Below, piece by piece: positions 1 to 40,832 of a DNA stretch of 40,832 nucleotides; the stretch's first letter is position 1; each line of letters begins with the position of its first letter. Made by a program: the position numbers and the translations under genes. The stretch is taken from assembly GCA_001603275.1 (NCBI GenBank), contig LUYM01000003.1, positions 1-40,832 on the forward strand, written 5' to 3'. The notes beneath the pieces were generated by a model that saw only the letters and a program-made list of their open reading frames with translations, did no database searches and was not told where the DNA came from. The DNA comes from Actinomycetales bacterium Actino_02 (GTDB taxonomy: Bacteria; Actinomycetota; Actinomycetes; Propionibacteriales; Propionibacteriaceae).

Positions 1-1148
1 AGGCGGCTCGCAGCCTGGGCGCGAGCCGCTGGCGGGTGTGGTGGACGATCACCTGGCCGTCATTGGCTCCGGCGGTCGCCTCTGCTGCGGCGCTGGTGTT
101 CTTGTTCTGCGCGTCCGCGTTCGGCGTGGTGCTGGTGCTGGGCGGCAACGGCTGGGGGACGGTCGAGACCGAGATCTGGTACCAGACGACCCAGTTGCTC
201 GACCTGCGGGCGGCTGCGGCGCTGTCGATTGTGCAGTTGGTGATCGTGGTGGCATCACTGTTGGTGGCTAACCACACCCGAGCCCGCCAGGAGCGCGCCC
301 TGCGACTGTCCGGGAAGCCGTCGGAACATGATCTGCGTGCCGCCGACGTGCCGGCCGCGCTGGTGACGGCCGTGGTGGTGCTGGGGCTGCTGGTCACTCC
401 GCTAGTGACGCTGGTCGTCCGGTCGCTGCAGACGGCCGACGGCTATGGCCTGGCCAACTATCTGTCCCTGGCCACCAGCGCCGAGGCCGGGTTCAGCACC
501 GGGGCCTGGGCGGCGCTGGGCAACTCGTTGAGCACGGCAGCCGTGGCCACCCTGATCGCCGTCGGGCTCGGGTCCATGGTCAGCTTCCTGCTCTCCCGGC
601 GTCCGTCGTCGGCGGCCGGACGGACGGTGCTGGCCGCGGCCGATGCCGCCTTCATGCTGCCGCTGGGGGTGTCCGCGGTCACCGTCGGCTTCGGCTTCCT
701 GATCACCCTCACTGCGCCACCGCTGAACCTGCTCGGCTCCTGGCTGCTGGTGCCATTGGCCCAGGCCGTGGTGGCGCTGCCGCTGGTGGTGCGCAGCCTG
801 CTGCCGACGTTGCGGGCCATCGACCCCCGGCTGCAGCAGGCCGCGGCCACCCTGGGGGCCGCGCCCGCGCGGGTGGTCGCGACCATCGACGCCCCGCTGG
901 CCTGGCGAGGTTTCGGACTGGCCATCGGCTTCGCCTTCGCCACCAGTCTGGGCGAGTTCGGGGCCACCAGCTTCCTGGCCCGGCCGGATCGTCCGACGCT
1001 GCCGGTGATGATCTTCCGGCTGATCGGACGCCCGGGTGCCGAGAACCTGGGCACGGCGCTGGCGGCTTCGGTGGTGCTGGCGCTGGTCACCGGGACGGTG
1101 ATGGGTCTGGCCGAATGGATCGGACCAAGAAAGGGGCAGCCGTGGTGA
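1..1148 (+). CDS. ABC transporter permease, double-domain FbpB/ThiP type, 5' end outside window
   Basis: Inner-membrane permease of an importer of the iron(III)/thiamine class. The frame is open to the left edge, so the gene is 5'-truncated and the GTG at 36 is internal: the codons before it already read as an EAA coupling loop (LGASRWRVWW, positions 15-44). A hydrophobic segment, a charged linker (about 270-350) and a second permease domain follow; its own EAA loop is LGAAPARVVATIDAPL near 854-900, followed by the GEFGAT motif usual in ThiP/FbpB proteins. The stop overlaps the ATPase gene by four bases (GTGA), so the two are one operon. The binding protein is presumably upstream, outside the window. 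Iron and thiamine cannot be told apart from this fragment. Confidence 0.85.
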   Translation, partial: AARSLGASRWRVWWTITWPSLAPAVASAAALVFLFCASAFGVVLVLGGNGWGTVETEIWYQTTQLLDLRAAAALSIVQLVIVVASLLVANHTRARQERALRLSGKPSEHDLRAADVPAALVTAVVVLGLLVTPLVTLVVRSLQTADGYGLANYLSLATSAEAGFSTGAWAALGNSLSTAAVATLIAVGLGSMVSFLLSRRPSSAAGRTVLAAADAAFMLPLGVSAVTVGFGFLITLTAPPLNLLGSWLLVPLAQAVVALPLVVRSLLPTLRAIDPRLQQAAATLGAAPARVVATIDAPLAWRGFGLAIGFAFATSLGEFGATSFLARPDRPTLPVMIFRLIGRPGAENLGTALAASVVLALVTGTVMGLAEWIGPRKGQPW

Positions 1149-2128
1149 ACGGTCTGCAGGTGCGCGGAGCCAGCGTCCGTTACGGCTCAGTGGTCGCGGT
1201 CAGCGACGTCTCGTTGGAGGTCGCTCCCGGCGAGATCGTGGCCCTGCTCGGGGCGTCCGGCTCCGGCAAGTCGTCGCTGCTACGCGGGGTGGCCGGGCTG
1301 GAGCCGCTGGCCACCGGCAGTATCGGCTGGGACGGTGTCGAGCTGACCGCCACCCCGGTACATCGGCGCGGTTTTGTGATGATGTTCCAGGACGGCCAGC
1401 TGTTCCCGCACCGCAATGTGGCCGGCAATGTCGGCTACGCGCTCACCGGCCTGTCCCGGACGGCGCGCGAAGCGCGGGTGGCCGAACTGCTCGAACTGGT
1501 CGGGCTGGCCGGCTACCAGGCTCGTCCGGTCACCGAGATGTCCGGCGGCCAGGCGCAGCGGGTGGCGCTGGCCCGGTCGCTGGCTGCGAAGCCACGCCTA
1601 CTTCTGCTCGATGAGCCCTTGTCGGCGCTGGATCGGGGGCTGCGCGAGCGGCTGGTCGAGGTGCTCGGCTCAAGCCTGCGGGCCACCGGGACGTCCGCCC
1701 TCTACGTCACTCACGACCAGGATGAGGCGTTCGCGATTGCCGACCGGATCGGCGTCCTGATCGACGGACGGCTGCGCCAGATCGCGCCCGGCCCCACCCT
1801 GTGGCGCCAGCCCGTGGACGCCGCGGTGGCCGGCTTCCTGGGCTACGACCTGATCCTCAGCCCTGCCGAAGCCCGTGCGCTGGGCTGGCCGGGCTCCGGC
1901 GCGAGCGGACGGGTGGCAGTCGGGCCGTCCGGGCTGGTGGAGCGGCCGGACGGGGTGGCCGTACCTGTTGTCGAACTGCGCCACCGGCGTGGGCCGAGTC
2001 TGGCCGTGGTCCGGCTGCCGGGCGGTCAGCTCGGCCAAGTGCAGCTGTCCGCTGAGGGGGCTGTGGCTGCCGAGTTGCGGGTCAGCCTGGAGGCGTCCGG
2101 CTGCGCCCTGGTTCCGGTGTCCGACTAG
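1145..2128 (+). CDS. ABC transporter ATP-binding protein (FbpC/ThiQ/PotA-like)
   Basis: ATPase that energises the adjacent permease. Motifs in order: Walker A GASGSGKSS, Q-loop MFQDGQLFPH, signature MSGGQ, Walker B LLLLDEPLSALD, and H-loop VTHD. A roughly 100-residue C-terminal part after the ATPase core resembles the regulatory tail of the FbpC/PotA group. I chose GTG 1145 because it overlaps the permease stop by four bases and sits behind an AAGAAAGGGG ribosome-binding site; an in-frame ATG at 1115 would place the start inside the permease gene without a comparable site. About 327 residues, a normal length. Substrate (iron, thiamine or another small ligand) is undetermined. Confidence 0.88.
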   Translation: MNGLQVRGASVRYGSVVAVSDVSLEVAPGEIVALLGASGSGKSSLLRGVAGLEPLATGSIGWDGVELTATPVHRRGFVMMFQDGQLFPHRNVAGNVGYALTGLSRTAREARVAELLELVGLAGYQARPVTEMSGGQAQRVALARSLAAKPRLLLLDEPLSALDRGLRERLVEVLGSSLRATGTSALYVTHDQDEAFAIADRIGVLIDGRLRQIAPGPTLWRQPVDAAVAGFLGYDLILSPAEARALGWPGSGASGRVAVGPSGLVERPDGVAVPVVELRHRRGPSLAVVRLPGGQLGQVQLSAEGAVAAELRVSLEASGCALVPVSD

Positions 2129-2147
2129 GGCAGGTGTCGGCGAAAGT

Positions 2148-2192
2148 GGCGTTGCTGCGGCGTCACTGCTGGTATCGCGCAACAGCGACGCC
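2148..2192 (+). terminator. Candidate hairpin after the permease-ATPase operon
   Basis: A ten-base stem, GGCGTTGCTG (2148-2157) against CAGCGACGCC (2183-2192), pairs completely in the plus-strand RNA with one G-U pair. It lies 20 bases after the ATPase stop. The loop is long (25 bases) and there is no U-run, so it is a weak terminator candidate. Confidence 0.35.
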
Positions 2193-2213
2193 GCGCGATG
2201 GAAGAATGCGCAC

Positions 2214-3563
2214 ATGGCAACTCCACTGGTGGCACCGCCGCGCGAGCGACGGGTGCTCGGCGCAGCGGAGTTGCTGTTCTCCACCACCGATGCCAGCGGA
2301 GTGATCGACCAGGCGAACTCGGTGTTTCTGCGGTTGTCCGGGTATCGCCGCGAGCAGCTCGTCGGGGCTGCGCACAACTTGGTCCGGCACCCGCAGATGC
2401 CCGGTGCCGCTTTCGCCGGAATGTGGCGGCTACTGGCTGCGACCCGTCCGGCGCTGCTGTACTTCCGCGATCTCAGCGCGGACGGACGCCCCTACGACGT
2501 GTTCGCCACGGTGGTGCCGCTCGGCGACCGGTTCCTTTCGGTGCGGGCCCGTCCGCTGGCCAAGAACTGGTGGCGGCTGGCGCACAACTTGAACTCCCAG
2601 GTCGGCGCCTTCGAGGAGCAGTGCCGGGCCAAGGGCTGGAGCCGGACCGACGCAGCCGCCCTCGGTCTGGAGCAGTTGGAGGCCGGCCTGGCCGCGTCCG
2701 GCTATCCGAGCGTGGAGCAGTTCGGGCGCTCGGTGCTGCTGGCCGAGGTGCAGGCCCGGCTGGATCGAGGTGTGCGGATCCCGGCACGTCCGCTGGCCGA
2801 CGGCCCGGCCGCAGAGCTGCTGGCGGCCACTCGCGGCCTGGAACAGGTGCTGGTCGACTGGCTCGACCGCTACGACCGGCTGCAGGATGCCGCCATCAAC
2901 CTGGCCGACTACACGCCCCGCCTGCTGGAGATCCTCGAGCAGAGCCAGGCCGCAGCCGAAGGGGTCCGCTTCGACAACCCCAGTGGCCGGCTGGAGCCGG
3001 CCGCGGTGTATCTGCGGACCTGGGCGGACACGTCGCGTGAGGTCGCCGCGGTGCTGGCCGACCTGCTCGACCAGCTCACCGAGCTGCGGCACAGCTGTGC
3101 GCTGGCCCGGGCCGAGCTGGCGCTGACCGTGCTGCACAACATGGCGGCCGGCCAGTTCGTCCTCGAAGAGATCGACGAGGTGCCCCAAGCGGGCTCGATC
3201 GGCATGGCGCTGGCCGACCTGGGTCAGGCGCTCACCGACGATGTGGACGAGCTGGTGCCACAGGCCACTCGTTGCCGGGAGTTGGCCGCTGAGCTTGCCT
3301 ATCAGCTGGACGGGGTGACCGGCCTGTTGGAATTGCCGCAGTCATTGATCCGGGAGTGGCTGGTCCGGGTGGCTGAGGGTGGCGCCCACTCGTCCGCCGA
3401 GTTCGTCGACTGGGTCAGCGATCATCTCGACCGAAGTGAAGCCGGCATCGCCACGCTCAGCGGGCTGGCCAACTCCGGACGGGAGCTGTCCGCGCTGCCT
3501 GACCTCGGGCCGATCCGGGAATGGGTGGAGCGGGTGGCCCAGGCGCGCTCTCGCCTGACCTGA
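2214..3563 (+). CDS. Orphan PAS-domain protein with Aer-like sensor domain
   Basis: 449 residues. Residues about 15-115 form a PAS domain whose spacing and motifs (FSTTDASGVI, SGYRREQLVG, HNLVRHPQMP, FAGMWRLL) closely follow the FAD-binding PAS of the aerotaxis receptor Aer. The Aer motif RHPD reads RHPQ here (residues 58-61). The remainder is alpha-helical and rich in Ala, Leu and Glu; I see no transmembrane segment, HAMP, methyl-accepting, kinase or GGDEF domain. Start chosen at ATG 2214 behind GGAAG with nine bases spacing; a longer open frame begins inside the upstream ATPase gene and is unlikely. It sits alone between the ABC operon and a convergent MFS gene. It may be a soluble redox or oxygen sensor; its partner and output are unknown. 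Confidence 0.7.
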   Translation: MATPLVAPPRERRVLGAAELLFSTTDASGVIDQANSVFLRLSGYRREQLVGAAHNLVRHPQMPGAAFAGMWRLLAATRPALLYFRDLSADGRPYDVFATVVPLGDRFLSVRARPLAKNWWRLAHNLNSQVGAFEEQCRAKGWSRTDAAALGLEQLEAGLAASGYPSVEQFGRSVLLAEVQARLDRGVRIPARPLADGPAAELLAATRGLEQVLVDWLDRYDRLQDAAINLADYTPRLLEILEQSQAAAEGVRFDNPSGRLEPAAVYLRTWADTSREVAAVLADLLDQLTELRHSCALARAELALTVLHNMAAGQFVLEEIDEVPQAGSIGMALADLGQALTDDVDELVPQATRCRELAAELAYQLDGVTGLLELPQSLIREWLVRVAEGGAHSSAEFVDWVSDHLDRSEAGIATLSGLANSGRELSALPDLGPIREWVERVAQARSRLT

Positions 3564-3601
3564 CCCCAAGCCCGGGCCGCTGCGTGGCCGAATCAGGGAG
3601 G

Positions 3602-3745
3602 ATCGGCCTTGAGTGCGCGGGCGCACAGTCATCACCGTGCCGGTCGGGGTGCTCCTCGGGTTCGGCCGTGACTGTGTGAGTGCGCTGTCGTGGCCGCGAG
3701 TGGGGCTGTTCCTCGGGTCGGCCTTGAGTGCGTGGGCACACTGGA
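3602..3745. repeat. Degenerate tandem repeat, about 58-base unit, 2.5 copies
   Basis: Three related units begin with TCGGCC near 3604, 3662 and 3719 (spacing about 58). Units 1 and 3 share TCGGCCTTGAGTGCG followed by a GGGC(A/G)CAC element; units 1 and 2 both end with CTCGGGT preceded by T(C/T)C. The block fills the gap between the PAS gene and the hairpin repeats. I see no coding pattern in it. Confidence 0.6.
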
Positions 3746-3850
3746 TTCGAGATCGCTCGGAACAGGGTTCGCCGATCCTTCCGATGCCTGGTCCATCCGG
3801 AGTGGGTCGGCCACCGTGCGGCCGGCCCACTCTCCTTTCCCCGACTGCCT

Positions 3851-3921
3851 GGGGACGGTTCCATTTCCGTCCACCGTTGTGAGGTGCTGGTTGGTGGCTG
3901 GACCGAAATGGAACCGTCCCC
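3851..3921. repeat. Inverted pair of GGGGACGG-type hairpin repeats
   Basis: Copy 1 (3851-3872) reads GGGGACGGTTCC then ATTTCCGTCC; copy 2 (3900-3921) is the reverse complement with one change. Both carry the ATTT variant of the family, so the two arms still pair along about 21 of 22 bases with a 27-base loop. The pair lies between convergent genes. Confidence 0.85.
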
Positions 3922-3936
3922 GCTGTCGACATCTCA

Positions 3937-3971
3937 CCGCAGAAAATGGGGACTGTCCCCTTTTTCTGCGG
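3937..3971 (-). terminator. 35-base hairpin terminator/REP-like element after the sugar operon
   Basis: A near-perfect palindrome of two 17-base arms around T3954, one mismatch, containing GGGGACTGTCCCC and flanking A- and T-rich arms ending in CTGCGG. It starts five bases after the stop of the MFS gene and is therefore the natural 3' end of the six-gene minus-strand operon. The GGGGAC...GTCCCC core resembles motifs known from RAYT-associated REP elements; that link is an inference. Confidence 0.7.
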
Positions 3972-3976
3972 GGGAG

Positions 3977-5347
3977 TCAGGCGGCGAGCCGGCGGACCTC
4001 GGCGCGTAGCGCGGGCGTCCAGGTTTCCGCGGTGAGCCCGGCGCTGACCAATCCGACCACCGAGTACACCATGAACAACAGTGCCGGCCCGACCCAGCCG
4101 AGCTGCAGCTGAAGGACGGTGGCCAGGTAAGGGGTCGCTCCGGAGATCACCGACGAGAGTTGATAGGCCAGCGAGGCCCCCGAAGATCGGACGCTCGGCG
4201 GGAACAGTTCGGCGAACCAACTGCCCTGGGAGCCGGCCAGGGCGTTCTGGCTGATCGCGAACGAGACGGTGAAGGCGATCACCGTCAGCCAGCGGTCGCC
4301 GACGTTCACCAGCAGGAACATCGGCACTGCCCAGCAGATGTTGAAGGCGGTGACCGCCAGATACTGTGGACGCCGTCCGACCCGGTCGGTGAGCCGCGAC
4401 CAAGCCAGGGTGGCGAACACCCCGACTGCGGCGGCGACGCACAGCGCCAGGATGGTGTCGTCCTTCTCGGCCAGTGACGGGATGGAGTTGGTCAGATAGC
4501 TGGTCAGGTAGGTGATGGCCAGTCCGTACCCGCCGGTCTCGGCGACCCGCAGTCCGACTCCGCGGAGGAGGTCGCGCCACTCCCGCCGGACCACCTCCAC
4601 CAGCGGATCGCTGACGAGTTCACCGTCGGCGCGGACCTGCTCGAAGACGGGTGATTCCGGCACCTTTGAGCGGACGATCAGCCCGACTACGACCAGCACG
4701 ATCGAGCACAGGAACGGCACCCGCCAGGCCCAGTCGCCGGGCAGCTTGACCGAGGCCAGGAAGACCAGATTCGCGGCCAGCAAGCCGACCGGGAAGCCGG
4801 ATTGCACCCAGCCGGTGAACCGGCCCTTCTCTCGCCATGGCGCGTGCTCGTAGGTGATCAGGATCGCCCCGCCCCACTCGGCGCCGTAGGCCAGCCCCTG
4901 CAGGATCCGGATGCTCACCAGGAGAGCCGGCGCCCACAGGCCGATCGCCTGGTAGGTGGGCAGCAGCCCGACGGCGAAGGTCGACAAGCCCATCACTAAC
5001 AAGGAGGCCACCAGGACGGGCTTGCGTCCGAGCCGGTCACCGAGGTGACCGCCGATGATGCCGCCCAGCGGACGAGCCGCGAACCCCACCCCGAGCACGG
5101 CCAGCGCCGACAAGGTGGCGGCCATCGGATCGTCCGCCGGGAAGAAGGCCGGGCCGAGATAGAGCGCGGCAGCCGTGGCGAAGCCGATGAAGTCGTAGCT
5201 CTCGATCACCTGGCCGACGGCGGCGCCGAGGGCGACCCGCTTCACCTGGTCGGTGCCGTGGATCGGACCGCGGAGGGCGGCGGTGGCCGAGGGTGGACGC
5301 GGCGTGAGTGGCTGATCGGAGCCTGAGGTGGCGGAGGGGCTCGGCAT
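3977..5347 (-). CDS. MFS transporter, metabolite:H+ symporter (MHS) type
   Basis: 456 residues with about 12 hydrophobic segments. The N-terminal motif GQVIESYDFIGFATAAALY and the loop GGHLGDRLGRKPVLV (between helices 2 and 3) place it in the MHS branch, which imports organic acids, osmolytes or other small metabolites with protons. A second GRRP motif follows in the C-terminal half (LTDRVGRRPQYL). It is the last gene of the ytf-like operon, 11 bases behind the LacI-type regulator, so it should be co-transcribed with the sugar ABC importer. A roughly 30-residue hydrophilic N-terminal extension precedes helix 1. The substrate is not visible from sequence; a breakdown product or alternative sugar-related metabolite would fit the context, as inference only. 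Confidence 0.85.
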   Translation of the reverse strand: MPSPSATSGSDQPLTPRPPSATAALRGPIHGTDQVKRVALGAAVGQVIESYDFIGFATAAALYLGPAFFPADDPMAATLSALAVLGVGFAARPLGGIIGGHLGDRLGRKPVLVASLLVMGLSTFAVGLLPTYQAIGLWAPALLVSIRILQGLAYGAEWGGAILITYEHAPWREKGRFTGWVQSGFPVGLLAANLVFLASVKLPGDWAWRVPFLCSIVLVVVGLIVRSKVPESPVFEQVRADGELVSDPLVEVVRREWRDLLRGVGLRVAETGGYGLAITYLTSYLTNSIPSLAEKDDTILALCVAAAVGVFATLAWSRLTDRVGRRPQYLAVTAFNICWAVPMFLLVNVGDRWLTVIAFTVSFAISQNALAGSQGSWFAELFPPSVRSSGASLAYQLSSVISGATPYLATVLQLQLGWVGPALLFMVYSVVGLVSAGLTAETWTPALRAEVRRLAA

Positions 5348-5358
5348 GATGGTGCGGG

Positions 5359-6450
5359 TCAGGCCGGTGGCGGTGCCGTGCTGGCCCGCAGCACGAGCTG
5401 AGGCACCCGCAGCAAGGGGTTGGGGGCGGTCTCGTCGGTGAGGACGGCCAGCATCACTTCCATGGCATCGCGGCCCAGCTGGGCGAAGTCCTGATGCATG
5501 GTGGTCAGCGGCGGGGAGAAGTGTGCGGCCTCCGGGATGTTGTCGAAGCCGATCACGCTGACCGAGCCGGGGACGTCCCGGCCGGCTTCAGTGAGGGCGT
5601 GAATCAGACCAAGGGCCATCTGGTCGTTTCCGCAGAAGACCGCGGTGAAGTCGTCCTCCAGCAGCCGCCGCCCGGCCGCATAGCCGCTGGCCGCCGACCA
5701 GTCGCCGACGATCGGGTCATGAGCCACCAGATCATGTTCGGCCAGCAGATCTCGCCAGCCGCGAGCCCGTTCCAGGGCGTCCATCGACTCCAGCGGCCCG
5801 GCCAGATGCCGGATCTTGGTGTGGCCCAGTTCGACCAGATGCCGCACGGCCCGCTTGGCCCCGGCGTACTGGTCGAGCGAGACCCGGTGCAGGTCGCTGC
5901 CCTGCGAAACCACCCCGAGGAACGGCACACCCAGGTCCATGCTCTGCAGCAGCCCGAGCGCGGCGCGATTGGAGGTGATCAGCACGATCGCCTCCACGTT
6001 CTGCCGCACCAGCGTCTCGGCGGCTTGGCGCAGCGCGAAGGCGTCCGACTGGAGCAGGCTGGCCATGATCACCGCATAGCGCTCGTCCCGGGCAGCCTCG
6101 TTGAAGTAGACCGCCGTGGTGGACGGGCCGTACTCGGGCAAACCGGTGGTGATCAGCCCGATCGTCCGGGATCGGCGGGTGACCAGGGCGCGAGCCGCGG
6201 GGGACGGGATGTAGCGCAACTGCTGGATCGCTCGCTGCACCCGCTCCCGGGTGGCCGGACGGACGTTCGGTAGCTCGTTGAGCACGCGCGAGACGGTCTG
6301 GTGGGACACACCAGCCAGGCGAGCAACGTCAAAAATCGTCGCCGCCTTGGTGCGTTCTTCCTCGGTCGTCACCGCCGTACCTGCTGTCCCGGGTTTGCGG
6401 ACTCCAACGGTCCTCCCGGGGCCAGATGCTACCGACACCGGACCACTCAA
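5359..6450 (-). CDS. LacI-family transcriptional regulator of the ytf-like operon
   Basis: Helix-turn-helix at the N-terminus (TIFDVARLAGVSHQTVSRVL) followed by a periplasmic-binding-protein-like effector domain (GLITTGLPEYGP through VSVIGFDNIPEA). It is encoded inside the operon it probably controls: a TTG start at 6450 overlaps the yjfF stop by four bases (TTGA). That start leaves a 35-residue tail before the HTH; an in-frame GTG at 6372 (VTTEEERTKAATIF) would give the usual short N-terminus, and I cannot decide between them. The effector is probably the sugar carried by the ABC importer. Candidate operators lie upstream of ytfQ at 11291-11411. Confidence 0.9.
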   Translation of the reverse strand: MSGPVSVASGPGRTVGVRKPGTAGTAVTTEEERTKAATIFDVARLAGVSHQTVSRVLNELPNVRPATRERVQRAIQQLRYIPSPAARALVTRRSRTIGLITTGLPEYGPSTTAVYFNEAARDERYAVIMASLLQSDAFALRQAAETLVRQNVEAIVLITSNRAALGLLQSMDLGVPFLGVVSQGSDLHRVSLDQYAGAKRAVRHLVELGHTKIRHLAGPLESMDALERARGWRDLLAEHDLVAHDPIVGDWSAASGYAAGRRLLEDDFTAVFCGNDQMALGLIHALTEAGRDVPGSVSVIGFDNIPEAAHFSPPLTTMHQDFAQLGRDAMEVMLAVLTDETAPNPLLRVPQLVLRASTAPPPA

Positions 6451-7457
6451 GCCCGTCTAGAGGTGAGTACCTTCTGCAGCACAATGAACACCAGCAGCAG
6501 CGCGCCGATAAAGATCTTGGTCCACCAAGAGCTCAGCGTGCCTTCGAAAGTGATCATCGTCTGAATCAGGCCGAGCACCAGCACACCCAGTGCTGAGCCG
6601 AGGACGAACCCGTAGCCGCCGGTCAGCAGGGTGCCACCGATGACGACTGCGGAGATCGCGTCCAACTCGCCTCCGACACCGGTCAAGGCATAGCCCGACA
6701 GTGTGTAGAAGGAGTACAGCAACCCGGCCAGTCCCGAGCAGAAGCCGCTGATCACGTAGACGAGCACCTTGGTCCGGGCAATGGGGAGACCCATCAGGGT
6801 GCCGGACTGCTCGCCGCCGCCGATGGCATAGGTGGTGCGGCCGAAGCGGGTGTACTGCAGCACCCATACCGCGATCACCAGGGCCACCAGGGCGATGATC
6901 ACACTGGCCGTGATCGACAGCCGCGGGCCGAGGATGATCGGCTGGGCCATCGAGGTGAAGAAGGGATCGGTGATCGCGATCGACTCCTTGGCGATGATGT
7001 AGCACAGGCCACGAGCCAGGAACATAGCCGCCAAGGTGGCGATGAACGGCTGGATCTGGAAGACGTTGATCATCAACCCGACCAGTAGGCCCAGGGTCGA
7101 GGTGGAGACCAGGATCAAGACGATCACGACAACCGGCGGCAGCCCCACTTGGAGCCCCCTGGCCGCGATGATCGTAGACAGCGCCAGTACGGCGCCGACG
7201 GACAGGTCGATGCCGCCGGAGATGATCACGAAACTCATCCCGATCGCCAGCACCAGCAGGTAGGAGTAGCTGACCAGCAGGTTGAGGATCGTGGTGGCGG
7301 AGAAGAACCCGTTGTAGCGGACGCCGCCGGCCACGAACATCACGATGAACAGCAGCCCGGTGACCAGCACCGGCCCGGACTTGGGGCTGGTGAAAGCGTC
7401 GGTGGTGCGGCTCACTACCGCGGCGAATCGGCTCTGCGGAGCGTCAATGGTCGTCAT
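6447..7457 (-). CDS. yjfF: Sugar ABC transporter permease, YjfF-like
   Basis: 336 residues, hydrophobic throughout, with the CUT2 permease signature GIDLSVGAVLALS and a C-terminal GGTLLTGG segment. It is the second of two permeases and corresponds in position and type to YjfF of the E. coli galactofuranose importer. ATG at 7457 overlaps the stop of the preceding permease by four bases. It should form a heterodimeric channel with the YtfT-like protein. Confidence 0.85.
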   Translation of the reverse strand: MTTIDAPQSRFAAVVSRTTDAFTSPKSGPVLVTGLLFIVMFVAGGVRYNGFFSATTILNLLVSYSYLLVLAIGMSFVIISGGIDLSVGAVLALSTIIAARGLQVGLPPVVVIVLILVSTSTLGLLVGLMINVFQIQPFIATLAAMFLARGLCYIIAKESIAITDPFFTSMAQPIILGPRLSITASVIIALVALVIAVWVLQYTRFGRTTYAIGGGEQSGTLMGLPIARTKVLVYVISGFCSGLAGLLYSFYTLSGYALTGVGGELDAISAVVIGGTLLTGGYGFVLGSALGVLVLGLIQTMITFEGTLSSWWTKIFIGALLLVFIVLQKVLTSRRA

Positions 7458-8518
7458 CGGGCCACCACCGGTTCACTGGGACGGGACGAGGTCTTCGTGG
7501 GTTTCGGTCTGGATCGCCACCGTTCCAGCGCCGCGTTGGTCGTCGGCGACTGGAGCAGGGTAACCGCCACCACCACGGCCGCCTTGAACACCATGGTGGC
7601 GATCGGCGGAATGCCGACGGTGTACACGGTGGTGATCAGGGTCTGGATGACCAGGGCACCGACCAGGGTGCCTGTCAGCGAGTAGCGTCCGCCGTTCAGC
7701 GAGGTGCCACCGAGCACCACGGCCAAGATGGCGTCCAGCTCGATGAACAGGCCGGTGTTGTTGGCATCAGCCGCAGTCTGGTTCGAGGTGAGGATGATGC
7801 CGGCCACCGCGGCCAGGAGTGCACATAGCCCGTAGACAAGGAACAACAGCCCGCGCGCCCGGACGCCGGCCTGCCGGCTGGCCTCGGGATTGATGCCGAC
7901 CGATTCGATCAGCATGCCCAGCGCCGTCCGCCGGGTCAGCAGTGCCACCAAGGCCAGCACCACCGCGGCCACCACCGTGGCGAACGGGACGCCATAGATG
8001 AAGCCGGAGCCCAGGAACTTGAACGGAGTGCTCTGGACGGTGAGGATCTGGCCCTCGGTGATCAGCATGGCGATACCGCGGCCGGCCGTCATCAGGATCA
8101 AGGTGGCGATGATCGGCTGAATGCCCAGCACCGAGACCAGCATGCCGTTCCACAACCCGAGCACGAGTGCCAGTGCCAGCGCCACCAGGACGGCCACAGC
8201 CACCGTGCCGACATTGTTCGGATCCGGTGAGGTGAGGATGATCGAGCAGGCCATGGCACCGGCGATGGCGCACAGGCTGCCCACAGACAAGTCGATGCCG
8301 CGAGTGGCGATCACCAAGGTCATTCCGACCGCGATGATCAGGGTGGGGGCGCCGTTGCGCAGGATGTCGATCAGCGAGCCGAACAGATTGCCCTCGGCAT
8401 TGACGGTGATCGACAGGAAGCCGGGAACGTTGATCACGTTGATCGCGATGAGCACGACCAGCATCACCAGCGGCCAGAACAGCCGGTGGCCGATGACTTT
8501 GAAGAAGATGTCCTTCAC
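7454..8518 (-). CDS. ytfT: Sugar ABC transporter permease, YtfT-like
   Basis: 354 residues; CUT2-family permease with GMTLVIATRGIDLSVGSLCA, ILMTAGRGIAMLIT and LDAILAVVLGGTSLNGGR, motifs that match YtfT closely. GTG start at 8518 overlaps the ATPase stop (GTGA). The hydrophilic C-terminus (RSRPKPTKTSSRPSEPVVAR) is longer than usual. Partner of the YjfF-like permease in the inner-membrane channel. Confidence 0.87.
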   Translation of the reverse strand: MKDIFFKVIGHRLFWPLVMLVVLIAINVINVPGFLSITVNAEGNLFGSLIDILRNGAPTLIIAVGMTLVIATRGIDLSVGSLCAIAGAMACSIILTSPDPNNVGTVAVAVLVALALALVLGLWNGMLVSVLGIQPIIATLILMTAGRGIAMLITEGQILTVQSTPFKFLGSGFIYGVPFATVVAAVVLALVALLTRRTALGMLIESVGINPEASRQAGVRARGLLFLVYGLCALLAAVAGIILTSNQTAADANNTGLFIELDAILAVVLGGTSLNGGRYSLTGTLVGALVIQTLITTVYTVGIPPIATMVFKAAVVVAVTLLQSPTTNAALERWRSRPKPTKTSSRPSEPVVAR

Positions 8519-10110
8519 GATGCTGCTCCAGTCTTGATCTCGGAATCGGCCGCCCCTTCGGCGATGACGGCCAGCAGGTCGTCCACGCTCAGGCCGTCGT
8601 TGACGAGGTCGGCCACCTTGCGCCGGTCGCGGAGCACCACGATCCGGTTGCTCAGCCGGAGCACTTCTTCGAGCTCGGCGGAGATGAACAGCACGCTCAG
8701 CCCGTTCTCGGCCAGCGAGTAGACCAGCTTCTGGATTTCGGCCTTGGCGCCGACGTCGATGCCGCGGGTGGGCTCGTCGAGGATCAGCAGCCGGGGGGCG
8801 ACGGCCAGCCAGCGGGCCAGCAACACCTTCTGCTGGTTGCCACCGGACAGGTTGCGGACCAGCGCATCGGCGTTCGGGGTCTTGATGTTGAGCGCTTCGA
8901 TGTAGCTGGCGGCCAGCTCGTCCTGCCGCTTGCGCGGGATCGGACGGAACCAGCCCCGGTCGGCCTGCAGGGCCAAGATGATGTTGTCGCGGACCGACAG
9001 GTCGTCGACGATGCCCTCGGCCCGGCGGTTCTCCGAGGAGTAGGCGATCTGGTGCTTGATGGCCTGCCGCGGGGTGCGCAGCTTCAGGACCTTGCCGTTC
9101 ACCTTGAGCTGGCCGCCGTCGAGCCGATCGACGCCACCGATCAGCCGGGCCAGCTCGGTGCGTCCGGAGCCCAGCAGGCCGGCCAGGCCGACCACCTCGC
9201 CGGCATCGACCTGAATGTCGATCGGGGCAATCGAGCCCTTCCGGGTCACGCCCTTCGCGGACAGGAAGGTCACCGTCTTGGCGTCGGCTTCTTCGTCCTT
9301 CTCGGTGGCGTGGACGCGGCTGCCGAGATCCTCCAGTGCGGTCAGCTCCTTGCCGATCATCGCCTGGACCAGATCGATCCGCAGCAGTTCGGGAGTCAGG
9401 TATTCGCCCACGAGCTGGCCGTTGCGCAGCACGGTGAGCCGGTCGCTGATCTCGTAGACCTGGTCGAGGAAGTGGCTGACGAACAGGATCGCGACGCCGC
9501 GCTCCTTCAGTGAACGGATCACCCGGAACAGCTCGGCAACCTCTTCGGTGTCGAGGCTGGAGGTGGGCTCGTCCAGGATCAGCACTTTCGCCTGAATGTC
9601 GATGGCTCGGGCGATGGCGACCAGTTGCTGGACGGCGAGTGAATGGGAGTTGAGCAGGGAGTTCGGGTCGATGTGAAGGTGCAGGCCCTCCAGGACGTCC
9701 TTGGCGCGGCGCCGCATGGCCCGCCAGTCGATGCCACCCAGGCGTCGCGGCTCACGGCCGAGCATCACGTTCTCGGCGACGGTGAGGTTCCCCAGCAGGT
9801 TCACTTCCTGGTACACCGTGCTGATTCCGGCGGCCTGGGCCTGGGCCGGGTTGATGAAGACGACCGACTCGCCGCCGAGCCGGATCTCGCCGGAATCGAT
9901 GCTGTAGACGCCGGTGAGGGCCTTGATCAGGGTGGACTTGCCGGCCCCGTTCTCGCCCATCAGCGAATGAACTTCGCCGGGGAACATCCGGAAGTCGACC
10001 CCGTCCAGGGCCTTCACTCCGGGGAAGGTGATCGAGATATCGGTCATCTCGACCACCGGCGCTGTCGTCACCGCTTCGGTCGGGGCTAGCGGGTTCGCGC
10101 TGTCAGGCAT
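8515..10110 (-). CDS. ytfR: Sugar ABC transporter ATP-binding protein, YtfR-like (two ATPase domains)
   Basis: 531 residues with two fused ATPase halves, as in CUT2 sugar importers. Half 1: Walker A GENGAGKST, then HSLAVQQLVAIARAI where LSGGQ would be expected, then Walker B VLILDEPTSSLD. Half 2 has a degenerate Walker A (GLLGSGRTE), a standard signature LSGGNQQKVLLARWL and LLILDEPTRGID. The LAVQQ deviation and the segment YQEVNLLGNLTVAENVMLGREP match YtfR. It is separated from ytfQ by a 105-base gap holding a strong hairpin, and overlaps ytfT by four bases. Confidence 0.9.
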   Translation of the reverse strand: MPDSANPLAPTEAVTTAPVVEMTDISITFPGVKALDGVDFRMFPGEVHSLMGENGAGKSTLIKALTGVYSIDSGEIRLGGESVVFINPAQAQAAGISTVYQEVNLLGNLTVAENVMLGREPRRLGGIDWRAMRRRAKDVLEGLHLHIDPNSLLNSHSLAVQQLVAIARAIDIQAKVLILDEPTSSLDTEEVAELFRVIRSLKERGVAILFVSHFLDQVYEISDRLTVLRNGQLVGEYLTPELLRIDLVQAMIGKELTALEDLGSRVHATEKDEEADAKTVTFLSAKGVTRKGSIAPIDIQVDAGEVVGLAGLLGSGRTELARLIGGVDRLDGGQLKVNGKVLKLRTPRQAIKHQIAYSSENRRAEGIVDDLSVRDNIILALQADRGWFRPIPRKRQDELAASYIEALNIKTPNADALVRNLSGGNQQKVLLARWLAVAPRLLILDEPTRGIDVGAKAEIQKLVYSLAENGLSVLFISAELEEVLRLSNRIVVLRDRRKVADLVNDGLSVDDLLAVIAEGAADSEIKTGAAS

Positions 10111-10150
10111 CGTTGCTCATCTCGTCGGCTGAACCATTCCTGGGGTGCGC

Positions 10151-10188
10151 CCGGGGTGGGTGCGTGGGTTTCCACACACCCACCCCGG
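10151..10188 (-). promoter_or_regulatory. Intercistronic hairpin between ytfQ and ytfR
   Basis: Two 17-base arms (10151-10167 and 10172-10188) with a four-base loop. In the minus-strand RNA every position pairs, one as G-U; in the plus strand that position would be a C-A mismatch, which supports function in the minus-strand transcript. There is no U-run. Such a structure after the binding-protein gene typically lowers readthrough into the rest of the operon or protects the upstream mRNA, giving excess binding protein. Confidence 0.75.
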
Positions 10189-10215
10189 GGGCGGGTACTA
10201 CAGCTGAGCTAGCGC

Positions 10216-11214
10216 TCAGTACTTGCGGGTGGGCAGAGCCGTCTTGGCCTGGTCCTGGGTGAAGGTGGTCTCGTCGGTGACGATCCGCTTCTCGACAGCC
10301 TCGCCGGCGTTGAGCTTCTTGACGATGTCGATCAGCTGCTTGCCGAGGAGCGGGGAGCACTCGACGATGAAGTTGATCTTGCCGTCAGCCAGAGCCTGCA
10401 TTCCATCGTGGACCGCGTCAACGGTGACGATCTTGATGTCCTTGCCCGGCACCTTGCCGGCCGCGGTGATCGCCTCGATGGCGCCCAGGCCCATGTCGTC
10501 GTTCTGCGCGAAGACCAGGTCGATCTTCGGCTGCGACTTCAGGAAGGCCTCCATGACCTGCTTGCCGCCGGCGCGGGTGAAGTCACCGGTCTGGCTGGCC
10601 ACAACCTTGAGGTTGCTGTTCGACGCGATGGCGTCGGCGAAGCCCTTGGCCCGGTCGATGGCCGGGGCGGAGCCCGTGGTGCCTTCGAGCTGGACGATGT
10701 TCACCGGAGCCGAAGCGCTCTTGTACTCGTTGGCAACCCACTCGCCGGCCTTCTTGCCCTCGAGCACGAAGTCGGAGCCGAGGAAGGTGGCGTAGAGCGA
10801 GGTGTCCTTGGAGTCGACTGCACGGTCGGTCAGGATGACCGGGATCTTCGCAGCCTTGGCCTCATTCAGGACGGCGTCCCAACCAGTCTGGACGACCGGG
10901 GAGAACGCGATGTAATCCACACCCTGCTGGATGTAGGAACGGATGGCGCTGATCTGGTTCTCCTGCTTCTGCTGAGCATCGGAGAACTTCAGCTGGATCC
11001 CGGCCTCCTTGAAGGAGTCCTGGATATCCTTGGTGTTCGCGGTACGCCAGCCACTCTCGGCACCCACCTGTGCAAAGCCGACAACGATCTTGTCCAGCGG
11101 CTTGTTCGCGGCACCGCCGGCGCCACCGCTCGCTGCGGGGGTAGCCCCGCCACTGCAAGCCGAGAGCGCCATGACCAGCGCAGCGGCTGCGAAGAGACCA
11201 ACGGTCTTCTTCAT
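10216..11214 (-). CDS. ytfQ: Sugar-binding lipoprotein, YtfQ-like
   Basis: 332 residues. Lipoprotein signal MKKTVGLFAAAALVMALSAC, with the lipidated Cys at residue 20, then a Gly/Ala linker and a periplasmic-binding-protein-4 domain. Segments such as VGFAQVGAESGWR, FSDAQQKQENQI, FSPVVQTGWD and QTGDFTRAGGKQVMEAFLK are near-identical to the E. coli YtfQ galactofuranose-binding protein. I chose ATG 11214, preceded by AAGGAGG with six bases spacing; an upstream ATG at 11235 would place that ribosome-binding site inside the gene. First gene of the operon, with a roughly 70-base 5' UTR. The substrate is probably a furanose sugar (galactofuranose by homology), untested. Confidence 0.92.
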   Translation of the reverse strand: MKKTVGLFAAAALVMALSACSGGATPAASGGAGGAANKPLDKIVVGFAQVGAESGWRTANTKDIQDSFKEAGIQLKFSDAQQKQENQISAIRSYIQQGVDYIAFSPVVQTGWDAVLNEAKAAKIPVILTDRAVDSKDTSLYATFLGSDFVLEGKKAGEWVANEYKSASAPVNIVQLEGTTGSAPAIDRAKGFADAIASNSNLKVVASQTGDFTRAGGKQVMEAFLKSQPKIDLVFAQNDDMGLGAIEAITAAGKVPGKDIKIVTVDAVHDGMQALADGKINFIVECSPLLGKQLIDIVKKLNAGEAVEKRIVTDETTFTQDQAKTALPTRKY

Positions 11215-11290
11215 CTTGAACCTCCTTGTTCGCAACCCGCGGTGATGCAGGAACCACCACGAGGAACGGCCGCCCGTGGCCGTAGCGAAA

Positions 11291-11319
11291 TGTTAAGGCT
11301 CACATGTGAGCCCTAACAA
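11291..11319 (-). promoter_or_regulatory. ytfQ promoter with a 28-base palindromic operator in its spacer
   Basis: On the minus strand -35 TTGTTA (11319-11314) and -10 TTAACA (11296-11291) are separated by exactly 17 bases. The spacer together with parts of both boxes forms a 28-base palindrome (11291-11318) centred on CACATGTG with half-site TGTTA(A/G)GGCTCACA, imperfect at a single symmetric pair. A repressor bound here would block RNA polymerase directly. The LacI-family protein of the operon is the obvious candidate. Confidence 0.75.
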
Positions 11320-11370
11320 TCGGCTGTGACAATCCGTTATGAACTCGTTACCGTGCCTAGTGGGCGCGCC

Positions 11371-11384
11371 TGAGAGCGCTTACC
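11371..11384. promoter_or_regulatory. Auxiliary LacI-type operator (centre)
   Basis: TGAGAGCGCTTACC fits the LacI-family pattern TGTAAgCGcTTACA at 11 of 14 positions, including the central CG. It lies about 73 bases upstream of the promoter operator. Confidence 0.5.
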
Positions 11385-11391
11385 TCTGCCG

Positions 11392-11411
11392 TCACATGAG
11401 CGCTCACAATT
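11392..11411. promoter_or_regulatory. Auxiliary LacI-type operator (distal), lacO-like
   Basis: On the minus strand this site begins AATTGTGAGCGCTCA, identical over 15 bases to the ideal symmetric lac operator, with the second arm diverging. The central TGAGCGCTCA is a perfect palindrome. It is 97 bases from the centre of the promoter operator, a distance suited to DNA looping by a tetrameric repressor. Confidence 0.55.
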
Positions 11412-11504
11412 GGGCTCTCTGATCGGCCTCGACTAGGGACTTTGCGTCCCCGGACGGGTGACGTCCATCTTTCGTCCGCTGCGACCCCCGACCTCGGGAC
11501 GAAA

Positions 11505-11672
11505 GGGGACGGTTCCCGTTACGTCCCAGGGATGGCAGCGACAAGCCCGGTAGGCCGATGACGGGGACGGTTCCATTACCGTCCACCCTGGCCAGCCCGA
11601 CTGCTGGGGACGGTTCCATTTCCGTCCAACCCTCTCGCAGCGGGAACCTTGGACGGTAATGGAACCGTCCCC
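11505..11672. repeat. Cluster of four GGGGACGG-type hairpin repeats
   Basis: Copies at 11505-11527 (variant ...CGTTACGTCCC), 11563-11584, 11606-11627 (ATTT variant) and, inverted, 11651-11672. Copies 2 and 3 are direct with a 43-base period; copy 4 reads in the sense direction of the histidine kinase gene and begins five bases after its TGA stop. The rest of the gap 11215-11677 holds the ytfQ promoter and operators described separately. Confidence 0.85.
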
Positions 11673-11677
11673 GGTGA

Positions 11678-12781
11678 TCACACGAGGGGGACGCGCAAGG
11701 TGAAGGTCGAGCCCTGGCCCAGGCCGGCCGAGGCGGCGCTCAGCGAGCCGCCGTGGCGAGCCAGGATGCTGCGCGAGATGGTGAGCCCGATCCCCGAGCC
11801 GGTGTCGCCGACCGATCGGGAGCCGGGCACCCGGTAGAAGCGCTCGAAGATCCGGGGTAGTTCGGCTTCGGCGATCCCGACGCCGGTGTCGGAGACCTCG
11901 ATCAGGCCAGTCCCGGCGTCGCGTCGACAGCGCAGCTGTACTCGTCCGCCGCTCGGGGTGGCTCGCAAGGCATTGCCGACCACGTTCGTCACAGCCTGGG
12001 CCAGCCGGTCCGCGTCCACCTCGGCGGGCAGCGGGACGTCACCGGGCTCGATGACCAGCGTGATACCGGCATCCTCGGCCTGTGGACGCAGCCGCTGCGC
12101 GGCCCGTTCGGCGACCTCGCGCAGGTCGGCGCGGGCCGGATGCAACTCCAGTCGGCCCTCCTCGGCCTTGGAGAGCATCGACAAGTCATCGCCCAGCCGG
12201 CGCAGCCGGCGCACTTCGTCGCTGATCTGGGACAGGTTCGCCGGCGTCGTCGGCAGCACCTGATCGATCATCCCCTCGACGTAGCCGTCGATGACGGTCA
12301 GTGGGGTGCGCAACTCGTGGGCCACCTCGCCGAGGAGGCGTAGCCGGCGGGCCTCCGTCTCGGCCAGCGCCGCGCCCAGAGTGTTCACGTCGGTGGCCAG
12401 CCCGGCCAGCTCGATCTCCTTCGGGACGTCCACCCGGGCCTGGTACTGGCCCTCGGCGATGTCCTTGGTGGCCCGGCGCAGTGCCGCCAGCGGGCGTCCG
12501 ATCCGGTAGGCGAGCAGGACACCGAGGATCGTGGCGGCCGCCACCCCGATCAGGGCTCCGATCAGCAGAGACGAGTCGACCGCCGAGGCGAACTGGTCGC
12601 GCAGCATCTGGCCTTGTCCCTGGCCGGCGCTGCCGCGTCCCATGCCCGGGTTCGGATTGCCGCGCAGGCTGGCGTCGAACAGTGCCGGAGCCAGTGCCCG
12701 CACCACGAAGAAGGTGGTCACCGCGCCGAGTACGGCCACCAGCAGGTGGGAGAGCACCATCCGGGCGCTGAGGCTCTTCAT
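11678..12781 (-). CDS. Sensor histidine kinase (BaeS/MprB-like)
   Basis: 367 residues. Transmembrane helix about 8-30, a short extracytoplasmic loop (about 31-70) rich in Gly, Met and Gln (NPGMGRGSAGQGQGQM), second helix about 71-92, HAMP domain about 90-145, HisKA with phospho-acceptor H155 in EVAHELRTPL, then the ATPase domain with an N-box-like NVVGNALRATPSGG, DTGVGI (G1) and GSGIGLTISR (G2). ATG at 12781 overlaps the response-regulator stop by four bases, so kinase and regulator form a cognate pair. The very small sensor loop suggests an intramembrane or metal/envelope-stress signal rather than a large ligand. Confidence 0.92.
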   Translation of the reverse strand: MKSLSARMVLSHLLVAVLGAVTTFFVVRALAPALFDASLRGNPNPGMGRGSAGQGQGQMLRDQFASAVDSSLLIGALIGVAAATILGVLLAYRIGRPLAALRRATKDIAEGQYQARVDVPKEIELAGLATDVNTLGAALAETEARRLRLLGEVAHELRTPLTVIDGYVEGMIDQVLPTTPANLSQISDEVRRLRRLGDDLSMLSKAEEGRLELHPARADLREVAERAAQRLRPQAEDAGITLVIEPGDVPLPAEVDADRLAQAVTNVVGNALRATPSGGRVQLRCRRDAGTGLIEVSDTGVGIAEAELPRIFERFYRVPGSRSVGDTGSGIGLTISRSILARHGGSLSAASAGLGQGSTFTLRVPLV

Positions 12782-13494
12782 GAGGTCGTCGCAATCGGTG
12801 TGGGCAGGAACTTGTAGCCGACGCCGCGGGCGGTGCCGATGATCGAGGGTGAGTTCGCGTCGTCACCCAGAGCGCTGCGGATGCTGCGGATGTGGACGTC
12901 CACCACCCGCTCATCGCCGTAGAAGTCGTAGCCCCAGACCCGTTCCAGCAGCTGGGCCCGGGAGTAGACCCGGCCCGGCGCGGTAGCCAGGGCCAGCAGC
13001 AGCTCGAAGTCCAGGGCGGACAAGGTGACCAGGCCGGCCGCGGTGCTGGCTTCGCGACGCAACGGGTCGATGGTCAGGCCATCGAACCGCAGCACTTGAT
13101 CGTCGGTATCCGGTGCCGGGTCGCTGCGCCGACGGCGGAGCACCGTCTTCACCCGTGCGACGACCTCGCGGGGGCTGAACGGTTTGGTGATGTAGTCATC
13201 GGCGCCAACACTCAGCCCCACCAGCTTGTCGACCTCCTCGGAGCGGGCGGTGACCAGGATCACGTAGGGGTCGATGGTGGCCCGGATCTTGGCCAGGACG
13301 TCCAGGCCGTTGAGGTCGGGCAGGCCGATGTCGAGCAGGATCAGATCCAGGTCGGCACCGAGGCGGGCGGCCAGGTTGAGGGCGTCCGCGCCGGTGGCGG
13401 CGGTGATCACGTCGAAGCCGTCGGCCTCGAGGTAGGCCTTCAGCACCGATTGGATCTGCGGCTCGTCGTCGACGACGAGGATGCGCTGTTTCAT
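12778..13494 (-). CDS. OmpR-family response regulator
   Basis: 238 residues. Receiver domain with acidic pair D9-D10, phosphorylation site D55 (LILLDIGLPD), T82 and K104 (TKPFSPRE), then a winged-helix DNA-binding domain ending VDVHIRSIRSALGDD...GVGYKF. Good ribosome-binding site AAGGAG before ATG 13494. It sits between the DUF2202 gene and the kinase; direct CTTCAC repeats upstream of DUF2202 are its likely target, which would make the operon autoregulated. Confidence 0.93.
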   Translation of the reverse strand: MKQRILVVDDEPQIQSVLKAYLEADGFDVITAATGADALNLAARLGADLDLILLDIGLPDLNGLDVLAKIRATIDPYVILVTARSEEVDKLVGLSVGADDYITKPFSPREVVARVKTVLRRRRSDPAPDTDDQVLRFDGLTIDPLRREASTAAGLVTLSALDFELLLALATAPGRVYSRAQLLERVWGYDFYGDERVVDVHIRSIRSALGDDANSPSIIGTARGVGYKFLPTPIATTS

Positions 13495-13550
13495 CGGTCT
13501 CCTTCGTGCTTGCCCTCAGCCTAGGGTCGCGGCTCGGCTGCGGCGCCGAA

Positions 13551-13584
13551 GCCGGGGTGGTCATTGGTGGATGACCACCCCGGC
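13551..13584 (-). promoter_or_regulatory. Intercistronic hairpin between the DUF2202 gene and the response regulator
   Basis: A perfect 14-base stem (13551-13564 with 13571-13584) and six-base loop, 22 bases after the DUF2202 stop and without a U-run. It probably limits readthrough into the two-component genes or stabilises the upstream transcript, the same layout as after ytfQ. Confidence 0.7.
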
Positions 13585-13606
13585 GAGGGGTAGAGGGTGG
13601 GTGAGG

Positions 13607-14323
13607 TCAGCGCAGCGGGCAATCGGCCGGACGCTGGACGTTGCCGGAACGGCCCTGACCCATTCCCCGGCCCTGGCCCATGCCCATTCCGGGCTGGGTG
13701 CCGGTGGTCTGGGTGCCGCGGCGTCCGTTCTGCATGCCCTGTCCGTTCTGGGCGCCGAGGATCTTGCCGTCCTTGGCTGCCGTGAACGAGCGGAGGTGAT
13801 TCTCCGAGCCGAAGGACAGGTTCGTGAAGACCTGCTTCGCGTCGGCCGCAGTGGTCTCGGCGATGGCCGCCTTCAGGTCGGCGATGTCCTTGGTCTCGAT
13901 GGTGATGCCGACCTGGTACGCGTCGGTCAGCGACTTTTCGCCGGTGCTGATCAGTGAGCTGTACAGCGACTGCAGGTCGGCGTTGGCATAGCTGCCGTCG
14001 GCCCGCGAGGCCGCCGGATCGGCGATCCCATAGCGCTGCAGCAACAGGCCCATGCTCTCGAAGTGCCACTGCTCGGCCCGGGCGATGTTGGCGAAGACCG
14101 GTGCTGTGGGGTACTTGGCGGCCAGAGCGGTGTAGACGTCGTGGGCCAGCCGCTCCTCCTCACGCATGAAGGTGAGGTTCTTGGTCAGTGCGGCGTCCGC
14201 GGACGCCGTTGCGGTGGGGGTTGGGGTGGGCGTCGGTGCTGCTTCGGCGATGGCCGACCAGCCGATCATCCCGATCGCGATGGCCGGGACGGCCAGTGCG
14301 ATGCGCTTCATCCAGGTGTTCAT
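13607..14323 (-). CDS. Secreted DUF2202 (ferritin-like) protein
   Basis: 238 residues. Signal peptide (MKRIALAVPAIAIGMIGW, cleavage near AEA-AP), a Thr/Pro linker, then a DUF2202 four-helix domain whose candidate metal ligands lie in REEERLAHDVY, ARAEQWHFE and SENHLRSF. The C-terminal 35 residues are a Gly/Met/Gln-rich tail (GMGMGQGRGMGQGR). ATG 14323 is chosen because AAGGAG lies seven bases upstream; the longer start at 14350 has no such site. It is first in an operon with a response regulator and kinase. DUF2202 proteins are ferritin-like and their function is not established; metal or redox handling at the cell surface is an inference. Confidence 0.85.
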   Translation of the reverse strand: MNTWMKRIALAVPAIAIGMIGWSAIAEAAPTPTPTPTATASADAALTKNLTFMREEERLAHDVYTALAAKYPTAPVFANIARAEQWHFESMGLLLQRYGIADPAASRADGSYANADLQSLYSSLISTGEKSLTDAYQVGITIETKDIADLKAAIAETTAADAKQVFTNLSFGSENHLRSFTAAKDGKILGAQNGQGMQNGRRGTQTTGTQPGMGMGQGRGMGQGRSGNVQRPADCPLR

Positions 14324-14401
14324 GGGGTGCTCCTTGTGCTCGTTGTTCACCGTGATGAGACGAAGTTAGGAGCCGGGGATGAAGCCTCCCGCGGGGCTTT
14401 C

Positions 14402-14428
14402 GTGAAGCTTGTGTGAAGGCGGGTGAAG
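14402..14428 (-). promoter_or_regulatory. Three direct CTTCAC repeats: likely response-regulator binding site of the DUF2202 operon
   Basis: On the minus strand CTTCAC occurs at 14428-14423, 14418-14413 and 14407-14402, one helical turn apart (10 and 11 bases). A plausible -10 TAACTT lies at 14368-14363 with no good -35, so the repeats would be at about -46 to -72. This is the arrangement expected for an OmpR-family activator. Confidence 0.6.
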
Positions 14429-14430
14429 GC

Positions 14431-14498
14431 GGGGACGGTTCCTGTTACGTCCCAGGCTTCATCGGGCGCGAGGTTGGGACGTAACAGGAACCGTCCCC
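14431..14498. repeat. Perfect inverted pair of GGGGACGG-type repeats (24-base stem)
   Basis: Copies at 14431-14453 and 14476-14498 carry the same variant core (CTGTTACG instead of ATTACCG), so their arms still match perfectly over 24 bases including one extra pair; the loop is 20 bases. GTTTTG follows on the plus strand. It lies between eno and the DUF2202 promoter and could insulate the two. Confidence 0.85.
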
Positions 14499-14517
14499 GT
14501 TTTGTATCAGGAGAGGA

Positions 14518-14546
14518 GCCGGGGGCGGGCGTGACCCGTCCCCGGC
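14518..14546 (-). terminator. Hairpin terminator of the enolase gene
   Basis: Twelve-base GC-rich stem (14518-14529 with 14535-14546, one mismatch) and five-base loop, 15 bases beyond the enolase stop. No U-run, as is common in high-GC actinobacteria. Confidence 0.5.
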
Positions 14547-14561
14547 CTTACCGAGGAGGTG

Positions 14562-15827
14562 TTACCGGTCCAGGCCGTAGGGCAGGGACGGGTTGGCGGC
14601 CTCGATCTGGACCAGCCGGTTGTACTTGGCGATCCGCTCGCCACGGGCTGGGGCGCCGGTCTTGATCTGGCCGCTGCCGGTTGCCACGGCCAGGTCGGCG
14701 ATGAACGTGTCCGGGGTCTCGCCGGAGCGGTGCGAGACCATCTGGCCGTAGCCGGCCTCGCGGCAGATCCGCATCGCCTCCAGGGTTTCGGTGACGGTGC
14801 CGATCTGGTTCACCTTGATCAGGGCGGCGTTCGCGATCCCGTCCGCGATGGCCGCGGTGATGATGGCCGGGTTGGTGCAGAAGTTGTCGTCGCCGACCAG
14901 CTGGATCTTGCCGCCCAGGGTGGCGGTGAGCTGCTTCCAGCCGTCCGGATCCTGCTCACCCAGGCCGTCCTCGATGCTCCAGATCGGGAACCGGTCGACC
15001 ATCTCGGAGTAGCGGGCGATCATGTCGGCGCTGCTCAGCAGCTTCCCGTTGACCTTGTAGCCGTCGGCGGTCCAGAACTCCGAAGCCGCCGGGTCGAGGG
15101 CGATCCCCACTCCGGCCTTGCCCAACGGGTAGCCGGCGTCGCCGATCGCAGCGACGATCAGCTCCAGCACCTCCTCGGGCTCGGCCAGGTTCGGGGCGAA
15201 GCCGCCCTCATCACCCAGCCCGGTGGCGTGTCCGCCGGCGACCAGCCGCTTGCGCAGGGCGGCGTAGACCTCCGCGCCGGCCCGGACGGCTTCGCGCATC
15301 GAGGTGGCCCCGATCGGGCAGATCATGAACTCCTGGAAGTCGAGCGGGTTCGGGGCGTGGGCGCCGCCGTTGAGCACGTTGAAACAGGGCACCGGCAGCC
15401 GGTGCGTCCCTCCGATGCCGGGCAGCCACTCGTACAGCGGCTTTCCGGCGGACGCGGCCAGCGCCCGGGCCAGCGCCATCGACGTGCCGATCAGGGCATT
15501 CGCGCCGAGGCGGGCCTTGTTCGGGGTGCCGTCCAGATCGCGCATCGCCTGGTCGACCTCGGCCAGACTCGTCCAGCTGCGTCCGGATAGGGCGGCGTTC
15601 AGTTCGCCGTTCACGTTGCCGACGGCCTTGCTGACCCCGGAGCCGCCGAAGCGGGCTGGGTCGCCATCGCGCAGTTCGACGGCCTCCCGGCTTCCGGTGG
15701 ACGCGCCGGACGGAACTCCGGCCTCGGCCACGGTGCCATCAGCCAGGCTGACTGTCACGGTGAGGGTGGGGCGGCCACGGGAGTCGAGGATCTCGATCGC
15801 CTGCACACCACTGATTTCGAAAGCCAC
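14562..15827 (-). CDS. eno: Enolase (phosphopyruvate hydratase)
   Basis: Glycolytic enzyme interconverting 2-phosphoglycerate and phosphoenolpyruvate in the cytoplasm. 421 residues, the usual length. Motifs: ILDSRGRPT, VPSGASTGSREAVELRD, NVLNGGAHAPN, GDEGGFAPN, SIEDGLGEQD, GDDNFCTN, LIKVNQIGT and VSHRSGETPD carry the Mg2+ ligands and catalytic Lys/Glu. I chose GTG 15827 (VAFEISGVQ) behind AAAGGGG; the longer frame to 15881 adds an unconserved 18-residue tail. The sequence (SLADGTVAEAG, KAVGNVNGEL, CFNVLNGGAHAPNPLDFQ) looks like a divergent enolase subtype, so a second, housekeeping enolase elsewhere in the genome is possible. Monocistronic. Confidence 0.93.
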   Translation of the reverse strand: MAFEISGVQAIEILDSRGRPTLTVTVSLADGTVAEAGVPSGASTGSREAVELRDGDPARFGGSGVSKAVGNVNGELNAALSGRSWTSLAEVDQAMRDLDGTPNKARLGANALIGTSMALARALAASAGKPLYEWLPGIGGTHRLPVPCFNVLNGGAHAPNPLDFQEFMICPIGATSMREAVRAGAEVYAALRKRLVAGGHATGLGDEGGFAPNLAEPEEVLELIVAAIGDAGYPLGKAGVGIALDPAASEFWTADGYKVNGKLLSSADMIARYSEMVDRFPIWSIEDGLGEQDPDGWKQLTATLGGKIQLVGDDNFCTNPAIITAAIADGIANAALIKVNQIGTVTETLEAMRICREAGYGQMVSHRSGETPDTFIADLAVATGSGQIKTGAPARGERIAKYNRLVQIEAANPSLPYGLDR

Positions 15828-16046
15828 TGAAGGCCCCTTTCGCATCCGTCCGGTTCCCCTGTGGAACTCGGGTGGGTGCACCAGGCGAGGGGCGAGAGAA
15901 GGCGGTTCTACCTCGCGTCCATCGCATCGTGCACGAGATAGGGACTGTTGGCCGCCGCAGCGACAGTTTGGGTTAGGTGAGCCCCACCGCCTACCTCGAC
16001 TGTAGCGCTGGCCAGGGAGTTCCGAGTGGAGACCGCCGGTGGCCGA

Positions 16047-17267
16047 TCAGTGCGGACGGGTGGCGAGCAGGCGTCCGCTGAGCAGGCTGAGCAGCATCCA
16101 GGCGGACGCGTAGCCGAAGGCGACCTGCGGCGAGACCACCGACCACAAGACGCCGGCCACCACGGTGGCGCCCAGGTCGCCGATCGACTGGACCAGGCCG
16201 AGCAGCCCGAAGGCGTGGCTGCGGTTCTCCGCCGACACGGACAAGGCGACCACGGACGACTCGGCGGTCTCGGCCAGGCCGATCCCGGCTCCGGCCAGGA
16301 CGAAGCCGACGATCACCGCGGCCAGCCCGGTGCCGAAGGCGAAGGTCAGGTAGGCCGCCACGAAGCAGGCGCCACCCAGAGCGAACGCGGCCCGCGGGTT
16401 ACGCCGATCGATGAGTTGGCCGGCCAGCAGAGCGCTACCCACCGCAACCCCGTTGTGTCCGGCATAGGCAAGGATCGCTGCACTCGCCGCGGCGGCCGAA
16501 TGCCAGCCCGAGCCGATGAGCAGGTCGGTGGCCCGCAGGATGAGCAGGGTGTTGGCCAGGTTGCCCAGCTCGAAGAAGGAGACCGGGGCCAGGGTGCGCC
16601 AGATTCCCTCGCGACGCAGCTCGCGCAGGTTCAGGGAGAGCCGGGCCTTGGCGGTGCCGGTGGTGAAGGTGGCCCGGGCTTCGCCGACGGCCACCGAGAT
16701 AGCGATCGCGGCCAGGGCGCCGGGAATCAGGGCCAGCATGATCGTCCAGCGCACACCGAAAACGCCGACCAGCGCCGAGGCGAGCAGCGGACCCAGGATC
16801 GCGCCCAGATTGTCGCCGGCCCGCTCCAGGCCGAAGGCGCGTCCGACGCTGCCCTTGTCGGTGAGGTCGGTGAGCACCATGTCCCGGGCCGGTGAGCGCA
16901 GTCCGCGGGAGACCCAGGCGATCGCTCGCAGAATCGCCACCTGCCAGACGGCAACGGTGAGGCCAATCCCGGCGGTGGCCAGCGCGGTGCCGAGGTAGCC
17001 ACTGCGGGCCAGCCAACCGCGGCGCTTCGGATCAGCGGCCAGTGGACCGCCGGCCAGCTTACTGAGCCCGGTCAGGGCGTCCGCGACCCCGTCAATCGCA
17101 GCCAGGGCGGACGCACCGCCGCCGAGCACGCCGGTGACGAAGCCGGGCAGCAGCGAGGTGGCCATCTCGTGGCCGGCATCGGAGAAGAAGGACGCCGCTC
17201 CGACGCTGGCTACGCCCGGAGTCAGCCAGGCTGCCTGGTCCTGATCCTTGGTCGGTTGTTCGGTCAC
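16047..17267 (-). CDS. MFS transporter
   Basis: 406 residues and about 12 hydrophobic segments, beginning GVASVGAASFFSDAGHEMAT. The motif-A region is weak (ADPKRRGWLARSG). GTG start at 17267 behind AGAGGA. It lies 30 bases downstream of the TIGR02206 membrane gene on the same strand and is divergent, across that gene, from a MarR regulator, a context common for efflux pumps. Substrate unknown. Confidence 0.8.
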   Translation of the reverse strand: MTEQPTKDQDQAAWLTPGVASVGAASFFSDAGHEMATSLLPGFVTGVLGGGASALAAIDGVADALTGLSKLAGGPLAADPKRRGWLARSGYLGTALATAGIGLTVAVWQVAILRAIAWVSRGLRSPARDMVLTDLTDKGSVGRAFGLERAGDNLGAILGPLLASALVGVFGVRWTIMLALIPGALAAIAISVAVGEARATFTTGTAKARLSLNLRELRREGIWRTLAPVSFFELGNLANTLLILRATDLLIGSGWHSAAAASAAILAYAGHNGVAVGSALLAGQLIDRRNPRAAFALGGACFVAAYLTFAFGTGLAAVIVGFVLAGAGIGLAETAESSVVALSVSAENRSHAFGLLGLVQSIGDLGATVVAGVLWSVVSPQVAFGYASAWMLLSLLSGRLLATRPH

Positions 17268-17297
17268 GTCCGTCCTCTGCGCATCGCCGAATCGATC

Positions 17298-18068
17298 CTA
17301 GGCCTGCCCCGGCGCCGCCTTGACCCGTCGAGCCCGGATGATCCAGGGCAGGTACAGCAGCGTCCACAGCAGCGCCACCAGCACCAGCAGCACGGGAATG
17401 TAGAAGCTGCCGGCAAAGGCCTGGATCGGCTCCAGCGGCGAGCCGGGAGCACCGGCGTTGAGGAACCAGAAGTTCGTCCCGAACGCCTGGTTGGCGCTGA
17501 ACCCGATCAGGCCGCCAACGGCGCCGACCACCACCACCCGCCACAGGTTGCGGACGTCAGGCACCAGATCGCCACCGACCAGCCGCATCACCAGGTAGCC
17601 GAAGATCAGGCCGTGGATCGAGAAGCTCTGCCAGGTGAAGATGTTGAAGATCGGACGGGTGGACCAGTCCGGGAACAGATTCGCGGCCAGGGCGCCCCAC
17701 CAGCCCATGGCGTAGAGGAAATCGCCGGTCCAACGATTGGGGCGCAGGGCGTCGACGAACACCGCGTAGGTGGCGAAGGCGCACAGGTGCAGCGGCAGGA
17801 TGTCGGGGCTGTACCAGCCGTTGATGAGATAGGCGCTTTGCCGCAGCACTTCCAGCATCAGTACTGTCCAGCCGATGGTGAGCCGAATGGTGCGGCGGCG
17901 TTCCGGGCTTGATCGCCGGTAGCCGATGGCCAGCGCCACCACGGCCAGCCCGATCAGGGCCAGCACGCCCAGGTGGATCGGGGAGAACATGCCGAAGCCG
18001 GTGCCGTCCGGAGTGGGCCGGTTCTGTGGGACGAAGAAGTAATCCCAGGTCCAGGTCAGTTCGCCCAT
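17298..18068 (-). CDS. TIGR02206/YwaF-family integral membrane protein
   Basis: 256 residues, about seven membrane segments, with FSPIHLGVLALIGL, DILPLHLCAFATYAVF, MGWWGALAANLFPDW and FSIHGLIFGYLV, the conserved pattern of the YwaF (TIGR02206) family, whose function is not established. ATG 18068 is chosen for GAAGGAG upstream. Apparently first gene of an operon with the MFS transporter. Confidence 0.78.
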   Translation of the reverse strand: MGELTWTWDYFFVPQNRPTPDGTGFGMFSPIHLGVLALIGLAVVALAIGYRRSSPERRRTIRLTIGWTVLMLEVLRQSAYLINGWYSPDILPLHLCAFATYAVFVDALRPNRWTGDFLYAMGWWGALAANLFPDWSTRPIFNIFTWQSFSIHGLIFGYLVMRLVGGDLVPDVRNLWRVVVVGAVGGLIGFSANQAFGTNFWFLNAGAPGSPLEPIQAFAGSFYIPVLLVLVALLWTLLYLPWIIRARRVKAAPGQA

Positions 18069-18197
18069 TGCGGTCTCCTTCGACGCCGGACGCCCGGCTG
18101 CAGACATTGTGCTGCCCGGCTGCCCTCGCCGGTGGGATCCCAGGGCGGCGTCCGTGGCCGAGCCGCGGCCGGTGCGCGTGGTGGTAGCACTGCCCGG

Positions 18198-18227
18198 TTG
18201 GCAGTTGGTTGATGTGTCAACTAAACT
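18198..18227 (+). promoter_or_regulatory. Promoter of the MarR gene with an overlapping operator
   Basis: -35 TTGGCA (18198-18203), 18-base spacer, -10 TAAACT (18222-18227), predicted start at or next to the A of the ATG at 18234. No ribosome-binding site is present, so the mRNA is probably leaderless. The palindrome TTnGTTGA-N4-TCAACnAA (18205-18224) covers the spacer and the edge of the -10 box and is a typical MarR-family operator. Confidence 0.7.
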
Positions 18228-18233
18228 GGCGCT

Positions 18234-18728
18234 ATGACCGAACAGACCCCTCGGTGGCTGAGCGAGGAACAGACTCAGGCCTGGATCGCGCTCGCCTCGA
18301 TGATGGTCTGGCTGCCATCGGCATTGGACGATCAGCTCGAGCGCGATGCGGGAATGACCTACGTCGAGTACACGGTGCTGTCGTGGCTGTCCATGCAGCC
18401 CGGACGGACGTCACGAATGAGTGATGTCGCATCGCTGGCCAATGTCAGTGCGTCCCATCTGACCCGGATCGCCATTCGGCTGGAGTCGCGCGGCTGGCTG
18501 ACCCGTCGGCCTGACCCCAACGACGGGCGGGCCACCTTGGCCACGCTGACCGAGGCGGGCTGGGAGAAGGTCGTCCAGACGGCCCCCGGCCATGTCGAGG
18601 AGGTGCAGCAGCTGGTTTTCGACGGACTGTCTGCGGCCCAGGTCCGGCAGCTGCGGGTGATCGGGGAGACGGTGGCCAAGGCGGCTCGGCCGGGTCTGTG
18701 CCTGCCGTCGCCGGGCCCCACCGACTGA
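18234..18728 (+). CDS. MarR-family transcriptional regulator
   Basis: 164 residues; winged helix with VSASHLTRIAIRLESRGWLTRRPDPNDGRATLATLTEAG, the recognition helix and DPNDGR wing characteristic of MarR. Probably represses itself through the palindrome at 18205-18224 and may control the divergent TIGR02206-MFS pair. The start is fixed by the promoter geometry (leaderless). The ligand is unknown. Confidence 0.9.
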   Translation: MTEQTPRWLSEEQTQAWIALASMMVWLPSALDDQLERDAGMTYVEYTVLSWLSMQPGRTSRMSDVASLANVSASHLTRIAIRLESRGWLTRRPDPNDGRATLATLTEAGWEKVVQTAPGHVEEVQQLVFDGLSAAQVRQLRVIGETVAKAARPGLCLPSPGPTD

Positions 18729-18752
18729 GCTGTCGCGGTTGAGCCGTGGAGT

Positions 18753-18817
18753 GGACGGTAATGGAACCGTCCCCACGGATTGCGCTGACAAGGATGGACG
18801 GTAATGGAACCGTCCCC
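18753..18817. repeat. Direct pair of GGGGACGG-type hairpin repeats
   Basis: Copies 18753-18774 and 18796-18817, both reading GGGGACGG on the minus strand, 43 bases apart. The second begins three bases after the TGA stop of the SulP gene and the pair fills the space between convergent MarR and SulP genes, so it may serve as their shared 3' element. Confidence 0.85.
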
Positions 18818-18820
18818 GGG

Positions 18821-20515
18821 TCAGCGGCGACGAGGGACGGGCTGGCCGGTCAACTGACGTGAGACGTGGCTGCGGGCGTGGGCCACGGCGGCGTCCAGGT
18901 CGTCGAAGACATGCTCGCGGGTGCGTAGCGCCTCCAGGACGCCGGCCCGGGCGGCCATCCGTTGGTGCCGGTTGCGCAGACCCTTGATCAGCACGGTGAC
19001 ACCGCGCGCTTCGAGCAGCTTGACGATCTCGGCGAGCCGATGGGCGCCGGTCGGGTCGAGCAACTCGACGCGGGACAGTCGCAGCACCACCACCCACGCG
19101 TCGGCGTCGGCGATGTCGTCCATCACCCGGTCGGCCGCACCGAAGAACAGCGAGCCCTCCAGCCGGAGCAGGGCAATGTGCTCGTCGCCGGGACGGGTCG
19201 GGCCGGGCAGGTCCTGGTGGGCGACATGGGTGGTGTCGGCCAGGGCCCGCAGTGCGAAGAAAGCGGCCAGCACCAGCCCCACTTCGACCGCGGTGAGCAG
19301 GTCGAGCAGCACGGTGCAGGCAATGGTCACCACGAAGGTTGCCGTGGTGCTGCGTCCCAGCCGCCACAGGCCGCGCACCTCGCGCAGATTGACCATGTGC
19401 AAGGTGGTGGCGATCAGCACCCCGGCTAGCGCCGACAGCGGAATGCGGGAGGCCAGCCCGGAGCCGAACGCGACCACGGCGGTGAGCAGCACGGCATGAG
19501 TGACCGCGGAGAGCCGGGAGCGGGCGCCGGCGCGGACGTTCACAGCGGTGCGGGCGATGGCGCCGGTGGCCGGCATGCCGCCGAACAGGCCGGACGCGAT
19601 CGAGGCCAGACCCTGGCCGAAGACCTCACGGTCGGGCAGCACCCGTCCGGTCGGAGCCATCCCGGCCGCGACCCGCGCCGACAGCAGCGACTCGATCGCA
19701 GCCAGCGCGGCCACGGCCAGCGCGGGTCCGATCAGCTCGCTGAGAATGGCCGGATCGATCAGCGGGATGTGCGGCATCGGCAGCGACGAGGGCAACTCGC
19801 CGATCCGGGCCACCGGGAGCCCGGCCACCTCGGCCACAACAGTGGCCGCCACTACGGCGATCAAGGCGCCGGGCAGCGAGCCGGGCAGCCGGCGCAGGGC
19901 CTCGACCAGGACCACCACACCCACGGCGATGGTCAGTGGCAGCCAGGCGTGGCTCCAGTCGGCGATTCGGACGGCGTCGTAGGCGGCCAGCAGCGTCCGC
20001 TCTCCGGTCGGAGTGGACGTGTCCAGAGCCAACGGCACTTGCTGCAGGGCGATCACCAAGGCGATCCCGGCGGTGAAGCCTTCGATCACCGGCCACGGAA
20101 TGTAGACCACCACCCGGCCCAGTCGCAGCGCTCCGGCCGCCACCAGGATCACGCCGGCGATCACCGAGACCACGACCACCGCATGCGGACCGTGGCTGGC
20201 CACGATCGGGGCCAGCACGACCGCCATCGCTCCGGTCGGCCCGGAGACCTGCACGTGCGAGCCACCGAAGACAGCCGCCACCACGCCGGCCACGATCGCG
20301 GTGATCAGCCCGGCGGACGCGCCCAGCCCGGAGCTCACCCCGAAGGCCAAGGCCAGCGGCAGGGCGACGACGCCGACGGTGACGCCGGCGATCAAGTCGC
20401 GGCGCCAACTCGTCCGCAGGGGAGCGAGGTCGGCGGGACCGGGCAGCAGGCCGGTCAGGTGCCGGCGGATGTGGGCGGGGATCAGGGTGGGTCGCGGTGT
20501 GCTGGCGGTGGTCAT
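18821..20515 (-). CDS. SulP-family inorganic anion transporter with STAS domain
   Basis: 564 residues. Membrane domain of about 12-14 helices including DLIAGVTVGVVALPLALAFGV, FGGSHVQVSGPTGAM and a C-terminal half with GGMPATGAIARTAVNVRAG; cytoplasmic STAS domain from about residue 430 (LEGSLFFGAADRVMDDI, VVVLRLSRVELLDPTGAHRL). SulP proteins move sulfate, bicarbonate or other anions or dicarboxylates. It is 31 bases downstream of an ArsR-type regulator, presumably co-transcribed. No carbonic anhydrase or sulfur-assimilation gene is adjacent, so the anion remains open. Confidence 0.9.
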   Translation of the reverse strand: MTTASTPRPTLIPAHIRRHLTGLLPGPADLAPLRTSWRRDLIAGVTVGVVALPLALAFGVSSGLGASAGLITAIVAGVVAAVFGGSHVQVSGPTGAMAVVLAPIVASHGPHAVVVVSVIAGVILVAAGALRLGRVVVYIPWPVIEGFTAGIALVIALQQVPLALDTSTPTGERTLLAAYDAVRIADWSHAWLPLTIAVGVVVLVEALRRLPGSLPGALIAVVAATVVAEVAGLPVARIGELPSSLPMPHIPLIDPAILSELIGPALAVAALAAIESLLSARVAAGMAPTGRVLPDREVFGQGLASIASGLFGGMPATGAIARTAVNVRAGARSRLSAVTHAVLLTAVVAFGSGLASRIPLSALAGVLIATTLHMVNLREVRGLWRLGRSTTATFVVTIACTVLLDLLTAVEVGLVLAAFFALRALADTTHVAHQDLPGPTRPGDEHIALLRLEGSLFFGAADRVMDDIADADAWVVVLRLSRVELLDPTGAHRLAEIVKLLEARGVTVLIKGLRNRHQRMAARAGVLEALRTREHVFDDLDAAVAHARSHVSRQLTGQPVPRRR

Positions 20516-20546
20516 CGGGCCGTTCGGTTCGGAATGAGTGGGCGGT

Positions 20547-20927
20547 TCAGCGGGGCTCGCCCAGCGGCGGCAGGGCGGTGGCTGCGGAGAGGTGATCGCC
20601 GTTGGCGACCAGGGTGTCGATCAGGAACCGGCGGGCGCTGGACAGCAGGTCGACGACGGCCGGGTGGGCGGTGCGGTAGAGCACGCGCGAGCCGACCCGG
20701 CGCGAGCTGACCACGCCGTACTGGCGCAGCACTCCCAGGTGACCGGACAGATGGGACGGTGAGCCGCCCAGGTCGGTGAGCAGCTCGGTGACGGAGACTT
20801 CGCCGGTGCCGTCCGGCTGATTGCCGGCGGCCACCAGAAGCTCGAGGACGCGGATCCGGACTGGGTGGGCCAGGGCACGGAACAAGTTGGCCTTGATCTC
20901 GTACAGGGGCGCTTCGCTCGGTTTCAC
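20547..20927 (-). CDS. ArsR/SmtB-family regulator lacking cysteine
   Basis: 126 residues with the ArsR winged helix (RALAHPVRIRVLELL, GSPSHLSGHLGVLRQYGVVSSRRVGSRVLYR). GTG 20927 chosen because a palindromic operator and -10-like TATTCT lie immediately before it; the open frame to 20993 would swallow that operator. With this start the protein has no Cys, so classical thiol-based metal or persulfide sensing is excluded. First gene of an operon with the SulP transporter. Confidence 0.85.
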   Translation of the reverse strand: MKPSEAPLYEIKANLFRALAHPVRIRVLELLVAAGNQPDGTGEVSVTELLTDLGGSPSHLSGHLGVLRQYGVVSSRRVGSRVLYRTAHPAVVDLLSSARRFLIDTLVANGDHLSAATALPPLGEPR

Positions 20928-20929
20928 GA

Positions 20930-20947
20930 TTTCAGAATATCTTGAAA
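20930..20947 (-). promoter_or_regulatory. ArsR-type operator/promoter
   Basis: TTTCA-N8-TGAAA inverted repeat, two bases upstream of the GTG start. On the minus strand it contains TATTCT (20939-20934), which would place transcription start at the GTG, so the mRNA may be leaderless. No convincing -35. Confidence 0.55.
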
Positions 20948-21103
20948 CCACGACATCGCGTGACCAGCCCGCTGAGCATGGACCTGCGGTCACTGCCGGG
21001 GCGACAGGGGTGAGTCGGGAATGTCAGAGGTGCCACCTACGGTTTGACCAGACGCGGATGCCGACGTGCCCAGAGCATCCAGACAACCGGGAGGAGCCGG
21101 CGC

Positions 21104-22204
21104 GTGATCAACCTGCTGGGCGTCACCAAGGTCTATCCGGGCGGCACCACCGCCGTCGGCGACCTGACTCTGGCGATGCCCACCGGCCAGACCACAGTGC
21201 TGGTGGGGCCATCCGGCTGTGGCAAGACCACCACGCTGCGGATGATCAACCGGATGATCGAGCCGACCGGCGGACGGATCGAGATCGATGGGGTGAACAC
21301 CGCCGATCTTGAGCCGGGCGAGCTGCGTCGCGGCATCGGCTACGTCATCCAGGGCGGTGGGCTGTTCCCGCATCGGACGGTGCTGGACAACATCATGACC
21401 GTCCCGCTGCTGCTGGGCTGGGATCGGCGGCGAGCGAAATCGGTGGCCACCGAGCTGATGGAGCGGGTCGGGCTGACGGCAAGCCTGGCCAGGCGCTATC
21501 CGAATGAGCTGTCCGGTGGCCAGCAGCAGCGAGTCGGTGTGGCGCGGGCGCTGGCCGCCGACCCGCCGGTGATGCTGATGGACGAGCCGTTCAGCGCGGT
21601 GGATCCGGTGGTCCGGGAGCAACTGCAGGACGAGTTCCTGCGGCTGCAAGCCGAACTCGGCAAGACCATCGTGTTCGTCACCCATGACATCGACGAGGCC
21701 ATCAAGCTCGGCGACCAAGTGGCCGTGCTGCGGGTCGGAGGCGCCCTGGCCCAGCTGGCTGCCCCCGCCGAACTGCTGGCCGATCCAGCCGACGACTTCG
21801 TGGCCGACTTCCTCGGCCATGACCGCGGCTACCGCGGGCTCGGCTTCGCCGCGGCCCCGGCGCTGCCGATCAGCGCCGAGCCGGTGGTGGCGCTCGGTGC
21901 CTCGGCCGAGGATGCCCGTCGAGTCGCTGCCGGGGCGTCCTGGCTGCTGGTGGTCGACGACGCGTCCGCGCCGGTGGGCTGGGTGCGTCCGTCCGCGCTC
22001 TCCGGACGGGTGGAGCCGTCCGACCTGCATCGCGGTGGAACGCTCGCACGCCTGGGCGGCACACTGCGCGCCGCCCTCGACGCCGCACTGTCGGCCCCGA
22101 GTCGGCGCGGGGTGCTGGTCGACGACGACGGCCGGCTGGTCGGCACCGTCCGGGCCGCGGACGTCCTGGCCGAGATCGAACGCGAACCGGGGGTGCGGCC
22201 ATGA
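21104..22204 (+). CDS. Compatible-solute ABC transporter ATPase (ProV/OpuCA type) with CBS domains
   Basis: 366 residues. Walker A GPSGCGKTTT, Q-loop VIQGGGLFPH, signature LSGGQQQR, Walker B VMLMDEPFSAVDP, H-loop VTHD; then a C-terminal tandem CBS-like part (about 265-366, ending SAPSRRGVLVDDDGRLVGTV), the module that senses ionic strength in OpuA-type systems. GTG 21104 has GGGAGGAG eight bases upstream; the earlier ATG at 21044 is unsupported. First of four overlapping genes. Glycine betaine, proline betaine, choline or carnitine are family substrates. Confidence 0.9.
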   Translation: MINLLGVTKVYPGGTTAVGDLTLAMPTGQTTVLVGPSGCGKTTTLRMINRMIEPTGGRIEIDGVNTADLEPGELRRGIGYVIQGGGLFPHRTVLDNIMTVPLLLGWDRRRAKSVATELMERVGLTASLARRYPNELSGGQQQRVGVARALAADPPVMLMDEPFSAVDPVVREQLQDEFLRLQAELGKTIVFVTHDIDEAIKLGDQVAVLRVGGALAQLAAPAELLADPADDFVADFLGHDRGYRGLGFAAAPALPISAEPVVALGASAEDARRVAAGASWLLVVDDASAPVGWVRPSALSGRVEPSDLHRGGTLARLGGTLRAALDAALSAPSRRGVLVDDDGRLVGTVRAADVLAEIEREPGVRP

Positions 22205-22845
22205 CCTGGTTCCTGGGCCACCTTCCGCAGCTGGGCTCTCTGTTGCTGACCCACGCCGTCTTGGCGGTCATCCCGCTGCTGGTCGGGTTGGCCGTGGCCC
22301 TGCCGCTGGGTTGGTTGGCCCAGCGCTATCGATGGCTGCGGGCGCCGCTGGTGGCCGGCACCGGTCTGTTGTACACGATCCCGTCATTGGCACTGTTCGT
22401 GCTGATGCCGCTGGTGCTCGGCACCGGAATCCTCGACCCGATCAATGTGGTGATCGCGCTCAGCGTCTACACGGTGGCGCTGCTGGTCCGCACCGTGGCC
22501 GACGGTCTGGCCGCCGTGCCTGACGAGGTCGTCCAGGCGGCCACCGCGATGGGGGTGGGGCCGGCGCGTCGCTTCTTCACCGTGGAGTTGCCGCTGGCCG
22601 TCCCGGTGATCGCGGCCGGGCTGCGAGTGGCCGCAGTCAGCAATGTGTCGGTGGTCTCGGTGGCTGCACTGCTCGGCATCGCCCAGCTCGGCTCGCTGTT
22701 CACCGACGGCTTTGCCCGCGACTTCGTCGACCCGATCCTGGTCGGCATTGTGGCCTGCATGGTGCTGGCTCTGACCCTCGACGTGGTGATCCTCAGCCTC
22801 AGCCGGGTACTGACCCCATGGACGCGACGGGGGAGGACGGCATGA
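22201..22845 (+). CDS. Compatible-solute ABC transporter permease 1 (ProW/OpuCB type)
   Basis: 214 residues, six predicted membrane helices, with the EAA-loop VVQAATAMGVGPARRFFTVELPLAVPVI. Starts at ATG 22201 overlapping the ATPase stop by four bases. Probably pairs with the next permease. Confidence 0.9.
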   Translation: MTWFLGHLPQLGSLLLTHAVLAVIPLLVGLAVALPLGWLAQRYRWLRAPLVAGTGLLYTIPSLALFVLMPLVLGTGILDPINVVIALSVYTVALLVRTVADGLAAVPDEVVQAATAMGVGPARRFFTVELPLAVPVIAAGLRVAAVSNVSVVSVAALLGIAQLGSLFTDGFARDFVDPILVGIVACMVLALTLDVVILSLSRVLTPWTRRGRTA

Positions 22846-23564
22846 GCCTGATCTGGGCCTGGCTGGCCGATCCGGCCAACTGGACGGGCAGCGACGGCAT
22901 CCTGGTTCGGACCGTCGAACACCTCGGCTACGCCGGCCTCACCCTGCTGCTGTCTGCACTGATCGGCATCCCGTTGGGGCTGTGGATCGGGCATACCGGA
23001 CGCGGACGCCTGGTGGTGGTGAACCTGGTCAACGGGATGCGTTCGGTGCCGACGCTGGGTCTGCTGTTCGTGGCCGTGCTGGTGCTCGGGCCGCGGTTGG
23101 GCGGTGATCTGGCCTTCCTGGCTCCCGCGATCATCGTGCTGGTGATCCTGGCGATTCCGCCGATCCTGGCCGGTGCCTACGCCGGGGTGGACAGCGTCGA
23201 TCCGGCCGCTCGTGATGCAGCCCGCGGCATGGGCATGCGTCCCTTCGACGTGCTGATCCGCGTCGAAGTGCCGTGCGCGTTGCCGCTGATCTTCAGCGGG
23301 CTGCGGTCGGCGGCGCTGCAGGTCATTGCCACGGCGACCCTGGCCGCCTCGGTGAGCCTGGGCGGGCTGGGCCGGTTCCTGATCGACGGACAGGCCTACC
23401 GCGACTATGGCCAGATGGCCGGCGGGGCCCTGCTGGTCGCCGTCCTGGCCGTCCTGGTTGATCTGGTCTTCGCCGCGGTGCAGCGCGCCGCGGTCTCCCC
23501 GGGCCTGGTGCCCACCACGTCTCGCCGCTCCATCCGGAAGCGGCTGGTCCCCGACCCGGCCTAG
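22842..23564 (+). CDS. Compatible-solute ABC transporter permease 2 (ProZ/OpuCD type)
   Basis: 240 residues. EAA-loop AARDAARGMGMRPFDVLIRVEVPCALPLI and LAASVSLGGLGRFLIDG are typical. ATG 22842 (GGGGAGGA upstream, ATGA overlap with permease 1) is preferred over ATG 22818. Basic C-terminus RRSIRKRL. Confidence 0.9.
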   Translation: MSLIWAWLADPANWTGSDGILVRTVEHLGYAGLTLLLSALIGIPLGLWIGHTGRGRLVVVNLVNGMRSVPTLGLLFVAVLVLGPRLGGDLAFLAPAIIVLVILAIPPILAGAYAGVDSVDPAARDAARGMGMRPFDVLIRVEVPCALPLIFSGLRSAALQVIATATLAASVSLGGLGRFLIDGQAYRDYGQMAGGALLVAVLAVLVDLVFAAVQRAAVSPGLVPTTSRRSIRKRLVPDPA

Positions 23565-23582
23565 CCGAGGAAGAAGGTATCG

Positions 23583-24515
23583 ATGAAGAAGAAACTGTTC
23601 ACGGGGGTGGCTGTGGCTGCCGCCTTGTTGCTGTCGGCCTGTGCGTCCGGCGATCCACTGGCGGCCTCGCCGAGTGCCACGGCCTCCACCAGCTCGTCCA
23701 GCAGTGCGACTGCGGTCTCGATCACCGTCGGCTCGGCGAACTTCCCCGAGAGTGAGCTGCTCGCCGAGCTGTACGCCGGTGCCCTGCAGGCCAAGGGGGT
23801 GACGGTCACCAAGAAGCTGAACATCGCCTCGCGGGAGACCTATGTTCCGGCTCTGACCAAGGGCGAGATCGACCTGATTCCGGAGTACACCGGCGCCTTC
23901 GCGAAGTACCTGAACGCCGACGCCGACACCTCCAACGAGGCTGCCGCGTTGGCTTCGCTGCAGGCGGCGCTGCCCAAGACGCTCACCGCACTGCAGCCGG
24001 CCGCGGCCCAGGACAAGGACTCGATCACCGTCACTCGGGCCACCGCGGACAAGTACTCGCTGAAGACGATCGAGGATCTGGTCCCCGTGGCCGGGCAGCT
24101 GGTTCTCGGCGGTCCGCCGGAGTGGAAGAGCCGCAGCTACGGCGTACCGGGCCTGAAGAAGGACTATGGCCTGGTGTTCAAGGAGTTCAAGGCGCTGGAC
24201 GTGGCCGGGCCACTGACCGTCCAGGCACTGAAGAACGGCCAGGTTCAGGCGGCGAATCTGTTCACCACCGACCCGGCCATCAAGGCCAACGACTTCGTCT
24301 CGCTCGAGGACACCAAGAGCTTCTTCGGGGCGCAGAACGTGATCCCGGTGCTGACCGCCACCAAGGCCACCCCTGAGGTGGTCGCGGCGCTGAACGGCGT
24401 CTCGGCCAAGCTGGACACCGACACCTTGGCCACCTTGGTCACCAAGGTGGTCGTGGACAAGCAGGACGCGTCCGCAGTGGCTGCGGAGTGGCTGACGGCC
24501 AACGGTCTGAGGTGA
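23583..24515 (+). CDS. Compatible-solute-binding lipoprotein (ProX/OpuCC/OsmF type)
   Basis: 310 residues. Lipobox LLLSACAS with lipidated Cys near residue 20, a Ser/Thr-rich linker, then an OpuAC-type substrate-binding domain (ITVGSANFPESELLAELYAGAL, EIDLIPEYTGAF, LTVQALKNGQVQAANLFTTDP). The EYTGAF region normally contributes ligand contacts. Last gene of the four-gene operon, with AAGAAGG before ATG 23583, and followed directly by a strong terminator. Confidence 0.92.
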   Translation: MKKKLFTGVAVAAALLLSACASGDPLAASPSATASTSSSSSATAVSITVGSANFPESELLAELYAGALQAKGVTVTKKLNIASRETYVPALTKGEIDLIPEYTGAFAKYLNADADTSNEAAALASLQAALPKTLTALQPAAAQDKDSITVTRATADKYSLKTIEDLVPVAGQLVLGGPPEWKSRSYGVPGLKKDYGLVFKEFKALDVAGPLTVQALKNGQVQAANLFTTDPAIKANDFVSLEDTKSFFGAQNVIPVLTATKATPEVVAALNGVSAKLDTDTLATLVTKVVVDKQDASAVAAEWLTANGLR

Positions 24516-24521
24516 TCAACT

Positions 24522-24556
24522 CAGAGGCCCCGCCGGAGGATCTGGCGGGGCCTCTG
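24522..24556. terminator. Strong bidirectional terminator
   Basis: Perfect 13-base stem, CAGAGGCCCCGCC against GGCGGGGCCTCTG, with a nine-base loop, seven bases after the binding-protein stop and 22 bases from the convergent oxidoreductase stop. It can end both operons. Confidence 0.85.
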
Positions 24557-24577
24557 TTACGCGTGGACGGTCTGTGT

Positions 24578-25948
24578 TCAGGCTGTTGCGGCGCGCAGTG
24601 CGCGAACCGCGTCCAGGATGCCCCGGTGGAACGTGGGGTAGGCGTAGATCATCGTCTCCAGCGAGCTGATCGGCACCCGGGCATGGACGGCCACCGCCAA
24701 CGCCCCCAGGATCTCGCCGCCATTGGGGCCGGCCGTGGTGGCACCGAGCAGGACGTCCGCCTCGGCGTCGGCGACCAGCGTGATGAAGCCGGCATTGCCC
24801 ACCTTGTGGATCCAGCCGCGCGAGGTGGACGGCAGTTGCGCCGTCCCCGTCCGCACCGTGAAGCCCGCCTCCCGAGCCTGCTTCTCGGTCATCCCCACTG
24901 CGCCGATCTCCGGATCGGTGAAGGCGACCCGGGGGACGGCCCGGTAGTCGGCGTCGGCGATCGGCGTGCCCAGGATCGAGGCGGCCACGATGTCGGCCTG
25001 GTAGGTGGCCATGTGGGTGAACGCGCCGTGGCCGGTGATGTCGCCCGCCGCCCAGACGCCGTCACTGACCCGCAGTTGGCCGTCGGTCGGCAGGGTGCCG
25101 GGCTTGCCGGTCAGCCCGAGAGCCGCCCAGGTCTGGGCGTCCAGGGTCGGCCTGCGTCCGGTGGCCACCAGGAGCTTCTCGCGGTGGACGGCGCTGCCGT
25201 CGGCCAACTCGACGGTGAAGCCACCGTCGTCGTAGCTGACCTTGGCGATGCCGACGCCCAGTCGCAGGGTGATCCCCTCGTCGGTGAGCACCTGCGCCAG
25301 CAGGTCACCGGAGGCGGGCTCCTCCTGCGGCAGCGGGCGCGGGGCCGCGTCCATGAGCGTGACCTTCACCCCGAACCGCGACCAGGCCTGGCCGATCTCG
25401 GTGCCGATGGCTCCGGCTCCGATGATCAGCAGCTCCTTCGGCAGGTTTTCGGCCTTCACGACGTCCCGGCTCGTCCAGTAGGGGACGTCCGCAAGCCCGG
25501 GAATCGGCGGGATCGCCGAGGTGGTTCCGGTGGTGACCACCAGCGCCCGGCCGGCGGTGAGAGTGCCGACTCCGGCCACCTCGACCTGGGTCGTGGAGCG
25601 GATCTCGGCGCGTCCGCGGATGAAGCGCATCCCCTTGTCGGTGAGCCGATCCACGGCCACCTTGTCGTTCCAGTTGTCGGTGGCTTCGTCGCGGATCCGA
25701 CGTGCCACGACGCTCCAGTCGGGGCGGATGTCGGCGCTACCGGCCAGGTCGGCGACCCGGCGAGCCTCGGTGAGCGCGTCGGCGGCGCGAATCATCATCT
25801 TGGTCGGAATGCAGCCCCAGTACGGGCATTCGCCGCCGACCAGTTCGGCCTCGATCCCGATCACGCTCAACCCGGCTTCGGCCAGCTTGCCGGCGATCGC
25901 CTCGCCGGCCACGCCGAGACCGACGACGATGACGTCCGCGTCGCTCAC
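24578..25948 (-). CDS. FAD/NAD(P)-dependent disulfide-oxidoreductase-like protein (Lpd/MerA fold) without His-Glu dyad
   Basis: 456 residues. FAD-binding VIVVGLGVAGEAIAGKLAEAG, redox disulfide GGECPYWGCIPTK, NAD(P)-binding LLIIGAGAIGTEIGQAW, second FAD motif VSDGVWAAGDITG and a dimerisation domain. At the position of the catalytic HAHPTxxE of lipoamide dehydrogenase it reads YAYPTFHRG, so the base His is Tyr and the Glu is Arg. It is therefore unlikely to be a true lipoamide dehydrogenase and more likely a quinone or other small-molecule reductase. GTG 25948 overlaps the DUF427 stop (GTGA); the much longer open frame upstream is a shadow. Confidence 0.85.
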   Translation of the reverse strand: MSDADVIVVGLGVAGEAIAGKLAEAGLSVIGIEAELVGGECPYWGCIPTKMMIRAADALTEARRVADLAGSADIRPDWSVVARRIRDEATDNWNDKVAVDRLTDKGMRFIRGRAEIRSTTQVEVAGVGTLTAGRALVVTTGTTSAIPPIPGLADVPYWTSRDVVKAENLPKELLIIGAGAIGTEIGQAWSRFGVKVTLMDAAPRPLPQEEPASGDLLAQVLTDEGITLRLGVGIAKVSYDDGGFTVELADGSAVHREKLLVATGRRPTLDAQTWAALGLTGKPGTLPTDGQLRVSDGVWAAGDITGHGAFTHMATYQADIVAASILGTPIADADYRAVPRVAFTDPEIGAVGMTEKQAREAGFTVRTGTAQLPSTSRGWIHKVGNAGFITLVADAEADVLLGATTAGPNGGEILGALAVAVHARVPISSLETMIYAYPTFHRGILDAVRALRAATA

Positions 25949-26250
25949 TGCTGGGCCTCGTCGGCCGGGCGGACCTCGACGCCGCGCCAGAACGCGACCC
26001 GGTCGGTGATCTGCTTCGCGGCGTCCGATGGGGTGGGGTAGTACCAGGCGGCGTCCGTGGCGTCCTGCCCGTCCACGCTGACCGTGTAGTAGGAGGCGAT
26101 GCCCTTCCACGGGCACACGGTGTGCGTCCCGGACGGCTGGAAGTACTCGCTGTTCGCCGACTCGATCGGGAAGTAGTGGTTTCCCTCCACCACGACGGTC
26201 TCGTCGCTCTCGGCGATGACGGTTCCGTTGAAGACAGCCTGCATTCGCAT
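25945..26250 (-). CDS. DUF427 domain protein
   Basis: 101 residues: MQAVFNGTVIAESDET, ESANSEYFQPSGTHTVCPWKGIASYY and GRDAAWYYP-like segments identify the DUF427 family, a small beta-rich fold of unknown function with a conserved CPWKG motif. ATG 26250, or ATG 26244 two codons on; AGAGG lies upstream. Translationally coupled to the flavin oxidoreductase, which suggests a shared redox role (inference). Confidence 0.85.
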   Translation of the reverse strand: MRMQAVFNGTVIAESDETVVVEGNHYFPIESANSEYFQPSGTHTVCPWKGIASYYTVSVDGQDATDAAWYYPTPSDAAKQITDRVAFWRGVEVRPADEAQQ

Positions 26251-26649
26251 GTTCTGTCCGCCTCTCTGCTGTTCGATGCAGCCCGTGGGTCTGTCGCTGG
26301 GGTGTGGCCCGCGGAGCTGCTGTTGGGGTGTGGCCCGAAGGCCGTCGTGCAGGTACCCAGCCTGAGCGTCGAAATGCGATTTCGGCGCCGACGGGGGTGA
26401 ACCTGCTTACCTCAACAGCTGCGGACCTCCGATGCTTCCCCCGGTCAACAGTCGCAAAGTGGACAATTCCTCGCCGTCTGGGCGAATCTCGGTCCACCGT
26501 GCGACGTGTCGCCGGGGTTCACAGTCGCAAAGTGGACGGTTCTGCGGCGTCCGGACGAAGGAATGTCCACTCTGCGTTGGTGGATCAGTGTCGGTGGGGA
26601 CGCACGACGGGTGATGGACGCTGTCGGCCGGTGAGCGGCGGGCCGGCGC
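26251..26649. other. 399-base gap without a convincing gene
   Basis: Contains two TGGGGTGTGGCCCG direct copies near 26298-26336, the tandem inverted-repeat units at 26451-26568 (listed separately) and the upstream region of the DUF427 operon. Open frames here are short and follow the repeat rather than a protein pattern. Confidence 0.5.
26451..26568. repeat. Tandem pair of GTCGCAAAGTGGAC inverted-repeat units
   Basis: Two units start with CAGTCGCAAAGTGGAC, the conserved GTCGCAAAGTGGAC lying at 26451 and 26524 (73-base period). Each ends in a degenerate reverse complement (26492-26505 and 26555-26568), so each unit can form a long hairpin. Unrelated to the GGGGACGG family. Confidence 0.75.
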
Positions 26650-27066
26650 TCAGTTCGCCCGGGCAGCGTCACGCCGCAGGTGGCGGACGCTGCGTCCCAG
26701 CACGATCATCCGGACCGTGCCCACTCCTGCGGTGATCAGCGCGCCGGCGATGGCGGCGAACAGGGCCGCGATGCCGACCGGCAGACTGAACGTCCAAGCC
26801 AGCAAGGTGAGCTGGGTGGGCACGTTGTTCTGCAGCACGAAGATCAGGATGAAGACCAGCGCCACGACGCCGACCACCAGTGCCGTCCAGGCCATCCCGG
26901 ACAGGTTGCGGGAGTGGGCCGGGAGCTGAGCCTGGGCCGGCATGGGAACGGGCGGGGCGGACGGCGTTGGCACCTGTCGTCCGTCCTCGGGGAACGGGCG
27001 GGTGGGTTGTTGATCGGAATAGCCGGGTATGGGGCCCTCCTGAGTTGCGCAGGAAGATCCCTGCAC
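26650..27066 (-). CDS. LapA-domain membrane protein
   Basis: Small protein with a Pro/Gln-rich cytoplasmic N-terminus, then two transmembrane helices (WTALVVGVVALVFILIFVL and FSLPVGIAALFAAIAGALI) separated by QNNVPTQLTLLAW, the pattern of the LapA/DUF1049 family, and a basic C-terminus RSVRHLRRDAARAN. The start is uncertain. GTG 27066 gives 138 residues; a perfect AGGAGG at 27041-27036 lies five bases before an in-frame ATA (27030), which would give 126 residues. Function unknown; in proteobacteria the family is tied to envelope assembly. Confidence 0.72.
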   Translation of the reverse strand: MQGSSCATQEGPIPGYSDQQPTRPFPEDGRQVPTPSAPPVPMPAQAQLPAHSRNLSGMAWTALVVGVVALVFILIFVLQNNVPTQLTLLAWTFSLPVGIAALFAAIAGALITAGVGTVRMIVLGRSVRHLRRDAARAN

Positions 27067-27125
27067 CCCTGAGGTACCCCGCCGTGGCCCTCGCGAAACA
27101 GTCTGCGCGCTGCGCGCGGTGCCTG

Positions 27126-27323
27126 TTAGGGCCTCAGTGACACCATCGAGTAGACCGGATTATCCTCCTGGCTACGGTCGATGCTCCAGCCGCTAGCCCG
27201 AACCAGGGCGCCGAAGCTATCCAGGTGGCGCAACTGAAGCCCGAGGGGGTTACTCGCCTGCATGGCGTGAGTCAGTCGGCTCTCGCGCCACAGCGAGCCG
27301 ACCAGGACGAACCCTGTCCGAGA
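27126..27323 (-). pseudogene. Truncated gene remnant, possibly a methyltransferase C-terminus
   Basis: A 65-codon open stretch ends in TAA at 27126-27128 and begins right after an in-frame TAG (27324-27326) with no nearby start codon. It reads protein-like, with GFVLVGSLWRESRLTHAM, NPLGLQLRHLDSFGALVRAS and NPVYSMVSLRP, resembling the last strands of a class I SAM-dependent methyltransferase. The 5' part is missing. The remainder of the gap 27067-27395 shows nothing I can name. Confidence 0.4.
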
Positions 27324-27395
27324 CTATTCCTCTGTTGGTGAACTACGATTCCCGCGACGAACCGCGGTATTCCGAGAGAGTGTCTCCTGGCCGGC

Positions 27396-27950
27396 TCAGT
27401 TCAGCGGCAGCGGGCAGGATTCGGTGAAGCCGACGGGCGGGATGCCTAAGGCCTGGATCACGCGAGCCCAGTAGTTCACCTGCGCTGCGGTGGTGGCCAG
27501 GATCACCAGTTCGCGTTCGGTGAAGGACTCGCAAAGCGCGGTCGTGAGTTCGGTCGGGAAGCGCAGCGGCGAGCTCGAGATGCGTCGGGCGTAGTCGATG
27601 GCGTAGCGCTCGCGAGCCGAGAAGGAGGCGACCTCGTTCTCGCGGCCCGGACCGAGGGCCTGGAGTTCCTCATCGGTGATCCCGACCCGGTCGTACTCGA
27701 AGCCGTTCATGTCGACGCAGAACGCGCAGTTGGCGGTGATCGAGGCGGTGATCCGGACCAGCTTGAGCAGCCGATCGGACGGCTCGTGGTGGGCGACAAG
27801 GGATTCCAACACCCCGGCGCCGATCGCCGCCTTCGGATACCAGGCCAGCAGCCGGGCGGGCAGCATCCGGTGCCCGGTAACCCGCTCGGAGATGGCCACG
27901 CCCAGGCGCAGCAGCGGATTCATTCGACGGGGTTCAGCGACCAGTGCCAT
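27396..27950 (-). CDS. Carboxymuconolactone decarboxylase/AhpD-like protein
   Basis: 184 residues, all-helical. The redox motif is CAFCVDMN (CxxC; the downstream His of AhpD alkylhydroperoxidases is Asn here), within ITASITANCAFCVDMNGFEYDRVGI, then FSARERYAIDYARRIS and ERELVILATTAAQVNYWARV. Probably a peroxidase-type thiol oxidoreductase. ATG 27950 follows a structured leader (27964-28007) and lacks a strong ribosome-binding site. Confidence 0.8.
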   Translation of the reverse strand: MALVAEPRRMNPLLRLGVAISERVTGHRMLPARLLAWYPKAAIGAGVLESLVAHHEPSDRLLKLVRITASITANCAFCVDMNGFEYDRVGITDEELQALGPGRENEVASFSARERYAIDYARRISSSPLRFPTELTTALCESFTERELVILATTAAQVNYWARVIQALGIPPVGFTESCPLPLN

Positions 27951-27963
27951 GTACCCATGATGA

Positions 27964-28007
27964 TCGCGACGCGGTGCCGTCCGCACCAGTATGGCGTCTC
28001 GTCGCGA
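27964..28007 (-). promoter_or_regulatory. Nested hairpins in the leader of the AhpD-like gene
   Basis: Outer arms TCGCGACG (27964-27971) and CGTCGCGA (28000-28007), with an inner hairpin GGTGC/GCACC (27973-27987). It ends 13 bases before the ATG. It could be an RNA leader structure or a pair of operator half-sites. Confidence 0.45.
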
Positions 28008-28132
28008 CATCCTCCGAGTGCAGGTAGGCCCGCCGGGCGTTGGGGGCTGTCGGAGCTGAGGCCGAACGTGACTGTTCGCTGGTAGGCGGATTGTCGACGC
28101 CATGCGCCAGGGTGACCAATCCAAGATGTGCG

Positions 28133-28172
28133 AAGCGCCTCTGACCGGTGTTCCCGCCAGTCAGAGGCGCTT
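28133..28172 (-). terminator. Terminator hairpin beyond tRNA-Pro
   Basis: Perfect 13-base stem AAGCGCCTCTGAC/GTCAGAGGCGCTT with a 14-base loop, 8 bases beyond the encoded CCA of the tRNA. Confidence 0.7.
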
Positions 28173-28180
28173 TCCGCCTG

Positions 28181-28257
<77 letters not shown>

Positions 28258-28259
28258 AA

Positions 28260-28282
28260 CGGCCCTGAGCTAGTCAGGGCCG
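28260..28282 (-). terminator. Hairpin between the metallophosphoesterase gene and the tRNA
   Basis: Nine-base stem CGGCCCTGA/TCAGGGCCG with five-base loop, two bases before the tRNA 5' end. It may terminate the upstream gene, or form the 5' leader of the pre-tRNA if transcription starts near 28282 from TACACT. Confidence 0.5.
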
Positions 28283-28310
28283 GGTGAAAGTGTAGCTGAA
28301 CTCGGCCGGG

Positions 28311-29216
28311 TCAGCCATTCGAGCCCGCGACCAGGGTCAGCAGGCTGACCTCGGGCGGGCAGGCGAACCGGAACGGTGTATAGGGGTTGGCCCCCAGGCC
28401 GGCCGAGACGTGCAGCCAGGAGCGCTTCCCGGCGGCGTGATGGCGGCTGGCGCCCTTGGCCTGGCGCGGCGACAGATCGCAGTTGGTGGTGAGCGCTCCG
28501 AAGCCCGGCACACACACCTGGCCGCCGTGGGTATGCCCGGCCAGAATCAGCGGCAATCCATCGGCGGTCATCGCGTCCAGTACCCGGGCGTAGGGGGCGT
28601 GGGTCACCCCGATCGCCACATCGGTGCCCTTGGCCGGACGTCCGGCGACCAGACGGTAGTCGTCCAGGTTCAGATGGGCGTCGTCGGTGCCGCGGAACTC
28701 GATCCGCAGGCCGCGGACATCCAGCACCCCGCGCTTGCCGTTCAGATCCAGCCAGCCGTGGCTGGTGAAGGCCGTCCTCAGCTCCTCGGTGGGCAACTGC
28801 TGCCGGTCGGCATGGACGCCCTCGCGGCTGGTGTCCCCGGCCAGGTAACCCAGCGGGTTCTTCGGCCGCGGCGCGGTGTAGTCGTTGGAGCCGAACACGA
28901 AGGCGCCGGGGACGTCCAGAAGTCGGCCCAGATCGTCGATCAGTGGCGCCAGGGCGTCCGGAGATGCCAGGTTGTCACCGGTGCTGACCACCAGATCCGG
29001 CTCCAGCCCGGCCAGCGCTTGGATGAACGCACGCTTGCGGTGCTGACTGGCCAGCAGATGAAAGTCCGAGATATGCAGCACCCGAATCGGTGCCGCGCCC
29101 GGCGGCAGCACCTTCAGTCGGGCCCGGCGCACTCGGAAGTCGTAGGGCTCGACAAAAGTGCCGTAGGCGAAGCAGGCCGCAGCCAGGATCGCCAACCGGC
29201 GTACAGCTCGTCCCAT
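28311..29216 (-). CDS. Membrane-anchored metallophosphoesterase
   Basis: 301 residues. N-terminal hydrophobic anchor (LAILAAACFAYGTFV), then the calcineurin-like set of metal motifs: HISDFHL, STGDNL, FGSNDY, VTHAPY and AGHTHGGQV. The closest pattern is the YkuE/YaeI group. It starts four bases after the PBP gene and is probably co-transcribed with it; the same gene pair occurs next to ponA2 in Mycobacterium. Substrate unknown; a cell-envelope phosphoester is plausible. Confidence 0.88.
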   Translation of the reverse strand: MGRAVRRLAILAAACFAYGTFVEPYDFRVRRARLKVLPPGAAPIRVLHISDFHLLASQHRKRAFIQALAGLEPDLVVSTGDNLASPDALAPLIDDLGRLLDVPGAFVFGSNDYTAPRPKNPLGYLAGDTSREGVHADRQQLPTEELRTAFTSHGWLDLNGKRGVLDVRGLRIEFRGTDDAHLNLDDYRLVAGRPAKGTDVAIGVTHAPYARVLDAMTADGLPLILAGHTHGGQVCVPGFGALTTNCDLSPRQAKGASRHHAAGKRSWLHVSAGLGANPYTPFRFACPPEVSLLTLVAGSNG

Positions 29217-29220
29217 CGGG

Positions 29221-31638
29221 TTAGCCTCCAGGCCGTGGTGTGCGCGGGGTGGCGCCGGGCGTCGTGGGTCCGCCCGGGGTAGGCGTCGGGGTCGGCGGCA
29301 GCGGCTCGGGCCCCTTGCTCACATAGAGCGTGATGGTGCTGGCCTTGGTCGCGGATCCGCCGGACGCGCTGGTGCCGATCAGGGCACCAACCGGGTAATC
29401 GGAGTACTGCTTCTCCTCGACCGGAGTGAATCCGGCGTTCAGCAGTCGCGCCTTGCAGCCGGAGACGCTCATCCCGGAGCAACTCGGAACGTCCACCTTC
29501 TCGCCGACCAGGATGTCCCGCGGCGGGTCGACGAACTGATGCTTCTGGTCGATGTCGGCCAGTGCTGCGGCGAAGGCCGGCTTGAGCAGGCGGCCACCGG
29601 CCTCCTGGCCGGACGCTCCGTACAGGGTCCGCTTGGAGTACTTCAGGTACACACCGCGCAGGTAGCGGGTGCCGCGGGCCTTCCAGAACTTGATGGAGTT
29701 GGGGCCGGAGTCGTAGCTGATCATCGCGGCTGCCGCCAGATCTGGGGTGTAGCCCATCGTCCAGATCGCCTTGTTGTCGGGGACGGTACCGGTCTTGCCG
29801 GCCATCTTCACGCCCCACACCCGGGCCGCCGTCGCGGTGCCGCCGTTGTACGGGCCCTGGAAGATGGCGTTGATGGCGTCGGCCAGATCCTCGCTGATCA
29901 CCCGCTGGCAGTTGGCACTGGGCACCGGGACGTCCTGGCCGTCGCGGTTGGTGATCGACTTCAGGATGATCGGATCGCAGCGGATGCCGCGCGCGGCGAA
30001 GGTGGCGTACGCCTCGGTCAGGGAGAGCGGTGAGATGCCGGCGACGCCCAGGGTGAACGACGGGATCGACGAGTAGGCCTTGACCAGGTCCTGGCCGTCG
30101 GCCGACTTCAGACCGAGCTTGGCCGCCATCTTCACCACCGGGCAGATGCCGACCCGCTGGATCAGCCGGGCGAAGTAGTTGTTCATCGAGTGCTTGACGC
30201 CGGCCCACATGTCGAAGCGTCCGACTTGGCCGCGGCCGCCGGTGACCGGCCACTTACCGAGCTGCACGAATGGGCCGTCGCAGTTCCTGAAGGTCTCGCC
30301 CTGATAGTTGTGCTCGTAGTCGATCTTGATCTTGTCGTAGCTGCCGAGGCCCTCGTCGAGGGCGGCGGCTGCGGTGAAGATCTTGAAGGTCGAGCCTGCC
30401 TGGAAGCCTTCGGCGCCACCCATGTCCGCAGTGGCGGCGTAGTTGTAGTACGTCTCGCCCTTCCACTGATCCTTGCCCTTGGCGTCCTTGTTGATGCCCA
30501 TCACCGGACGGCTCTGCGCCATGGCCTTGATCAGGCCGGTGCCGGGCTGCAGCATCGTGATCACTGAGATGACGGGATCGCGAGCGTCGATGTAGTTGCT
30601 GATCACCGACTGGGCCTTGTCCTGGGCGGCCGGGTCGATCAGAGTCTGAATGGTCAGGCCGCCGCGCTTGACCAGGTTCTCCCGCTCTTCGCTGTTGTCG
30701 CCGAGGGCTGGCATCTTGAGCAGCGTCTTGTAGGCGTAGTCACACACGAACGGGTACTTCGAGTTCGCGCAACCGCTCAGCGACTGCTTCACCTTGGACG
30801 CATCGAAGGGCTCGGCCTTGGCCTCTTCCAACTGGCTGGCGGTGATCTCGCCCAGGGTGTACATCCTGGTCAGAACGTCATTGCGCCGCGAGATGCCAGC
30901 TTGCGGGTGCTTCACGGGATTGGTGGTCACCGGGTTGCGGACCAGGCCGGCCAGCATCGCCGACTGGGCGAGCGTCAGCTTGGCGGCACTGGTGTTGAAG
31001 TAGTGCTTGGCCGCAGCCTCGACGCCATAGGCGCCGTCGCCGTAGTAGCTCATGTTCAGGTAGCGCTCGAGGATCTCGTCCTTGCTGAACTTCTCCTCGA
31101 TCGCGATGGCGTAGCGCAACTCGCGGACCTTGCGGCCCAAGGTGTTCTCGGTCGCGGCGTCCTTGGCCACCTTCTTCTGGGCCTCATCGCTAATCTCTTC
31201 GGCGTTCTCCAGCAAGACCAGACGGACGTACTGCTGGGTCAGCGTGGACGCACCCTGAGTGTTGCCCTGGCTGGTGCTGACCAGCGCCCGCAAGGTTCCG
31301 CGCAGATCCAGTGCGCCATGCTCGTAGAACCGCTGGTCCTCGATGGCGATCTGCGCCTGACGCATCAGCGGCGAGATCTTGTCCAGCGGGACGTAGACCC
31401 GGTTCTCGTCGTAGAAATAGGCCAGCACCTTGCCGTCGGCGGTGAGTAGCCGGGACCGCTCGGGCTGGGGTGGGGTCTCCAACTCGGCAGGGAGCTGGTC
31501 CAGGCTCGACGCCATGGACGTCCCTGCAGTCGACGCGATCCCGGCGACGGGGACGATCAAGCCTGCCGAAAGCAGGCCGCCGAGGAACGCGACAAAGAGG
31601 AACATGATCAGCGAATACAGCCGTTTCCCCATGCGCAT
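29221..31638 (-). CDS. Bifunctional class A penicillin-binding protein (PonA2-like) with PASTA domain
   Basis: 805 residues. TM helix about 8-36; glycosyltransferase-51 domain with catalytic E100 in AIEDQRFYEHG and GASTLTQQYVR; transpeptidase domain with S416-x-x-K (GSTFK), S484-M-N486 and K615-T-G; then one PASTA domain (VDVPSCSGMSVSGCKARLLNAGF...) and a Pro/Thr-rich tail. It polymerises and cross-links peptidoglycan outside the membrane. Divergent from a WhiB4-like gene, with a metallophosphoesterase downstream, as for Mycobacterium ponA2. The ATG at 31638 has no clear ribosome-binding site; ATG 31632 is an alternative. Confidence 0.93.
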   Translation of the reverse strand: MRMGKRLYSLIMFLFVAFLGGLLSAGLIVPVAGIASTAGTSMASSLDQLPAELETPPQPERSRLLTADGKVLAYFYDENRVYVPLDKISPLMRQAQIAIEDQRFYEHGALDLRGTLRALVSTSQGNTQGASTLTQQYVRLVLLENAEEISDEAQKKVAKDAATENTLGRKVRELRYAIAIEEKFSKDEILERYLNMSYYGDGAYGVEAAAKHYFNTSAAKLTLAQSAMLAGLVRNPVTTNPVKHPQAGISRRNDVLTRMYTLGEITASQLEEAKAEPFDASKVKQSLSGCANSKYPFVCDYAYKTLLKMPALGDNSEERENLVKRGGLTIQTLIDPAAQDKAQSVISNYIDARDPVISVITMLQPGTGLIKAMAQSRPVMGINKDAKGKDQWKGETYYNYAATADMGGAEGFQAGSTFKIFTAAAALDEGLGSYDKIKIDYEHNYQGETFRNCDGPFVQLGKWPVTGGRGQVGRFDMWAGVKHSMNNYFARLIQRVGICPVVKMAAKLGLKSADGQDLVKAYSSIPSFTLGVAGISPLSLTEAYATFAARGIRCDPIILKSITNRDGQDVPVPSANCQRVISEDLADAINAIFQGPYNGGTATAARVWGVKMAGKTGTVPDNKAIWTMGYTPDLAAAAMISYDSGPNSIKFWKARGTRYLRGVYLKYSKRTLYGASGQEAGGRLLKPAFAAALADIDQKHQFVDPPRDILVGEKVDVPSCSGMSVSGCKARLLNAGFTPVEEKQYSDYPVGALIGTSASGGSATKASTITLYVSKGPEPLPPTPTPTPGGPTTPGATPRTPRPGG

Positions 31639-31809
31639 GGGTCCAAGGTTACGTCACCGCCGGACACTGTCCGAGATAAAGACTGTACGGGAGTTCAGTG
31701 TGGGGTGAATGACCCCTAGCGGCGGCCTAGGTGATGCCCTAGCCTGAGCCCTACCGCCAGCCGGGGCACTTTACCGGTTGGTGCACCCCATGGTTTGAAA
31801 GGTAGAGCG

Positions 31810-32085
31810 ATGTCGCTCCGAGTCGATGACTGGACCCTCCAGGCGAAGTGCCGGGGTCTGCAGGACGAGTTGTTCCCCGACGGAGCGGATCAGAAGCGGG
31901 CACGCTCGGTGTGTTTCAGCTGCCCGGTGCGCAATGAGTGCCTTGCCGAAGCCTTGGACAACCGGATCGAATGGGGGGTCTGGGGCGGCCTCACCGAGCG
32001 GGAACGCCGTCAGCTGCTTCGTCAGCGCACCGACATCACCAGTTGGACGTCCATCCTCTGCCCGAAGTCTCACCGCGCCAGCTGA
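31810..32085 (+). CDS. whiB4: WhiB-family iron-sulfur regulator, WhiB4-like
   Basis: 91 residues. Four cluster cysteines C14, C35, C38 and C44 (C-x20-C-x2-C-x5-C), the turn GVWGG (56-60) and basic LTERERRQLLRQ. The stretch ALDNRIEWGVWGGLTERERR and TDITSW match the WhiB4 subgroup, a redox/NO-responsive regulator. ATG 31810 has AAAGG seven bases upstream. A fifth Cys lies in the C-terminus (C84). Divergent from the PonA2-like gene; the 171-base region between must hold both promoters, but I could not assign boxes with confidence. Confidence 0.9.
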   Translation: MSLRVDDWTLQAKCRGLQDELFPDGADQKRARSVCFSCPVRNECLAEALDNRIEWGVWGGLTERERRQLLRQRTDITSWTSILCPKSHRAS

Positions 32086-32145
32086 GCATCTCGTCGCCTC
32101 GGCCGGGGCTGGAGCATCGTCAGCCAGGCTGATTAGGGTGATCCC

Positions 32146-32301
32146 ATGACTAAGTGGGAGTACGTGACCGTCCCGATCCTGGTGCATGCCACCAAGCAGA
32201 TCCTCGACAACTGGGGTGCCGACGGCTGGGAGCTGGTGCAGGTTGTGCCCGGACCCAACGCCGAGAACCTGGTGGCCTACCTGAAGCGTCCGCTCCAGTG
32301 A
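32146..32301 (+). CDS. Small DUF4177 protein
   Basis: 51 residues: MTKWEYVTVPIL...NWGADGWELVQVV, the DUF4177 pattern (KWEY, GWELV). Its stop overlaps the RidA start (GTGA). In Mycobacterium a similar short gene (Rv3678A, from memory) lies at the same place. Function unknown. Confidence 0.8.
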   Translation: MTKWEYVTVPILVHATKQILDNWGADGWELVQVVPGPNAENLVAYLKRPLQ

Positions 32302-32759
32302 CCGCCTCGCAGCGGCTGGCCGAACTCGGCATCACCCTGCCGGACGTTCCGGCGCCGGTGGCCGCCTACGTGCCGGCGGTGCGCGTCGACGACCTCGTCT
32401 ACACCTCCGGCCAGCTGCCCTTCGTGGCCGGCCAGTTGGCCGGTGCCGGCAAGGTCGGTGCTGAGGTCGACGCCGAGACCGCCGCGGGCCTGGCCCGGAT
32501 CGCCGGTCTGAACGCCATCGCGGCGGCCGCGTCGGTGGCCGGCGGAGTGGACGCCATCGCCCAGATCGTGAAGCTGGTGGTCTTCGTCGCTTCCGATGTC
32601 TCCTTCACTGGTCAGCCTGCGGTGGCCAATGGTGCCTCACTGCTGATTGGCGAGATCTTCGGGGATGCAGGCACGCACGCTCGCAGCGCTGTCGGCGTCG
32701 CCGTGCTGCCGCTGGATTCGCCGGTGGAGGTGGAGCTGATCGTCCGGGTCCGCGACTGA
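32298..32759 (+). CDS. RidA/YjgF-family protein
   Basis: 153 residues with YTSGQLPFV, LNAIAAAASVAGG and the C-terminal THARSAVGVAVLPLDSPVEVEL. The Arg in this segment corresponds to the substrate-binding Arg of RidA enamine/imine deaminases. GTG 32298 is coupled to the DUF4177 stop; the long open frame from 32154 is rejected. Family role: removal of reactive enamine/imine intermediates from PLP enzymes. Confidence 0.88.
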   Translation: MTASQRLAELGITLPDVPAPVAAYVPAVRVDDLVYTSGQLPFVAGQLAGAGKVGAEVDAETAAGLARIAGLNAIAAAASVAGGVDAIAQIVKLVVFVASDVSFTGQPAVANGASLLIGEIFGDAGTHARSAVGVAVLPLDSPVEVELIVRVRD

Positions 32760-33457
32760 TGGCTGCCGAGTCGAAGCGGGCGATGCGGGCCCGAGCCGCC
32801 GAGATCTTCGCGATCCTCGGCCAGACCTACCCGGACGCCCACTGTGAGCTCGACCATGCCGACGCCTGGCAGCTGTTGGTGGCCACCGTGCTCTCGGCCC
32901 AGTCCACCGACCGCCGAGTGAATACGGTCACCCCGGCGCTGTTCGCGCGCTGGCCCGACCCGTCCGCGCTGGCTGCGGCCGACCGCACTGAGTTGGAAGA
33001 GCTGATCAAGCCCACCGGCTTCTTCCGGGCCAAGACTGATTCGCTGCTGAAGCTGTCGGCTGCGGTGCAGTCGCAGTTCGGCGGAGTCGTCCCCGGGGTG
33101 CTGGAGCAACTGGTGACGCTGCCCGGGGTGGGGCGCAAGACCGCGAACGTGGTGCTCACCGACGCCTTCGGGGTGCCCGGGATCACCACCGACACCCACC
33201 TGATTCGGCTCTCCCGCCGGTTCGGCTGGACGGTGTCGGAGAATCCGGTGGTGATCGAGGCCGAGGTGGGTGCGCTGTTCGACCCGGCCGACTGGCGGAT
33301 GGTGAACCATCGGGTGATTTGGCATGGACGCCGCTGCTGCCATGCTCGGCGTCCGGCCTGTGGCGCCTGCCCGGTGGCCGGGCTGTGCCCGTCCTTCGGT
33401 GAGGGGCCGACCGATCCGAAGGTGGCGGCGAAGCTGATCCGGGAGCCTCGTGGCTGA
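32759..33457 (+). CDS. nth: Endonuclease III (DNA glycosylase/AP lyase)
   Basis: 232 residues. Helix-hairpin-helix LPGVGRKTANVVL with catalytic K127, catalytic D145 in GITTDTHLIRLSRRFG and a C-terminal 4Fe-4S cluster motif C-x6-C-x2-C-x5-C (CHARRPACGACPVAGLC). Removes oxidised pyrimidines from DNA. ATG 32759 overlaps the RidA stop by one base (TGATG). All key residues are present. Confidence 0.95.
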   Translation: MAAESKRAMRARAAEIFAILGQTYPDAHCELDHADAWQLLVATVLSAQSTDRRVNTVTPALFARWPDPSALAAADRTELEELIKPTGFFRAKTDSLLKLSAAVQSQFGGVVPGVLEQLVTLPGVGRKTANVVLTDAFGVPGITTDTHLIRLSRRFGWTVSENPVVIEAEVGALFDPADWRMVNHRVIWHGRRCCHARRPACGACPVAGLCPSFGEGPTDPKVAAKLIREPRG

Positions 33458-34118
33458 GCGCCATGCTGCTGGCGGGCCCGGCTTCGTCCCGGTGCCCGCC
33501 GAGTTGCTCGCGGCCCGAGCCCGGCTTGCCGAACCCGGAGTGCTGGCCCTGGCCACCGCTCGTCCACCGCAGGGCAAGCGCGCGGCCGCCGTGCTGATCC
33601 TGCTCAGCGAGGGCGAGCGCGGCTATCAGCTGGTCCTGGTCGAGAAGCGCGCCGAGCTGCGCACCCATGCCGGCCAGATGGCCTTTCCCGGCGGCGGCAT
33701 CGAGCCGGACGATGCCAGCCCGATCGCGGCCGCGCTCCGCGAGGCCGCAGAAGAAGCCGGGATCGTCGACGGCGTCGAGGTGCTCGGGGTGTTGCCGGCC
33801 GCCCACATTCCGCGCAGCGGCTTCGACGTGACGTCGGTAGTGGCCTGGTGGACGAACCCGCAGCCGCTGGCCGTCGTCGACACCGAGGAGCTGTCGGCTG
33901 TCCACGTGGTCGACGTGGACGATCTGCTCAACCCGGACCACCGCAGCACCTGGGTGCTGCCGGTCGGCTTCGAAGGCCCGGCCTTCGAGGTGGGTGACCT
34001 CTATATCTGGGGGTTCACCGCCTACCTGCTCGACGAGCTGTTCGACCTGCTTGGCTGGACGCGTCCCTGGCCGCGCGAGCGGCACACCGAGATCCCGCCG
34101 CGGTTCCTGGCCGGCTGA
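33450..34118 (+). CDS. NUDIX hydrolase (CoA pyrophosphatase-like)
   Basis: 222 residues. Nudix box GGGIEPDDASPIAAALREAAEEAGI (shortened here to its key positions: G-x5-E-x7-REAAEEAG) preceded by RTHAGQMAFPGG, the UPF0035/CoA-diphosphatase hallmark. GTG 33450 overlaps the nth stop. The C-terminal part YIWGFTAYLLDELFDLLGW fits the same group. Likely hydrolyses CoA or a related nucleotide pyrophosphate. Confidence 0.87.
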   Translation: MAERHAAGGPGFVPVPAELLAARARLAEPGVLALATARPPQGKRAAAVLILLSEGERGYQLVLVEKRAELRTHAGQMAFPGGGIEPDDASPIAAALREAAEEAGIVDGVEVLGVLPAAHIPRSGFDVTSVVAWWTNPQPLAVVDTEELSAVHVVDVDDLLNPDHRSTWVLPVGFEGPAFEVGDLYIWGFTAYLLDELFDLLGWTRPWPRERHTEIPPRFLAG

Positions 34119-34181
34119 GCTCGGCTCGCTTCGTCCGCCCGGTTACCGCTGCGCGAGCAGGGTGTCGGCGATGATGGAGCC

Positions 34182-35861
34182 ATGGCTTGGTGGCATAGCG
34201 CAGTCGCGTACCAGATCTACCCGCGCTCCTTCGCCGACAGCAACGGTGACGGCATCGGTGATCTCAAGGGCATCCTGACCCACCTGGATTACCTGGCCAT
34301 GCTGGGTGTCGACGTGATCTGGCTCTCCCCGATCTACCGCTCGCCGATGGACGACAACGGCTACGACATCAGCGACTACGACGACGTCGACCCGCTGTTC
34401 GGCACCATGGCCGACTTCGACGCCCTCGTCGAAGGCATCCATGCCCGCGGGATGCGGCTGGTCATGGACATGGTCCTGAACCACACCTCCGACGAGCATC
34501 CCTGGTTCATCGAGTCCCGCAAACCGGATTCGGCCAAGCGTGACTGGTACTTCTGGCGTCCGGCCCGCGACGGATTCGAGCCGGGCACTGAGGGCGCCGA
34601 GCCGACCAACTGGGGCTCCTTCTTCTCCGGCCGGGGCTGGGCCTTCGATCCGGCCTCCGGGGAGTATTACCTGCATCTGTTCAGCCCGCGGCAACCGGAC
34701 CTGAACTGGGAGAACCCCGAGGTGCGGGCCGAGCTCTACGCGATGATGCGGCGCTGGCTGGACCGTGGCGTCGACGGCTTCCGGTTCGACGTGATCAACC
34801 TGATCTCCAAGACGCTGCCGCTGACCGATGGCCCGGCCGGCCCGGACGGGATCTGCTACGACCCGTCCCTTGTGGTGGAGGGGCCGCGGCTGCATGAGTT
34901 CCTGCAGGAGCTGAACAGCGAGGTCGGGATCAGCGAACGCGAGCTGTTCACAGTGGGGGAGATGGTGCTGGTGAACAGCGCGGACGCTCGCGCCCACACC
35001 GATGCCGACGCCGGCGAGCTCGGCATGGTGTTCACCTTCGAGCACATGATGGTGGACGCCGGGCCGTCCGGCCTGAAATGGGATCTCGCCCCGCTGCAGC
35101 TGCCCGCGATGAAGGCGAACCTGGCGCACTGGCAGCAGGAGTTGGCCGACGTCGGCTGGAACTCGCTGTACTGGGAGAACCACGACCAGCCGCGTTCGGT
35201 GTCGCGCTTCGGCGACGATTCGCCGCAGTTCCGAGTGGCCTCGGCCAAGACGCTGGCCACCACCTTGCACCTGCTGAAGGGGACGCCGTTCATCTATCAG
35301 GGTGAGGAGTTCGGGGTCACCAATGCCGGGCTCACCGCCCTCGAGCAGTACGACGACATCGAGTCGCGTGGCTTCTATGCCAGCGCGGTGGCCATGGGGC
35401 TGGAACCGTCCCAGGCGCTCGACATGCTGGCGCGACGCAGCCGGGACAATGCCCGCACGCCGATGGCGTGGCACGGCGGCGCCGGCGCCGGCTTCAGTAC
35501 CGGGACGCCCTGGCTGCCGATCAACGCCAATCACAACCAGATCAATGCGGCCGACGCCCTAGCCGATCCGGATTCGGTCTTCCATCACTACCGCAAGCTG
35601 ATCGCGCTGCGGCACAACTCCGAACTCGTCCGGCAGGGACGCTTCGAGTTGCTGCTCGCCGAGCATCCGGCGCTGTTCTGCTACCTGCGCTCGTTGGAGG
35701 GTCAGTCGCTGCTGGTGCTGGCGAACTGGTCTTCGGAGCCGGTGCCGCTACCCCTGGACGAGTTGCCGTCGCTGACCGGGGCCCGGCTGCTGCTGGGCAC
35801 CCACGAGGAGTTGGGCGACACTCTGGCCGGCTGGGAGTCTCGGGTCTATCACCTCCGCTGA
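34182..35861 (+). CDS. GH13 alpha-glucosidase (oligo-1,6-glucosidase type)
   Basis: 559 residues. (beta/alpha)8 barrel motifs: VVNHT-like MVLNHTSDEHPWF, nucleophile D203 in GFRFDVIN, acid/base E260 in TVGEM and transition-state D335 in ENHDQPR. N-terminus WWHSAVAYQIYPRSFADSNGDGIGDL is typical of the alpha-glucosidase, trehalose-6-phosphate hydrolase and oligo-1,6-glucosidase groups. Val204 after the nucleophile suggests preference for alpha-1,6 bonds (family knowledge). No signal peptide, so a cytoplasmic enzyme. It occupies a locus otherwise similar to Mycobacterium and is followed by a pair of hairpin repeats. Confidence 0.88.
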   Translation: MAWWHSAVAYQIYPRSFADSNGDGIGDLKGILTHLDYLAMLGVDVIWLSPIYRSPMDDNGYDISDYDDVDPLFGTMADFDALVEGIHARGMRLVMDMVLNHTSDEHPWFIESRKPDSAKRDWYFWRPARDGFEPGTEGAEPTNWGSFFSGRGWAFDPASGEYYLHLFSPRQPDLNWENPEVRAELYAMMRRWLDRGVDGFRFDVINLISKTLPLTDGPAGPDGICYDPSLVVEGPRLHEFLQELNSEVGISERELFTVGEMVLVNSADARAHTDADAGELGMVFTFEHMMVDAGPSGLKWDLAPLQLPAMKANLAHWQQELADVGWNSLYWENHDQPRSVSRFGDDSPQFRVASAKTLATTLHLLKGTPFIYQGEEFGVTNAGLTALEQYDDIESRGFYASAVAMGLEPSQALDMLARRSRDNARTPMAWHGGAGAGFSTGTPWLPINANHNQINAADALADPDSVFHHYRKLIALRHNSELVRQGRFELLLAEHPALFCYLRSLEGQSLLVLANWSSEPVPLPLDELPSLTGARLLLGTHEELGDTLAGWESRVYHLR

Positions 35862-35864
35862 CCC

Positions 35865-35930
35865 GGGGACGGTTCCATTACCGTCCGCCCTGGTCAGCAG
35901 CCACTTCCGGGGACGGTTCCATTACCGTCC
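35865..35930. repeat. Direct pair of GGGGACGG-type hairpin repeats
   Basis: Copies 35865-35886 and 35909-35930, 44 bases apart, reading in the sense direction of the GH13 gene and starting three bases after its TGA. The pair lies between convergent GH13 and holin-like genes. Confidence 0.85.
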
Positions 35931-35944
35931 GGCCTAGTTAGAGG

Positions 35945-36421
35945 TCAGTCGAGCTCGGGAACCTCAGGACGCTTACCCCCGGTGATGGACAGGCCGGCGA
36001 CTTCGTCCTTGCCGCGCTCGACGGCATCCTTCACCGCGGCCACTGAAGCCTCGGCCTGGGCGATGGTCGCCTTCGGCTCGGAGAACTTCAGCTGCGCCTT
36101 GCCAATCAACGCGAGTACCGCTGCCAGCAGCAGGATGGTGACGGTGTCGGTGAGGAAGCCCCAGAACAGCGCCGGCAACAGGTCGAGCTGGAACCAGGCC
36201 TGGAAGCCGATCGCCCAGGCGAAGCCGATCGTCGAGAACAGCACCGCCATTGCCGACAGGCCCAGGTAGCCGACGGCACCGAACAGGCCGGCACCGATGC
36301 CGGCCCGCTTGGCCTGCGGGATCAGTTCGGCCTTGGCGAGTTCGATTTCACCGCGGACGATCGTCTTCACGTCCGCTTGGATGGACGCGATCACGTCGGC
36401 GATGTCGTTCTTCTCAGCCAT
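35945..36421 (-). CDS. Holin-superfamily-III-like (PF07332) membrane protein
   Basis: 158 residues. Amphipathic N-terminal helix with IVRGEIELAKAELIPQAKRAG, two to three membrane helices (GLFGAVGYLGLSAMAVLFSTIGF, then TVTILLLAAVLALIG) and a charged helical C-terminus. This is the actinobacterial 'phage holin family' type found as a core chromosomal gene; no phage gene is near. ATG 36421 has GGAGG eight bases upstream. Function unknown. Probably co-transcribed with the methyltransferase upstream. Confidence 0.8.
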   Translation of the reverse strand: MAEKNDIADVIASIQADVKTIVRGEIELAKAELIPQAKRAGIGAGLFGAVGYLGLSAMAVLFSTIGFAWAIGFQAWFQLDLLPALFWGFLTDTVTILLLAAVLALIGKAQLKFSEPKATIAQAEASVAAVKDAVERGKDEVAGLSITGGKRPEVPELD

Positions 36422-36478
36422 CGGGTAAGCCTCCGTCGGGGTGGTCGTGGTGTCAGCCTAGTCGGCTGGCCCCGTGAC

Positions 36479-37234
36479 CTACAGGGTGATCTGCAGGCCC
36501 GACTCCGGCGGCGCGAAGGTCGTGGTGAACTCGGAGTGATCGACACGCGCTCGCCAGCAACGCACCGAGTAGGGCAGCAGCAGCGGCTCCGGAGCCTTCG
36601 CCGAGGCGTCGTAGAGGGCGGCCACCTTGTCCAGCAGCGTGGACGCGTCCGGCTCGGGCAGCTGGGCCAGCCGCGGATTGCGGCTGATCAGCTCGATCAG
36701 ACCGTCCCGTCCGATCGGCACCCACTGCCGGAAATCGCGGCAATGGACCTTCGGGAAGTAGCCGCTGGCCTCGATGGCATCGGTGGATTCGGCCGCTGAG
36801 CTGCTCATCAGCTGCGGATCGTAGGTCTGCAGGATGGTGGCCAGGCGGCGAACCCATGGGACCGAGTCGTCACGAACCGTGTACAGCACGGCCAGGGATC
36901 CGCCCGGAGCGAGCACACGGGCGAACTCGGCCAGGGCCAGTCCAGGTGCCAGCAGGTGCAGGCCTTGGGCGACCAGCACCTGATCGAAGGAGTGTGCGGT
37001 GAAGGGCAACGCTTCGGGTGCGGCAGCGACGGACAGCAACTCCGGATATGCGGCGGTGGCACGGCCGAGTTCGGCGGCCGGCTTATCGATCAGGGTCACC
37101 TGATGGCCGCGTCGGGCGTACCGCAGCGCGGTCGGCAACGAGCCGAGGCCGACGGCCAGCACGGCGCCGGGGTCTGCGGGGGCCAGCCACTCGATGGCGG
37201 CTGGCGGAAAGCTTCCGACCCCGGGGTTGGCCAT
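36479..37234 (-). CDS. Class I SAM-dependent methyltransferase
   Basis: 251 residues from ATG 37234. Motif I AVLAVGLGSLPTALRYA, motif II HQVTLIDK, then LPFTAHSFDQVLVAQGLHLL and LAEFARVLAPGGSLAVLY, the usual order of the Methyltransf_11 group. The longer open frame to 37474 runs into the divergent gene and is rejected. A -10-like TACGAT ends six bases before the ATG and no ribosome-binding site is present, so translation is probably leaderless. Substrate unknown. Confidence 0.82.
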   Translation of the reverse strand: MANPGVGSFPPAAIEWLAPADPGAVLAVGLGSLPTALRYARRGHQVTLIDKPAAELGRATAAYPELLSVAAAPEALPFTAHSFDQVLVAQGLHLLAPGLALAEFARVLAPGGSLAVLYTVRDDSVPWVRRLATILQTYDPQLMSSSAAESTDAIEASGYFPKVHCRDFRQWVPIGRDGLIELISRNPRLAQLPEPDASTLLDKVAALYDASAKAPEPLLLPYSVRCWRARVDHSEFTTTFAPPESGLQITL

Positions 37235-37240
37235 GGACGC

Positions 37241-37246
37241 ATCGTA
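37241..37246 (-). promoter_or_regulatory. -10 box of the methyltransferase gene
   Basis: TACGAT on the minus strand, six bases before the ATG at 37234, suggests transcription starts at the start codon. No clear -35. Confidence 0.45.
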
Positions 37247-37331
37247 CGTGCAGTCGGCACGGCGGCAGCGGCGAACCTCCGCCGGACCGTCGAACCGAGA
37301 GGTTGTGGACGAGGCCGGGGCTGCGACGAGG

Positions 37332-37340
37332 TTGTCCACA
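37332..37340 (+). promoter_or_regulatory. Isolated DnaA-box-like site
   Basis: TTGTCCACA matches the high-GC actinobacterial DnaA box exactly; a partial inverted match TTGTGGAC lies at 37303-37310. Both are in the divergent gap before the Tad locus. Two sites are far too few for an origin. Confidence 0.3.
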
Positions 37341-37391
37341 GGCCACTCGAACCGCTGAACACTGCGGCGATCCGCGACCGACTGTGTCGGT

Positions 37392-38438
37392 GTGAAACAG
37401 AGCAGACCGGGGCCGGACGTGCTGCTGGTAGCCCCGTCCGGCGAAGTGCGCGATCTGGTGCTGGCCGCGGTCACCGCGCAGGATCTTCAGGCGGAGGTGG
37501 TCGCCGAGCCCGAGCGGCTGGCCGGGGTGTGGCGCAGTGCAGGCACGGTGGTAGTGGCCGCAGAGGTGGCCCGACGGGTGGCTGACGCCGCCCCACCGGC
37601 CCGGCCCGGGGTGTTTCTGGTCGGCTCGGACGCCGTACAACTGGCCGCTTGGTCGGCTCCACTGAGCGCCGGAGTGATCCCGCTCCCCGACGGGGCGGCT
37701 TGGCTGGGGGCGGTCCTGGCCGATGGTCGCAGCCGGTTCAGCGGGCCGGTGGTGGCCGTCCTGGGTGGTTCGGGTGGGGTGGGTGCATCCACGGTGGCTG
37801 CGGCCCTGGCCCAGGTGGGGGCCGAGCGGGCCGAGGCGTCCGCTCTGGTCGACGTCGATCCGTTGGGTGGCGGGCTGGATCTGCTGCTGGGGGCCGAGCG
37901 GGTCGGCGGCTGGCGTTGGCCGCGGTTAGAGGCCGCGGACGGACGGCTCGGCGATCTGCGCAGCTACCTGCCGGTGGTCGAGGGAGTCACCCTGGTTTCG
38001 ATGGCCAGAGGGCCGGCCTTCGACCTGTCCCGGGAGCCGCTGGCCGCCATGGTCGGTGCGCTGCGGTCCTGGCACTCGCTGGTCGTGCTCGATGTCGGGC
38101 GTTGCGGAGGGTCGGCGGCCAGAGAGGCGCTACGCCTTGCCGGACGGCAGTTGGTGGTGGTGTCGGCGAGCGTGCGCGGGGTGGCTGCGGCTCGTCAGGT
38201 GGTGGCCGAGTACGAACTCGAGCGCGCTGAGTTGGTGATCCGGCGTGGACGGGGCTCGCTCGACTCGTCCCTGGTGGCTGAGGCGGTGGGGCTGCCCGTG
38301 CTCGGAGAGGTGCCCACCGACCGGCGGCTGGCCGATGCCGCCGAAGCGGGGGAGCCTCCGGCGCGTGGCGTTCGCCGTGGCTACCGGCGGGCTGTCGATT
38401 CGTTGGTGCAGCGGTTGCTGGCGGCCGTCGATGACTGA
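37392..38438 (+). CDS. CpaE/Ssd-like ATPase of the Tad locus
   Basis: 348 residues. N-terminal degenerate receiver-like part (about 1-115), then a MinD/ParA-type domain with GGSGGVGAST (125-134), SALVDVDPLGGGLDLLLGAE and LVVLDVGRCGG. This is the 'helicase/secretion neighborhood CpaE-like' type, called septum-site-determining protein (Ssd) in Mycobacterium. The P-loop ends in AST rather than GKT, usual for this subgroup but expected to weaken ATP hydrolysis. GTG start at 37392. Probably positions the Tad machinery. Confidence 0.85.
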   Translation: MKQSRPGPDVLLVAPSGEVRDLVLAAVTAQDLQAEVVAEPERLAGVWRSAGTVVVAAEVARRVADAAPPARPGVFLVGSDAVQLAAWSAPLSAGVIPLPDGAAWLGAVLADGRSRFSGPVVAVLGGSGGVGASTVAAALAQVGAERAEASALVDVDPLGGGLDLLLGAERVGGWRWPRLEAADGRLGDLRSYLPVVEGVTLVSMARGPAFDLSREPLAAMVGALRSWHSLVVLDVGRCGGSAAREALRLAGRQLVVVSASVRGVAAARQVVAEYELERAELVIRRGRGSLDSSLVAEAVGLPVLGEVPTDRRLADAAEAGEPPARGVRRGYRRAVDSLVQRLLAAVDD

Positions 38439-39573
38439 GCTGGAGGAGGTGCGTTCGTACCTGGTCCGGCACGGCCAACAGCCCGGTCCGGTCGAGGTGG
38501 GGGCGGCGCTGCGCAGCCTGGGGGAGCTGGTCAGCGATCAGCGGGTGCGCAGTACCGTCGCCGCGCTGCGCCGGGAGAGCGAGGGAGCCGGCCCGCTGGA
38601 TGCCCTGCTCGCCGAGCCCGGGGTCACCGACGTGCTGGTGAATGCACCCGATCAGGTGTGGGTCGATCGCGGCGCCGGCCTGGAGCTGTCGCCGGTGCGG
38701 TTCGGCTCTGCCGAAGAGCTGCGTCGGCTGGCCGTCCGGTTGGCCGCCTCGGTCGGCCGGCGGCTGGACGACGGCTCGCCGTTCGTCGATGCCCGGCTGC
38801 CCAACGGCGTCCGGGTGCACGCAGTGCTGGGCTGTGTGGCCGAGACCGGCACCTGCATGTCGTTCCGAGTGCCGAACCGACGCCGGCTGACCCTGGACGA
38901 CTGGGTGTCGGCCGGATCGGTCAGCCCGGCGGTGGCCGAGTTGCTGGCCGGGTTGGTCCGGGCCAAGCGGGCCTTCCTGGTTTCTGGGGGCACCGGCTCC
39001 GGCAAGACCACCCTGCTGGGCGCTCTACTCAGCCTGGTGCCGCCGGCCGAGCGGATCGTCATCGCCGAGGATTCGCGCGAACTGGCCCCGCAGCATCCAC
39101 ACTGCCTGCGGCTGGAGGCGCGGCCGCCGAACGCCGAGGGAGCCGGCGCCATCACCCTGACCGATCTGGTGCGGCAGGCACTGCGGATGCGTCCGGATCG
39201 GCTGGTGGTCGGTGAGGTCCGCGGTGCAGAACTGGTCGACCTTCTGCTGGCCATGAACACCGGACATGAGGGCGGCTGCGGCACCGTCCATGCCAACTCG
39301 GCGGGTGCCGTCCCGGCCCGGCTGGAGGCGTTGGCGGCGCTGGGCGGCCTGTCGCGAGATGCCCTGCATGCACAGTTGGCGGCGGCGGTCGAGGTGCTGG
39401 TGCACGTCCGGCGGCTCCCCGACGGACGGCGCTGGGTCGATGAGCTGCGCGTGCTGCGGCCCGAGGCTGACTCCGGACGCTGCCAGGCCGTCCCCGCCGT
39501 CCGGTGTGAGCCGGACGGCCGACTGACCCGCGGCGACGAGTGGGTGCGGCTGAACCAGCTGGTCTCGCCATGA
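38431..39573 (+). CDS. tadA: TadA/CpaF secretion ATPase
   Basis: 380 residues. Type II/IV secretion ATPase: VTDVLVNAPDQVWVDRG, Walker A GGTGSGKTTLLGALL (about 185-199), IVIAEDSRELAPQHPH, Walker B MRPDRLVVGEVRGAE and GHEGGCGTVHANS. It drives assembly of Flp-type pili or a related secretion system. ATG 38431 overlaps the CpaE-like gene by eight bases; longer open frames are shadows. Confidence 0.92.
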   Translation: MTELEEVRSYLVRHGQQPGPVEVGAALRSLGELVSDQRVRSTVAALRRESEGAGPLDALLAEPGVTDVLVNAPDQVWVDRGAGLELSPVRFGSAEELRRLAVRLAASVGRRLDDGSPFVDARLPNGVRVHAVLGCVAETGTCMSFRVPNRRRLTLDDWVSAGSVSPAVAELLAGLVRAKRAFLVSGGTGSGKTTLLGALLSLVPPAERIVIAEDSRELAPQHPHCLRLEARPPNAEGAGAITLTDLVRQALRMRPDRLVVGEVRGAELVDLLLAMNTGHEGGCGTVHANSAGAVPARLEALAALGGLSRDALHAQLAAAVEVLVHVRRLPDGRRWVDELRVLRPEADSGRCQAVPAVRCEPDGRLTRGDEWVRLNQLVSP

Positions 39574-40370
39574 GCTGGCTGGCGGGCCTGGCTCTGGCGG
39601 GCGCCGTGCTGCTGGCCTGGCCACCCGTGGCGCGGCAGCGGTGGCACCGGCTGAGCGAACCGGCGGCGGCGGGCCATCGTCACTCGCGGCTGAGCCGACT
39701 GTGGCCACTGGCGCTGCCGGTGTTGGGGGCAATCCTCGGGGCATTGGTAGCGAACCTGGTCGGCCTGGTGGTGGGTGTGTGCGTCGGGTCGGTGGCCGGC
39801 ACCTGTGCGCAGCTGGTCCGTGCCCAACTGCACCGGCGTCGAACGGCTGCCGGTGAGGCCGAGGTGGAGTCAGCCTGCCGCCTGCTTGGCGGGCTGCTCC
39901 GGGTAGGGCAGGTCCCGGGTGGCGCCCTGCAGTTGGCTGCCGCCGAGAGTCCGGTTCTGGCCGAGGCGGCCGCAGCACAGCGAGCTGGCGGGTCGGTGGC
40001 CGAGGTGCTCCTGGCCGGTGCAGCCCGCCCGGGGCAAGGGGGTTTGGCCGAGTTGGCCGTGGCCTGGGAGCTGGCCGAGCGGACCGGCGCCTCGATGACC
40101 GCTGCCATCGACGGTGTGATCGAGCGGCAGGCGGCCGCGTCCGCGGTGGCCGAACTTGTAGCCGCCGAGTTGGCTGCGCCACGTGCCACCGGACGACTGT
40201 TGGCGGTGCTTCCGCTGGCCGGGTTGGTGCTCGGCTTTGCCCTCGGTGGCGACCCGGTGCATTTCCTGCTCGGCTCGCCGATCGGCTGGGTCGGGCTGAT
40301 CGGCGGCGTGGGCTTGGCCTGTGTCGGTGTGTTGTGGACCGACTGGCTGGCCCGGCCGGGGGTGAGCTGA
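39570..40370 (+). CDS. tadB: TadB-like inner-membrane platform protein
   Basis: 266 residues with a type II secretion F domain (GGLLRVGQVPGGALQLAAAESPVLAEA, LAVAWELAERTGASMTAAIDG) and C-terminal membrane helices (LLAVLPLAGLVLGFALGGDPVHFLL). ATG 39570 overlaps the tadA stop (ATGA). Forms the platform with TadC. Confidence 0.87.
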   Translation: MSWLAGLALAGAVLLAWPPVARQRWHRLSEPAAAGHRHSRLSRLWPLALPVLGAILGALVANLVGLVVGVCVGSVAGTCAQLVRAQLHRRRTAAGEAEVESACRLLGGLLRVGQVPGGALQLAAAESPVLAEAAAAQRAGGSVAEVLLAGAARPGQGGLAELAVAWELAERTGASMTAAIDGVIERQAAASAVAELVAAELAAPRATGRLLAVLPLAGLVLGFALGGDPVHFLLGSPIGWVGLIGGVGLACVGVLWTDWLARPGVS

Positions 40371-40832
40371 ATGGGCTGGGCTGTAGTGGCGTCCCTCGCC
40401 AGCGCAGTGGCGATCCTGTTGGCCTGGACGCAGCCGGCTGCGCGACTGCAGCGGGCCGGTCCACTGGCCGCCATCGCTCCGGCACAGGCGCGTCGGCTCC
40501 GGCTGGCCGGTCTTGCTGCCGGACTGGGCTTCGCGGTGGGGCTGTTGTTCGGCTGGTGGGCGCTGCTGTGGGCTGCGGTCGCCGGGACGGTTGGCTATGT
40601 CGCCGCTGGCCGGCTGCAGAGCTCGGCTCAGGAGAAGCGACGCCGGGCCCTGGCGGCGGCCGTGCCGGGCGTATGTGACCTGTTGGCGGTCTGCCTGGAC
40701 GCCGGCCTTCCGCTGCGCAACGCTGCCGCGGAGCTCGGCGAGTTGCTGCCTGGCCCGGCCGGCGAAGTGCTCGGCCGGCTGGCGGCTTCGGTCGCCCTCG
40801 GCACCGACGAGGCGGCGGCCTGGCGCGAGCTG
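40371..40832 (+). CDS. tadC: TadC-like inner-membrane platform protein (3' end outside window)
   Basis: Begins with ATG directly after the tadB stop; 154 codons are visible and the frame is open at the right edge. N-terminal helices (ASLAVSAVAILLAW-like start, then GLAAGLGFAVGLLFGWWALLW), a basic loop and the beginning of a T2SSF domain (VPGVCDLLAVCLDAGLPLRNAAAELG). The pilin and TadE/F-type genes are expected beyond the window. Confidence 0.85.
   Translation, partial: MGWAVVASLASAVAILLAWTQPAARLQRAGPLAAIAPAQARRLRLAGLAAGLGFAVGLLFGWWALLWAAVAGTVGYVAAGRLQSSAQEKRRRALAAAVPGVCDLLAVCLDAGLPLRNAAAELGELLPGPAGEVLGRLAASVALGTDEAAAWREL

Follow-up and report, generated by a model that had tools for sequence, protein, structure and literature searches.

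The hairpin repeats that recur at gene ends in this Propionibacteriaceae genome probably form a high-copy REP-like family of about 290 copies, which belongs to a resident transposase, RAYT-A, and makes up with it a GGGG-type REP-RAYT system. Two features of REP-RAYT systems in the broad sense are found: short palindromes in high copy number, mostly intergenic, and a RAYT-type HUH-tyrosine gene with the same repeats on its flanks. Measured against the open-licence literature, the system is a new, GGGG-type variant of the known REP-RAYT kind.

The window, which is the whole analysed stretch of 40,832 nucleotides, contains twelve copies of the repeat (REP-A) in five gaps between genes, called by a custom script and not by a standard gene finder. 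Three gaps are convergent (3563 to 3977, 18728 to 18821 and 35861 to 35945), and two separate genes of the same direction (11214 to 11678 and 14350 to 14562). An earlier note on this DNA had listed the twelve copies, and all are present, the one placed at 14476 starting at 14477. Its description of their placement agrees with the gene calls: each gap borders at least one gene 3′ end, and no window copy lies inside a called gene. The features are as follows.

3851 to 3872, plus strand: REP-A copy, GGGG end on the left, forming a long inverted pair with 3900 to 3921
3900 to 3921, minus strand: REP-A copy, inverted partner of 3851 to 3872
3937 to 3971, no strand: single palindromic copy of family B, the type flanking RAYT-B
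11505 to 11526, plus strand: REP-A copy of subtype A2; the arm GGGACGAAA lies at 11496 to 11504
11563 to 11584, plus strand: REP-A copy, subtype A1, perfect stem
11606 to 11627, plus strand: REP-A copy of subtype A1, following the copy at 11563 to 11584 at 43 bp
11651 to 11672, minus strand: REP-A copy with a perfect stem; 5 bp separate its GGGG end from the stop codon of the minus-strand gene at 11678 to 12781
14431 to 14452, plus strand: REP-A copy, subtype A2, pairing with 14477 to 14498
14477 to 14498, minus strand: REP-A copy, subtype A2, inverted partner of 14431 to 14452
18753 to 18774, minus strand: REP-A copy with a perfect stem, the inner member of a direct pair (period 43 bp)
18796 to 18817, minus strand: REP-A copy with a perfect stem; 3 bp separate its GGGG end from the stop codon of the minus-strand gene at 18821 to 20515
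35865 to 35886, plus strand: REP-A copy with a perfect stem; its GGGG end lies 3 bp past the stop codon of the plus-strand gene at 34182 to 35861
35909 to 35930, plus strand: REP-A copy with a perfect stem, the second member of a direct pair (period 44 bp)

The perfect 7-bp stem is present in six of these twelve copies, and the other six are variants. The pattern GGACGGT-N6-ACCGTCC with at most 3 mismatches matches the window 27 times, whereas 100 dinucleotide shuffles gave 4.87 matches on average (sd 2.36) and never more than 15. Twelve of these matches belong to the family and also fit GGGGACGGTTCC-N5-CGTCC, which at up to 2 mismatches occurs 12 times in the window; the remaining 15 are scattered and GC-rich. 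As folded DNA, the inverted pair 3851-3872/3900-3921 reaches −23.9 kcal/mol (z −5.6) and the pair 14431-14452/14477-14498 reaches −37 kcal/mol (z −9.8). Rfam at gathering thresholds matched tRNA alone. An intrinsic terminator was considered and rejected: the tails read ACCCT, GGCCT, ATCCT and similar, and a T-run is absent.

The genome-wide motif search that the earlier note had proposed gave 291 family matches in 3.05 Mb, with 0 in the control. The stem taken there as the core, GGACGGT, is found, but the most conserved part of the repeat is GGGGAC, within a fixed part GGGGAC[G/A]G, and the tag in the aligned copies is GGGG. In the first sample, 30 of 83 copies are the exact 22-mer. This exact form is narrow, because only 2 of 147 genomes of the family carry it with at most 1 mismatch; it had 0 records in the contig collection genome_contigs, from which the records of this or a very near genome were possibly excluded.

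In a sample of 808 kb (26% of the genome), 56 clusters are found, 51 of them clear of called genes. The claim that copies never enter coding regions therefore stands for the window but not for this wider sample, where five clusters overlap a called gene: two seem to be genuinely in-frame, two fall where the gene start itself is doubtful, and the fifth, of three copies, enters the gene with its poorest match only. Such intragenic copies, few as they are, go beyond the earlier reading, and so does a rule of orientation. Neighbours within 250 bp in the sample are ++ in 42 cases, −− in 23, +− in 18 and −+ in none, so that GGGG points outward in 18 of 18 mixed neighbours. Tandem arrays have a period of 43-44 bp. 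The idea that GGGG guides cutting to a CC, as GTGG does in PMC8266576, found weak backing and was set aside: a CC stands before GGGG in 23 of 81 outer copies and in 14 of 58 inner ones.

The association with a transposase is found on contig C29, apart from the contig of the window. The window was said to hold no transposase, and none occurs in the 15 of its 39 called genes that were scanned with Pfam; both Y1_Tnp matches of a genome-wide search lie on C29. One of them, RAYT-A, is an HUH tyrosine transposase of 262 aa whose gene was found once in the genome. Two REP-A copies precede its 5′ end and three follow its 3′ end, with GGGG away from the gene throughout; the predicted RAYT flanked by the same hairpin is thus present, and the distribution is of the REP/RAYT type that the earlier note had suggested. 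RAYT-B, the other RAYT of the genome, has family B repeats on both sides. The protein is of the HUH tyrosine type, as anticipated for an IS200-like RAYT, but not of the classical GTAG-REP type: against NF047646, the NCBIfam model of the REP-associated tyrosine transposase, the two RAYTs score 67.9 and 71.9 bits, below the cut-off of 80. RAYT-A is intact and keeps the HUH and tyrosine residues that are invariant among its relatives. The model of a 60%-identical relative has as its best structural match 4er8, the E. coli RAYT-REP complex (E 2.2e-7). Y1_Tnp is the sole domain match of RAYT-A itself; weak HTH_23 matches occur in 10 of 25 relatives, and helices appear at 188-248 in the model of one relative.

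Within the genus, the motif accompanies a RAYT relative in 14 of 14 genomes and occurs in 4 of the 16 that have none. GGGGWSRS is directed outward on both sides at 20 of 21 genus RAYT loci (rows L007-L027) and inward on both sides at 6 of 21; rows L028-L030 enter neither this count nor the other-phylum count below, and L009/L028 and L012/L030 are the same contigs twice. The arms of the repeats differ between relatives yet remain complementary: the match holds between arms of one RAYT but not between arms of different RAYTs (7.19 vs 5.19, sd 0.30), and 0 of 300 permutations were as good. Among the matches listed for the relatives (G142 100 of 219, G152 50 of 80, G109 48 of 48, G161 100 of 121, G162 50 of 104), orientation exceptions occur, with −+ in 8 cases vs +− in 65. 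Several RAYT-bearing genomes have merely 1-7 copies of this repeat form, and genome G092 has 15 copies with no RAYT detected. These last three observations were counted against the RAYT-A model, as were the sub-cut-off scores, the GGGG tag, the narrow 22-mer and the old sites described below.

In other phyla, RAYT relatives of at least 240 aa carry outward GGGGWSRS on both sides in 15 of 41 cases and inward in 4 of 41 (rows L031-L107), and those below 240 aa give no outward signal (outward 5 of 36, inward 6 of 36). The sequence GGGGACGGTTCT occurs 121, 104, 4, 18, 120, 2, 0 and 0 times in eight other-phylum genomes picked because their flanks carry a similar core. The core thus reaches 104-121 exact copies in three genomes from two other phyla, and four of the eight have few or none.

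Several known systems share parts of this organization. The TIRYT genes (Di Nocera et al. 2013, PMC3733652) have GGGGWSAS terminal inverted repeats; according to Quentin et al. 2018 (PMC6006769), they correspond to subclass 2.1 TnpA-Y1 and to group 1 of the RAYTs in Bertels 2017. RAYT-A resembles these subclass 2.1/TIRYT proteins. Common to both are an HUH-Tyr protein, whose HTH-like C-terminal part is putative here, flanking inverted repeats starting with GGGG, and repeats elsewhere in the genome, including dimers and clusters. The RAYT-B flanks GGGGACAG/GGGGACTG fit GGGGWSAS, while GGGGACGG of RAYT-A is one base off, position 7 of the tag being often G here and A in the TIRYT consensus. The TIRYT repeat families are moderately abundant, the largest in S. 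maltophilia (PMC3733652), compared with about 290 copies here. Quentin et al. found subclass 2.1 in 14.9% of strains and left its substrate open, reported only subclass 1.1 in Actinobacteridae, and stated that subclass 2.1 lacks REP-like sequences (PMC6006769).

The GTAG REP/REPIN-RAYT systems of E. coli, Pseudomonas and Stenotrophomonas likewise have hundreds of short palindromic copies close to the 3′ ends of genes, can supply stop codons (PMC3733652) and are tied to a protein of the RAYT fold, as in 4er8. Membership in them was rejected on the tag, GGGG instead of GT[AG]G, and on the NF047646 scores. Moreover, many relatives here have the fixed part inside variable arms, and inward neighbours are absent in the sample, whereas GTAG families have both inverted dimers (PMC3733652). 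The CGTC-tagged REPs, for which a dedicated transposase is not reported (PMC3733652), share with REP-A a unit ending in CGTCC. They too were rejected, as CGTCC of A1 sits in the paired stem and is not an unpaired tag, and REP-A is associated with a RAYT. The IS200/IS605 elements IS608 and ISDra2 have the HUH-Tyr fold and hairpins at the element ends, but here short gene-less hairpins have multiplied and the RAYT-A gene is found once.

The transcribed hairpins could instead be primarily host 3′-end elements, selected because they terminate transcripts, make mRNA more stable or prevent read-through, and spread by recombination, with the RAYT incidental. A stop codon lies within 15 bp of the GGGG end, in one orientation, in 25 cases (11.1 expected by shifting, 0 of 5000 shifts; 18.5 expected by flipping), and convergent gaps are enriched (17 of 51 clusters vs 61 of 405 gaps, p 0.0025), as this explanation would have it. 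Known mobile-type REPs, however, have this 3′-end bias as well (PMC3733652), 8 of the 51 clusters lie between divergent genes, and the explanation has to face a RAYT with the same hairpin on both sides and arms that co-vary with the RAYT, not with a host gene. It is unlikely, also in view of the related species G109, which lacks some arrays between colinear genes.

The same comparison bears on a still less probable explanation, in which the repeats are relics of an old family, RAYT-A has another role, and only recombination by the host and slippage during replication now spread and remove copies. Six of 13 clusters of C6:1-140000 were aligned with G109, picked for colinear flanks: two are shared, two have fewer copies in G109 and two are absent there. 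The common sites imply that some copies are old, and one array differs only by a 34-bp tandem expansion; the G092 copies also fit relics. Against this stand the many identical copies and the intact RAYT-A with its HUH and tyrosine residues, invariant among its relatives. Around the counterpart of the window, 80 kb of G109 contain one weak match (2 mismatches) outside the compared sites, which do not include the 35.9-kb site. The idea that REP clusters mark gene-content breakpoints held for the window sites comparable with G109, but it is not a rule because C6 clusters also lie between colinear genes. That the 22-bp repeats, spaced 43-44 bp, are DNA uptake signals or small arrays of CRISPR type is very improbable: CRISPR is disfavoured because the parts between the repeats are alike from array to array, the arrays are short and dispersed (56 clusters in 808 kb), and the repeat flanks a RAYT.

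Under the preferred reading of a RAYT-A family, the small DNA elements marked by GGGGAC are probably mobile, and we infer that RAYT-A mobilises them. What was observed in its favour is the copy number, the same hairpin on both sides of RAYT-A, the hairpin-forming sequence, the fixed GGGGAC core, the outward orientation, the tandem arrays, the places right after stop codons and the copy-number differences from G109. RAYT-A would use the GGGGAC core to bind the single strand in its folded form and would cut next to the hairpin by HUH/Tyr chemistry. Such cutting, probably at replication forks, would have brought copies to new sites. From single copies or outward pairs, direct arrays would then arise by tandem duplication, and copies would persist mainly right after stop codons, where insertion does little harm. 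The system would parallel GTAG REP-RAYT, with GGGG replacing GTAG. A transcribed hairpin behind a stop codon may double as a 3′-end RNA structure; the dispersed 3′ regulatory element of the earlier note may be a second role of the repeats. The chances are evenly balanced for a broader proposal, in which GGGG-type REPs are a separate, widespread REP-RAYT class tied to the HTH-bearing RAYT subclass listed as REP-less. All these RAYTs would read one fixed GGGGAC core while the arms co-evolve with each RAYT, and the 11-base core GGGGACGGTTC would be kept in Actinomycetota, Bacillota and Bacteroidota. The repeats would share a single polarity, with GGGG facing outwards, and would lie beside stop codons; in one complete genome they would be confined to the origin-proximal part of the chromosome.

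A RAYT resembling subclass 2.1, which the 2018 classification describes as REP-less (PMC6006769), here accompanies hundreds of hairpins. The question of the substrate of these domesticated transposases becomes testable with defined substrates, and related RAYTs with differing arms provide a natural series for studies of recognition.

The repeat family of the window, REP-A, is a 22-bp hairpin whose unit, in the reading direction adopted, is GGGGACGGTTCCATTACCGTCC. The hairpin pattern is matched 27 times in the window against 4.87 expected, and 12 of these matches belong to REP-A; the twelve copies of the earlier note are thus genuine and well above chance. The whole-genome count which that note proposed returned 291 matches to GGGGACGGTTCC-N5-CGTCC with up to one mismatch, against 0 for the control, in the 3.05-Mb host genome of 31 contigs, the window being contig C3. 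Exact GGGGACGGTTCCATTACCGTCC accounts for 30 of the 83 copies in a first sample (C6:1-400000 and the window), followed by GGGGACGGTTCCTGTTACGTCC (n = 12) and GGGGACGGTTCCATTTCCGTCC (n = 11). Two subtypes were defined: A1, comprising GGGGACGGTTCCATTACCGTCC and GGGGACGGTTCCATTTCCGTCC, and A2, the TGTTACGTCC form. The predicted fold of A1 is GG followed by GGACGGT-TCCATT-ACCGTCC (-6.8 kcal/mol as DNA, z -2.8). In A2, the arm GGGACGAAA often precedes GGGG and could pair with the A2 end TTACGTCCC. A second, palindromic family, family B, consists of GGGGACWGTCCCC enclosed by CCGCAGAAAA / TTTTCTGCGG, with one copy in the window (3937-3971) and 19 matches across an 808-kb sample. At C6:297875-298303, three REP copies spaced by 197-210 bp each begin a segment of about 200 bp that resembles the other two; these may form a larger composite element.

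The gene context was analyzed in that larger sample, 808,222 bp of the genome taken as stretches, with copies counted at up to two mismatches. The 139 copies form 56 clusters, 51 of which are clear of called genes. The earlier statement that all copies lie between genes, made for the window, holds for most clusters of this sample, but 5 of the 56 overlap a gene: two are apparently in-frame insertions, two lie at doubtful gene starts, and the fifth enters the gene by its poorest match only. At C5:16331-16538, REP-A occurs three times, together with a family-B palindrome, in-frame within a 702-aa reading frame, which, by the look of its translation, we take to be a CysG-CobH-type fusion; the repeats are read from the sequence as a putative inter-domain linker. 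Another in-frame copy (C6:454335-454356) lies close to the C-terminal end of a protein of 427 aa, presumably PurD-like. The gaps holding the 51 clear clusters are same-direction (26), convergent (17) and divergent (8), with enrichment in convergent gaps (p 0.0025) and no significant depletion in divergent ones (p 0.09).

The position, orientation and spacing of the copies follow rules. The GGGG end lies within 15 bp behind a stop codon in 25 cases, compared with 11.1 when the clusters are shifted inside their gaps (0/5000) and 18.5 when they are flipped (3/5000), and no start codon has a cluster end 15 bp or less away. Among the outer copies, 17 of 81 have a TGA in the eight bases preceding GGGG; among the inner copies, 2 of 58 do. 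Pairs of neighbours no more than 250 bp apart are mostly in the same direction (++ 42, -- 23); 18 pairs direct GGGG outward (+-) and none inward (-+). Among the listed places in five other genomes, outward exceeds inward by 65 to 8 (G142 12:4, G152 13:3, the related species G109 0:0, G161 17:0, G162 23:1). A spacing of 43 or 44 bp is found in 39 of the 65 same-direction neighbours of the sample; the commonest spacings among the listed places are 43 in G109, 24 and 47 in G142, 34-35 in G152, 29 in G161 and 21 in G162.

The genome contains two Y1_Tnp genes, RAYT-A and RAYT-B, both on contig C29 and 58% identical. RAYT-A (262 aa) has two REP-A copies before its 5′ end and three behind its 3′ end, all five with GGGG directed away from the gene, and RAYT-B is flanked on either side by family B. 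The transposase flanked by the same hairpin, which the earlier note had suggested seeking, is thus present, and that note's REP/RAYT-type reading was right in kind. We infer that RAYT-A moves REP-A. Y1_Tnp is the sole Pfam match of RAYT-A, and against the NCBIfam model of REP-associated tyrosine transposase both proteins score below the cut-off. The model of a 60%-identical relative (mean pLDDT 89.5) best matches 4er8, the E. coli RAYT with bound REP (E 2.2e-7; TM 0.74 by target), and has predicted extra C-terminal helices; HTH_23 is weakly matched in 10 of 25 relatives. Of 30 genus genomes, several of them incomplete, 14 carry a RAYT relative, and all 14 contain the motif (1 to 291 matches each), as do 4 of the 16 in which no relative was detected (15, 1, 1 and 1). 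The 15 copies belong to G092, a 100% complete genome in 180 contigs. Three relatives in G142 (L012, L021, L027) each have their own GGGGAC repeats. The nearest named contigs are from Propionicimonas and Micropruina. In a set of 90 motif occurrences at 21 RAYT loci of the genus, the arms flanking the core are alike within one RAYT and not between RAYTs (7.19 vs 5.19, sd 0.30, 0/300); RAYT-A's own A1 copies differ in form, with the stem overlapping the core and low scores in this test.

Comparison with G109 points to turnover of the clusters. The two genomes share blocks with 79-94% DNA identity, and of the 13 clusters in C6:1-140000, six with colinear flanks were aligned.

REP clusters of contig C6 and their state in G109
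13659, direct pair; common to G109
19942, two copies; one in G109, decayed
62306, three copies; none in G109
114868, five copies; one in G109
119370, three copies with 34-bp spacing; one in G109
124973, six copies; none in G109

The window sites compared have no REP copy in G109. The cluster-bordered MFS transporter gene (3977-5347) is missing there, and the sequence around the cluster-bordered MarR-type gene (18234-18728) differs. The segment 11482-14564, with histidine kinase, response regulator and DUF2202 genes and REP clusters at both ends (A2 outermost), is absent from G109, where the same neighbours are 118 bp apart. Between the G109 counterparts of window positions 27224 and 28159, beside tRNA-Pro (28181-28257), lie about 22 kb, which may represent an element that integrated next to this tRNA. 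On the 3,262,476-bp G109:C1, all 48 listed copies (27 sites after 3-kb merging) fall within a single arc around dnaA; 0.228-2.000 Mb, 54% of the chromosome, holds none, an extreme that 0 of 20,000 random placements reached. We assume that dnaA, matched at full length at 2.963 Mb, marks the origin; at 2.473 Mb there is another, weaker match to a DnaA domain.

Outward GGGGWSRS on both sides was found at 20 of 21 genus RAYT loci (inward 6/21). In other phyla, it was found beside 15 of 41 relatives of at least 240 aa (inward 4/41) and 5 of 36 shorter ones (inward 6/36). Eight other-phylum genomes were picked for a similar core in the flanks of RAYT relatives; GGGGACGGTTCT occurs 121 times in that of L031 (Butyrivibrio), 104 in L037 (Lachnospiraceae), 120 in L046 (Bacteroidales); a fourth genome has 18 and the remaining four have 0-4 (control 0-1).

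PMC3733652 describes TIRYT genes whose terminal repeats are GGGGWSAS, of moderate abundance in certain species, and REPs close 3′ of genes, able to provide stop codons. According to PMC6006769, Actinobacteridae have subclass 1.1 only, and subclass 2.1, which probably corresponds to the TIRYTs, yielded no REP-like sequences by automatic or manual search. PMC8266576 shows that the tag can serve as a guide, a GTGG tag leading to cutting at CC; passages from PMC8049555 and PMC11708052 hold nothing further on GGGG-type REP-RAYT. A literature text search with six core strings matched seven papers; judged by title, none deals with REPs. The analysis adds to the earlier note an actinobacterial REP family, high in copy number and tagged GGGG, of a RAYT whose tail is HTH-like; the anatomy of the family is defined, and there are signs that other phyla share its core.
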